Shown here: piece by piece, positions 1-64,000 of the stretch | Position numbering within the stretch: position 1 is the first letter of the stretch | Layout of the letters: the number at the start of each line of letters is the position of its first letter | NCBI GenBank assembly: GCA_037043015.1 | Contig: CM073324.1 | Location: 16,396,597-16,460,596, forward strand | Reading direction: 5' to 3' | From: Bryum argenteum | Lineage: Eukaryota; Streptophyta; Bryopsida; Bryales; Bryaceae | Length of the DNA stretch: 64,000 bases | Program-made: the position numbers and the translations under genes | The notes under the pieces: model-generated | Seen by the model: the letters and a program-made list of their open reading frames with translations, nothing else | What the model was told of the DNA's origin: nothing | The model's database searches: none

Positions 1-2480
1 CTTAGTGAAAGCTCTAACATTGATTTCTTTATCCCCATTATATTTCTTCATTTAAATGTTAAATCTCCAACATTAATTTCTTTATCCCCATTATATTTCT
101 TCATTTAAATGTTAAATCTCCAACATTAATTTCTTTATCCCCATTATCTTTCTTCATTTAAACAAATGAAACATGGAAATTACATTACAAAGTAAGAGCA
201 AAGTAGCAACATATATAGAATTATCTATTTATTTGTTGCTTAGCTTTCTATTAAATGTAAAAGTAGTGACAATGGTTACAAAAAAGCTCCAAGAGTGAAT
301 ACTCCATTATCTTTATCCATTCAAATATGTAGTGACAGAGAAGGTGTATTACAAAAGTGATAGCAAGTCTCTCTGGCGTTGCAATGGCAGCCTCATGGTA
401 TCGGATTTAAAAATCTTGTAAAGCACGTGGTTTTTTTTAGGTTAATCTAAGCTCTAGTGTAATCTTAATCACCAATCTCAGTCTTGCATAAATAGTAAAA
501 TGAAGCTAACCAAGAGGGGTTTTCCGGCAAAATCTCAACGCAAAATATATCCTTCTTCGTCGATGCCACAACTGCGATGAACGGCGAACTTAGATCCAGG
601 CTTCTAATATAGTTATGGCGGCCTTCACACACCACCAAGCATCACTTATCGACGTCGTAAAATATTTTTCATACAAATTAAATATGAAAAAAATTGAGGA
701 GCAATGTAGGAAAGAAAGTAATGAAGCTAAGTGCAGTTATTGGCAAGAAATGAGTGTGGTATAACTCTAAGGTTTTCCACGTTATAAATATACATCAAGA
801 GTAATAAATGTAAAAAAAAATCATGGCGAGTGCCATTGTAAACTTACATTTATTCAGAATGGTCAAGACTTGCATATTTTGAAGAGATCATCTCCCACTG
901 TGTACCATTTCACTCTGGTGTCTACTAGCACGAAAATATGCGGCCGCAAGTTCTAGCCTCGAATTCACATCCATTTCTCTTATTTCTTGTGTTTTAGAAA
1001 AATGTTTAGGGCTTTCTACAACGTTCCTCTCAATCATTAATGTTTGTGATTCGGTATACATTTCATTAATGTCGCATGAATTTAGACGTTGTCGCATGAA
1101 TTTATTTCTTTTAATGCAAACGACTCATTTTCTTCCTAAACATCATCCTCTCCTACAAAATCCTCTAGTAGTAACGAGGCCGTTAGATCTGACTGCTTAG
1201 TTGTGCCACGACACTGATCAACATCAGATGACTTTGGCACCTCACCTCTCCTTCTCTCAAAGCGTCTCTCCTTCTGCCTTTGATATTTGAGGTGTTTTCT
1301 AATGTGTTTGTAAATATTATTTTTAACTCATTTATATGGCTCTCCTCTACTTTGTTTTTTTAATTCTTATAATGACACTAAATAATCTCCTCTGATATTT
1401 GAGGTGTTTTCTAATGTGTTTGTAAATATTATTTTTAACTCATTTATATGGCTCTCCTCTACTTTGTTTTTTTAATTCTTATAACGACACCGAATAATCT
1501 CAATGCTATAAAAGTATCATATAAAGCTTTTCGACGATTACATTACTAATTGAATATAAAATATAAAAGGAGTAATGGAATGCTCCAATAGTAACTTCTC
1601 TATTCACATTATCCTTCTCCACCTACCCCAACCTATTAAATATATAAGTAGCTTTGTGAAAGTTCGAACATTGATTTCTTTATCTCCATTATCATTCTCC
1701 ATTTAAATGTGAAAGCTCGAACATCGATTTCTTTATCCCCATTTTCTTTCTTCATTTAAATGTTAAAGCTCCAACATTAATTTCTTCATCCTCATTATCT
1801 TTCTTTATTTAAAAAAATGAACATGGAAGTTACATTACACAAGTAAGAGCAAAGTAGCAATATGTACAGAATTATCTATTGATTTGTTGCTTAGCTCTCT
1901 ACTAAATGTGTAAGAAGTAACAATGGTTACAAGAAAGCTCCAAGAGTGAATTCTTCATTATCTTTATCCATTCAAACATGTAGTGATAGAGATGGTGTAT
2001 TGCATAAGTGAGAGCAAAGTACTAGTATGTACAAGGCTATTTGTTTGTTCATTGTTAAGCTCTTCTTATTAAATATATAAGAAATCATAGTTGTTACTTG
2101 AAAGCTATAATAGTAAATTTTTTATCTTCATAATCTCTTTTATCTGAACAAATTGAAACATTGAAAATAAGAGATGTAAATATGTAAGCAATGAGAGTTT
2201 TTACCTCGAAGCCCCAACAATAAATTTTTTATGTTCATCATCCTTGTCCATTCGAATAGACAAAGACATTGAAGTTATATTGCACAACCAAAAGTAAAGT
2301 ATCAATTTGTAAATTGCACAAGTAAAAGTGAAGTATCAATATGTGCAAGATTATCTATGTCTTTGTTGTTAGATTTTACCCATTGAATATATAACAATGA
2401 TAATTGTTACTATAGAGCCCTAACAGTGAATTCTCTATCCATTCAAAAAGATTACGAGTTATATTGCATAACTAGAAGCA
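1..2480. repeat. AT-rich degenerate repeat field
   Basis: There is no convincing gene here. A unit of about 53 bp, with the core CTTTATCCCCATTATNTTTC, is tandem at 1-165. The whole segment 1-360 recurs in diverged form at about 1655-2020, and weaker copies continue to about 2450. A separate tandem pair of about 114 bp lies at 1281-1394 and 1396-1505, starting TGATATTTGAGGTG. The pattern suggests old amplified non-coding DNA or a decayed transposon. Short ORFs here are not supported. Confidence 0.6.
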
Positions 2481-2504
2481 AAGTAGCCACATATATGAAG
2501 ACTT

Positions 2505-3190
2505 TTGTTTTTTCAAAGTGTTGTAGCTACAATAGGTGTAACAACTACATTTATCTGCCTTCAGGTCGCTCTTGTTAGACCCACAATAAAAGCACAAATT
2601 TGTTTTCTTGGGGTGACAATTATGACTATCCTCCTTAACGTAGTTGGTAGTGCAATTTATATAACAAGCAGGAGAACTACATTATCTTCTTGACGAACCT
2701 TATTGTGATAGTTGGTAGTGCAATTTAGACAATAAGCAGGAGAACTACATTATCTTCTTGACAAACCTTATTGTGCATTCTCTGTTTCTAGAGTTCTAAG
2801 GTCTCTCACAACCTTCTCCTTCTTCTACAAGCTGCAAATTCAGGGTAAGCGTAACTCTCATTTTTAATTATTTTAACCCAAATGCAAAGTTGTGCACAAC
2901 TTTTTATCAAGTGTTATTTAATACATGCTAAGGTGCAATGAAATCTCCTTCTTCATTATCCTGATTACGGTTATGGATCATGTAAGCAGGCAACATGGAA
3001 GCAATTGTCAAGGTTGAGTTTCTACCGAGGCACTATTTGGGATTGCAGCTGGCATCGATTTACTTGCCTTCACGTCAGGTTGCTCTTGTTACACCCACAA
3101 TAAAAGCACAAATTTGTTTCCTTAGGGTGAAAATTATGATTATCATTCTCAATGCAATTGGTACTGCAATTTCGACAACAAACAACACTT
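2505..3190 (+). repeat. duplicated ~95-bp segment with coding-like look
   Basis: Segments 2563-2660 and 3073-3170 are diverged copies of each other. Both translate to a hydrophobic stretch built around PTIKAQICFL followed by an ILLN or ILNA motif. Between them a segment of about 68 bp, starting GTTGGTAGTGCAATTT, is tandemly repeated at 2643-2775. I do not recognise the peptide. It could be a remnant of duplicated exons or chance translation of a repeat. Confidence 0.35.
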
Positions 3191-4378
3191 AAAATCCAAT
3201 AAAATTCCTTCTACTTATTTAACAAAGAGGTTTTTTGCTACTAATGTGATTATTATTCCAAAATAATTTAAATTTTAAAAATGAAATCAAGATTCTTATT
3301 TTATTTGATTAAAAGTTTACTCTTCGTCTAAAAGAAATCGATTTTCTTCTGAAAAATATTCGATTGGAGACCTCACCACCTACTTGTGCCCCTCATCATC
3401 AACAGGGTTTAGTCGGCGATTTCGTCGAAGATTGCAACGAAGAAGGCGTCGCCGACGAACGTGAGCAATTCGTCGTCGTTATCGTCACTCACGCTCAAAA
3501 GCCCTTCTATGGCTGCGTAACTACTGATCGAGGAAAGACTTTTCCACGAACAACTTCCGGAAATTGCAACGATCGAACGAACATTGCACGCTTCTCATTC
3601 TAAAGCATTCTTTGCGACCTACATACCAAATTTCCGGTCACTGGCCATGGTTTTGGATTGCGTGTGCTTCAATCGTATTTTCAGTGGAAGCATCCTAAGA
3701 GAAAGACTTTCCCAGCAAACGCGTCCAAACACCTTCTGGAAGACGAATCAGCGTTCATATTTTCGCTCTCATACTCCTATGAGTTCCGTTTATTGGCTGT
3801 GTTCGAAGACCTAATTCTTCGAATGAGGAGGATTGAACTAGCACGGAACAGAGTACGTCAAGCCATGAAAACTTTGAGAGTTGCATTGTTCTGTTTGATT
3901 TGTTGTTGCACAGAACGATGTTTAAAATTCTAGCTGTGACATGGTCTCCTCGACTTCACTTTGTAAATAGAAAGTTCTTGATCGTCAAGGGTGTAATAAT
4001 TCCTTGCACTGGCGGTACAGAGCCTCTAGAATTCCTACCATGAGAGAAAGTGACAGGCCACGGGAGCGTGATTCTTTCATTATATTTAGTTTTCTCGATA
4101 GGAACGAAACATTGTCACAGATTAGGAACGAGATTTTGAGGAGGAGTAGTGTGGGATTGATAACTTCGACAGGGCGTAAATTCCTCGTTCACGGAGGTTC
4201 TTAATTTGCTAATCAGTTTTAACTTGAAAGTACATACGCGCTCCCAAAAATGAGTGGCTATATGAAAGAATCGGATTGCAGAATTGTCTATGTTGTGTTC
4301 ATTTTCGTCTTTGGATGCTCCGACAGACTCTGTAATGTTGAAGGAGGTTCTGGGAGTTGATATTTGGAAAGATTAGCG
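3191..4378. other. upstream region of the DUF726 gene
   Basis: This stretch precedes the DUF726 start codon. Several 60-90 codon ORFs overlap each other in different frames and none resembles a known protein. It probably holds the promoter and 5' untranslated region, possibly with a 5' intron, but I cannot place a transcription start. Confidence 0.3.
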
Positions 4379-7300
4379 ATGGCGGACCTCAGTAGTGTGC
4401 ATCGTTACGCTGCTGGTGGACTTTTTGCCCTCGCCTTAAGCCAAGCTCAAATTCAGCAGGAGACTGCATTTGAACTCATACGGGATGTTGATTCGGACGA
4501 TCGGCAGTCTGATAATGGATTTTTCGACGAGGACACGACTTCATGGAGCTCCCCGGACTTTGGACTGTTGCGGCATGTTTTCAGGTTGATCATCCTTCAA
4601 GGTTCTTGCTTTGGGTGTTCAAATGTCATATCACATGATTTCACCTGTTTTCTTCGTAGAGAGATGGCTCGTTTTCAATTGTCCAAGACATCAGTCTTCG
4701 TTCAGGACATGTGAACTGTTGCATTTGACAGTAGGATTCGTAATAATGAGTACATCTCGAGATACAGGCTCTTTTCATCTGTAATAGGTCAACAGGTACA
4801 GGAAATAGTTCAAGTTATGCTTTTCACTTCTGTATACGTATCGTCACTCAACAATTGCAGTAAACGTAGCCGTCGGTTTGTTGTCTGTGTCTCGAATTCT
4901 GGAGATTTGACGGCTAGTTTGAATGACGCAGGTTCTTAGAAATAGATGAGAAGGCATGGATTGGGCTGGAGATTACGTCCATGTCTCCGGGTGGGAAGCA
5001 TCAAATTGGAGCAGTAAGCTTGTAGACTCACTTTGATTCGCTATTGATTTTAAGGTCTTTTATCCTTTCATCCAGAGCATTCAGCTCGGCGTTGTTTTTT
5101 TTTAAATAGTACTTCACAGCATATTTTGCGTAGATTTCTGACTAAGACATTGCCATCCAGTTCTTGAGATTGCTATCAGAAGAAGACAGTGACGCTTCAT
5201 CAAGTAGTGGAGTTCGACAGACGACGAATAGTGCAGAAACATCAAGAAATGTTCGCCACGGAGGTATTGAAATACTTGAAATCTGTAATCTTGTCTTTCA
5301 TTTTCTCTGTTTAAGTTCTCTCTCGTAACAAGTTCCGGGTTAGCCAATCCACATGTAGATGCCCTGCTCGCCTTTGGAGCATTTACCTTAAGATAGTGTT
5401 TTGTGGAGATCCAGAATATTGTCAGACTGGCAATTGTACCGATTTTCACTGGTACATTCGATCCTGCTCTTGTGGTGTGATTCTTCTTGCTGAGATTTGG
5501 AATTGGCTATTGAAATACTGAAATAGATATTATAGTGTAGAAGTTTGAATCGATGCGTCTGTGCATTTCTTGGTGTTACTTGCTTCGTATTTTGGATTTA
5601 TCAATGATTAATGAAAAGGGGAAAAACGCAGAGCAGGAACCGGGAATGTCCTCTGAATACAATAGCAGGTTCAGTGAAGCCGAGGTTATGACGAAGCAAA
5701 GAAAGATTGCAGTAATGCATGAGTTGCTGAGTGCGTGCGTCTCTGACGTTCCTGAGGACAAAGGATTGAAGGTGTCAAAGTTTGGCTACGATGCACGCCA
5801 ACGTGTAGCTCTACGCTTACTTGCTCTTTGGCTCAATATCGAATGGAGCAAAGTGGTGCGTACAAGTTCCTCCCATTTCCGTTGTTTCAGCTAATGTATC
5901 GATTCTGGTACGACCACGAAATAGGAGTTTGAATCCTATTGTTGATTATATCAACTTCACATCACAACGTATATTCCACTGTCATCTATCTTGACCACCT
6001 CTAATCCCCGCATTGTCCATTTAAGGAACTTATGTGATTGTTCTATCAGAACAATATTTACTCCGTTTGTTTGTGATGCGGACAGCCCTGTGCGTGGTTG
6101 AATTCTTTCATTTGCAGATTGTTAGTTACTCTTTGTATTGGTCCCTCTATTGTGTATATATGTTCATCTTACAGATAAAATGATTTCAGGTGAACTTGGA
6201 GCTAATGGTAGCTCATATGGCTATGGCCGCTCAAAAGGAAAGGGAACAACATCATCACGACGATGAGGAAGTAGCAAAAAGTAGGTGGCGGAAACTAAAA
6301 AGAGGCAGTTTGATTGGTGGGGCAGCCGTTACTGGAGGAGTACTTTTGGCAATTACTGGAGGTAACGCGTTCAGATATTTCATGCTCAGATTGTAATATA
6401 AGGGTTGTCGCTGTTTGACATGAAAGCCATTTGCACAGCTCCTCATTCTTGTTTCCATCAGTTCAACTGCCTGTTATTCTTGGCATGAAACAATCTTGCA
6501 CCTTTAGAAGTCACTGGTTCCTATTGGTTATATGCGGCTGCTGCTGCTTGTAAGGATCGATAGTCGGTGGTTTTGGTGCCTGTGTAACTGCATAATATAT
6601 GTTGGAGTATGTTGGAGTAATATATGTATACATATAATTAGAAAACTATATTAGAAAACTTGATTACCTGTGTTGCACGAAATCTCACATGTTCGTTTTG
6701 CAACAGGACTGGCAGCTCCAGCAATAGCAGCTGGTATGGCTGCTGTTGGAACCGCAGTACCTGCCCTTGGAGCCGGTGGACTAGCAGCAGCTGCTGCAAT
6801 GGCGGGCACCACAATGGGTGGTGTCGCCGTTGCAGCGTCCTTTGGAGGTACTCTTGCTTAACCAGCTCGAGGTCCAAGGTGCTTCTTATGAGCTCTTAGG
6901 AAATTTTCAATTTCTGAGTTTACCTGCCACTTCTAAGCGTCCACTCAACAAAGTCAGCTTCACTAAGATATGATTGGGAATGTATTAAACTCTCAATACT
7001 GCAATCCTAGAAGATGTGGAAACCAATTAACCAGGCATTTTTATAGAATGATTCTCTTCTGATACAGCTGCTGGAGCGGGTTTGACTGGCTTTAAGATGG
7101 CCCGAAGAACTGGTGGAATTGAGGAGTTCCAGTTTGAGCCGATAGGAGAGAATCATCAGCAGGGGGTGCGTTTGTTTGTCTAGTTGGTTTTCCTTCTTTG
7201 TGGGCTCAAACTTTTGTATACAACTGTTACCATGAGGATGCACTGGCCTGGATAGTTCTCCTCCATTACGGTTGAACTAGTTTTAGGCTCCGATGATCTA

Positions 7301-9879
7301 CTGTGTACAATATTATTAACTCCTCGAGTCTTGATTTCAGAGACTAGCTGTTGCGATTCTTGTTACCGGTATTGCTTTTGATCCATATGATTATATTGAG
7401 CCATGGGAAGGTCCAGACGCAGACTTGGAAAGGTACCTCACTTGCCTTGCAACTTCTACTATAGCTTGATTGTCTTTCGATCTTCGTTCTATGATATCAA
7501 GCCCTGAAACCGTTAGCTGCTCTGCTTCACTCTGCGTTTAAAATATCGTCCATGCTTCCTACACTGCCCTTTTACTTGTCTGAGTAGTTGACTACAACTC
7601 TTCATGTGAAGCTACAACGCTTGCATACAACATTAGCTCAGAGAACAAGTTTGTGGTAAGTATCCAGCTGTTTTTGATTTAGGGGTGTGTTACAGATATG
7701 CTCTTTTTTGGGAGTCTGAACACATTTTGGCAGTCAGTACCGCCATCCAAGACTGGCTTACCTCCAGTAAGTTGTTTTCTGCTCCATATCATCATTCTTT
7801 TGTTCTTAGAGAAGGAAATCGGTAGTCATTCTGCATGCGCAGAGCATGGTACCAACATATATCCTGGTTGATGTGATATTGTATAACCTTGATTGGTATT
7901 GTAACATATGCTTCATTTGTGGCTTATCAGATGTGGCGCTTCAGCTAATGTCACGGGGAGCAATGTATACCGTTCTTGGCAGCCTCGTTGCTGCACTGGC
8001 GTGGCCTGCTACTCTGCTTAGTGCAACTGATTTCATCGACAGCAAGTGGACGATTGCTATTGATAGGTTTGACCCTTACTTATTTCAGTCTACGCTTTTT
8101 ATTCCACTGACGGGGACTTTCTCTTCCCAGGTCTATCATTTCATTTTGATTATCACACTTTTACAGTTTCAGTGTGAGTTACAGTATGTGGTCTGGACAT
8201 GTAGGTCTGATAAAGTTGGAAAAATATTGGCAAAAGTTCTTCTGAAAGGTGCTCAGGGAAACAGGTAATATCTCTCTTTACCTGGTTCACGAGAGCGTTG
8301 GTGCCTCTACATTTTCTAGTCGGTTCCTTTCAACAGCTTTGGCTTGTAATCAGGAACTTATCGACTGTGTTTGACGCTTGTTAATTTCTGGAAAAACAAA
8401 GATAGCAGTGATGAAGATCTTATGACATAATAGTGAATGTTTCTATCTCTGTGCAGACCAGTAACTCTGATGGGGTTCTCTCTAGGTGCCCGGGTCATAT
8501 TTTCATGCTTGGAGGAACTGGCAAAGCTGGGAAATCATGGTATGCGACTAAATTTTTCATTTTGAGGTTAGGCCAGACGTGGTTTTGAAATCTGGTGATA
8601 TGCAGTTTCACATTCTTCAAGAGTGATGAATGACTGAATTGAGAATATGTAGGTGGAATAATTGAGCGCGTAGTATTACTTGGAGCTCCTCTCATCCTCA
8701 ACAAAGCGCGGTGGAAGATAGTGCGGCAGGTTGTTTTTCAGCCGTTTGTACTTGCTAGTTATAGAAGTCTATGTCCATTGATCCATCTTGTTATAAAATT
8801 CTATATGTTATGATCCGTGTTGCATGCAATTCATCCGCTATATGCTAGCTTATTGCTGTTACTGCATATTGTCGAAGTAGTATGCTATGAACCATTTCAT
8901 TTTATCACGCGGAAAAGTATTAAGTTATGTATCTTCTCTGTTAACCGCACAACTTTGCAACTTCTTACAAGGTAGAACTGGAAACAGGTTGTTGCAGGAC
9001 GTTTCGTTAATGGTTATTCCACCAACGACTGGATGCTCGGTGTGGTGTACAGAGCTAAGTGAGTTTTTCTCCTTCGCAGAAACTCTCTCTCTGGGATTTT
9101 GTTGACAGCTACTGTTGAAGAATTTACAACTGATTACTGCACTAAGTTGTAATCTTATCATGCTTCTCGGTTGCGAATTCTCAAGGTTCAACTGGTCCCC
9201 TTGTCGGTTTCGAGGATTTAAGATGTCGCTTAGCCTTAGCTATGCGAGGCTTAGCATAAACAAGTGCTTCAATACTTTCCTCTCTGCTTAGGAACTATGT
9301 CTCACATCTGCACATAATAGCCCCATCCGTTTTGACCGATATTGTTCACACCGTCGTGGTGATTTCTCTGCAGTTTTCTCTCACAAGGTCTGGCAGGACT
9401 CCAAGCGGTGGATGTTCCTGGTATCGAAAATGTACGTGATACTAACTCAAATCTGATCTTGTTCTTAGTGCTAGCCCCAGATCGTCCCGTCATTTGGTGC
9501 ACCATGGTAGCAATTTCTCCATAGCTTCTTAATACGTAATCTTATGTCGTAGACAGGCTGTTGCACCGGGTAAGTAGGAGGAATCACTTCAAGGGCAAAT
9601 ACCCTACCTCAAGGGCAGTTCAAAAGTTAAATTATTGAAGTACGGTACTGTCATCCTCTGGATATCCTCTTGAGTGGTCATGCGGTGTCCTGACCTAACT
9701 TCGATAAGATCTGTTGTGTGCAGGTGGATGTGACGGATCTAGTGAAAGGTCACTCCTCATATTTGGAGAAAGCGAGTACTATCATTCAGACTCTTGATAT
9801 GGATAGCTTCTATCCTACTCACGGCGGCAAGCTTCAGCAGCCAGCCCAACCCAGGACTGCAGAGCCTGACCTTTTGTAA
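4379..9879 (+). CDS. DUF726 / TMCO4-like alpha/beta hydrolase, 15 exons
   Basis: Predicted exons: 4379-4576, 5161-5263, 5632-5855, 6190-6361, 6707-6847, 7068-7165, 7341-7432, 7696-7766, 7931-8066, 8205-8264, 8457-8539, 8653-8729, 8988-9058, 9374-9431, 9724-9879. All join in frame with GT-AG introns and give about 579 residues. The middle has an Ala/Gly-rich hydrophobic segment (exons 4-5, GGAAVTGG then AAGMAAVGTAVPALGAGG) typical of the membrane region of this family. The hydrolase part shows the nucleophile elbow GFSLGA, the conserved GYSTNDWMLG segment with a likely catalytic Asp, and GHSSYL with a likely His near the C-terminus. The plant DUF726 family is uncharacterised but conserved, so membrane hydrolase or lipase-like activity is inferred. 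The first ATG (MADLSS) is chosen. Exon 1 and its donor at 4577 are the least certain part. Confidence 0.9.
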
Positions 9880-11386
9880 ATCATATTGTTGAAACGACCT
9901 GCTAGTCGAAGATCAGGAAGCTCCTACTCAAGAAATTTTTTTGGTTACAATGGTTTGTATATTTACACAGGCATTTGACTTTCCCTTCAGTATCACCAGG
10001 TTGGTATATCATTTCAGGTCTGCTTCTTCACTGCATGGGGAATATATTCATTCTTTTCTACTCAAAGCGGAAGGTCTCTCCATTTGACTTTCGTAGCACA
10101 TCATCGTTGTTGTGTCTATCTAATCAGTGACGTGTTTGCTTGATATAGATGTGGCAGCATCAATTTTCCTAAATTGGCAATATTGCTTGAGCTCACATGC
10201 AGATATGTAGATTGTAATCATGTAAATTGAGGTTGGGTGGACGTCTTTGTGTCAAGTTTCAGCCACTCAATATCATAGTTATATCACATTTGGTAATTTC
10301 TTCTCCACTCCTCATTTTTATCATTTCATGAAGATTTTATGTGAAATTTTTAGGCTATCACTGATACTATGTTCATTTTGTGTAAGCATAAAATACAAAA
10401 AATTAATACTCCACTACCAACATCTATAATTGAACCATATGGCGGGGCCACGTTTAAATAAACCCAACCTCTTCATTCACTCAATTGGAAAAAATCTAAA
10501 TAGTTTTGGATGCAATCACATGTGGTTTGAGGAAACGGGACGAGTATCCCCCAAGTGGCAAGCTAGACCCAAGCAAGGGGTATACTGGTGCCGTTTTATT
10601 ACATATGCACTAATGATTTTAACAAGGAGTATCAAGAATGGTATCTTTAATCTTAACAACCAATACTTCTGTCAAGTATGTAAATTTACCCCTCTCTTGA
10701 CAAGATTTCTACAAATGAGTGAATTCTATGAAAGTTGAACACATGGCTATTTTATGGGACGTGAGAAGGTAAACACCGCTTCATGCACTTCAATAGCCCT
10801 ACTAGTATGAGAAATGGAAACTCAAAGTTGAGATGGGGCATGCCTTTTGTAAAACTATTCAACACCAAAATTTGATTATATTATTGAATAGTCATTTGTA
10901 ATTGTATGAGTGTAACATACTATATGACTACTTGTTGTGAAAAGTCATGACCATAGTTGTATTTTGAGTGATTTTGAGTCACAAACTATGAAAACATGAC
11001 CATGTTGTGTTTTGATTGACGCAAATACTACCTTTTTAACGGGTTCTCTCAAAAAGCCTTTGACTTAACTAAAAGTCACCATCCTCCTAAATGCCCTATT
11101 CAAAGCCTCACCCTCATAAGTGAAAAGCGAGCTTGATCGAAAGGGTGTTTCGACTGGGTGTTTTGACTGGGTGTTTCGACTATTTGATTGGAATATTGGT
11201 TGTTAGATGTGATAAAACGATGACATCACAAAATTCATATTTACCAAATCTCGAAATTCCTATGGAACCCGGGGATTGGTTTAATTGGGCGCATGACAAA
11301 CCTTTTCCACTTCAATGATGACGTTGACACAAACACATGCTTGTTACAACTATTGAATCTCCTCCATATGATTTCATACCTCATAT
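9880..11386. other. 3' flank and AT-rich intergenic DNA
   Basis: This follows the DUF726 stop codon and should include its 3' untranslated region. ORFs at 10247-10738 and 11133-11318 have no recognisable domain and no coding-like context. I see nothing else. Confidence 0.4.
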
Positions 11387-12009
11387 GGGCAATGGTAAGC
11401 TTGGGGTATCACTTTTTGGACACACTAATTAGGTTATTTTTATTGAAAGCCTCCAAAGTTTGTCTAATTTAGTCATTTTAATCAAGTAAAAAGACCCTAA
11501 AATAGAAAATAAAATATCATGCACCTCACTGAAATCAAAGTATATATGCCTATAGATTTTCTTTTAGATTTTTTATTTTTTTTGGATCCATTCATAGATG
11601 AGGGAAAAAGTGCTGAATTTGGGGATTTGCAGGCATTATAGTGCACAATGAATTAATTTTTTTATTATTAAATAAATTATTTTGTATTCTATACAAGAAG
11701 ATGTAGTTCATATTCAAAAATTATATTAAAATAAAAATGGTTGATATTCCATTTGCTTGATTCAATGGATTTTAGATTATTGGGACATGACTTACTTTTT
11801 CAACTAAAAAATCAAATAAAATTACTTCAAAATATTTTTTTTAATTTTTAATTTTTTTTCTTGATACATTATAAGTATAGACAACTAAATCCACATCTAA
11901 TGAAGTCTTATTGTATTACAGTTTAAAAATGGATATGTTTGTCACACCAGCATAGAGTGCAATTGTTCATGGGACAACCTTTTTGGGTACCCCAACCAGA
12001 CTATCACCC
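11387..12009. mobile_element. 623-bp MITE, copy 1
   Basis: Non-coding, AT-rich element with imperfect terminal inverted repeats: GGGCAATGGT...TTGGGGTA on the left and TACCCCAA...ATCACCC on the right. It is flanked by ATAT at 11383-11386 and 12010-12013 (possibly ATATG, 5 bp). A second copy of exactly 623 bp lies at 50327-50949 with roughly a dozen substitutions between them. No transposase is encoded. The superfamily is not identifiable by eye. Confidence 0.9.
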
Positions 12010-12694
12010 ATATGGTCCCCTTTATCATTTAGTTGACACGAAAAAAAAAAAAAACTTGCAATAAATTTAATAAGTTCAATATCAACAATTGGGTGCATAA
12101 TAAATTGTTTTGATTCGAACAAGTACTTGGAATAAAATTGCTAAACTATGCACATGAAAGATTGTTTCAATTTCTATTACAAAGTTGTCACATTCAAATG
12201 AAACTCAAATTACCATTGCATGCGCCTTGTCCTGCCCATTCGATCGACCCCAAGCTTGCCAAAAACAACCCCTGCACTTAATAGTTCTAGAATCAAGCAA
12301 ATTGGCTATGATGTAAGATCAATAAAAACACCAACGCATATGGTATAGAATCGAGCAATGGACCAAGCTATGGCGGTGACAACATTGTACGTGTGCTCAG
12401 CACTAACGAGCGGTAATCGCTTCACGTCCATATTCGTGAAAGAGCCACAACAACATTCAATTGCTATGCGAGCGGCAAAAGGCAACTCGATTTTCTCAAA
12501 AGGCACGCAGTTCTTCAAGCTCGGAGGGCGACAAGAGGAGGAGGAAGAAGAGGAAGAGGAGTAGCCGCAATGTGTACGCAATTCTCTACTCAATGGGGAA
12601 GAAAAGACTAGGAGAAAGAGGAAGAAGAGGAGGAGGAGAAGTCGGAGTTCTATGGCACTCAACGGCTATGATTTGGTATTTGAAGGGCAACATA
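12010..12694. repeat. intergenic DNA with purine-rich simple repeat
   Basis: A GAG/GAA-rich microsatellite-like tract spans about 12533-12640. It creates Glu-rich or Ser-rich ORFs on both strands (12306-12662 region) that I regard as artefacts of composition. Nothing else is recognised. Confidence 0.5.
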
Positions 12695-13079
12695 AGGTAG
12701 AACCACCTATACTCGAACGCCCCCCCAAAAGCGTTCCCTATAAATGCATGCATTAACAAGCAAAGCCTCATCTATCACTGTACACACAAGATCCTATTTC
12801 TAAATAAAAATCTACACAAGGCATTCATTGATTGGCACAAGCCACCAAAAGGTGAGTTGTCCATGTGCACGCTTTTTGGAGGAGTCTATGTACATAAATA
12901 GGTGTCTAGTCATACAAACTTTGAAAATTCATAGCTTATTCATATAGAATGAGAAAAATATAGTTTCACTTGGGTTCACCTTTTCTTTTAATTGCTAATA
13001 CGCTATAAAAAAATCAGCATCTAAATCCCATTGAAAATAGGCTAATTCCTTAAATGCACGAAAATAGGTGGTTCCACCT
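12695..13079. mobile_element. candidate 385-bp MITE with TA flanks
   Basis: The ends are inverted: AGGTAGAACCACCTAT at 12695 and ATAGGTGGTTCCACCT ending at 13079. TA dinucleotides lie directly outside (12693-12694 and 13080-13081). This suggests a Tc1/mariner-type MITE, but the TIR is short and a second copy is not seen in the window. Confidence 0.5.
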
Positions 13080-13249
13080 TAGCAAAGTCCGGCCCTTCCT
13101 TCATCCCCTTCAATCCCCTTGCAATAAATCGCCAAACATGTGAGGTACATGCCATAAATAGAAATAAATGGCTATTACTAGCTAAATTTATTTTTGCAAT
13201 AATGAGAATATTTTAATGCACTGGATGTGTCAGATTGTGAGCTTCAACA

Positions 13250-13450
13250 GGCATCACTATCACCCAATGAGCAAGCCCCTGGCTAGCCAACTACAGATAA
13301 TTTCATGGCTAATTAGAAGAATGCTCAAGCTGGATCATTTCTACCAGCATAATTCCATCCAAGCACATGTGTCTGCTGCTAATTAGAAGAATGCCCCTCC
13401 CTCCCATACAAGTACATGATCATGCTGCTAATTAGAGGAATGCCCCTCCC
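13250..13450 (+). repeat. short direct repeats
   Basis: The motif CTGCTAATTAGA(A/G)GAATG followed by CCCCTCCCTCC occurs twice (about 13376 and 13424), with a partial copy at about 13311. Non-coding. The function is unknown. Confidence 0.5.
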
Positions 13451-13667
13451 TCCTTGCTCTTGCTCTGTCCTCCAGACTCCCCCCCCTTCTCAACTATCTT
13501 GATGGACACATGTGGAGGGCAATTGCAGGCAACCATTTTCCACGTCACTTTCTTTGCATGTGCTGCATCCCCATTGAAACCACCTTGCAATCTTCAGAAC
13601 CCATTGTAGTAAAATGAATTTGCAAATTGGTATAATAAATAGCTGGATTGGAGTTATTGTACTTTTT

Positions 13668-13677
13668 TATATATAGT
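13668..13677 (+). promoter_or_regulatory. TATA-box-like motif
   Basis: TTATATATAG lies about 55 bp upstream of the small ORF starting at 13731, with an initiator-friendly pyrimidine stretch between them. The spacing suits a plant core promoter, but activity is inferred only from sequence. Confidence 0.35.
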
Positions 13678-13730
13678 AGCCTATAGCCTCAGCAGCATAC
13701 CCCTTAGTCTCTAATACAATAGTGGTCAAC

Positions 13731-13853
13731 ATGGCCTCGGTTCCAGAAAATACCAAACAAAGTCATGAAAGTGGGCATAATCCTGAAATATCTAGAAGAA
13801 CCTCTAGGTGGACCACTGAATGGAGAGGGCATGGGGTGATAATAGAAACTTGA
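13731..13853 (+). CDS. small 40-residue ORF or truncated first exon
   Basis: It begins at an ATG downstream of the TATA-like motif and reads MASVPENTKQ... with a basic RRTSRW segment, ending at a TGA. I do not recognise it. The promoter-like context suggests the stub of a transposon-derived gene whose downstream part is lost. It may equally be non-coding. Confidence 0.2.
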   Translation: MASVPENTKQSHESGHNPEISRRTSRWTTEWRGHGVIIET

Positions 13854-14184
13854 ATCCCCCATGTAGCATTTCTAAACTCCCATTTTGTCCCCAATTTGTT
13901 TTCGACCGTTATGGCTCCACAATTATTCCATCATTTCCATCATCACTTTCAATATCAGGAGGATTTTGACTTTCATACCCAACCCCCATGTTGTTATCTT
14001 GTCGGAAAGGTTCATCCTCATCTTCGTTATTACTTTCTTCCATGCCATGCATATCTCCGTATCACTATATGAGCCTTTCAAATACCCTGGATCAAAATAC
14101 ATATCTGTCAATTCGATTGCTTCTCTAGCAGTGTGTTGAGAGAATCTAAATTTGCTCTCAGCAATTCCAACAAACTCTATTCCT

Positions 14185-15234
14185 CTAAGGCGTAGAGGCA
14201 GTTGCAAATGGGCCCGATACCGCCCATGTATGCACGTGGCCAACCCGCTTTGGTCCGGTCCCAACTAGTTCGACAAGGACCCTCCCAAAGGGCCCAGCTC
14301 CGACGTCCAACGGTAGGCTCCACCCGATAGGGCCTTCATTTCCATCGCTGCTGGCCATTGTGCTGGGGCGCCGCCCGACGGGCCGATCAACCCAGGTAGA
14401 CACAACAGCTCGAGCGGGTTTGGCAGCTGTGATAGGCCTAGTTGGCATGATGGGCCATACAGCCAAGACGGGCCTAACAGGCCGGGTAGGCCTAGCAGCC
14501 CAGGCGAGCCCAGCAGCCCGTTCGGATCCAGCAGCCCGAGCGGATCTAGCAGCCTTTACAGGCCAGTTGGCCCGATGGGCTCGGCAGTTCTGATCGCCCA
14601 ATAGCCATGTCGCTGTTGGCTGCCGCCCAACGGCCCTAGCAGCCCCGTCGCAGTTGGCCTCGGGGCTTGGACGCCGCTCGACGAGCCTTAGAGCTCCGCT
14701 CCCGATGCCGTCAACGACTAAGGAATCTCCGTCGAGCTTAAACATCGCGATGCCGCCGAGCTCACCGTTCGCCGATGTACCAGCACCTTCGACACCTTCT
14801 TCTTCAGCACACAATTCTTCTAATCTAGCACTGCCTTCATTCTGCTTCTTTCTTCTATGTGCATCATAATTTCGAGCTTGCATGAGCAGCTCAAGAGGCC
14901 ACAAGATGTTTTCTAATCCGCCACGACGCTCTTCATTATAGTTTGATTCATTTGTATTACATGTTTTGTCCATATCGCTTAAGTATTGTGCGCGTGTTTG
15001 TTTTCGTGAAGTGAGATAGTCCAAAATTAAATCCTAAGTCTCTTCAGACAATGAAATTGTTTCAACAGTAAGACCTAGATCCAAAAGTTCTTGTGGCCCT
15101 AGATCTCGAAGTTCTTGTGGCTGTCTAAGCATTTCAGAGTCTAATGGAAGTCATGGTGCTATAGAAGGTGTGCATGGAGGCGATTCTTGGTACAACCTTG
15201 CGCTCCTACGGACTGGAATTCCATTCCACTCCAT
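14185..15234 (-). pseudogene. decayed minus-strand ORF, probably transposon-derived
   Basis: Reading from 15234 on the minus strand, one frame begins MEWNGIPVRRSARLYQ and continues to 14185 with two in-frame stops (TGA near 15152, TAG near 15027). The intact stretch of about 279 codons contains LDYLTSRKQTRAQYL and MQARNYDAHRRKKQ. It then degenerates into Ala/Arg/Pro-rich repeats built from CAGCCCG-like units at 14380-14560. The adjacent sequence down to 13923 is open in shifted frames and acidic. I do not recognise a domain. Repeated stops and low-complexity filler point to a dead mobile-element gene. Confidence 0.5.
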
Positions 15235-16727
15235 CTTCAAAGAGTAGGATATGAAGTTACAAAAATGTACTATGAAAAATCTCATGAATATTGAATATTG
15301 ATTTGAAACTTGTACCGATGTGTTCTAATTCTATGTACTTGCTTCTCTTGGTAGTTTTTTATAGTGGCATGATTCTAATCTCGCCAGTGAAATCTCACAA
15401 TGCTTGTGTATTCGTTGTCAAATTTTTCTTGCTTCCGCCAACCTAGAACATGAGCTCCCTTTCTATAGAAATGGTGCCTGTAGTTTTTGGAAATTGGTAA
15501 TTGTGGCCAAATCCTAGTTTTCTTCCCAAAAAGAAGACTAAGTAGATGTTCAGGATCAAGTAGAAGTAAAGCCTAGAGATCTATTTTTTCCGTAAATGTT
15601 TACTCTCTGCCTACAATTGCAATCGTGATTTTATAGATAATGGAAGGCTAGGAATTTGGGGGTGTTAAGTCAATTTGAAGTTGTATCTCCTCCTTGCCAA
15701 TGCCACTGGCCTCGAGATTAAGGTCTAATCTCTACAACAATGCCAAAATTCTGTACCTGGACCTTGTCGTCGGCTTTGGTAGGCCATGGTGTTGTAACGG
15801 TACTGCAATTACTTCCCTTCCAGCTAATTCGATTGCTCCCCTACTATCAGAAACCTCGCATGCTAGAATATCATGAATGTGGAGAAGCTTCTCTTTGCAT
15901 GTAAATCGGAGTCTAAGCAAGAGTTGTTCACAATCTCTACAGCCACCTCACTCTCATAAACGGAAGCAGATGTTTGTTGTTTATATTTCATACTGCTGAG
16001 AGTTTCAAATCAAATTAGTCTTTGGTGATAAATCTTGAAATTCTATAATCATATTGTCATTCCAAGTGGACACTCTTGCAGATTGTATGGAAATTAGTGC
16101 AAACGGTCAGTGCATTTAGAGAGTAAGGTGAATAATGGCTTCTTGGGAAATCATGGGTTATGCATCTCCTCCCTAAACCCCTCCCTAAACCCCTTGCCCC
16201 TGCCTAATTTGCCTATGCTAATTGCACAACTGCCCATTTCCTCCTACCATCTCCCATTGGCCTAAAGCCCTGCCCAATCTGCCCATCTCGACTTAAAAAC
16301 TTCAAAATACCATACAAGAGGCTAAAAATTGAATTTATTTTCAAGATTTTTATGACATGTTCACTATGATATATCTATCTTATGTAAAAAATTAACAAAA
16401 ATTACTAATTTTTACTACTTCACTTTCGGTGTCGAAAAGAGCCAAAACCCGTTTTGGGTTTTAAGGAAAGTTAGTGGTTAAGTTGCCTATGTGGTCGTGT
16501 TCTGTTGTCATATACAATTGTGTCTAAAAGCATGGTTACTTTCGAAATGCTTCTGCTTCGCACAACAATTGAGTATCATGTCTCAACGTTTCCAACTTTG
16601 TTATGATTACTGCACTGATTGACTTAGAAAACACTGTATTTATATGAAACTGGATAATTTACTTCTTTAGTGAAGCACAATCATTTGTTAATATCTCGTC
16701 TAAATATTACGTGACGTTGGAGGTTGT
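15235..16727. other. intergenic, nothing recognised
   Basis: There is no coding region I can support. C-rich short repeats (CTCCCTAAACCCC, twice) occur at about 16167-16195. Confidence 0.4.
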
Positions 16728-16729
16728 AA

Positions 16730-17101
16730 TGGTGGCGTCGGATCTTTATGCCTCTTTAAGACCACTTGAAGAAGCCTTAAGGTTTGTGGCTTATGTTTAT
16801 CTTATCTCTTTCCATAGTTTTCCGTCATCTACCCTCGCTTCAAATGGTCCTTTTATTGTATTCAAGCTGAAAGCACAATAAGACAGCAAACTCAGCTAGT
16901 TTTGTATCATCTTTAGAAGCTTCCATATCAACTTGTTATAATTTTATGCGTGGTGTTTAGTATGATCCTAATAGACGGGAGAAGAACCCAGTTACAAGCA
17001 GGGCGAGCGGAAGCAGAGAAGCAAACACAAGAGAAGGCGGTCCAGGAGTTTGCGGAAGCAGAGGTGAGGGCACCAGCTGAAGAAGCACAAAGACACGGAT
17101 A
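16730..17101 (+). other. possible small gene: two exon-like segments
   Basis: An ATG at about 16730 opens MVASDLYASLRPLEEALR, followed by a possible GT donor. A second segment after an AG at about 16990 encodes a charged coiled-coil-like stretch (LQAGRAEAEKQTQEK, then AVQEFAEAE) and ends near 17101. The two could be exons of a short gene or a decayed fragment. I recognise no family, and the intervening intron is only assumed. Confidence 0.2.
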
Positions 17102-18273
17102 GGGAACTCCACTTATAATCAACTCCTAGCAAAGAGAAGTTACTTGACCACGTCTGTTGAATCAGAAAACTTGATACGGAAGAAGGGCAGTGTCTTCAAT
17201 TAATTGCTTGTTGGGTCAGAGAAGGAAGGACATGTCAGTCATCTAGCGTGGATAGAATGCTGAGTGCATGACCACGTCACACAGAGGACATGGTCTCTTG
17301 CGTGGCAGGGTTCAGAGTGCATGGCAACTTCCATGGTAGCAGATTTGGCATGCGTGACGTGGAATTATTAATGGTGTTTTCCCCGCATTCATGTCAGATC
17401 CAAATGATATTGTCGGCAACTTAACGAAGGATGCAATTCATCAAAATCGAATATTCATTGGACAGTATTGTGCCCGAGGATACCGAGGATTGAGTAAATT
17501 GCAGAGAAAATATCAAATGTTTATTCCGAAATGAGCTCCTAATACAAAAAAGTATTTGTATACGGTGAATCAGACAAAATGTCACCACAAATCGAGATAC
17601 TAGCGCACAGTACATCAAGATGAAATGCTAGCAGAGTGAATGCTAGCAACAGATTCTATGAAATCTGCGGATATCTGAGAACCTCCGGGAACTTCAGATT
17701 CATGCACACGACGACGTTGCCGGTAATTACATGCAAGTCATCTGCAAAACTAGGACATAAGAAGCTGTCAGGCCAAAATACAACTTCAGAATTATTGTCT
17801 AGTACCATAGGTTTAACGACAAAAAAGAAATCATTGTGTTCAAAAGAAGTCACCCATCTGTGGGCGAACCAAACGATTTGTTGTCTGTGAACGTCAGACT
17901 AGTGCCTTCTGCAAAAGTCACATGCAATGACATCCGTATCAGGGAACCAAGAGTTACCTGCATTTCAGTTCAAATAAGGGTTCTAGAAACTAGAACGACG
18001 AGAGCAAGAATTAGAGTGTATTCAAGTGTACAATGCTTTATATTCCAAATCACACGTACATTGCAGATTCGTATCAACATTTCCTAAATAACGCATGGCA
18101 AATGAGAATTTCTAGTAGGAATTAGTACTTCTTGAGCTTACCACTAACCAAGAAATTGAGAAGCATTTATAAGATAGCTACCTAGATATTATAAAAGCTG
18201 AAGTTACGGACAGTTTCAAAGTGTAATAAGAAGGTGATATAGTCGGGATCAATCCTGTAGCAATTATAATACC
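17102..18273. other. intergenic, nothing certain
   Basis: Short ORFs on both strands at 17421-18087 have no recognisable domain. The minus-strand ORF at 17656-17853 could belong to the 3' end of the neighbouring decayed gene, but I cannot support that. Confidence 0.3.
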
Positions 18274-20264
18274 TTAGTCCAAGCGTACTTTCGGTTTGGA
18301 CGGCCTATTGCTCTTCATGACTGGTTCTAGTGCTCTTAAAGCTTTCGTCTTGGAGCTATGATGAGTGTTCTTAGCAGCGTTGTCTCTAGGGAGATTCTGC
18401 GACAATACGTGACATTGCAACACGGTGGGATGAGGTATTTGGGAAAACCTACACTGTTCACGGAAGCAAAGGTGCAAAAAATGATCAGAAGCATAGAGGA
18501 AAAATGATGAGAAAATTTACCTAATGTGGTTGATCATTGGCGGTAACTGGAAGGTTCCCTGGGCGGGGTTGGCTACACTGAGACATATGAGCAACCTCGG
18601 CTGACTCTCTAGACGTGACCTGCCGCCTCTTCATCCACTCCAACTGTAGCATTAGTGTGTCAATTAGTGAGGGGACATCATCTATATTCCCATTGCGGAT
18701 GTCCGTAGCTCCTGAATCCGTTTTTTAATCATTGTCTCTAGGGGTGTAGGTGGCGTAGATTCTCCGTCCGCAGGTTCAGTATTTTCCAGGGTTGGATCGG
18801 GTAACTTTGAGATTGCGTTTGCATCGAGGTCGTGCACTGGAGATTCAATAGCGACACAATCGTCTTTCCATGGGGGCTGGGTCGAACTTGAACAAACCGA
18901 TCAAAGAAGTGGGTCTTCGTCACCACAGCTGAAATTCTCATCCGCAGGCGTGAGCTTTGAGGACATACTCACTGATGGTCTCTTGTTTCGGCCCGAGTAC
19001 CCTTTGTTACGGTGCATCTCCTGTTTAACTTCTCCGCTGATCTTCCAAGCTGAATGCGTAGTCTTTCCGTGATGCCAGCCTCTCCAAGGGATCCAATTCA
19101 GCCCTTCGTACGTCTGCGGGAGTTGGCAAATTTCATCTGCTCAAATTTTTGATAGAATTTCTCCGACCCATCTAATTTAACGAGTTTCGTCCAGATTGTC
19201 TCATTGATCCATGACGGGTGCTCCTGCTCTAGTTGGATCATATGTATGAGCTCATGTCTGTATGAAGACAGGGCGTTTCCAATGCGCTGACATAGCCGCG
19301 CCGGATTTAGAGGTTCTGAATAGTCAAAATCTTCACTCAAGCGCGTTATGAGGATGTCCATCAAGTGAAAAGGTTGTTGTCTCACATCAATATAAGATTG
19401 GTCTAAAGTTCTAAACCACGTACTACTTTTGCAAGGCTATTGTTCCACACTGTAATTCCAAGTCCATACGGCTTACCTTCTGAACTTACACTAATGTAGT
19501 GAGGCTTCTTGCCCAGGTTTCTTCTTGCCTCTGCCGCCTCCTCCTGCTTTGCTTCCCTTTCTCGTCTCTCTTGACGCTTTGTACTCTCCGGTTTGATAGT
19601 GAAACTGAATAGAAGTCGGCGATGGCGTGTACCCACGGTTAACAACTTTTTGTGGGCGCTAGAAGATCCACCTTCCTTATTGACGTCATATGCCGGTGGG
19701 CTTCTTGCACGGTTTGAAGATCTCACTAAGTCATGGCCTCTAACGAAAGGTGAACCAGATGAGATAGAATCTCGATCGCCCCCTTCTATGGCTGTCACGC
19801 CTGTCTAGTGAATGTCTATGATGTTTGGCACTATCCTTGTGGCAGTGACGACGGGTATCGTCTCTGCTGCGTGAAGGAGCAAATTGACGAGGCTCATGTG
19901 TGGAAATCAATGAATTACCACGTCCTCAATGGTGGGTGGCCCTTCTCCCTGAAGAACTTGATGAGGATGAGTAATTTCGGTCACGTTTTTGGGAGTAGCG
20001 GTGCCTACGTGCCTTGAGATGTGCATGCAAACAAAAAGAGTATTACGGTATTCGCATGCAGAAAAAGCAGCTCACTTTATCACATGGAAATTAACAATAA
20101 AGTATAGAGGATATGAGGAAGTAATAAAAAAGGATGGCTGGGTTGGGAAAATTTTAAAAGGACTTGAGTAGCACAAATCGACTCATATTGTGTGTACCTT
20201 GTCTTTGGATGACACGCTAGAACAACTTCTTGAACGGCGATGGAAATTCCTATGATGTTTGGCA
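18274..20264 (-). pseudogene. Transposase_24 (Ptta/En-Spm)-like gene, 3' half
   Basis: Minus-strand remains, read from 20264 downward. First comes an Arg/His/Ser-rich region (AKHHRNFHRRSRSCSS; later RHRYSQKRDRNYSSSSSS and HCHKDSAKHHRHS). Then a charged linker (19403-19798) and the core at 19098-19385 (QQPFHLMDIL, HPSWINETIWTKLV, SEKFYQKFEQMK). Then GSLGEAGITERLR and EMHRNKGYSGRNKR in different frames. The W..L......F......N..R pattern fits the plant transposase family PF03004. Decay is clear: stops near 19928 (TGA) and 19108 (TGA), and frame changes near 19765, 19405 and 19040. The C-terminal part may end at 18521 or continue through 18477-18274. Its 5' part lies beyond the giant element at 54631-54837. 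Confidence 0.7.
20255..20264 (+). repeat. target-site duplication, left copy
   Basis: ATGTTTGGCA directly precedes the left end of the giant element. The identical 10-mer directly follows its right end at 54631-54640. A length of 9-11 bp is characteristic of Mutator-like elements. Confidence 0.9.
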
Positions 20265-20277
20265 GGACGTTGCTACC

Positions 20278-20312
20278 GTGTGAGCGGTGAGAGGTGAGCG
20301 GTAAGATTTCAG
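20278..20312 (+). repeat. left subterminal GTGAGCGGT array
   Basis: Three near-perfect units (GTGAGCGGT, GAGAGGT, GAGCGGT) lie within 50 bp of the element's left end. They match, in inverted orientation, the array at the right end (54566-54616). They are candidate binding sites for the transposase or an accessory protein. Confidence 0.75.
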
Positions 20313-20389
20313 ATTTTTAAGGGCTGACTTTGTATTTTTAGTAAAAAAAATTCTAAAAATAGTATAATTTTTATTAGGGAATAATTCTC

Positions 20390-20409
20390 GAATATTCTCG
20401 AGAATATTC
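20390..20409. other. perfect 20-bp palindrome
   Basis: GAATATTCTCGAGAATATTC is its own reverse complement and sits 125 bp inside the left end of the giant element, surrounded by further GAATATTC words. It resembles heat-shock-element-like NGAAN/NTTCN arrays or a dimeric protein site. The function is unknown. Confidence 0.7.
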
Positions 20410-20711
20410 GAATATTCCAGACTTATTGCCGTGGATTTAGTGACCCAAACCCGTGGAAATAAGGTTCAAATTCCCTGAAATTGGTTAGACTTGAGCTCAA
20501 AACTCGACAGTAAATCAGAATTTGTAAATGTCAAGAGGTTTCTAAGGTAATGTTTCTAAGTGTTTAGTACTCCAAGTTAGACAAATTGGCAAGGTTTGTT
20601 GTACATGTAAGTACTGGTATAACTATATTTAATAAGATGTGAAAAAATATCACATACACCCAATCATAGGACTTACATATGGCGTATAATGATGAGGGGA
20701 TTTAAGGCATT

Positions 20712-23700
20712 CTAATCTGTAGCATGGTCTAGGATTCCTCCCTCCAAAATCTTCTTCACCTCGTTGAAACTAAGAGTAGCCGCGTGGATAAAGAGGTCAG
20801 CGTCCGGATCAAATTTGCAAATCAATACCGTGATGAAGTATAGGTGCTTGCACGGTCGGTATGGATCTCTCCGTCCTAACGAAGATATTGTTTTCTTGAA
20901 CACTGGGCATGAGCAATCCGGGAATTTACTAATTGAAAGTCTATAAACTGCATCCGAATCCGACTCCAACTCTACGATACATCCAAAACCAGGCTGCGGG
21001 ATCATGGTCACCTCCAGAATTTTGGGCTGCATTGAGGTGGCAGACTCAATATTCTTCATGTGCTTTGAAGTCATAGCAGGAATGCATTTCATGTTCTTCG
21101 ATCTTCTTGACCTCGGGTACACGTCCGGCTTCTCCGGGACTGGAATATGGGATAAGTCTCTTGGTGGGGCAACACTATTGAAAGTGCGGTTCGTAGGAAG
21201 CTGTTCTTTTTGGGGTAGTCGAAAGCCCGCATTCTCTAACGCCTCCATTTCATCACGTGTAAGATTAGTGCCTATCTTAACAGGCCATATTGAAGGAATA
21301 GGGGGTCTATCATGGCTTGGAGAGAATGGCTCAATCCACTTGCGACGATGACCCTTCACACACTTGTCAATATCATCCGCACAAAAAAAGAATTGATCAA
21401 TTTTTCTTGGCCCCTCTTGAGGGCGTTGCCATACTCCGGTGTAAGTTGGAGCTGCGGTCGCCTTCCCCATCTGAATAATTCGTGAATCACATCTTTTCTT
21501 ACTCTTTCGCATGATACCCCAACAAGCCTTGGCAGAATTCTCCCTCAAACGGGCAATGTGCCACAACCTCTCGTCTACTTTAGTCTCCTGGACAGCGGTC
21601 ACACGTTCAATACTAGGTCCAGCAAAAGTGGATGGTAATGTCGGTTGCTCCTCAACTTCGTCCTCTTCATGGATAGTTGACAGATTTTCAGCACAGGCTC
21701 GGGTAACCCTTCTCCCAATTCGGGGACGTGAGTAGCTCACGGTGTCAGGTCTGTGTGTTTCATCATCAGCCCCAATCGGAACATCAGCCTTACGTTTCTT
21801 GGATCCAAACACCTCGGACCCCTCAAGGTGGGCGTCGCGGGTACAAATCTTTTCAGCTCCTGGATAGTCAGAAACTGCCTTTGTGAGGCCTGATGGATCG
21901 CCGGTTCGTTGAGCTTTGTAGGCAACACGAAGTAATAGTTCTTCGGATGTTGGTCCGTTACCACCCTTACCACCTCCGTTGAAGTCGTGGTATCCCACAA
22001 CTTGGAGGAAAGCTCGAACATAATCATCAACAGCTGCAACATACAAGTCTCCACCCTTGTTGCCGGACGCTTGCAACCATTTGTTATGGATAGATTCGGC
22101 AAGGTTACATGAAGGCATCCCCGCCAGCTCCTCTGCAGAATATTTATTTTCCTGCAAGGTGCAAAGACTTTTGACTTAGTAACAAAAGAAGTTGATCACG
22201 ATCTCTAGAGCAGGTTAGACTTGCTGCACCGCAAGGCTGGTCTAAAAATAGACTTTTTTTGAATTTTTTTAAAAACTAATTGTTACTGAATAAAATCCAA
22301 AAAAGCAAAATATTCTATACTAAAAAAGTAAATATACTTTACGGATTTACTAGACATCAAATCACGTGTATATAATTGCTACAGTGCCTATGGACTCACC
22401 AATTCCATGAAGCCACCCCACTGCCTATATCGGAAATGCCAGAATGCAAGCCAGTGTTCGAGGTGACCTAATCCAACTTCGGAGGTGGCCTGCGCCGACG
22501 CCCACCACGCTCGGATCGCCCAGTATCTTGTTTCCGCCTCAGCCATGGTGCGTGCATCTTTGTATTGCTTACAAAGATGTCGATGTTGATCCTGCAGCTC
22601 GTGCACGATGTACTGTTTGGTGTGTTTCTCTAGGGATTGCGTCCAATGGAAATAGCAAGTCCGCTCGCGGCCTTCCATGGGCTCTTTAGGGTCTCCGGAG
22701 CCGTAAATGATCCGCACAGCGTTCCAGTTGGCTTGCGCACTGTCGGCCATGAACCCTTGAAACTGCGGCGCTTCCACTCCGATCCTGCCTATGACGTGGT
22801 TTAGGTTCTTCCAGAAGACGATTTGAGCATCTCCGTCTTCAGATTGGAAATCACAGCATGCAATAGTTAGAATGCGGCAGATTTTCGAGTCATAAACGTG
22901 GCATGCCATGGTGGTCCAGTTCTTGACACGCTTGACGTGGTCGAACATTAACCACGCGTGGGACAGGTCTCCTTCGGGCTGCATACGACGAACAAGGTCA
23001 ACACCGCTTCCGGGGCCGACCTCGGACATCTTGAAAATGAACACTTTGTCACTTTCATCTGCCTGGCCCGGGAATTGGTTACGTTGGATGTAAGCCCAGT
23101 TGCTGAGGCCTCGAAGCTTGGTGATCCCATCAATAACACCGTATCTGCGCAAGTGCCTAAAAGTGGTAATACGATTCCTGACGCTCGGAGAGTTCAACTC
23201 TTTACACTGATCGAAGATAGGTTCTAGCTCCTGGAGGGTGAGCTTGGAGGTTACGGGGTCACCTTCTTCACGGAGAAGTAGATTTCCGAGTAAGTCCTTG
23301 CTAGCCTCCATGACTATTTTGGACGTGGTAGCTTGTGGGTTACGTTCTACGTGCTCCTCTATTAACTCATCAATTATTTTACGTGCGCAACTGTAGTCTC
23401 CGACCTTGACAGGATGTTCGTGCGTACCGATATGCACACACGCCCTCTCTTGACTCTCCTCTCCGAATACATAGAATATTTTAGAAGGACATATAGCAAC
23501 ACAAACGGGAGGTTCTTTGCAGATCTTACAGACCAGTGTTGAAGAAGAAGGAGGTGCGTGGCCGACAGAGAAGGGGTCCTTGGTAAAGCCCTCGAACTCC
23601 ACCTCATTCACTTGTGCTCTGCGGTCAGGTCGTAGCAAGAAGCCGCAGTTCTCATTGTGGCATTGAAGATGACCAACACAGGTAGAGTAGCGGAATGACA

Positions 23701-24550
23701 AACCGAGGTTGTTACTGATGTTAGTTGTCATTGTCCTGGTCCACACATGGCCGTCGTATCTTTTGTCCATCCCTTCCATAGATTTGGCTACCTTGACAGC
23801 AGTAGTTCGTAGAACAGGAGGAAGAATGTACAGGACATCACCATTGAAAGTGGGAGGCAGGAAAGAGACGCTGTGAGTACGAATGGTATGGAAATCTATT
23901 TTTTTGAGTATAGTTTTGTTGCGAGACATACTACCTAGTCTACGGAGCGAGGGAAGAATGTTTTTGGGTTTTACAACTTTGGACGCGGGAAGAGAGTAGG
24001 GGGTGGTTCTGAGACTATGTACCGAACCTGAAGAGGGTGGATGCAGATTCGATGAAAGTCGACAGGACTGGATGGACGATTTCCTTTCATCGTCGGATGA
24101 ATCAGAAATATCAATACGGACTTCGAGTCCCGGTTCGACCTTGACACGAGCAAGAACAGGAACAACAGTGGAGATGGTAGAAGAAGTACGAGGAGTGAGG
24201 AGGACGGTGGAGGCGTTCATGACAGAGTCTGTCATGCCAAATATTCGATACTGTCCGGGTCGAAGCTTATACATTTCACAATTACTCTCTAGGTCGACTG
24301 GTTCGACAAGGACGAAGTACTGGACAAGACTAGTGTTTGGATCAAAGACATGTTTTTCTAACCAGAGAGAGGACTCATCAAACCCGAAACGAATTGCTAG
24401 CCAAGACGGAGTGACTTCTGCCACTCCATCCACCCCCGGAGGAATGCAGATGGGAGGACTTAAGTCTTCAGACCTAATGGAAATGACGTCTGCAGCGGGA
24501 GGTAAGGGAGTGGAGGATGCCATGATAGACGTAGGCGAAGAAGACAACAT
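20712..24550 (-). CDS. MULE-type transposase with SWIM zinc finger
   Basis: Two exons on the minus strand, 24550-22400 and 22151-20712, joined in phase 0 across a GT-AG intron, give about 1196 residues. The start is the first ATG (MLSSSPTS). The N-terminal half carries a Cys/His-rich region (C-x5-C-x4-C near the GHLQCHNENCGF segment, then CKICKEPPVC), a likely DNA-binding zinc domain. The catalytic region has the MULE signatures: LMFDHVKR, FMADSAQANWNAV with a likely catalytic Asp, CYFHWTQSL (C-x2-H), and NLAESIHNKW after the splice junction. Near the C-terminus, CSC-x17-CKH forms a SWIM zinc finger, a usual companion of MULE transposases. Assignment to the DDE MULE superfamily is strong; the exact catalytic triad needs alignment. 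It is divergent from gene A across a 0.5-kb spacer, and no stop or frameshift is visible. Confidence 0.9.
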
Positions 24551-25073
24551 CAGCAAGTGCGTGGAGAAAGAGTCTCTGGTACGTTTCCAATGTTCAAATA
24601 TGAGACATTGGTGTACGGTGTTCGCATCCGTAGTGAATAATTATTATACGTAATTTCTTATAATAAAACGTACATATACTCGATACACTTAATCGTGAGC
24701 AGGATCATTTAAAAGCTCCGTACTTATAATACTTCAACCATCTAGGCTGACATAATAGCATTAAGTAGTTAGGATTAAAAATACGAGATGCGCCGATAAA
24801 ATAAGTAGGTGTAGAATGTAAAGAGACGGCGGCAGTCATTGTCAGAGATTTAGGTGGAATATAGTTGCGTTTAAAAGTTAGCTTAGTTTGGATTGTCAGA
24901 CACGGTGATAGCGGCATGTTAGGGAAAACGCGTTGGCTGATTAGGGTTTCTTAGCCGCAAGGGGGGAACATATATAATGGAGTTGAAAATCATTGATCAA
25001 CCTCTTCATTTGCAGTGAGAACACTTGGACTTGTTTAGTGGAACCTGAGAAAAGTTATCTCATTGCAAGGAGT
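24551..25073. promoter_or_regulatory. shared divergent promoter region
   Basis: This 523-bp spacer separates the transposase gene (-) from protein A (+), so it should hold both promoters. TATATAA at 24971-24977 lies about 100 bp upstream of the protein A start. Toward the transposase, AT-rich words such as TATAATAA occur near 24657. GTTGAAAA-x-CATTGATC at about 24982 resembles a segment upstream of gene B (26655), suggesting a shared regulatory module. Confidence 0.5.
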
Positions 25074-25811
25074 ATGGACGAAACTGCTAGCGGTAGTGAG
25101 AGAGGAAAGGAGTTAGGTCTGAAAAAGAAGAAACGGAGGGGTGGTACAAAGTTTACTAATTCTAAAGCACAGAGGCGTAGTGCTATGCGGAGGCGCGATG
25201 AGAGAAGCTCAAGCGGCGATGATCGGGAGCCAGACGGGTACGATTTATTGATCGACGATGATGTGCTACCGCCATTCAGGCGGACTATCAAAATGCGGTC
25301 TCTCAACCTCGATTGTGTCCCGGAGAGTGTCGAGACTGACGAAGCTGAAGAAGAGGAGGAGGAAGGGAGTAGAGGGCAGATAAGGATCTCAAGCGACACA
25401 GTTTGTGCGGATGGGGATGACGATGGAGGTGTGGACTCTACAAATGAGGTAATGAAGTAGTTTTTGTTACGAATAAGTTGTTATTCATAAAAGTTAAACT
25501 ATTTCCGATTACGAGTATGGATTAATATCAACATCTATTGTCTTCAGGATCACAGAGGATTGGAAGAAAAAGATGATCGATCAGGAGACGAAACTACAAA
25601 GTTTGAGGAGAAAAGAGTCACTGATGTGGGGGAGAAAGCGGAAGCCCTTTTACATCAGGAAACACAAAATGATGTAGCGGAAAAAGTTGACACAAGCGCT
25701 AAAGAATTAGAGGAGGAGGTATATGAAAAACCCTACTTCCTGGTTTACTGGGAGGACTTAGGGTTGATTAAGTACACAATCAACGAGGGTCCTATATTCG
25801 GTTCGATGTAG
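25074..25811 (+). CDS. element accessory protein A (charged, unknown)
   Basis: Two exons, 25074-25448 and 25548-25811, join in phase 0 (GAG/gtaatg...cttcag/GAT) to give about 212 residues. The N-terminus is strongly basic (LGLKKKKRRGG, AQRRSAMRRRDE), which could be a nuclear localisation signal. The middle is acidic (EAEEEEEEG, DGDDDGG). The C-terminal part is helical and Glu/Lys-rich and ends in an aromatic segment, KPYFLVYWEDLGLIKY. No known domain is recognised. Its position next to the transposase and its clean splicing suggest a genuine element-encoded gene. A chromatin- or DNA-associated role is only a guess from composition. Confidence 0.6.
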
Positions 25812-26055
25812 TGTTGAGTTTTGACATCAGATGGATTCATGATAGATGTAGACCCAAGTCAAAGTAATATATTTTAGAGTTAATTTCAAGTGGAAATCTT
25901 GTTTGATTATTGGAAAACGTAAAAGAAATAAAACAAGTACTTTTATTTGTTTAATTGTCATTTACGGGTTTAAAGTTCATATTGGTGGTACTTGTGGTAT
26001 TCTGCTAATTGCACTATTCAGGAGTCCAACATGAAATTACATGCCTTATAGGAGT

Positions 26056-26438
26056 GGCCGAGTAGGTGCGGGCGATGTAGGTTAAGAGTGAGGGGCAGGG
26101 GTATACGGGCCGGGTAGGTGGGGGCCGGGTAGGTGCTAAGGTGGACGGGCCGGATACGTGCGAGCCGGGTAGGATTCGCGGGCGGGCAGGGATAGATAAA
26201 GACGCGCTGGGTTGGAGGGGCCGGTCAGGATTCGGCCGGATCTCAATGGCGGGCAGGGCCGGAACTCAACGGCGGGCCGGAACTCAACGGCGGGCCGGAA
26301 CTCAACGGCGGGCCAGCATATTGGGCTCGGCAACGATGTCGCGTGGCGTGGCTGCCGCGGTCAAATAGCCGGACACAGCTCCGAAAATGGGAGGCGCGAA
26401 GTGCCGGACACAGCTCCGATAATGGGAGGCGCCGGAGA
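26056..26438 (+). repeat. GC-rich short tandem repeats between genes A and B
   Basis: Repeats of GGGCCGGGTAGGTG-type words fill 26056-26210. A 19-bp unit (GCCGGAACTCAACGGCGGG) is repeated three times or more at 26259-26318. A 35-bp unit starting GCCGGACACAGCTCCG is present twice at 26369-26438. ORFs here are by-products of the repeats. GC content is far above the surroundings. Confidence 0.65.
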
Positions 26439-26749
26439 TAGGATTCCGTAGCACTTTCTTTAGTCCTCCGAACTTATATTGGTTGACAGAGGCGCGCCAG
26501 GAATGCCAGCGATTAAGAATCTAGCTAGGTTTTAGCTTTGACATAGTCTAAATTTAAAAAAGGGAGTAGGAATCGTGGAAACGACAATAGGAGGATAGTT
26601 GTGTCAGAGAGTAGCATTGTTTAGCAATTGAAATTAAGGCCCTTCATCAATGAGGTTGAAAACAATGATCTTTCAAAGCCTCCGTTTGCTTTTGAACTGT
26701 CCAGTTAGGGTTGGAGGGAGGCGCTTTGTTTGCACGAGTAGAGGGAGAA

Positions 26750-29700
26750 ATGGCGAGAGTGGAGGAACAAGTTGAAGTGACGAATCAGCCAGAAGAAGAG
26801 AACGTCAAGTTTGATCTGCAGAATGTGAGTACAGAGTCATCCGAGTCCAGCTTGTTTGCAGAATTTTATGCAGAGTATTACAGATCACATAGTACTCAAG
26901 CAGGAGGGGCAACCAAGACGCGCGCCAAATTGGAGGCATTCTACTTGAGACGAAACGGCTTGAAGGTGAGTACGGAATTCCTTGAATGTTCTAAATTGCG
27001 GTCGAATGTTTGTTTTGTTCGTGGTCATCTAGGTGCTCGACCGATGCCATCCTCTTGCATTCCTAGTCACCTTGATTGTAGTGATGTTCGTGCTCTAGCA
27101 CATCCCCTGGCAAGATGCATCGGCATCTCCAAGGGCCGTCGAGGTCATCGTCAAGTTCGGTCCTGTTCGCCGTCGTGGTCCTCAGTTCGTGCCCCCCTGT
27201 TGGTGGTCTTTATCGTGATCTTCGTGGGCAGTTATGAATGCCTTGTACAGCTTGTCGGTGGGCCTCGAGGTCCTCGTCGTGGTCAGCCCTGTCTAACCTG
27301 CGGTACCGAATGTCTGTTCGTGGGGGCGGATTTCAAATTTTGGCTGCCTTGAATGCCTTGTTCAGCTTGTTGGTGGGGCCTCGAGGTCCTCGTCGTGGTC
27401 AGCTCTGTCTAACCTGCGGTACTGAATGTCTGTTTCGTGGGGGCGGATTTCAAATTTTTTTTCTCGAAGAATTCTTCTTTTTTTCCCGATCATGTTCGCT
27501 GTCGTGGTCCTGAGTCGTGGCCCCCTGTTGGTGGTCTTTATCGTGATCTTCGTGGGCAGTTATGAATGCCATGTTCAGCTTGTCGGTGGGCCTCGAGGTC
27601 CTCGTCGTGGTCAGCCCTGTCTAACCTGCGGTACCGAATGTCTGTTTCGTGGGGACGGATTTCAAATTTTTTTCCTCGAAGAATTATTCTTTTTTTCCCG
27701 ATCCTGTTCGCCGTCCTGGTCCTCAGTTCGTGGCCCCCTGTTGGTGGTCTTTATCGTGATCGTTGTGGGCAGTTATGAATGCCTTGTTCAGCTTGTCGGT
27801 GGGCCAATGTGATTACGGTGTGAGCGGTGTGCGGTGAGCGGTGAGCCGTGAGCAGATCTTCCATGAGCAGTGAGCAAATTTCGAGGGAATATTCTGGTCC
27901 AAAAGTGCATATTAGTTGATTTTATTTGAACAAATTTAATATTTGTGTACCCCTAAAGCCGTGGGAAAGCTGCTGATACAAAATAATTTAGACCCTACAA
28001 CCGTGGTGAATTGGAATTTTCCGTTGTTTGCCTCTTAAATGGTTTAGCTAATTTGTGAAAAATAAAAACATATTCTCAGATTACAATAAAGAAAAAGAAG
28101 TATTCGTACTGGAGAGGGGATGGATTGTGTCGGACTAGATGGGAATGGGTTGTGTCATAAGGAGTATCGGAGTGTCGGTGAATACATCCCATGTAAGCTG
28201 CTAGTGATGGAAGCGTGACGGCTGTTGGAGAGACAGGATGGCTCATGGTTCGTGGGAAATATCAAACGGAGGATCATCATGAAGGGTGGATATTGTAAGA
28301 GCAGTCAATGAGTGGAATCCAATTGATCTTGTCAAGTGTGAGTGGGGAAAGAAGATGGTGGTAGAGTTAGATAGCTTGATGCTTCCCTGGTGTTCCTTCA
28401 GAGAGTTGTGATCAATCCTTGCCGAAAGAGAACATAAAGACATAATGTTGCTTGAGAGTAGTGCTAGGCATCATCAGAAGGACACCAACTTGGCGTATAA
28501 GTGCTTTGTTGACCACTACTCCTTGCTATTTAACTGCACCCGTGTAGGCACAAACTCAGTCTCAAGGTGTTCCATGCTATTTCCTTCTGCAGGAGGGTAG
28601 CTGGCGTAGAAGTATTTCTACCAAAAACTTAGAAAGTATCATGGTTTGGTATTGTTGTAGAATGACAAAGAACTACCTCGCATTCTCAGCAACCACAACC
28701 ATTATTTAGCTTCTCAAACCATTTTCGTGTCGTTTTCTGCAATTGCCATCAAGGAGGTTAGTCAACAAAAGAGCAACGTTGGATTGTGTAAGCTCCAAAG
28801 AAGCTAGTAAGAGGATTTACCTACGCAAGGAACTTCTTCGAGATCAACATGCTATACTCAAAATCTAGTACCAATGCAAATTCAGGCAAGTGCTACGCAT
28901 CTCTAGAATCAATCCTAACCTCCAAATGATTCAAGGGAGCCCTTCCGAATCCCACTCAATTGCTTGGACCACCTAAGTCCTTCAGGAACGCGTCAACACA
29001 TGTACATGTACTTCTAAGAATGAGCAATCAACATCCTCAATCATATCATACCATAGTAGAGTGGAATGGCACAACGGTGATCATGAATTGAAAAAGAGAT
29101 GGGGGCACATCTCTTACGGTACTCAGAACAGCTCAACTTCTACTTCAGCCATCTGCTTGATGTAATTAAATTAGCCTGTTGTGAGCCCTCTCAACTAGAA
29201 ACCGAGGAAATCGTTGCCAGCCCAAGGGCTCATTAGCCAAGTCGAGCGGCATGCTGCCCTAACCTGTTTACGCAAAAAAAAAAAAAAAAAAAAAAATGAC
29301 TTACCATTTGTCACTACCTTCCAACGACAACTTACCACATCCCATGATCCCACCCCATGACTCCACCCCCTTTTACTTTTTCCTCTATTTATTTTCCTTC
29401 ATCCCTTTATTTTCCCACTCTTCTTCCACATCCACCATATCCCATTATTCCCTTTTTACTACAATAACTACTATTTTTTTGAAGTCTTTTTGCTTTGATT
29501 TCTGTTACGTGTCATTCAAGTAAGAACTTTCCCATTCTTCCTAGTCATTTTCTAATTTTAAAATCCCATGAAACATAATTCAATAATAAAGTAGTTTTTA
29601 AATCAATATCATAATTATTAATCTTACCCTTTCAACTAATTTGTAATAAATATACAAATTAAAACTAAAACTTTAAACATGAAATTAGTTATAGTGAACA

Positions 29701-32700
29701 TTTTTAGTCATATTTCCACTGTCTTCTTAGCATTGGCTTAGTGGAAGAAACCTTACTATTTTGGAGGACTGATTGTATTTTTCTAAAGTTATTAGTGGCT
29801 TTTTTATTTTATCATATAACATTCAATTTTAGCCAATCATATCCAATCTCAACTACTAATTATAAAATTGAAATTTCTATCAATTTTTAAAGTCTTAGTC
29901 TCTTGAATTCATTACAAAATAAATACTTACTATTTTGAGAAATTCAAGCGTATCGATCTAATGTAAGCAAAATGTCTTTATATTTTTTTTAAGAAGATGG
30001 CTTTAAAAGAGTAAGGGAAGTTACATCTCATACCACATCAAGTTTTATACATAAAAGGTGTAATAAATATAAATCCTAAATTTACAAATTTGAAAATTAA
30101 TACGTATCATTTTCTTCTATGCCTTTAATTTACTGCTAATTAACTTTAATCACAATTTTGCTAAATTTGTAATAGTAAAATCATGTTCCAAGTAACTCTA
30201 AGCCAATTTTAGAGTATCGTTACAACTAATGTGTAGAAAAAGTGATAATAAAATAAACTTTGGGAAATTACAATTACTTTTATTATAATTGTATAATGAC
30301 AAAGTTTATATTAAATATTTAAAATATGGTATACTTTATGACATTGTCATAAAGTATCTTATTTTTTACTCAAATTGTAGAAAATTACTCAAGTCTAAGT
30401 TGATTCAATTTTATTGTACCTTATACTATGAAAAATTAGAACTATAAACAAAAAGTTAAATTTAGATTATGTAGTTGAAATCACCAAAATAGTTCTACAG
30501 GGGTGTGATTACGTTTACTAGAGTTTATGAGGTAACGTAGTGATTACATTTTATTGGAGTTTAGAGGGTAACATGCCTGAGGTAATAAGAAGGAGTGACA
30601 ACTCATTGGCCAGAGCAGCAGACCAGTCGCATGAGCGGCATGCAGCTACTATCAAAACCTAGCCTTGGCTGAGCGATGGCCGACGCCCCCGAACCACGTG
30701 TGTGCGGCCCATCGTACGGCGCTGAAGGTTGGTCAGAAACGGAGGAGCCTCTACTGGGAAGGGAGGAGTCTGTACTAGGGAGAGGAGAATCTTTGCCAAC
30801 ATCAAACGAGCCTCTATCTGCACCAAACGAGCCACTGTTGGCACCAAACGAGCCTCCGTTGGCACCGGTGTCCTCGCCTCTGCAGACACCAGTTCCCTTG
30901 CCCCTACTAGCACCAGTTCCCTTGCCTCTGCCGGCACCAATTCCCTCGCCTCTGCTAGCACTAGTTCCCTCGGCTTTGTCGGCACTAGTTTCCTCGCCTC
31001 TGTTAGCACCAGTTTCCTCGCCTCTACCGGCACTAGTTCCCTCGCCTCTGCAGGCACCAATTCCCTCGCCTCTGCTGGCACCAATTCCCTCGCCTTTCCT
31101 GGCACCAATTCCCTCGCCTCTGCTGGCACCAGTTCCCTCGCGTCTGCCGGCACCAGTTCCTTGGCCTCTGCCAGTACCTATTCCCTCGCCTCTGCAAGCA
31201 CAGCCTTAGCTGACACCGGTGGGACATCGCTTGGCATCAATTGCTTTGCTACATTGAATTTTACGCTAGGTCTGACGCTAAATTCAAATTTGGTTCTATA
31301 AAATCTTGATGAAAATATGTATTCTTTCTTTTAGTACTATTCCGCATTAATCTTGAATATGAGGCATTAATCTTGAATATGAGGTATTATGACTCAAGTC
31401 TAAATCCACATGGCCTACAATAAGTCAATTGCAAGATTGTATGGTTGAGTTGTAAATAGCTTCCCTTCACTTTCATCTACAACAAATTTTGGATATTTTT
31501 ATTTCTAAGCGAACAAAAGGTTAAAATGTTTAAAAGTTGATAATAACTTTATTATATAAATAATCCAAAGACAAGGCTTTGCTATACAGTAACTATGTAA
31601 AACTTTACAACCAAACTAAACCTCACAAGTACAAAGTAACCTTCAATCCCTAAAGTACAAACCTAATCTGTTGTCCTTGACCACGTGGCCCTTTGTTTTC
31701 TATGAGGTGGGGGGTACCTAATCAGACCTTTATTTGCCAAAACTTATGCGATGACTTCAAGGCATCTTGGGATTTTATGAGATTTCTACAACTCAAGGAA
31801 GACTTGATTTGAGATCCAACTTGATACATTTTGTTCAATTCCCAAACAAGATTAAAGGTTTCATGGCTTCTCAAAGTAACCCTTTGTCTTCTAAGGGGAT
31901 AGCGGTTGTGGGCTAAAACCTTCTCCCACCACAATGCACGCCATCACTTCAACACATCTTGGAATTCTCTGAGATTTCTACAACTCAAAGGAGACTTGAA
32001 ACGGAATCCGATCCAAAAAACTTCAACACATTGTGACACTAGATAAAGATTTGATGGCTAGTCAAAGTTGCTCTAAGTGTTCTAAGCGGATGGCAAGTCC
32101 GACCTAAGTCCTTAATCAACCAATGCAATGAGAATTTGTAGAAAAATAGCAGACTTAATCACTGATGCTACGAAACAAATACTATTTGATTCCAACACCG
32201 GATGAAGATTTGGTGGCTTGTCAAAGTCGCTTTAAGTGTTCTAGGGAGATGGCAAGTGCCGGCTGAGGCCTTGTGCCACCACAATGCATGCCATTTCCTC
32301 AAGGAATTTAGAGAAGCTATAGAATTTTGTAGACAATAATAAGACTTAATGTGGGATTTAATAAAACAAATTTTGTTCAATTCCGGCACCGGATGAAGAT
32401 TTGGTGGCTTGTCAAAGTTGCTCTAAGTGTTCTAGGGGGATGGCAAGTGCCGGCTGAGGCCATGTCCCACCACAATGCATGCCATTTTTTGAAGGCATTT
32501 TCTGATGCAATAAGATTCTTACAACCAAAAGAAGACTTGATGTGGGATGCAACCCAACAAATTTTGTTCAATTCCGGCACCGGATGAAGATTTGGTGGCT
32601 TGTCAAAGTTGCTCTAAGTGTTCTAGGGGGATGGCAAGTGCCGGCTGAGGCCATGTCCCACCACAATGCATGCCATTTTTTGAAGGCATTTTGGGATGCA

Positions 32701-35700
32701 ATGAGATTCTAACAACCAAAAGAAGACTTGATGTGGGATGCAACCCAACAAATTTCGTTCAATTCCGACACCGGATGAAGATTTGGTGGCTTGTCAAAGT
32801 TGCTCTAAGTGTTCTAGGGGGATGGCAAGTGCCGGCTGAGGCCATGTCCCACCACAATGCATGCCATTTTTTGAAGGCATTTTGGGATGCAATGAGATTC
32901 TAACAACCAAAAGAAGACTTGATGTGGGATGCAACCCAACAAATTTCGTTCAATTCCGACACCGGATGAAGATTTGGTGGCTTGTCAAAGTTGCTCTAAG
33001 TGTTGTAGGGGGTTGGCAAGTGCCGGCTGAGGCCATGTCCCACCACAATGCATGCCATTTTTTGAAGGCATTTTGGGATGCAATGAGATTCTAACAACAA
33101 TAGAAGACTTGATGTGGGATGCAACCCAACAAATTTCGTTCAATTCCGACACCGGTTGAAGATTTGGTGGCTTCTCAAAGTTGCTCTATGTTTTCTAAGA
33201 GGGGCTTAGCCGGCGCCGGCTCAGGGGTGGTTGGTGCCGGCTGAGGGGTGGTTGGTGCCGGCAGAGGGGTGATTGGTGCCGGCAGAGGGGTGTTTGGTGC
33301 CGGCAGAGGGGTGTTTGGTGCCGGCAGAGGGGTGGTTGGTGCCGACACAGAGGTAGTTGGTGCGAGGAGAGGGGCGGTTGGTGCTTGCAGAGGGGTGGTT
33401 GGTGCCGACATAGGGGCACTTGGATGTTTTCTAAAAGGGGGTTAGTCGGTGTCGGCATGGGAGTGGTTGGTGCGGGCATGGGGGTGGTTGGTGCCCGCAT
33501 AGGATAGTTGGAGCCTGCTAGGAGGTGTTTGTGCCGGCTAGGGTGCTTTTGTAACCGCTAGGGGGTGTTTTGTGCCAACTAGGGGTGATTAGAGCTCTCT
33601 ATGAGGTAGTAGGAGTAGTTTAGGGGTGATTAGTAACAAGTATGGGGTGGTAAGTGCCAAATATGGAAAACATACGGGCACCTAGAAGAGGGCACTAACT
33701 ATCTCTTTGTATAAAGTACCCACCACAAGGTTGTAAATAAAGACCCCAAGCCGGCACCACACACCTCCTAGCCAGCTCCAACAACCTCCATGCGCGCACC
33801 AAGCCAGCACCAACCACCGCTATGCCGGCACTACCCACCCCAATGCCGGCGCCGACTAACCCCCTCTTAGACAACATCCAAGTGACCCTATGCCGGCACC
33901 AACCACCCCTATGCAAGCACCAACCGCCCCTCTGCCGGCACCAACCACCCCTTTGCCGGCACCAACCACGCCTCTGCCGGCGCCGACTAACCGCTCTTAG
34001 AAAACATAGAGCAACTTTGAGAAGCCACCAAATCTTCATCCAGTGTCGGAATTGAACGAAATTTGTTGGATTGCATCCCACATCAAGTCTTCTTTTGGTT
34101 GTTAGAATCTCAGTGCATCCCAAAATGCCTTCAAAAAATGGCATGCATTGTGGTGGGACATGGCCTCAGCCGGCACTTGCCATCTCCCTAGAACACTTAG
34201 AGCAACTTTGACAAGCCACCAAATCTTCATCCGGTGCCGGAATTGAACGAAATTTGTTGGGTTGCATCCCACATCAAGTCTTCTTTTGGTTGTTAGAATT
34301 TCATTGCATCAAAAAATGCCTTCAAAAAATGGCATGCATTGTGGTGGGACATGGCCTCAGCCGGCACTTGCCATCCCCCTAGAACACTTAGAGCAACTTT
34401 GACAAGCCACCAAATCTTCATCCGGTGCCGGAATTGAACAAAATTTGGTCACACGTACCTTTGCGTCACTTGTTTTGTATTTCAACTTTGTTTCATTGGT
34501 GAAAGAATTTAATCTCAACTCAACTCGAATTGGGGTAGTAGTTGGGTTTTGGAATTGAAAGTGAAGAAAGAAGGTAATTCACTTCCATTATGTAGTGTAT
34601 TTAGCCAATGGTACGTGTGACCACGAGCCTGAATGACCTGTGTGATATGGCCAATTTTTCAAAGTTGAGATTGTTTTCTTGTTGGCAATAATTGATATCT
34701 ATGCTGAAGTTGCAATCCAGGGTGTTGCATGAGCCTGGACAAGTGTGACCATATCTATTAAATGAAGATATTTCGCACGTCAGTCTCTGTCAACATTCTT
34801 ACCTGGCTGCAATATATGGCATCATTCATGAGTATCATTCTTACTTGCAACACGTGAGATTAATTCATTTGAAACTGTCTCACTTCATCAGAACCACGAA
34901 CTAGGAGGGTATTTTGCAACAATGAAAATAAATTACGAACTAGGAGGGCGTTTCCTAACAATGGAAGTAATTGTTGGCTTGATATAATTGTGTTACTGAA
35001 TCAGAAAGTACAGGGAATTCATGTTTTGAAAACACCCAAATTACTGACCATGCCTGCCTCGGCTGGCCGGGTTTAACCCTTAAACGTCATATGCTTTCCT
35101 GATACCACACCCAAAATCTCTTTTAAACTCCATTTTTAGCATTTTTCTATTTTTAATTGCTTGAGCCCTATTCTAAGAAAGTATAGATCTCTTTAAGGTG
35201 CTAAGTTTGGAATTCTAAAAATTCCAATTGCTATAATGGAGTGTAAGTTATGAGCAAGATTCTCAAAAACAAAAACCCAACCCTTCGGGCTGGTTCTGAC
35301 GTTTAAGGGCTAAGCTCACCCCATTGCTGGTTCCAGTAGCTGGAAGGTGGGTGCCGGCATGGGCATGGCCGGTGCCGGCTAGGGCATGGCTGGTGCCGGC
35401 AGGTGCACGGCCGGTGTTGGCAGGTACTTGGCCGGTTCCAGCAGGTGCATCTCTAGTGCGAGCAGGTACGTGGCTGCTCCGCCCAAGCCGTTGTGGTGCG
35501 AGCAGTTGCCAGTGTGGTGTCGGTGCCAGTGCCGATGACGCCAGATCGCGGTGTGGAGCCGATGTCGTTGAAGAGATTGGTGAAACTAACTTCGTATTTG
35601 GTTGTAGCAAGCTGCGGCCAGTAATGCTTAGAATGCAGTCTTGACCAGCCCGGAAACATACAAGCTCAATAGATTGCAAGACCCACGCATACCCGGATGC

Positions 35701-38700
35701 GAGACTTGCGTCGAGAAGGACGTGAACAACTGCGGTGATTGTGGCAAGACGTGTACGACCCTGCCGTACACTTGGACGTGGTGCGCAGGCGGCCAGTGCC
35801 GCTACAAGTGCAAGGATGGGTTTAGTAACTGCGACAACAACCTCTAGAGCAACGGCTACGAGACAAGCACTAGTGACGATGCGATGAACTATGGTTGCTG
35901 TGGCAAGGCGTGCAAGCAGGCGCCTTTCGCCGAGAGCAAGTGCGTGAATGGCAAGCGCTGCGAGCCTGTGTGCAATGCCGGGCGTGGAAACTGCGACAAG
36001 AACATCTGGAGCAAAGGGTGCGAGATTGACCTTACCATGCGAGATTGACCTGACCATGGATGTGGAAAACTGTGGCGCGTGCGGGAACAAGTGCCCCAGC
36101 ACCTTGGAGGGCGGCTAGCCTACCTGCAGGTAACGGCTGCATTGTCGAATTTCAATCTTATCTGCTATGTAGTAGAGAACATATGGTTGTAGCATCGAGT
36201 TTGTTGTATGTCATTACGAGTGGCACTTTCACCCTAGAAGTGTTGATGATTTTCCACATGACGTAGTCGATGGACTGTTGGTCTACTAGCACCATTTCCG
36301 AGTGGTTGGACCGTGCAATCGGATCGGTCAACTTGTCAGGGCTACGGTTGTGCAAAGTTCGTAGCGTTGTGTGCACATACAATGGGGCGGCATACTCAGG
36401 CTGAGTAATGAGAGACCAGTGTCAAAGTGGTTGGACTTGTGAGTTGGACAGTGGGTCTCTGGGAGAGTGGGAGCTAGCAAGCAGGTTCACATTTTTCCTG
36501 ATTGATTCTCATTCGCTGTCGGAATGTGAAATGCAGTAACGGAGTATGCGGAGAAAAGTGTAGTGAGGGCAGCACTTACGATAGCGACTCGAAGACCTAC
36601 ATTCCTGATGAGCCCCCTGCCATGGCCGTCATTGCAAAGATGGAATTGATCGCGACTGGAGTTTAGCAATTTGAAGCACTTGAATTGCGGTGCTGTGCAT
36701 CGTCGTATAATAGAGGAGCCAACCAGTAGCTACGTCGACAGAGGGATTGCAGTGATTTGTGAGAATCGGTTACAACACTAACAGTAGCTCAAGAATCGGT
36801 TTTTGACGACAGATGTTGATCGATATTGATTGTTCAGAGCAAAGTACTTACACTATAATATTTATCGAGTGTGAGTGTATCGGTATGAGATTTAGTGGCC
36901 GGATGTTGTTGTCAAGGTTCGACACCTTGTTCGATTTTGTGCTTGAGGCTGTCTGAATTATGAAACTGATAGAGTATGCACGCTTGGCACTCCTATTCTG
37001 AGGATTACCGTTTGTAGTATGTATGTCCGTTTCTTCATACAGACTAGCAATTTGGACGCGTTGGGCGGCTTTGCTTAAAGGATATGTCGATTGAAGGAAA
37101 GACAATATTACAATCAGATGTTCAGGACGTCATGGATAACGCTTAAGAGGCGACCGAGTTGGTGCCTACGCCAGACTCGATCGATTTCTTGAAAAAATGG
37201 ATTCGACACTACGCCTCTCGTTTAGAATATTCTAGACTCTGGTTCCTAGTTCAACACAAAGTTGAACATTCTTCAACATAAGTACACCCTTCGAAACAGA
37301 ATGGTAGGAAATTAGATAAGAGAACTTGCCATCTTCAACGTGTACTATCTGTCGTTAAAGTTTGGCCTTGAAATACCCTTTTTCCCAGAAGCCGGATTTG
37401 TTGAGAGGACTACTAACGAGCCTTGAAACGAGGTGCCGGTGTAGCGAGGTGCCGGTGCCTATGTGGTGCCAGGAATTGTGTCGCTGGTGTGTTGGTGTCG
37501 ACAGACCCCTTGCAAGAGCCGGCATGGTCAGGTACGACACAGCCAAGAACATTGACGGGTGGGATCTCATGACAAGGTTGCGCACGTTGGTGGGACTGGC
37601 GGGGTCCAATGATGATGGTGCGCATCCTCGTTCCTAGTGCTTGCGCATAGAATCGCCGGCTGACTCCTACCTCCAGCCGAATCCTTGTGTAAGGTGTCTC
37701 TCAAGTCCATGCGTCAGCACCACCATCCTTGCTATAGACACTGCACGTGCTCTACCAACAGCGTCGCTGCGCCAACAATGTCAACTACCGCTTGTACTCG
37801 CTACTGCTCGCAATCGGCACTGCCGGCCCTTACCCGCAATCGCTCGCACTCGCCACTGCCAGCGCTTTTTCCATACTCGTGGAGTCCTGAATCCAGGCGT
37901 GCCCGCTACGTCCGATGGCCTTGCAATGACCCGAGTTTTAGCGCGCGTGCTGTGTCCCGAGTGCCGCCTCGCCCTCCATGTCCCGAGCCCCCGCGGGCTT
38001 GCTGTGACCGGAGTCTCGGCTTGCTCCCGTTGTCCTGAGTCTTGGCGAGTCCGCTGCGTCCCAAGTCATCGCAGGCTTCCAATGACCCAAGTCCTGACGC
38101 GCGTGGTGTGTCCCGAGTCTCGGCTTGTCCTCCATGTGCCGAGCCCACAAGCGCTTGATGTGACCAGAGTCCTGGCTTGCTCGCAGTGTCTTGAGTCCCG
38201 GCGTGCCCGCTGCGTCCCGTCCCGAGCTCAAGCGCGCTTATAATGCCCGAGTCCTAGCGTGCGTGTTGTGTCCCGTAATAGGACGGAGTTGTAAACAAAG
38301 AGTTGATCTTGAGCAGGACGCAGCGTGGAAGGACCCGCGCTTTCAGCAACGTGGGACAATTTTTGGGCATGGCAACGTAATATTGAAAACATGTGGCTGC
38401 ACCGGAGGGAAGTCTTGCGAGGCTGACCTACATTGTTATCTCAACCATTTTCTAAATAAATGCTTTGTATGATCAATTAGCTTCAAACATTGTGCAAGTC
38501 AGGCCATTGTAAATTATGAATTTATTAAGTGCAGTTTTTTAATTTTATATTGAGACTATGTTTAACATATCCAAAACAACTACATAAAATGGAACTTCAA
38601 TGCAGCAAAGCAACTTCACGTAAAGAAAACCCAGGAAACAAATTTGAATAAGCCTGCGACTGTGGCCGTACATGTATAACCCCGGTGTGTGTCTCGATAC

Positions 38701-41700
38701 AAGTGTGTGCCCATGACGATCAACACAAACAAAATCAGTGTGAATGCGTAATCACAATTGCGACCCCAAGTTGAGAAACGAGAATTGTTTAAGGCACAAC
38801 TGGAATTCGAGTCTAGAAATGTTAGAGGTCAAGTAAGTACTTGAACCACTACGGCACTATTTGAGCTGGTAGTGTTTGCATAAGAACTTGCGGAGGACAA
38901 CTCCGAGCTTCATTCCCTTGAAGTGCTTGCCTACCAGTCCTTAAAATTAAGAGAAGAACACAAAGACAATAGGAGCATAAATCGAAGACCACGACCAGTT
39001 GTAGTAGCGGTTCAACGTAGACCAGATCGGCCATCACCACCATCACAAGGAGAAGAGAGCTGAGAGCCAGACCGCGAGGAGAAGAGGCAGCGACACTTTG
39101 CCACTTCGCCAGAATGCAGCGACACTTCGTCAGAATGCAAGTTGGAATGTTGGAACTTGGAAATGAGGGCGAGGCAAGTGTGGGATCACAATTCGATGTG
39201 CCAGCACATGTTGACAACGCAGGAGCGTGTATGCGAGCCCGTCACTCTGCCACGAAGTCAACATTGGCTGAGGACTAGTTTCACATGCCTCGCTCTTTCA
39301 AGACATTCACAGCCTTGTCGATGACTATCTTAAAATGTATAAAATATCTTCACATCCATTCTCTCACATCTCAAGCATGTACATGTAATGTTCTTGACAC
39401 TAAGCTTTAAAGCCGCACTATAATTTAATTACAAAGTTCCGTGATATGTTCAATCCAAGAAGCCACTAGCTTCGGTCCATAAAGTTTTTGACTGTAAATA
39501 CAAAAAAAAAAAAATCTCCTTCACCTTCACCAATTACTAAAATCTAAGTGTGAAACCAATGAGGTCTAAAACCACTCAATTTGTTTCATCACATTCTTCT
39601 CCCATTCCATGCGCGCAGTCTAGGGTGTGGCCCTTACCTAAAGCCGTAGCAATGAAGTCATTGTATTCCAAAACCAGTTCCTCCAATAGGCCCATCCCGG
39701 AGGCCAAGTGATAACGGATTGAATACACAATCGAGTAAGACTGGTTGCGCTTGAACTCGGGCCACTTAGCGCCCTTAACCTTAAATTACTTCGCTTTCAC
39801 TCGCGGCGTCGTGCCGTATTAGACGCCCTACTTATAAATAATAGAATGATGACATCAGCCCTAATTTAGTTACTACTAGTAATATTGTTATGATCGTAGT
39901 ACACCACAACTATAACAACATGGACCCCATATCCATAAAACCATTTCTTGGATTGTGAATATTTTGTTACCATCCTAGAGCCACACGGTTATAGGATTTT
40001 GTCACGGATTTGCACACCACATGTTCAACCTTTTTTCCAAATCTAAGATTGATAAAGTGAATTTTACACACTTCTAAGTGCCCAAAAGTTTTAAAAAATC
40101 CCCTCGCCACTAATTTAAAATCTGCTCATCGCTCACGGCTCACGGCTCACCGCTCGCATAACTGCAATCCTGGTCGGTGGGCCTCGAGGTCCTCGTCGTG
40201 CTCAGCCCTGTCTAACCTGCGGTACCGAATGTTTGTTTCGTGAGGGCGGATTTCAATTTTTGGCTGTCTTCAATGCCTTGTACAGCTTGTTGGTGGGGCC
40301 TCGAGGTCCTCGTCATGGTCAGCCCTGACTAACCTGCGGTACCGAATGTCTGTTTCCTGGGGGCGGATTTCAAATTTTTTTCCTCGAAGAATTCTTCTTT
40401 TTTTCCCGACCATGATCGCCGTCCTGGTCCTGAGTTCGTGGCCCCCTGTTGGTGGTCTTTATCGTGATCTTCGTGGGCAGTTATGAATGCCTTGTTCAGC
40501 TTGTTGGTGGGGCCTCGAGGTCCTCGTCGTGGTCAGCCCTGTCTAACCTGCGGTACCGAATGTCTGTTTTGTGGGGGCGGATTTCAAATTTTGGCTCCCT
40601 TGAATGCCTTGTTCTGCTTGTTGGTGGGGCCTCGAGGTCCTCGTCATGGTCAGCCCTGTCTAACCAGCGGTACCGAATGTCTGTTTTGTGGGGGCGGATT
40701 TCAAATTTTTCTCCTCGAAGAATTCTTCTTTTTTTCCCGATCCTGTTCGCTGTCGTGGTCCTGAGTTCGTGGCCCCCTGTTGGTGGTCTTTATCGACATC
40801 TTCGTGGGCAGTTATGAATGCCTTGTTCAGCTTGTCGGTGGGCCTCGAGGTCCTCGTCGTGGTCAGCCCTGTCTAACCTGCGGTACCGAATGTCTGTTTC
40901 GTGGGGGCGGATTTCAACTTTTGGCTGTCTTCAATGCCTTGTTCGGCTTGTTGGTGAGGCCTCGAGGTATTCATCATGGTCAGCCCTGTCTAACCAGCGG
41001 TACCGAATGTCTGTTTCGTGGGGGCGGATTTCAAATTTTTTTCCTCGAAGAATTCTTCTTATTTTCCCGATCCTGTTCGCCGTCGTGGTCCTGAGTTCGT
41101 AGGCCCCTGTTGGTGGTCTTTATCGTGATCTTCGTGGGCAGTTATGAATGCCTTGTTCAGCTTGTCGGTGGGCCTCGAGGTCCTCGTCGTGGTCAGCCCT
41201 GTCTAACCTGCGGTACTGAATGTCTATTCGTGGGGGCGGATTTCAAATTTTGGCAGCCTTGAATGCCTTGTTCAGCTTGTTGGTGGGGCCTCGAGGTCCT
41301 CGTCGTGGTCAGCCCTGTCTAACCTGCGGTACCGAATGTCTGTTCGTGGGGGCGGATTTCAAATTTCGGCTTCTTTGAATGCCTTGTTCAGCTTGTTGGT
41401 GGGGCCTCGAGGTCCTCATCGTGGTCAGCTCTGTCTAACCTGCGGTACCGAATGTCTGTTTCGTGGGGGCGGATTTCAAATCTTGGGTGCCTTGAATGCC
41501 TTGTTCAGCTTGTTGGTGGAGCCTCGAGGTCCTTGTCTTGGTCAGCTCTGACTAACCTGCGGTACGGAATGCCTGTTTCGTGGGGACGGATTTCAAATTT
41601 TTTTCCTCGAAGAATTCTTCTTTTTTTCCCGATCGTGTTCGCCGTCGTGGTCCTGAGTTTGTGGCCCCCTGTTGGTGGTCTTAATCGTGATCTTCGTGGG

Positions 41701-44700
41701 CTGTTATGAATGCCTTGTTCAGCTTGTCGGTGGGCCTCGAGGTCCTCGTCGTGCTCAGCCCTGTCTAACCTGCGGTACCGAATGTCTGTTTCGGGGGCGC
41801 GGATTTCAATTTTTCGCTGGCTTCAATGCCATATTGAGCTTGTTGGTGAGGCGTCAAGGTCCTCGTCGTGGTCAGCTCTGTCTAACCAGCGGTACCGAAT
41901 GTCTATTTCGTGGGGGCGGATTTCAAATTTTTTTCCTCGAAGAATTCTTCTTTTTTTCCCGATCCTGTTCGCTGTCGTGGTCCTGAGTTCGTGGCCCCCT
42001 GTTGGTGGTCTTTATCGTGATCTTCGTGGGCAGTTATGAATGCCTTGTTCAGCTTGTTGGTGGGGCCTCGAGGTCCTCGTCGTGGTCAGCCCTGTCTAAC
42101 CTGCGGTACCGAATGTCTGTTTCGTGGGGGCGGATATCAAATCTTGGGTGCCTTGAATGCCTTGTTCAGCTTGTCGGTGGGCCTCGAGGTCCTCGTCGTG
42201 CACAGCCCTGTCTGACCTGCGGTACCGAATGTCTGTTTTGTGGGGGCGGATTTCAGATCTTGGGTGCCTTGAATGCCTTGTTCAGCTTGTTGGTGGGGCC
42301 TCGAGGTCCTCGTCGTGGTCAGCCCTGTCTAACCTGCGGTACCGAATGTGTGTTTCGTGGGCGCGGATTTCAATTTTTCGCTGTCTTCAATGCCTTATTC
42401 AGCTTGTTGGTGAGGCCTCAAGGTCCTCGTCGTGGTCAGCTCTGTCTAACCAGCGGTACCGAATGTCTGTTTCGTGGGGGCGGATTTCAAATTGTTTTCC
42501 TCGAAGAATTCTTCTTTTTTTCCCGATCCTGTTCGCTGTCGTGGTCCTGAGTTCGTGGCCCCCTGCTGGTGCTCTTTATCGTGATCTTCGTGGGCAGTTA
42601 TGAATGCCTTGTTCAGCTTGTCGGTGGGCCTCGAGGTCCTCGTCGTCGTCAGCCCTGTCTAACCTGCGGTACCGAATGTCTGTTTTGTGGGGGCGGATTT
42701 CAAATTTTATTCCTCGAAGAGATCTTCTTTTTTTCCCGATCCTATTCGCTGTCGTGGTCCTGAGTTTGTGGCCTCCTCTTGGTGGTCTTTATCGTGATCT
42801 TCGTGGGCAGTTATGAATGGCTTGTTCAGCTTGTTGGTGGGCCTCGAGGTCCTCGTCGTGGTCAGCCCTGTCTTACCTGCGGTACCCAATGTTTGTTTCG
42901 TGGGGGGGGATTTCAAATTTTGGCTGCCTAGAGTGCCTTGTTCAGCTTGTTTGGTGGGGCCTCGAGGTCCACGTCGTGGTCAGCCCTGTCTAACCTGCGG
43001 TACCGGATGTCTGTTCGTGGGGGCGGATTTCAAATCTTGGCTGCCTTGAATGCCTTGATCAGCTTGTTGGTGGAGCCTCGAGGTCCTTGTCGTGGTCAGC
43101 TCTGTCTAACCTGCGGTACCGAATGTCTCATTCGTGGGGACGGATTTCAAGTTTTTTTCCTCGAAGAATTCTTCTTTTTTTCCCGATCGTGTTCGTCGAC
43201 GTGGTCCTGAGTTCGTGGCCCCCTATTGGTGGTCTTAATCGTGATCTTCGTGGGCTGTTATGAATGCCTTGTTCAGCTTGTCGCTGGGCCTCGAGGTCCT
43301 CGTCGTGGTCAGCCCTGTCTAACCTGCGGTACCGAATGTCTGTTTCGTGGGGGCGGATATCAAATCTTGGGTGCCTTGAATGCCTTGTTCAGCTTGTCGG
43401 TGGGCCTCGAGGTCCTCGTCGTGCACAGCCCTGTCTGACCTGCGGTACCGAATGTGTGTTTCGTGGGCGCGGATTTCAATTTTTCGCTGTCTTCAATGCC
43501 TTATTCAGCTTATTGGTGAGGCCTGAAGGTCCTCGTCGTGGTCAGCTCTGTCTAACCAGCGGTACCGAATGTCTATTTCGTGGGGGCGGATTTCAAATTT
43601 TTTTCCTCGAAGAATTCTTCTTTTTTTCCCGATCCTGTTCGCTGTCGTGGTCCTGAGTTCGTGGCCCCCTGTTGGTGGTCTTAATCGTGATCTTCGTGGG
43701 CTGTTATGAATGCCTTGTTCAGCTTGTCGGTGGGCCTCGAGGTCCTCGTCGTGGTCAGCCCTGTCTAACCTGCGGTACCGAATGTCTGTTTCGGGGGCGC
43801 GGATTTCAATTTTTCGCTGGCTTCAATGCCATATTGAGCTTGTTGGTGAGGCCTCAAGGTCCTCGTCGTGGTCAGCTCTGTCTAACCAGCGGTACCGAAT
43901 GTCTATTTCGTGGGGGCGGATTTCAAATTTTTTTCCTCGAAGAATTCTTCTTTTTTTCCCGATCCTGTTCATTTGTCGTGGTCTGAGTTCGTGGCCCCTG
44001 TTGGTGGTCTTTATCGTGATCTTCGTGGCGATTATGAATGCCTTGTTCAGCTTGTTGGTGGGGCCTCGAGGTCCTCGTCGTGGTCAGCCCTGTCTAACCT
44101 GCGGTACCGAATGTCTGTTTCGTGGGGGCGGATATCAAATCTTGGGTGCCTTGAATGCCTTGTTCAGCTTGTCGGTGGGCCTCGAGGTCCTCGTCGTGCA
44201 CGACCACTGTCGACTGCGGTGCAAGATATGTCTGTTTTGTGGGGGCGGATTTCAGATCTTGGGTGCCTTGAATGCCTTGTTCAGCTTGTTGGTGGGGCCT
44301 CGAGGTCCTCGTCGTGGTCAGCCCTGTCTAACCTGCGGTACCGAATGTGTGTTTCGTGGGCGCGGATTTCAATTTTTCACTGTCTTCAATGCCTTATTCA
44401 GCTTGTTGGTGAGGCCTCAAGGTCCTCGTCGTGGTCAGCTCTGTCTAACAACAATGCCGAATATACATTTCGTGGGGGCGGATTTCAAATTGTTTTCCTC
44501 GAAGAATTCTTCTTTTTTTCCCGATCCTGTTCGCTGTCGTGGTCCTGAGTTCGTGGCCCCCTGCTGGTGCTCTTTATCGTGATCTTCGTGGGCAGTTATG
44601 AATGCCTTGTTCAGCTTGTCGGTGGGCCTCGAGGTCCTCGTCGTCGTCGACCGTCTAACTCAACTGCACCGCAATGTCCTACATTTTGTGGGGCGGATTT

Positions 44701-47700
44701 CAAATTTTATTCCTCGAAGAGATCTTATTTTTCCCCCGATCCTATTCGCTGTCGTGGTCCTGAGTTCGTGGCCCCCTCTTGGTGGTCTTTATCGTGATCT
44801 TCGTGGGCAGTTATGAATGCCTTGTTCAGCTTGTTGGTGGGCCTCGAGGTCCTCGTCGTGGTCAGCCCTGTCTTACCTGCGGTACCCAATGTTTGTTTCG
44901 TGGGGGGGGGGGATTTCAAATTTTGGCTGCCTAGAGTGCCTTGTTCAGCTTGTTTGGTGGGGCCTCGAGGTCCACGTCGTGGTCAGCCCTGTCTAACCTG
45001 CGGTACCGGATGTCTGTTCATGGGGGCGGATTTCAAATCTTGGCTGCCTTGAATGCCTTGATCAGCTTGTTGGTGGAGCCTCGAGGTCCTTGTCGTGGTC
45101 AGCTCTGTCTAACCTGCGGTACCGAATGTCTCATTCGTGGGGACGGATTTCAAGTTTTTTTCCTCGAAGAATTCTTCTTTTTTTCCCGATCGTGTTCGTC
45201 GACGTGGTCCTGAGTTCGTGGCCCCCTATTGGTGGTCTTAATCGTGATCTTCGTGGGCTGTTATGAATGCCTTGTTCAGCTTGTCGGTGGGCCTCGAGGT
45301 CCTCGTCGTGGTCAGCCCTGTCTAACCTGCGGTACCGAATGTCTGTTTCGTGGGGGCGGATTTCAAATTTTTTTTCTCGAAGAATTCTTCTTTTTTTCCC
45401 GATCCTGTTCGTTGTCGTGGTCCTGAGTTCGTGGCCCCCTGTTGGTGGTCTTTATCGTGATCTTCGTGGGCAGTTATGAATGCCTTGTTCAGCTTGTTGG
45501 TGGGGCCTCGAGGTCCTCGTCGTGGTCAGCCCTGTCTAACCTGCGGTACCGAATGTCTGTTTCGTGGGGGCGGATTTCAAATCTTGGGTGCCTTGAATGC
45601 CTTGTTCGGCTTGTCGGTGGGCCTCGAGGTCCTCGTCGTGCACAGCCCTGTCTGACCTGCGGTACCGAATGTCTGTTTCGTGGGGACGGATTTCAAATTT
45701 TTTTCCTCGAAGAATTCTTCTTTATTTACCGATCGTGTTCGCCGTCGTGGTCCTGAGTTCGTGGCCCCCTGTTGGTGGTCTTAATCGTGATCTTCGTGGG
45801 CTGTTATGAATGCCTTGTTCAGCTTGTCGGTGGGCCTCGAGGTCCTTGTCGTGGTCAGCCCTGTCTTACCTGCGGTACCGAATGTGTGTTTCGTGGGCGC
45901 GGATTTCAAATTTTTCGCTGTCTTCAATGCCTTGTTCGACTTGTCGGTGGGCCTCGAGGTCCTCGTCGTGCACAGCCCTGTCTGACCTGCGGTACCGAAT
46001 GTCTGTTTCGAGGGGACGGATTTCAAATTTTTTTCCTCGAAGAATTCTTCTTTTTTTACCGATCGTGTTCGCCGTCGTGGTCCTGAGTTCGTGGCCCCCT
46101 GTTGGTGGTCTTAATCGTGATCTTCGTGGGCTATTATGAATGCCTTGTTCAGCTTGTCGGTGGGCCTCGAGGTCCTCGTCGTGGTCAGCCCTGTCTAACC
46201 TGCGGTACCGAATGTTTGTTTCGTGGGGACGGATTTCAATTTTTGGCTGTCTACAATGCCTTCTTCAGCTTGTTGGGGGGGCCTCGAGGTCCTCGTCGTG
46301 GTCAGCCCTGTCTAACCTGCGGTACCGAATGTCTGTTCATGGGGGCGGATTTCAATTTTTGGCTGCCTTGAATGCCTTATTCAGCTTGTTGGTGGGGCCT
46401 CGAGGTCCTCGTCGTGGTGAGCTCTGTCTAACCTGCGGTACCGAATGTGTGTTTCGTGGGGGCGGATTTCAAATTTTTTTCCTCGAAGAATTCTTCTTTT
46501 ATTCCCGATCCTGTTCCCCGTCGTGGTCCTTAGTTCGTGGCCCCCTGTTGGTGGTCTTTATCGTGATCTTCGTGGGTAGTTATGAATGCCTTGTACAGCT
46601 TGTCGGTGGGCCTCGAGGTCCTCGTCGTGGTCAGCCCTGTCTAACCTGCGGTACCCAATGTCTGTTTCGTGGGGGCGGATTTCAAATTTTTTTCCTCGAA
46701 GAATTCTTCTTTTTTTCCCGATCCTGTTCGCCGTCGTTGTCCTTAGTTCGTGGCCCCCTGTTGGTGGTCTTTATCCACATCTTCGTGGGCAGTTATGAAT
46801 GCCATGTTCAGCTTGTCGGTGGGCCTCGAGGTCCTCGTCGTGGTCAGCCCTGTCTATCCTGCGGTACCGAATGTCTGTTCGTGGGGGCGGATTTCAAATT
46901 TTGGCTGCCTTCAATGCCTTGTTCAGCTTGTTGGTGGGGCCTCGAGGTCCTCGTCGTGGTCAGCCCTTTCTAACCTGCGGTACCGAATGTCTGTTCGTGG
47001 GGCGGATTTCAAATTTTGGCTGCTTTGAATGCCTTGTTCAGCTTGTTGGTGGGGCCTCGAGGTCCTCATCGTGGTCAGCCCTGTCTACCTGCGGTACCTA
47101 ATGTCTGTTCGTGGGGGCGGATTTCAAATTTTTTCCCTGAAGAAATTCTTCTTTTTTTCCCGATCCTGTTCGCCGTCGTGGTCCTTTGTTCGTGGCCCCC
47201 TGTTGGTGGTCTTTATCGTGATCTTCGTACGCAGTTATGAATGCCTTGTTCAGCTTGGTCATGGGGCCTCGAGGTCCTCGTTGTGGTCAGCCCTGTCTAA
47301 CCTGCGGTACCGAATGTCTGTTCGTGGGGGCGGATTTCAAATTTTGGCTGCCTTGAATGCCTTGTTCAGCTTGTTGGTGGAGCCTCGAGGTCCTCGTTGT
47401 GGTCAGCTGTGTCTAACCTGCGGTACCGATTGTCTGTTTTGTGGGGGCGGATTTCAAATTTTTTTCCTCGAAGAATTCTTCTTTTTTTTCCGAACATTGC
47501 TTACTGTGAATGTGATAGCACTTTCTGTGAAGTTCAATCCTGTTCGCCGTCGTGCTCCTCAGTTCGTGGCCCCCTGTTGGTGGTCTTTATCGTGATCTTC
47601 GTGGGCTGTCTTGAATGCCTTGTTCAGCTTGTCGGTGGGCCTCGAGGTCCTCGTCGTGGTCAGCCCTGTCTAACCTGCGGTACTGAATGTCTGTTCGTGG

Positions 47701-48477
47701 GGGCGGATTTCAAATTTCGGCTGCCTTGAATGCCTTATTCAGCTTGTTGGTGGGGCCTCAAGGACCTCGTCGTGGTCAGCCCTGTCTAAGTTTCGGTACC
47801 GAATGTTTGTTCGTGGGGGCGGATTTCAAATTTTTGCTGCCTTGAACGCCTTGTTCAGCTTGTTGGTGGGGCCTCGAGGTCCTCGTCGTGGTGAGCTCTG
47901 TCTAACCTGCGGTACCGAATGTCTGTTTCGTGGGGGCGGATTTCAAATTTTTTTTCTCGAAGAATTCTTCTGTTTGAAAAGTTGTATTTAGTGATAGCTT
48001 TTCTTACATCTCATACCTATACTGGATCTAAAATACCTATATCGCTTGTATCTTGTTAACTATTAGGGCCATGTGTTATGATGTATAGTAATATCTCATT
48101 AATTAGGTTCATTGTATTTGAATTTCTATTCATATTTGTGTTGAGTGATCCACGTGGTAATGCAGGATCCTGACAAAGTTAATGTTGCCGCTAAAGAGGA
48201 GGAATCTGATGCTGACAGCGACTTATCGGTTTTGAATAAGGATGTTTTGGTTTTTGTAGAGTCTCGGCGTTTAGAAACAACGTTGTCATCGGTCCCGGAA
48301 ACTCTTTCCCCACCTGTCAGTCACACTTCACGTGATGACTTCGATCGGTTTGCACGAGCAGTTAACATTAAAATTAAAAAGAATGAGGCCCAAGCTAGAC
48401 TTACTGAAGCGAGAGCATTCGCTAGACTTGCACCCAGACGTTTTCCGCGACTTGCAGCGAAGTTGAAATCCATATAG
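26750..48477 (+). CDS. possible element accessory protein B spanning a ~21-kb satellite intron
   Basis: Exon 1 (26750-26965, ATG then ARVEEQVEVTNQPEEE) ends at a strong donor AAG/gtgagt. An open segment 48166-48477 follows an acceptor tgcag/GATCCT and continues in the same phase to a stop. Together they give about 175 residues: an acidic start, YYRSHSTQAGG, AFYLRRNGLK, then SDADSDLSVLNKDV and a basic coiled-coil-like end (KKNEAQARLTEARAFARL). No domain is recognised. The linking intron would contain the whole satellite and the nested 12.4-kb element. Without the nested copy it would still be about 8.8 kb. The two segments could instead be separate genes. RNA evidence is decisive. Confidence 0.4.
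27180..27804 (+). repeat. satellite array, left block
   Basis: Tandem units of about 115 bp contain GGCCTCGAGGTCCTCGTCG, CTAACCTGCGGTACCGAATG and GGGGGCGGATTTCAAATTTT. They alternate with a longer variant carrying CTCGAAGAATTCTTC and GTTGGTGGTCTTTATCGTG. This block is continuous with 40173-47980 apart from the nested insertion. Many overlapping ORFs arise from the units and are not genes. Confidence 0.9.
28100..29297 (+). other. unrecognised segment ending in poly-A
   Basis: There is no supported gene. The segment ends in an uninterrupted run of about 24 A (29274-29296), as left by retroposition. No target duplication was found and no reverse transcriptase is visible. A LINE/SINE-type or processed-transcript insertion is possible. 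Confidence 0.35.
29298..30640. other. very AT-rich stretch, nothing recognised
   Basis: Strongly AT-rich, non-coding on inspection. Two loosely repeated segments with GTGATTAC...GGAGTTTA occur near 30505-30570. Confidence 0.4.
30850..31205. repeat. 24-bp minisatellite
   Basis: About 13 to 14 imperfect copies of a 24-bp unit (TTCCCTCGCCTCTGCTGGCACCAA-like). Because 24 is divisible by three, each frame stays open and encodes an 8-residue repeat (for example SPLLAPIP). I regard the ORFs at 30659-31301 as consequences of the repeat rather than genes. Confidence 0.8.
31690..33190 (+). repeat. ~191-bp tandem array, graded divergence
   Basis: Units contain GTTGCTCTAAGTGTTCTAGG, CCACCACAATGCATGCCATT and GAAGATTTGGTGGCTTGTC. 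Units at 32590-33170 are nearly identical with a 191-bp period. Units toward 31690 are increasingly diverged, as if homogenisation proceeds from the right. Inverted copies lie at 34010-34446, forming a long inverted repeat with this array. Confidence 0.85.
33195..33500 (+). repeat. 21-bp minisatellite (left arm of inverted repeat)
   Basis: About ten copies of GGTTGGTGCCGGCAGAGGGGT, continuing directly from the 191-bp array. The same unit recurs in inverted orientation at 33830-33990. Confidence 0.8.
33780..34446 (-). repeat. inverted copies of the 21-bp and 191-bp repeats (right arm)
   Basis: TGCCGGCACCAACCACCCCT-type units (33830-33990) are followed by just over two inverted 191-bp units (34010-34446). 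They mirror 32900-33500 around a spacer near 33640. The region could fold as a hairpin of roughly 0.6-1 kb arms. Confidence 0.8.
34447..34622. mobile_element. 176-bp MITE candidate
   Basis: The ends are inverted over 13 or more bp: GGTCACACGTACC on the left and GGTACGTGTGACC on the right, with further partial pairing inside. It is inserted at the end of an inverted 191-bp unit. No clear target duplication. Non-coding. Confidence 0.65.
35077..35309. mobile_element. TTAA-family MITE, copy A
   Basis: Terminal inverted repeats CCCTTAAACGTCA and TGACGTTTAAGGG, with TTAA on the left and CTAA on the right. The TIR resembles those of elements at 52198-52457 and 62124-62485. TTAA flanks suggest piggyBac-like target choice, but no transposase is present and the internal sequences differ. 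Confidence 0.6.
35330..35470 (+). repeat. GCCGGTGCCGGC-rich short repeats
   Basis: Imperfect 20-22 bp units built on GGTGCCGGCNNGNGCATGGCC occur beside the captured gene fragment. They create an open frame on the minus strand (35263-36102) that I do not consider a gene. Confidence 0.55.
35641..36666 (+). pseudogene. captured cysteine-rich gene fragment
   Basis: Exon-like segment 35641-36129 encodes spaced cysteines: CETCVEKDVNNCGDCGKTC, GGQCRYKCKDGFSNCDNN, CVNGKRCEPVC and GRGNCDKNI. This fits the repeated pattern GCET...NCGxCGxxC known from STIG1-like and other secreted Cys-rich proteins. Breaks: TAG at 35846-35848 where a Trp would fit, an 18-bp-scale tandem duplication near 36021-36056 that shifts the frame, and a TAG at about 36116. 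A GT donor at 36130 and an AG at 36536 join in phase to 36537-36666 (SNGVCGEKCSEG, then IPDEPP), ending at a stop. So a genomic, intron-containing host fragment was captured in the nested element. Family assignment is by cysteine spacing only. Confidence 0.6.
36667..37640. other. nested-element filler, nothing recognised
   Basis: No coding region is supported. The short ORFs overlap on both strands. Confidence 0.3.
37900..38245 (+). repeat. ~156-bp tandem repeat
   Basis: Two to three imperfect units with GTGTCCCGAGT, CCTCCATGT and GCTTGCTGTGACC-like words. Overlapping ORFs on both strands follow from GC-rich composition and are not supported as genes. Confidence 0.55.
38385..38469 (+). pseudogene. 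possible second captured Cys-rich fragment
   Basis: One open segment ends with KTCGCTGGKSC, DLHCYL and LNKCFV, then a TGA. The cysteine density suggests the end of a small secreted protein taken up by the nested element. No family is recognised, and the upstream reading is repeat-derived. Confidence 0.25.
38470..40120. other. right part of the nested element
   Basis: Mostly non-coding. Words resembling the Cys-rich fragment (GTGTCTCGATACAAGTGTGTG) occur near 38690. The last 400 bp, including TGATGACATCAGCCCTAATT near 39846, resemble the right end of the outer element (TGATGACGTCAGTCCTAATT near 54272). Confidence 0.45.
39735..39790 (-). promoter_or_regulatory. tRNA/SINE-like box-B segment in nested element
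   Basis: On the minus strand GGCCCGAGTTCAAGC resembles an RNA polymerase III box B or tRNA T-arm. A similar segment lies at the same relative place in the outer element (54100-54145). It does not fold into a complete tRNA by eye. Confidence 0.3.
40173..47980 (+). repeat. satellite array, right block
   Basis: Continuation of the 115-bp / ~215-bp satellite, about 7.8 kb. A higher-order repeat is present: about 41640-43345 and about 43640-45348 correspond with a 2.0-kb offset. Units are GC-rich with a conserved CCTCGAGGTCCTCGTCG core. The last unit ends near 47975 within CTCGAAGAATTCTTC. It lies in the presumed intron of gene B. Confidence 0.9.
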
Positions 48478-48741
48478 TTTCATGACAACATTACTTGATA
48501 CTTACATCATTTTTCTACATTATGAACGGATTCAAATTTAATTTCATATTTTATTATTTATTTGATTTTTTCTTATTATGGTTTTCCCGATATTGTATTC
48601 TTATGTCTTATTTATCAGATGAGAATATCCGACGTACTATCTCTTTAAGACGAAGAAGATACCGTACTTCCTTAGAACTCTCCATCTTCAGTTCCTCATG
48701 GAGATAATAGCGTTCTCGAAGCACAAGACAACTTAGAAGGC

Positions 48742-51700
48742 ATGTCTTCTGCAATTCCGCGCGGTAGTCCGATCCAATCCGAACCTCTTCTGGAAGCTGC
48801 GCAAGATGTCGATGAACACGAGTCCCCTTCAGATGACGAATTGTCTCCTATGCCTGGAAGTGTGAACGTGGGCATCGTTCACATGCCTCCTCATCTTCAA
48901 AACAAAGACCCCGATTGGAGTGCGAACGAGATGCGAATGATTCACAAAAGTGATTCTATTGCAATTATAAACAGGTTCCGTTTCAAACCAGTAAAGAAGT
49001 CACGTATGCTCATTCCATTGTGCCGATTGGTGTCTTACCCAAAAGTTCGACCTATCTCCGAACAAGATGTCCGGAAACTCGAAAACGAGGTCAATAAAGG
49101 TTACCGAGAAGGAGATCGGGTAATGTATGTCTCTCCATTCGATAGGAAAGGAAGAGATAAAAAAGTTGGTGCAGAAGATGGTGTGTGGGAGAATCCGCTA
49201 TGGAGGGCTGCAAACAAAGAGTTCGAGAAGACGTTGTTATCGGATCCTGATCTGCATGACCTCAGCGGCAAATACTTCTACGTATATGAAGGTAATCACC
49301 GTTTGACGGCGTGGATGCGTCACATTGAGAGGTACCATCTGATGGATCCATCCTGGTACATCTCAGTTGATTGCATCGTACTCGATACACGCGGCGAAAG
49401 CAATCTCCTTCTTGACGCCATGAATGACATCAATTGGTAAGTACTTCAAACATTATTTTTATTAAGTTCAATTCTCTGAAACCTCGACGTACTCTCATAT
49501 TTGTTTCTGCTATATAGGTCTACCGAACATGACTATGTCGAAGATAGTTTGTGTGCAAAGCTGCAACGCATGAGCAAGTTCGGTAAGTTGAAACTTGAAG
49601 ACTTCAAGGACCTCATTACTCCGGAGGATTACCAAATTTGCTTAAAAGCTAAAGTAAAAAAGGAAACATGGTATCCTGTCACGGTGGACGTCTTCGTCAA
49701 GTTCTTATATGCGGTAAGACTCCTTAATACTTACTAAACAGTCCTATCTTCTACTCATTTCATTACAATTTCTTACTACCTCTTCTCTGCCATGTAGAGG
49801 CGGTTAGCGAAAGCATCGGATAATGCCGAAGCTAATTACTACGCCACTACCCCTAAAGAAAAGCAATCAGGGCCAGGAGTTTGGAGTGCCATGGATAGCG
49901 CCATCGAAGCCGAAATCAAATCGATTCGAGACAAACAGTTCAACAAGATGGTTGCTGTGGCCAATATCCAGCTTGGGAAAGTATTCCCGAAAGAGGTAAA
50001 CATTCCTCTCTACTTACTTTCTATTCAGACTCAATACTGTTATTCACTAAAACTGGAATTAACTACTTCGATTTGTTCTATGCCCAGATCTATTCTCACT
50101 ACAGCCACAACCTGAAGCCCGATATGACAATCGAACGGTTGCACATGGTTGCTACCACGAATGTCCATTTTGATTTTAAAGGAAAGTGGCTCCAATGGTG
50201 GAATGCGCCAACTGATGTTCGTCGATCAGTCCACTTCCCACTAGAGCGCCCTATGAAGGATAAAACGTTGCAAGCATTTCTGCATCGCGCTTCTCTCTGG
50301 GCTCAGGTATATTGTACTGAACTTCTGGGCAATGGTAAGCTTGGGGTATCACTTTTTGGACACACTAATTAGGTTATTATTATTGAAAGCCTCCAAAGTT
50401 TGTCTAATTTATTCATTTTAATCAAGTAAAAAGACCCTAAAATAGAAAATAAAATATCATGCACCTCACTGAAATCAAAGTATATATGCCTATAGATTTT
50501 CTCTTAGATTTTTTATTTTTTTTGGATCCATTCATAGATGAGGGAAAAAGTGCTGAATTTGGGGATTTGCAGGCATTATAGTGCACAATGAATTAATTTT
50601 TTTATAATTAAATAAATTATTTTGTATTCTATACAAGAAGATGTATGTCATATTCAAAAATTATATTAAAATAAAAATGGTTGATATTCCATTTGCTTGG
50701 TTCTATGGATTTTAGGTTATTGGGACATGACTTACTTTTTCAACTAAAAAATCAAATAAAATTACTTCAAAATATTTTTTTTAATTTTTAATTTTTTTTC
50801 TTGATACATTATAAGTATAGACAACTAAAACCACATCTAATGAAGTCTTATTGTATTACAGTTTAAAAATGGATATGTTTGACACACCAGCATAGAGTGC
50901 AATTGTTCATGGGACAACCTTTTTGGGTACCCCAACCAGACCATCACCCTTCTGTCATTACATTACTCCCGTCATCGACTATGTACTTTTTCAAACTTGC
51001 TCTACTTTATTGCAGTTACAACAATCTCTCGAAACTGAAATACAACAATTTCTAGAGGATGGCAAAATCCATATTCAGTGGTCCGATGCGGTACTAACGC
51101 CATCCGCGTACGTTGAGAAATGGAGATTGCTTTTATGGGAAAATGCCTTCGGCAACTACCTTGCTCCAAACGCCAGCCCCAAGTTCTTAAAAGGATCCGA
51201 TATTCAAAAGATTAGTGGTGGCAAGGTTACTATTAAACGGCTCTTATTTCGGTACGTATCACTTTGCTTCTCATTTTTCCACTCAATATGCGGAGTACCA
51301 AAATTTGTATTGCATACTAAATTCTTTCATTGAAATATGTATTCTTGACTCTAGGTACTTGAAACAAGAGCTTCTTAGCAAAGGAGCCTTGCCTTCGTGG
51401 TCCATTCCAGCTGAGCTCGAGGACGTCACCGTTTCAAATGATCCATCTAGCATCTTCTCCGAAGCTCAACAGGAACGGTTCTCCAACTCACAATTGCTGA
51501 CCGGTGGTTGGTTTCTCGAGTGCAACGATAACTTCGTGCACAAGGAAGAGAGACATCTGCTTCGGAACCTCAGTTCAAACTCACCCGGCCATGCACCTAT
51601 GGAGATCGACGACGATGATGACGAAGACGTCTCCATTTTACCAAGTGCACCCGTCTCACCCTCCGAACCATCTTCACCGGTTGCACAGCTCAGAACCCGA

Positions 51701-53799
51701 GCAAACAGAAAGCGGCGCACCGGTGCTGCGCAGCCTGTAGTTGATTTTGAACAAGAACCGGATGAAATCGCTCCGCTCCATCAAGACATTGCAGATCCAA
51801 AAGAAGCTGATTTGACTCAGGCTTCACATGGAGCGACCAACAATGCTGGTAGACGCGGTCGACAACTGACTCAGATTTCTACAGGCGCTCTTACGAATGC
51901 GGGGTCCCCCCCTCAGTCTTTCACAGTCGACCACAACTCCGGAAAGAAGTTCGCTTCGCTCCCATTTCTTGAATCGAAGCATGTTGGACAGTGCTCGTCT
52001 TCGGAGATTACTATTCCCCTCCCAATGTACTTGGAAAAAGGGGATATTGGAGCTTCTGTCCAAAAGGCAGCTCATGAAACAAAAGATTGGGACACGCAAG
52101 TCATGGACATCATCAACCACATCAGAAAGGTATTGTGTTTTACATCTTTTATTACATTATTTTCGTACTCATATTTTCATTGGAACACATCTCTTAACCC
52201 CTAAAAATCCACAATGTTTCGGGAGCTTGAAATCCCAACACAGACCACTATGTACTAATGGGGGTACGTCCAATATTTTTGGAAATTTTTGATAATTTCA
52301 ACCGTAGGATCTTGAAGTAGACTACCATTGGTAGTAGTGTGAAAATTTTCAACCGTTGGATCATCACTAGATGTGAGATCATAACGTTTGAAGTTGACTG
52401 TAAATTATTTTTTCCTTCACCGTAAACGCCGAATCGGTGGCCGTGGTCGTTTAGGGGTTAAAACATGTCTAACTTTTTGTGATTTCCAAAGATTGGCAAA
52501 GACTGGAAGTACCCATGTAAGGAGATGGGCACGAAACACCCGCATCCCGGCATAGACCTAATCTACGCAGACGTTCCCGAGAACTTACCCGTTCCTGACG
52601 TGTCGCCCGTCGAAATCCCTTCATGGAACAAGAGAGAGAAAAGCTACTTCGAGAGTGTGTTCTTTTTTGCTTTCTACAACTTGACAGACGAGGGTGCGAT
52701 ACTTGTTATGCATCCCAAGGACCGTCGAGTCGAAAAAGCTCTCGATGCCGAGTCAAAGGCTTTCGAATTCCGAATGGTGCGAGATTGGTGGGGATATAAT
52801 CCCATGCCAATGGCCTCGACGAACCCTCACGTGAAAACGGTATGATGTTCAATCTGCAATCAAATCATATTTCATGTTTGTTTACAACGTTTTTTTATAT
52901 CTTTCTCATGTATTGAATTTTGCAGACTCACAACTTCCACATTAAGGTCTTCGTTCGGAAGTCTTTTGCCACCAGATTCTCCATAAGACAGGTTGCGAAA
53001 GAGTACGCAGGTGTGCCCATTCTTCCCGACAAGGAGGACCATGTCTTCAATTTTGCGAGCAATGATTCCATTCGTAAGAAGGAAGATGGTACTCCGTGGC
53101 GTGGCTCGCGAGAGAAGGATCCCTCCTTCATCCAATGTTTTATTGATTCTCTCACAGGCGAGCGGGGAATTGTCTTTGACTGGAGCCCTAGTACAGGTTA
53201 GTTGTTGCTAATACCAACTGTCATTCAACTTATTCAATATTGTTGTCTTGATGTTGGTTGTTGGTATGTAGGGGCTTCCGTGATTGCGTGCGCGCACTCG
53301 AACCGTCATCTTATCGCTGTTGAAGCTGATGAAGAGATATTTGACGGTCTTTTATCGGCATACGTGGATAGTACCGCTTTTGAGGAAGAAAGCGGCGATT
53401 CGGTTCCTGATTATGACTACGACAGTGACACTTCTGAACCGCTTCAGAAGAAGCTACGCCCAACATTTTGTGCGTCCTTATCTATTACTTTCTACCCTCT
53501 CTTTTGTCACCGTCACTTGAACGAAATTTATTGGTATTGAATTCTTCTGTACTTTTAGGATCGCAGGTTCCAATCGACGTTTCATTGGCGACGGAAGTCT
53601 CTTCAGCAGTCCTCCGCAAACTTTCACCCTTCCATCTTATGCGGAGCGGATAGCTCAAGAATTTGTCGCTGCCCCTTCTCCCATCTTATCGGACAGTAGT
53701 AGACGTCGACGCTTTAGCTCAAGAGTGCTTGCGTTTATAGACGATGAGGCTGATCAGTGTGACCAACACTTTAATGGTCGTTCACCATCAGCATCGTAG
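48742..53799 (+). CDS. ParB/Srx-fold domain fused to beta-type DNA methyltransferase-like domain
   Basis: Exons: 48742-49436, 49518-49713, 49798-49995, 50088-50306, 51016-51251, 51355-52129, 52492-52839, 52926-53196, 53272-53469, 53567-53799. All GT-AG, all in phase, about 1122 residues. Residues ~85-245 fit a ParB/Srx fold: MLIPLCRLV, the signature YEGNHRLTAW, DCIVLDT and DAMNDIN. An acidic low-complexity linker follows (DDDDDEDV, then Ser/Pro). Residues ~780-1010 follow the permuted order of N4C/N6A methylases: DLIYADVPEN (motif IV position), GAILVMHPKD, REKDPSFIQCFID, then FDWSPSTG (motif I position) and AVEADEEIF (motif II). Canonical DPPY and DPFxGSG are replaced, so catalysis is doubtful. 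ParB-methylase pairings are common in phages and bacteria. Here the gene is intron-rich and sits on a transposon. Two MITEs lie in its introns. The start is the first ATG after an upstream in-frame stop; a 5' exon is possible. Confidence 0.8.
50327..50949. mobile_element. 623-bp MITE, copy 2, in an intron
   Basis: Same length and ends as the copy at 11387-12009, about 98% identical by inspection. TTCT flanks at 50323-50326 and 50950-50953 (possibly TTCTG). It lies wholly within the intron between exons 4 and 5 of the ParB-methyltransferase gene, so the reading frame is preserved. Confidence 0.92.
52198..52457. mobile_element. TTAA-family MITE, copy B, in an intron
   Basis: Ends CCCCTAAA and TTTAGGGG are flanked by TTAA on both sides (52194-52197, 52458-52461). 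It lies in the intron between exons 6 and 7 of the ParB-methyltransferase gene. Confidence 0.7.
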
Positions 53800-54545
53800 G
53801 TGTTTTTATCGTCTGGTTGTTTTGTTTAGACTATTTAGGGTCATATAGGTGCCCTACACCATTGGTCATACATGTTGTTTTTTTATACGTTTCTATATCT
53901 ATTTATGACGTTTACCTATTAATTATGAACGGTCAACGCGTTCTCAATTAATAAATAAATGTTTAAGTTTTAAATTCAAGCAAACTACAAGTTTCAAAAT
54001 GTTGCTTTATTTCTAATTGGAGTGATTTAATCTAGCCAATGTTGGTTGAGGCTTTGGTTCAGTAGTTGTATAGCTCAGGATAGCTACTGTACGACGCACT
54101 GCAACGCTCAAACGAGCCCCACGAGAATCGAACTCGGACCACTGCAATGCCACGTGAATGTCTTTCTGTACACCTTACAAGGAGACACGGAAGGACGACT
54201 TGTAGTTATAAACTTCAGATTATATAAACCGGGGCATTTACGTATAATTTTGATAAATGTAATAGGAAATTGATGACGTCAGTCCTAATTATACTCTAGA
54301 GCTTCAAATTTTTAATGTAAATTTATTGAATTGTATGCATTACACATGATGATGTCACCCTTAATTTAATTAACTTTTATTTAAACTTGCAAATGTGGAT
54401 TATTTATTAAATATTGTATGTCCTCAATATCATGAAAAGAAAAGGAAAAAGGACCTATATTCACGGTTTTGGGTAATTTTATGCCTAAAAATAACCATTT
54501 CAAAATTTCAGAACCACCCATACCATGGTAATAGGGTCATTAACT
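53800..54545. other. right subterminal region of the giant element
   Basis: Non-coding. It should contain the 3' untranslated region of the ParB-methyltransferase gene. TGATGACGTCAGTCCTAATT at about 54272 and the tRNA-like segment at 54100-54145 have counterparts in the nested element. Confidence 0.5.
54085..54160 (-). promoter_or_regulatory. tRNA/SINE-like A- and B-box segment
   Basis: On the minus strand TGGCATTGCAGTGG resembles a box A and GAGTTCGATTCTCGTGG a box B / T-arm, but with almost no spacing between them. This suggests a rearranged tRNA-derived SINE fragment. No full tRNA cloverleaf is visible. Confidence 0.35.
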
Positions 54546-54565
54546 TTTAAATTTTTTTTTTCTTA

Positions 54566-54616
54566 CCGCTCAAACTTTACCGCTCACCGCTCACCGCTCA
54601 CCGCTCAACGCTCACA
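54566..54616 (-). repeat. right subterminal GTGAGCGGT array
   Basis: ACCGCTC is repeated about seven times (ACCGCTCACCGCTCACCGCT core), the inverted counterpart of the left-end array. The nested element carries the same units at 27818-27855 and 40127-40157. Sequence constraint at all four ends suggests protein binding. Confidence 0.8.
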
Positions 54617-54630
54617 CCGGTGATTTCCCC

Positions 54631-54640
54631 ATGTTTGGCA
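54631..54640 (+). repeat. target-site duplication, right copy
   Basis: ATGTTTGGCA, identical to 20255-20264. Joining the flanks through one copy restores continuous reading across the insertion point in the interrupted minus-strand pseudogene. Confidence 0.9.
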
Positions 54641-54837
54641 TTCCGACCCCTTTTCGGTGGACTCTCGTCGCTGGAGCCTACATCAAACTCCCTGGCGGAT
54701 TCTATGCGTCCGTTGTCCCTTCTGCCTCAGTTCCTCTCTACTTTTGGGGAGGTGTTCAAGCAAGTCGGAGATGGTTTTAAAGGAGTTTTGTGATCCACAG
54801 CCTACGAAGGGGGAGAGTGGTCTGGGCTTCTTGACAA
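54631..54837 (-). pseudogene. Transposase_24-like gene, 5' exon part
   Basis: The minus strand, after an AG acceptor at 54838-54840, reads LSRSPDHSPPS, then SSDESPPKRGRNAKHH at the insertion point. It runs on in the same frame into AKHHRNFHRRSRS at 20264. In-frame stops (near 54801 and 54744) show it was already, or has since become, non-functional. A possible first exon (MRLSTEAVISMLARAP) lies at 55119-55252 on the minus strand, with one stop. Confidence 0.6.
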
Positions 54838-55400
54838 CTGTAAGTTTCAGCTACCGTAGACATAAACCATGTTTGTATGTCATCAGCTTCAAATTCTATA
54901 CATGAAGTGAAATATGTATATTTATGTATTTACTATTTATTTTTATAGTAGAATATGTATATTTATGTATATACTATATATATATAATATGTAATTTACT
55001 ATATATATAGTATGTATATTTATCTATTTACTATTTGATATTGAGTTATAGCAGACAAAGTAAAATCCATTTCCTTTACCTCTAAATATGTTCTTAATAA
55101 AAACTGCTATTTATGTAGTTGGGGCCTCCAGCTGCACTAGTTGGAGCCCAAGCTGTAGTAGTTGGGGCCCCCAGCTACACTAATTGGGACGGAGTTGCAC
55201 TAGCTGGGGCCCGAGCTAACATTGAGATGACTGCCTCTGTCGATAATCTCATTGTGAGAGCATGTTATTGCTCTCTTTTGATGTTATTGTTTATTTGTTA
55301 CTTTTATAAATGAATTGTTAATTAGCAAATGTCATTTTGAAGTAGATTGGTGAAATTAAGATAATTAAGTTTTGAATACAATATGCATGTTTGAGGATGG
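54838..55400. other. AT-rich flank with TTGGGGCCC repeats
   Basis: AT-rich microsatellite-like TATATTTATGTAT words span 54910-55030. GTTGGGGCCCCCAGCT-type units recur at 55120-55215. The latter could be the first exon of the decayed Transposase_24-like gene on the minus strand. Confidence 0.35.
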
Positions 55401-56560
55401 TTGTTGTAAGGCCTTGGATAGGATGTTTGGCATTTATTTAAGCTTTAGATTAGATTTAGTGTGGAAGGGCTAGAGGAGGAATGAATCCCCCTAGTGGATC
55501 CATAGTTTGATGGGGAAGGACTAGAGGAGGAATGAATCCCCCTAGTGGATCCTTAATTAGAAATAGGGTTAGTTGCTTGATTAAGAGTTAGATGTTTTAC
55601 CATTGGCCTTGCACAATTAACCTCGGGTGTTCATATTTGTGTTTGAGACTTGATTGTTTTGGTCTTGTCCAATTGACTTTGTGGTGGCAATTGTGAGTTA
55701 CATTCGTTTGTAGGGGTTCTTCAAGTGGAGGGCCATGGAGGATGGAGCGCCATGGAGGATGGAGCGTCATTCATCCATGGAGGCCTTAGATTAGGGCCTT
55801 AGGGTTAGGGTGAGCCGCCTCTTTGGCGGCTCCTCCATTTGTACTTAAGAGCTTGTTTTCAAGCTATAATCAATCAATCCATTCCCCTCTTGTTCATTGA
55901 TTCATGTTGGTGTTCTCCCTCTCCCTCTTCTAATGCTTAGTTAGTGAAGAGAAGGAAGGCCATGGGCCTCCTTCTCTCTCTTCTTGCTCCCCTCTTTCCT
56001 TGTTTTTGCTCTTCCTTGTAGATTGTTGTCATTTGCTCATCTCCTTGGAAGTGCCTCTCGATCAAATAGCCATCAGTCCCTCGGTTTTAGTCCAAATCGA
56101 TTGAGATTTAGGATGCTGGTAGATCTCCTCAGTAGCTTTCTTTTGGTATATGGCTCGTCCAATTCCGATCTGTAGGGAGGGAGAAATCACCTCCCAAAGT
56201 CAGTAGTGTTGAAGGTGTTCTCGGCCGGATGGTATAAAAACAAGGCCCAGTCAAATGGCAATCAGTCCTAGGTTTTTTGTCCTATGCTTTTGAGATTTTC
56301 AGGGTAGATGCACAATTAAGTTGGCTTTCTAAAAAGCTAATGCACGCCCAATTCCGAGCTAGGATGGAGAAATGGCGGCCTAGAATCTGAAGGGTACTTA
56401 AAAATGCATCCGGCCGGTGGTTTCTTCTTGTTCTTTCCCTTGTTCTTCATCCTCTCCTTGTTTCCCTTCTTCCCTTCTTCATTTCTCTTGTGATCTTGAT
56501 CCTTGTGACCAATTGCCACCCCAAAGTGGTTTCTTGGCTCACACTCAGTAACATATCCGA
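55400..56560. repeat. LTR-like or leader-like repetitive DNA
   Basis: A 38-bp segment containing CTAGAGGAGGAATGAATCCC is duplicated at about 55469 and 55515. GGCCATGGAGGATGGAGCG-like units repeat at 55730-55770. A segment of about 190 bp (ATCAGTCC...CCAATTCCGA...GGCCGG) is duplicated at 56070-56230 and 56258-56415. The style (TGTTGTAAGGCC start, CT-rich body) recalls an LTR, but no matching partner, primer-binding site or target duplication was established. Confidence 0.35.
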
Positions 56561-56870
56561 GAACATCAGATGAGTGTACAACGTCAGACTATAACCCTAA
56601 ATCCTAAACCTACCCTAATCCCTACACATCCACGCGTCCCTCCACGTCACCATTGCCATGTAAACCACTGACAACGCAAAAGTTTACCACTTCGCCTCCA
56701 CGTCGACAACAACCTTTTGCATCAAGTAATACCCAACACTTACTACTTGTTTAGACAAACCCCTCGACTTCGAAGTTAACCCCACTCCGTGAACCAACTA
56801 CAGAACCCTTGTACTGTTACTTCCAAGAGATTTCTCTTATTTTCCAATTGTTATCAACATGTGATTTTAG

Positions 56871-57256
56871 TAGTAAAAGCAGCTCAGCTAGCACTTCAAC
56901 TAGAGGCTGAAGCAAAGAGACTAACTCTTAAGGAATCCCGAGCTTCAGCTCCGGAAATCAAAGCGCAGGTTGAAGCAAAGATTGTAGCAATGACTGTGGA
57001 CGGCCTCACAACCAAAGCAAAGGAGCTCGGCATCGACTCTTTCACGAGAACATTGTTTGGAGGAGCATTAGGCTCCTTTGTTTCCAAGATTGGTACCATG
57101 AAGGGAGTTGAAGAGAAGCCCAAACCTGAGAAGAAAGTTGCTAGTGTAAGCGCGGCTGGTTCAGCTAAAGTTGCAGCTTCTAAATCTCCTCAGAAGTATT
57201 TAGGTGATTTTTTCAAGCCCCAAAGAACAATTTTTGTAAACAAATATGGATTGTAA
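56871..57256 (+). CDS. orphan terminal exon, unknown protein
   Basis: After an AG acceptor (ATTTTAG at 56870) an open frame encodes VKAAQLALQLEAEAKRL, IKAQVEAKIVAM, TKAKELGIDSF, LFGGALGSFVSKIG and a Lys/Pro/Ala-rich tail with KYLGDFFKPQ, then a stop. The composition looks like a real protein end (about 128 residues), perhaps plastid-related, but I do not recognise the family. No upstream exon is visible in the preceding kilobase. It may be a gene fragment duplicated with part of its intron. Confidence 0.45.
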
Positions 57257-60140
57257 TATTCTATTGTAAATTATTGAATGGCTCTCAGTCTAGAGGTTAT
57301 TTGCAAATGTAAGATTTTATTGATTGCAACTAGGCTTCTTCTTCCCCTTGTAGAGTTACTATTGCAAAATTTTGCAAGTGAAATCCTACCTCTTACCGTT
57401 TCAAACTCTCAAATATTGCACCTTTTGTCTTTGCCACTTCAACGTTGGCTTGACTTCTAATTTTCCTGAAGTCGCTGGAGCTTAGACACCAAAGTGACAG
57501 GGTGAGATAAGATGGGATGCTTATTTAGTCAACATGGGGCCGACTTTCGAACCTTGCATAATTTTTGGCATGTATCAAAATAGGGGTCTAGGGAATTGTC
57601 TTGCACTACTATTGCTCATATCAAGAGGATTTACAAGCCAAATGCAAGACGTAGGCTCTCGTAATCAATCAACATCATTCCAAGAACTAAGCTCAAATTG
57701 TTTTTGAAGTATAGGCCACTTTGAAAAGAAAATGCTCTTAGAATGTGTCCTAGTAATAGTATATTGATTTTTCTTAAAGGTTATTGAATGTTCATTGTTC
57801 TTGAAAACAGGGTATTTCATGATAAAATTTTGAATATAACAAAGTAAAACATTCTTGAATAGAAGTCTAAAAATGATATTCCTTTCTTGCTTTGTCCTAA
57901 AATAACTTACATGTTTTCCTTGTCCTATTTTTCTTCTGGATGTTTTAAAATATGTTTTTGCTTTCAACAATGTGTACTAAATCATCAAAGTTCAAACATC
58001 AATGTCTATACTCAGTTACTCACATTATAATATTGATGTTCACTATTAGCATTTATCATAAAGAAAAGTATTAGAGTTTTGTAAGGTTTGTTAAAGTATC
58101 TAGAGTAAAAGATTGATAATATTATATAAAGAACAAGCAAGCTTTGACAGTCATTTTTTACAAGAAGATAGAAGAACCTTCAAACTTCATTACTGTCTGC
58201 ATATTGATTACTCATCTTGGATTTAGAAGAGGTCCATCAAATGCAACAATACATATTATGTTCACATCTAATGTAATGTCACTATCTTTACACATAATGT
58301 AATGTTGGGCTTAATTTGTCACAAAAAATGATTAGTGATGAAGAAGATATTATGGAGAAGATTTCTTGTTGTCAAATATAATTATGAATAAATCAGAATA
58401 ATATAGTTCTTTATAGTCATAACCAAGAGGTGTAGACTCTAAGAAAAAAAATGAAAAAAGTTGTACAATATTCTAATTGAGACTATTACAAAAAAATTAG
58501 TCTTACAAATGAAGTCTTGTCAAGATTCATAATCTTGTCCATGGAGATGAAGGATTATCATGGTTACCCTTATCGAATCCTAACTAATGACAAGTTGAAA
58601 GACTACTAAATATCTCTTGTATTAAAATTTGGAAGGAATATTATATCAAGACTTGCAACATAGAATGGTGGTTTTGAGAAATAAAATGAACATTGCACTT
58701 AAAAATTGTTTTGTGTTTTTAAGTCAACATTCATGCCGATTATGTAGTGTTATTTTCTATTGAAGGTTCTGTTACAAACATTAAGCAAGTGGGTTGAGAA
58801 GATGTACTCTTATAAAAACAATGAAGTTCACTTTAAGTCAAAGAGGTCAACATTCTGATACTTGGAGAATTTGTCACAATTCACTTCAAAAGTAGATGTC
58901 GATTCTAATGAAAAATGTAGAAGAGTGTACCTATTAGGATTCATATAGTCAAAAATTTGTTTTGGAGGGATTGAACATGCATAAAATTTTTCATATGATA
59001 CTAACGGTTGCTTTTTATTTACTCATTTTCTATGGAATCTTGCATATCTGTAAATATTTATGAACTGGTGAAGCTAGCTATTTCTTTACGATAAAAAATG
59101 AAGTGCAAATGAAATCTACAAGGTTGCTTTAAGGATATAATCTAGAAATCAAGTAAACTACTTCTCAAGCATCACATTTTCAACCTAAATAAGAGCTCTT
59201 CGGCATTCTAATCCCAAATTCATCATGTTTCGCAATGAGTTTCAAACCGACTTCATTTCAATCTTCTATAGCATTTTGGGGTAAGATATAGACTTCTTCC
59301 ACTCTAAAACAAATACTTGCTTTGACCAAGTATTCATCATTTTCATATTTCTTGAGTTCTCCCAATGGTTTGACAATTTTTTAGTTTTATAACAATTTCT
59401 TACGTGCTAACATGGTGTAACTTGAAAAAATTGGTGTTGCAAACACAAAAAAACAAGCATCATATAAGGTCCTCTCGAAATTTTATATATTAACATGTTA
59501 AATTGCTATTAAATGGTACCAATTTCATCACATAATAAAAGAAAAACTTCAAGCTATTAATTGATAATTTCAAAGAATAGCTTCTAAGGTAATATATTGT
59601 CTTAGGGACAAGGCTTTGGATATCTGGGATACAAAAGGTATTATCCTCTCAATAATCAAATTGCTACTTCATATCCACTAGAAGTAACCAATCTAGCTTT
59701 ATATTATAACAAGAATAGTAGTTGTTAAGTATATATGGCCTTTTTTACACTAAAGATTTGTTAGTAAATTAACTCTTTATTCTTTGATATTTCACTATAG
59801 TAATTTATTAAAATTTGTGCAAATTATTTATGAGGAATCATTCGTATATTCATATATAATCTAGTAAAGATGGATTATTCTTGATACTAGCCTTCGTCAA
59901 GATTATTAGCTTGATTCTTAGAAGCACATAATGCACAAGCTCAATACCTTCATCTAGACTTTAGAAAATTGCTATCATTTTACTTTTGGTACAGATAAGA
60001 TATATGTATTTTGAAAACTTATCAAGGAAAAAGCTTCCAACTTACGTTTTACAATATCACACAATTGTTCATATAACTATTATGCATTATAATAGGAGTG
60101 ATGCTTCATAGTGATTGATTTATCTCCTATATTTTAAGAT
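57257..60140. other. AT-rich intergenic DNA, nothing recognised
   Basis: Nearly 3 kb with no supported coding region or clear repeat. The ORF at 57665-57970 (-) has no recognisable features. It may contain decayed transposon sequence too old to identify by eye. Confidence 0.4.
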
Positions 60141-60149
60141 TTCTTTCAG

Positions 60150-61430
60150 TGTTCAAGTGTACTAGAGGAAGTGTCAACCCATACCTTACACCATATTCTA
60201 TTGTGATTGTTTGATATTGGACCAGCACAAAAAATTGGTTGGGGCCATGTTGAATGGGTAACTGATGATGACATAATGTCCAATGTCTTGGATATAAGAG
60301 GAGATGTGCGCACCAACTTTATAACTTGTCCTCAAAATCCAAAAGAAGTATTGGCTATCACATTGCCATTTTTCACAATAATTGTTAAGAACATGAGATT
60401 TTTTTACCAATTTGAAGTTCAAGTGTTGGATGACAAGAATGCTAAACGCACATTCCGATTTTCAAACACATTTGTAAGTTACATTTGACACATTTGTTTT
60501 CAAAAAAATTATTTCTAGTTACATTTTCTTAAAGAAAAGAAAAAAGCTTCTATTGTCATCAAGTGTGAATTCAACGAGATATCATCAATTTAAAAAGCTC
60601 AATAGTACTTAAAACACATCTTAAAATTCAGAATGTCACCTCACAAAAGTTTAATCAATTTGAGCTAATTTCTTTTGTATGTAATAATCAAGATATCCAA
60701 TATTTTTTAAATTAAGAGACTTGCAGAATAGATCACGATCCATGTCGTATGTAAGTACACTGCCATTGCGATTTGACGAAGGTTGGAATATGATACAATT
60801 TGATCTAGTGGAGTTTACAAAAAACATATATGGTACAAATTATGTTGAAACATTAAAAGTAAAAGTGAATGCAAATTGTCGCCTTCGGCAAATGTATTTT
60901 TCAGATCGATACTATAATGAAAATAAGCTAAGAGATGATCTTAAGTATTTTCTACCAATTCAAGTAAGTAAAGATTTGTTTGACTTCGTTTTCATCTCTA
61001 AAAACTCATGATTTACAAGCTATAGATAAATTAGCTATAAGCTATGTTTTTGAAACTTCATTTTTCCAGAAGTGGTCACATTTTCCCTTATAATGTTGAT
61101 GTTATAGTTTTACAAATTTATAATGGTGTGGATCAAGGCCTTGTTGTTCATATACTCAATATTAAAATAAAAAATCAAATCTATTTATTTCATAAATGTG
61201 TAATATAACTTGCCCAAACTAATTTGTTTATTTCAATGGTTCAGGATTGGCTACAACGTTTGACACAATCTCATAGAAGCACCATTATCCTTCAAATGCA
61301 TTTTGGTAAGGTATCAATAATCAAGGACAGATATTATTGCATGAGTAGAAAACTTGAAGGCGTTCGTGTTGATGGGCTTGCTCCTATACGACGTCGACGG
61401 CCAAAAGTTTGTGAAGGTTGTCCTTCATAG
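60150..61430 (+). pseudogene. CFAP20 (BUG22/GTL3)-like gene, degenerate N-terminus
   Basis: Exon segments 60207-60473, 60727-60963 and 61245-61430 join in phase 0. They show the CFAP20 hallmarks: GHVEWVTDDDI, FITCPQNPKEVLAITLPFF, FEVQVLDDKN, LPLRFDEGWNMIQFDL, YGTNYVETLKVKVNANCRL and MYFSDRYYNE, ending in LPIQ. CFAP20 is a conserved axonemal/centriolar protein of about 190 residues. Breaks: no ATG. TGTTCAAGTG near 60154 resembles the usual MFK start with ATG lost, and a TGA (60204-60206) immediately precedes the alignable frame. The last exon adds 61 residues (QRLTQSHRST... RRRRPKVCEG) beyond the normal end. It could be a live divergent paralogue with an unrecognised first exon; pseudogene is preferred. 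Confidence 0.65.
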
Positions 61431-61669
61431 ATACCAAGAATATTCAAGAATTTTTAAGCACGGTTTGTGCAAATTCAAAAAACCACCATTCTTCTTGGTT
61501 TGTTGATGATCCAAGTTGGATGGCTATCATTAAGTTGTTAAGAAAGATTAAGAAGATTTCACTTGTATTGTACAATTAACAGTCTCTTTAGTAGAGAAGG
61601 TGCAAAATCATTTAACATAATATTTTCTACTTGCGTTTTGATATGATATACTAGACATGTTATGAGTAC

Positions 61670-61890
61670 ACAAGTCCTTACCTATGTCCTCCGGACACGG
61701 ACATCAAAAAGATTAGATCGAAATTTTAAAAACCGTGTAAAAAATCTAGGTATTAAAAAAATTTATACCCTATTGACAATTCTCAAACTTAGTTTTCTTT
61801 ATTCCTACATTTGGATTTTTTACATATATTTAAAATTTTTGATGTTACCTTTTTTAAGTCTGTGTCCAAAGGACACAAGTAAGGACTTGT
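61670..61890. mobile_element. 221-bp MITE
   Basis: Terminal inverted repeats of about 35 bp with few mismatches: ACAAGTCCTTACCTATGTCC and the inverted GGACACAAGTAAGGACTTGT. AT-rich, non-coding interior. TA-rich flanks hint at a TA target, but the duplication is not certain. Confidence 0.75.
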
Positions 61891-62123
61891 ATATACCCTT
61901 GTCCTCTTGACATTTCATCAAATACAATTCTTCAAATTCTTCAAAAGTCTTCATACCATATCTACATGACCAAATGATGATGGCCATGATCATGAACATG
62001 CATGTATGGTGAATCACCGAGGACAGACAGACATACCGCGTTCTTTTATATATAGAGATCATTACTTCATATACCAATCCCTTCACTTGAGAAAAACCCC
62101 AAGAAAGGACTAAATTCTCTTAA

Positions 62124-62485
62124 CCCTTAAACGCCCATGGGGTGTAAAACGGGCAGCCCAAAATTGGTTCACAGCATCTTTTGGACTTGGGCATCATGAA
62201 TAGTGCACTTTTTGAACAAGGGCATCATGAATGCACCAATCAATGATGAGCTTGCAACCTCCTACAAGGTTATGTACAACCCCAACCTCGCTACCACAAT
62301 CCTTTCAAAGCACAAAATCACTCATACAAATTGTGATTCGAATTGTAAATTTTCACTTTTTGAATGCATCACAAGAAGGTGACCAGTTTGACATCAAAAT
62401 ATAAGTGAAAAGTTGAGTACAATCAGAGCTACAGAGAAGATTCTGTTGGAAGGTGACCCCTCGGGTCACCTTGGGCGTTTAAGGG
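62124..62485. mobile_element. TTAA-family MITE, copy C
   Basis: Ends CCCTTAAACGCCCA and TGGGCGTTTAAGGG (one mismatch) are flanked by TTAA on both sides (62120-62123, 62486-62489). The pre-insertion site would be the palindrome CTCTTAAGAG. Non-coding, 362 bp. Confidence 0.8.
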
Positions 62486-62928
62486 TTAAGAGTCATATAA
62501 GGAAAGGTAGTCCTACTCAAAATGACTCATTAAAGTGTAAAGCCATTTTAGACACACACCTCCAACTCTAAAAATTCAGACCATGTTCTAGAAGAACCCA
62601 AATAATAATGGATTCCACATATCCAATCTTCTACTTTGCCTACGCACAAAGATTGCTTCCACGACTAATTTCTCTACAAATTTGCGAGACCAAATTTTAA
62701 GCCATACGTTCTCCTTCTCAATCCAAATCTAAATCTTAGGTACCATCACATTCACTTTCAAATGAACCTACATTACTCTAACGACAAAATAAATAATACC
62801 ACTTGAAACACAATGATAGTAAACACAATGATATTATGACAGAGCAATTGTCAGCTCGTCTTCATGTACACATTGAAAGATCTATATGCCACTATATTAC
62901 AAAAACTTACAAGCTCCCTACAACATCT
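62486..62928. other. 3' flank of the HSP20-domain gene
   Basis: This presumably contains the 3' untranslated region of the minus-strand gene ending at 62929. I see no other feature. Confidence 0.35.
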
Positions 62929-64000
62929 TCACATGTAGCGCACAATCCGTGTCTTCGGCACCACCACTCGCAAAAAGCCTTCACTGCACCCACATATACC
63001 ATCCATCCAGTATCAGTAACAACTCACTTTGATAATGCATAGAATGATCCATTGTTGGCATAGCAAATGTTAGTTATTTGCTGGGGTGATGAACGTACAT
63101 GAATTCTGCAGAGATGGCTCCAACTTCTGCATTCTTGGGCAATCGCCAAACGGCTCGGTATGGACCTTGTTGAAGATCACGTCGGTGATAAACGCTACCA
63201 TTTCCGTTGACACTGCCATTTCCGTTACTGTCACCGTTGTTTTTCCACCAGTCTGTAGACCTGCTGCCTGATATCACCAAGCTGCTCAAAACAACACGAT
63301 TAAGCTTATCAACACTTCTATCAACGAAAGCATATCCCTCATCAAACGACTCCCGAAGTGTTTGTGAACTTGTTAACTTTGATCTATGAAGAAGAGACAA
63401 CAATACACTTTGAGAAGCGAGTTGAATCTGTTAAACGATTGTTTGATGAAATGATTCCTCCAGGTGAAATTCGATAACTTATGTGTTCAAGGTTTTCGAG
63501 AATTTTATGGAAGGTTGTACCTTATAATGAGTAGAGATGAAGAAGGGCATTTACCTGTCGGAAGTGACCTCACAACAGATGCCGTCCACATTGACGCCTG
63601 GGAGTTCAACTGTAACAACGTATGCTGAGCCTGACTCCACAACATCCATGCGGGGAAACCACTCATACCCTGAAAATGTGAATAGAAGTACCATAAGATC
63701 GTTTTACACTTCAACGATCGCAAGCAAGAATCCTTGAGATTTGATGCTTTTATCAAGCAAGGAATATAGGCCTTCATGTTTCGGTAAGAAGATTGCTCTC
63801 ATGTTCGGATTGAGAGAGAGAGGGAGAGCTCAAACCTTTGCCAATGCTTTCAGTTTCAGGGTGGCTTGGCTGTTCTTCAGCAGCAGCCCAAGCTAGAGCA
63901 GCCGCCTCTTTCTCCTTCTCCACCTCCTGTGGTGACAGTGAGCTGCTACGAGAAAACAGAGGCTCCGAAACTGACGGTGCCACAGCTGCCCGAGTCGACG
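62929..64000 (-). CDS. HSP20 / alpha-crystallin-domain protein, 5' truncated by window edge
   Basis: Minus-strand exons: 64000-63836 (open to the edge), 63669-63555, 63281-63099 and 62983-62929. All GT-AG and in phase, about 172 residues visible. The first part is Ser/Glu/Ala-rich (EVEKEKEAAALAWAAAEEQ). The domain then shows YEWFPRMDVVESGSAYVVTVELPGV over exon 2, SLVISGSRS, YHRRDLQQGPYRAVWRLP, ISAEF and finally EGFLRVVVPK near the C-terminus, a complete alpha-crystallin fold. An Asn/Gly/Ser-rich insert (NGDSNGNGSVNGNGSV) interrupts the loop before YHRR. Small heat-shock proteins are ATP-independent chaperones. The N-terminal extension suggests a larger ACD protein rather than a classical cytosolic HSP. 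The start codon lies outside the window. Confidence 0.85.

What the first reader, a model, noticed from the sequence alone, without database searches (positions are those of the whole stretch)
20265..54630. A 34.4-kb Mutator-like element with an exact 10-bp duplication and accessory genes
The identical 10-mer ATGTTTGGCA flanks inverted, GTGAGCGGT-bearing ends. The interior encodes a clean MULE/SWIM transposase plus up to three non-transposase genes. Most MULEs are a few to about 20 kb. The closest known analogy I can name is the plant VANDAL group, which carries accessory genes such as the anti-silencing factor VANC. This may be an undescribed giant MULE lineage of seedless plants.
Basis: partly seen in the sequence, partly recalled or inferred. 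Interest (0 to 1): 0.95.

Follow-up and report, generated by a model that had tools for sequence, protein, structure and literature searches.

The report
Plant transposon with methyltransferase-like cargo gene
This 34-kb stretch is a real jumping gene of a seedless land plant, a copy (swollen by repeats and a second jumping gene inside it) of a family that usually measures 11-16 kb and carries, beside its transposase, a well-preserved gene resembling DNA-modifying proteins of bacterial viruses, which it may use to escape silencing by its host.

Summary
In detail: an element at 20265-54630 with an exact 10-bp target duplication. Four other places in the genome show its two flanks contiguous, i.e. 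empty sites. All 12 copies with both ends read have 10-bp duplications (10 exact, 2 at 9/10).

The giant-lineage reading fails. Ten other copies read are 11.3-15.9 kb. This one is large because one intron holds about 8.4 kb of minisatellite plus a nested 12.4-kb element of a second family. The one other giant read (38.1 kb) is swollen by arrays and nested LTR retrotransposons.

The unusual part is the second gene: about 1,170 residues, ten exons modelled, under purifying selection (medians between subfamilies: dN 0.06-0.26, dS 0.59 to saturated). Its C-terminus resembles phage N6/N4 DNA methyltransferases with altered catalytic motifs; a ParB-like match is weak. Its first intron is a largely copy-specific tandem array: 62% tandem versus 2% elsewhere in ten copies, as described for Arabidopsis VANDAL elements. 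The nested element's family, and some copies, carry an ATRX-type ADD zinc finger. Self-targeted anti-silencing is my best guess, untested. MULE membership is plausible but no profile confirms it.

The parts
20255..20264 (.). left 10-bp target-site duplication ATGTTTGGCA
   Evidence: single copy in 3 of 4 empty sites
54631..54640 (.). right 10-bp target-site duplication ATGTTTGGCA
20265..54630 (+). whole element, 34,366 bp
   Evidence: ends and duplication; empty sites
20265..20330 (+). left terminus GGACGTTGCTACCG plus GTGAGCG heptads
   Evidence: 40 scored of 275 candidate places in the genome
54535..54630 (-). right terminus GGGGAAATCACCGG (minus strand) plus heptads
   Evidence: 40 scored of 482 candidates
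22388..24640 (-). transposase, first ORF (TP1), with D / D / C-x2-H / E motif order (motifs assigned by eye)
   Evidence: 62 scored of 1751 candidates
20712..22175 (-). transposase, second ORF (TP2), SWIM-like C-x-C ... C-x-H near its end
   Evidence: SWIM E 0.6
24987..25811 (+). conserved acidic/basic reading frames (gene 2), function unknown
   Evidence: tblastn in 11 of 13 elements
26750..26965 (+). likely first exon of the accessory gene, followed by GTGAGT
   Evidence: tblastn in 13 of 13 elements, 42-100% identity
26966..48204 (+). inferred first intron of the accessory gene, holding minisatellite and nested element
27160..27804 (+). minisatellite, left part (about 117/213-bp units)
27805..40172 (+). 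nested 12,368-bp element of family N (CAATGTGATTACGG...); no transposase or ADD gene found in this copy
   Evidence: duplication GTCGGTGGGC at 27795-27804 and 40173-40182
40183..47970 (+). minisatellite, right part (about 117/213/330-bp units)
48205..53474 (+). accessory gene, exons E2-E11 (48205-48462, 48619-49437, 49519-49713, 49798-49995, 50088-50306, 51013-51252, 51356-52129, 52492-52836, 52944-53198, 53274-53474)
   Evidence: this copy has 2 in-frame stops in the first part of its second listed exon
48679..49437 (+). exon with the weakly ParB-like region (EGNHRLTAWMRH)
   Evidence: 150 scored of 1227 candidates; phrog_1033 in 3 of 3 members, best E 0.036
52492..53474 (+). three exons of the N6/N4 methyltransferase-like part

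Best explanation
Shown: 20265-54630 is one insertion of a high-copy cut-and-paste-type DNA transposon with 10-bp target duplications, inverted ends carrying GTGAGCG heptads, a two-ORF transposase, and a long conserved accessory gene whose first intron is a tandem array that largely differs between copies. The window copy is 34.4 kb because that intron holds a large array and a nested element of a related family. Inferred: the transposase acts by a DDE mechanism as in Mutator-like elements. Inferred, my best guess at function: the accessory protein (weakly ParB-like middle, N6/N4-methyltransferase-derived and possibly inactive C-terminus) binds the element's own repeats in the intron array and/or the terminal heptads and keeps the element free of silent chromatin, as VANC proteins do for Arabidopsis VANDAL elements, so that transposase and accessory gene stay expressed.
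For: Identity: empty sites; 12 of 12 copies with 10-bp duplications, 10 exact; inverted ends; same gene order in other copies. Size: nested element in the array with its own 10-bp duplication and 17 uninterrupted units of the same sequence context; standard copies 11.3-15.9 kb. Accessory gene under constraint: medians dN 0.06-0.26 and dS 0.59 to saturated between subfamilies. Methyltransferase likeness: phrog_3008 in 4 of 5 members, best E 6.3e-6; PF01555 in 3 of 5, best E 0.0016. VANDAL-like anatomy: 61.8% of the first intron tandem against 2.1% of the rest, ten copies; VANC targets are rapidly changing tandem repeats, also within introns of the accessory genes (PMC5735166, passages; PMC10398659, passages).
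Against: No expression, methylation or binding data. ParB likeness is weak: no Pfam hit, no ParB among PDB profile matches. PDB profile searches of the methyltransferase part gave none either, and the PF01555 matches stay under its cut-off. No short motif is shared by all 12 arrays; the best 9-mer is in 6 of 12. One standard copy has only 12% array in that intron. The transposase has no Pfam MULE match; 0 of 52 PF10551 loci lie at the 62 transposase loci. The accessory gene of the window copy has two early stops.
Confidence: 0.55

Rival explanations
1. The accessory protein is a transposition cofactor: it loads on the heptad arrays and brings the ends together or guides insertion, without an anti-silencing role.
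For: Heptads at both ends of 12 of 12 elements (1-4 left, 3-16 right in the first 130 bp). The protein is carried by copies with and without an intact transposase.
Against: The relatives' transposase in family N stands beside ADD genes, and I saw no accessory gene of this type in the one N copy read, 9.6 kb, although N has similar heptad ends. Does not explain the intron arrays.
Confidence: 0.3
2. The protein is an active DNA amino-methyltransferase that marks the element's DNA (6mA or 4mC).
For: Methyltransferase-like C-terminus with motif IV and motif I regions in the order of the permuted class.
Against: The catalytic motif reads D-V/A-P-E instead of (D/N/S)-P-P-(Y/F/W), and the motif I glycine pattern is changed, in 5 of 5 aligned members (the canonical motifs are recalled).
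Confidence: 0.12
3. One reading: an undescribed lineage that transposes as a 30-40 kb unit.
For: Two intact copies of 34.4 and 38.1 kb with exact duplications; two more candidate pairs at 29 and 35 kb not read.
Against: Interiors differ: this copy has a nested N element and 117-bp arrays, the other two LTR elements with LTRs 98-99% alike and 168-bp arrays. Ten of ten other copies read are 11-16 kb, though I chose them for a left end near the gene.
Confidence: 0.06
4. The extra genes are passively captured host fragments, as in Pack-MULEs.
For: The ADD domain is related to ATRX-type proteins and could be host-derived.
Against: The accessory gene is full length, multi-exon and under purifying selection in two diverged subfamilies.
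Confidence: 0.04

Closest known systems
VANDAL elements of Arabidopsis (VANA transposase, VANB, VANC anti-silencing)
   Same: Transposase plus accessory genes; tandem repeats that vary between copies, including introns of the accessory genes (PMC5735166, passages).
   Different: The survey table lists 9-bp duplications for VANDAL (PMC6446971, passages); here 10 bp. Accessory protein is methyltransferase-like; homology to VANC was not tested directly. Pfam found no other domain in it.
Mutator-like elements (MULE superfamily) in general
   Same: 8-11 bp duplications (PMC6446971), inverted ends, zinc-finger-bearing DDE-type transposase by motif order.
   Different: No PF10551 match; the genome's 52 PF10551 loci are others.
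ParB-N6/N4 methyltransferase fusions of phages and prophages
   Same: A protein with both kinds of region; such fusions are reported as frequent in phages (PMC12704722, passages).
   Different: Here it is intron-bearing, in a plant transposon, with altered catalytic motifs; ParB match weak.
Retrotransposons with cytosine methyltransferases in dinoflagellates and charophytes
   Same: A transposable element carrying a DNA methyltransferase-type gene (PMC5890265, abstract and outline).
   Different: Retrotransposons and C5 enzymes of host origin; here a DNA transposon and an amino-methyltransferase-like fold.
Rehavkus MULEs
   Same: PHD-type finger and minisatellite (PMC6446971 table); compare the ADD fingers of family N.
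   Different: 9-bp duplications, arthropods and annelids, minisatellite placed at the C-terminus of the gene.

Membership tests
Mutator-like elements (MULE) | target-site duplication of 8-11 bp | tested here: met
   12 of 12 copies with both ends read, 10 bp, 10 exact and 2 at 9/10
Mutator-like elements (MULE) | terminal inverted repeats | tested here: met
   score 63 against at most 37 in 200 shuffles; imperfect and short
Mutator-like elements (MULE) | MULE transposase domain (PF10551) | tested here: not met
   no hit in hmmscan; 0 of 52 PF10551 loci at the 62 scored transposase loci; hhalign against five MULEs of this genome not significant (shallow alignments)
Mutator-like elements (MULE) | DDE residues with C-x2-H | tested here: inconclusive
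   motif order present by eye in this family and in family N; catalytic region 112 of 202 identical; no structure obtained
Mutator-like elements (MULE) | SWIM zinc finger | tested here: inconclusive
   E 0.6 and 0.11 for family N, both under the cut-off; C-x-C ... C-x-H present in both
VANDAL/VANC | copy-variable tandem repeats in introns of the accessory gene | tested here: met
   arrays in the first intron of 13 of 13 elements, 161-11,116 bp; 62% against 2%
VANDAL/VANC | accessory protein homologous to VANC | not tested
   no VANC sequence was compared
VANDAL/VANC | accessory protein causes loss of DNA methylation of the family | not testable with these tools
   needs experiment
N6/N4 DNA methyltransferase | sequence likeness to the family | tested here: inconclusive
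   PHROG E 6.3e-6, PF01555 E 0.0016 under cut-off; no methyltransferase in PDB profile search
N6/N4 DNA methyltransferase | catalytic (D/N/S)-P-P-(Y/F/W) | tested here: not met
   D-V/A-P-E in 5 of 5 aligned members; canonical motif recalled
ParB/Srx fold | ParB domain match | tested here: inconclusive
   phrog_1033 in 3 of 3, best E 0.036; Pfam none; PDB none
Pack-MULE | captured gene fragments without selection on their protein | tested here: not met
   purifying selection

The most novel reading that the evidence does not exclude
A lineage of plant DNA transposons has taken up a phage-type ParB/amino-methyltransferase-like protein and turned it, with its catalysis altered, into a self-recognising anti-silencing factor that reads copy-specific minisatellites in its own first intron, while sister elements use ATRX-type ADD readers: a solution convergent with VANC, and a transposase lineage outside the known MULE profiles.
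Probability: 0.3. Interest if true: 0.9.

Novelty: new variant of a known kind. Interest (0 to 1): 0.72.

Why it matters
Anti-silencing by transposons is well worked out in one case that I know of, VANC in Arabidopsis. A second, unrelated protein with the same intron-array anatomy in an early-diverging land plant would make the idea testable as a general rule: that transposons carry a self-specific binding protein and a fast-changing array as its target. It would also show a prokaryotic-type DNA-modifying fold put to a new use in a eukaryotic element, and add a transposase lineage that curated profiles miss, so that annotation pipelines would overlook a family with over a thousand candidate places for its transposase and accessory exon (candidates, not scored copies).

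Tried and rejected
Giant lineage: rejected after reading ten standard copies and one more giant. Misassembly or chance duplication: rejected by empty sites. Pfam/NCBIfam/PHROG/PDB naming of the accessory protein: partial only. Relatives in viral contigs (47 pattern matches) and prokaryote genomes (32 pattern matches): none confirmed. Profile comparison of the transposase with five MULEs of the same genome: not significant. A motif common to all intron arrays: none; best 9-mer in 6 of 12, more than in shuffles of 3-base blocks. Literature searches that showed no report of such an element; I saw only listings of the first rows (20 of 38, 15 of 52, 5 of 5, 15 of 46, 15 of 58, 8 of 61) and the passages named elsewhere; subscription journals and preprint servers are not held. 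The organism was not identified by name.
Full report
The observation. The window is G000:C4:16396597-16460596 of a 258.8-Mb genome in 25 contigs. The 10-mer ATGTTTGGCA stands at 20255-20264 and 54631-54640, just outside inverted ends. It occurs four times in the window (0.24 expected), so it is not decisive alone. The ends align with score 63 against at most 37 in 200 shuffles.

Empty sites. The two flanks joined with one copy of the 10-mer were searched in the genome: besides the two flanks themselves there were four matches, 86-89% identical over about 285 bp, running without a break across the junction. Aligned, three of four carry the exact 10-mer once and the fourth a variant. The flank is thus a repeat whose other copies lack the element, and the two flanks were once contiguous.

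Other copies. The left 66 bp gave 40 scored matches of 275 candidates, the right 96 bp 40 of 482, the transposase ORF 62 of 1751 (34 of 62 without in-frame stops by my count of that table), the main accessory exon 150 of 1227, the methyltransferase-like exon 150 of 964. These are capped lists, so lower bounds. Of 150 accessory-exon hits, 68 have a scored methyltransferase exon 1-8 kb downstream (60 of 68 at about 2.9 kb), 15 a scored right end within 12 kb, and 20 a scored left end within 40 kb. I fetched ten of those twenty, chosen for a left end within about 11 kb, so the size range is biased to compact copies. All ten plus the window have a 10-bp duplication, nine exact and two at 9 of 10; an eleventh fetched element on C7 has an exact one. 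A region on C5 was left out of this count because its left end was not in the fetched stretch.

Size. The ten standard copies measure 11,272-15,929 bp. Against them the window copy has about 21 kb extra between exon 1 and exon 2 of the accessory gene. That stretch holds a minisatellite of about 117-bp, 213-bp and 330-bp units (27160-27804 and 40183-47970) and, inside it, a nested 12,368-bp element (27805-40172) with its own inverted ends and a 10-bp duplication GTCGGTGGGC. The uninterrupted context of that site occurs 17 times in the array. Without array and nested element about 13.6 kb remain, the standard size. The other giant read, 38,135 bp, is likewise swollen: a 5.6-kb insert bounded by 490-bp repeats 98.6% alike, an 8.1-kb one bounded by 1.3-kb repeats 98.2% alike, a further 4.6-kb insert and 168-bp arrays.

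Two subfamilies and a sister family. Five of the ten copies (A) share the transposase at about 90% identity; five (B) share ends and accessory gene (64-76% in the coding parts by blastn) but not the transposase, except for remnants in one of them. B copies carry instead, at the left end, an ADD-type zinc finger gene: found in 5 of 5 B (broken in one) and 0 of 7 A copies. Its best PDB match is the ADD domain of ATRX, E 3.9e-14 over the domain; Pfam hits stay under cut-off. The genome has 280 candidates for it, 150 scored. The nested element belongs to another family, N: its left end has 40 scored matches of 91 candidates, and 24 of 40 have an ADD hit within 3 kb inside on the same strand (which used 90 of the 150 ADD rows, weaker ones dropped). 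Six of these 90 lie tail to tail within 3 kb of a scored methyltransferase exon and 8 at a left end of the first family. One N copy read (9.6 kb) has two ADD genes and a transposase 32-35% identical to this one, with frame breaks, and sits inside an accessory-gene exon of the first family. The window's N copy has lost these genes or never had them.

The transposase. No Pfam MULE match; SWIM only at E 0.6 and 0.11. The genome has 52 PF10551 loci and none lies at the 62 transposase loci. Comparison with five of those MULEs was not significant. By eye both families share D (MFDHV), D (GFMAD/GFMGD), C-x2-H and a downstream E region; the catalytic region is 112 of 202 identical between the families. 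I therefore call it MULE-like, not a proven MULE.

The accessory gene. A model of ten exons (E2-E11) and a likely exon 1 gives about 1,170 residues in A and B. Medians over A-B pairs: dN 0.06-0.26; dS 0.59 (first modelled exon) to above 1 in the other exons, with one exon saturated in 29 of 35 pairs. Within A the transposase ORFs have mean dN 0.083 and 0.029, dS 0.229 and 0.123. The C-terminal 260 residues match phage DNA methyltransferase families (phrog_3008 in 4 of 5 members, best E 6.3e-6) and PF01555 (3 of 5, best E 0.0016, under cut-off). The expected catalytic motif reads D-V/A-P-E and motif I FDWS-x-STG in 5 of 5, so activity is doubtful. A ParB-like match is weak (phrog_1033, 3 of 3, best E 0.036), with no Pfam or PDB support. 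The window copy has two early stops.

The intron arrays. Tandem repeats cover 15,483 of 25,068 bp (61.8%) of the first intron in the ten standard copies and 2,342 of 113,726 bp (2.1%) of the rest of the elements. Per copy the intron value runs from 12% to 83%. Periods differ (67, 105-117, 168, 264, 318 bp and multiples), and the array units of only a few copies resemble each other. No motif is common to all 12. In Arabidopsis, VANC targets form tandem repeats that change fast, among them repeats in introns of VANC21 and VANB21 (PMC5735166, passages). That likeness is my main reason for proposing self-targeted anti-silencing; it is an analogy, not a test.

Context. Published sizes seen: Pack-MULEs up to 7 kb in one study (PMC6431247, passages); arthropod MULEs 1.4-10 kb (PMC13359780, listing only). 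The MULE survey PMC6446971 has no occurrence of moss, Physcomitrella or Selaginella. ParB-N6/N4 methyltransferase fusions are known from phages (PMC12704722, passages).

Verdict. A real transposon copy, well observed; ordinary as to giant size, unusual as to its accessory gene, its intron arrays, the ADD genes of its sister family and a transposase outside the curated profiles.

Noticed in passing
contig C1 of the genome: C1 is 44.1 of 258.8 Mb but holds 61 of 150 scored accessory-exon hits and 56 of 150 methyltransferase-exon hits; it may be a sex chromosome or otherwise repeat-rich.
   Followed up: no
L049:146-9601 (C2:27592545 on): Family N copy inserted in the ParB-like exon of a first-family element, with two ADD genes and a diverged transposase.
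   Followed up: partly
genome-wide, PF00504 search: 90 matches to the chlorophyll a/b-binding family, many short, clustered partial ones, as expanded ELIP genes would give (my inference); ELIP expansion is known to me from desiccation-tolerant plants.
   Followed up: no
window 31855-34447: Inside the nested element, 191-bp units stand in inverted orientation around a GC-rich 21-bp array.
   Followed up: no
window 50327-50949 and 52196-52458: Stretches of about 620 and 260 bp in introns of the accessory gene that are absent from the other A copies; probably small insertions.
   Followed up: no
window 62119-62489: A 371-bp piece outside the element, 91% like a piece inside the right part of the copy at C1:20.36 Mb; a small mobile repeat.
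   Followed up: no
C5:1595500-1622500 (L041-L043): Two first-family units side by side; in the second the ADD gene lies tail to tail just 3' of the accessory gene.
   Followed up: partly
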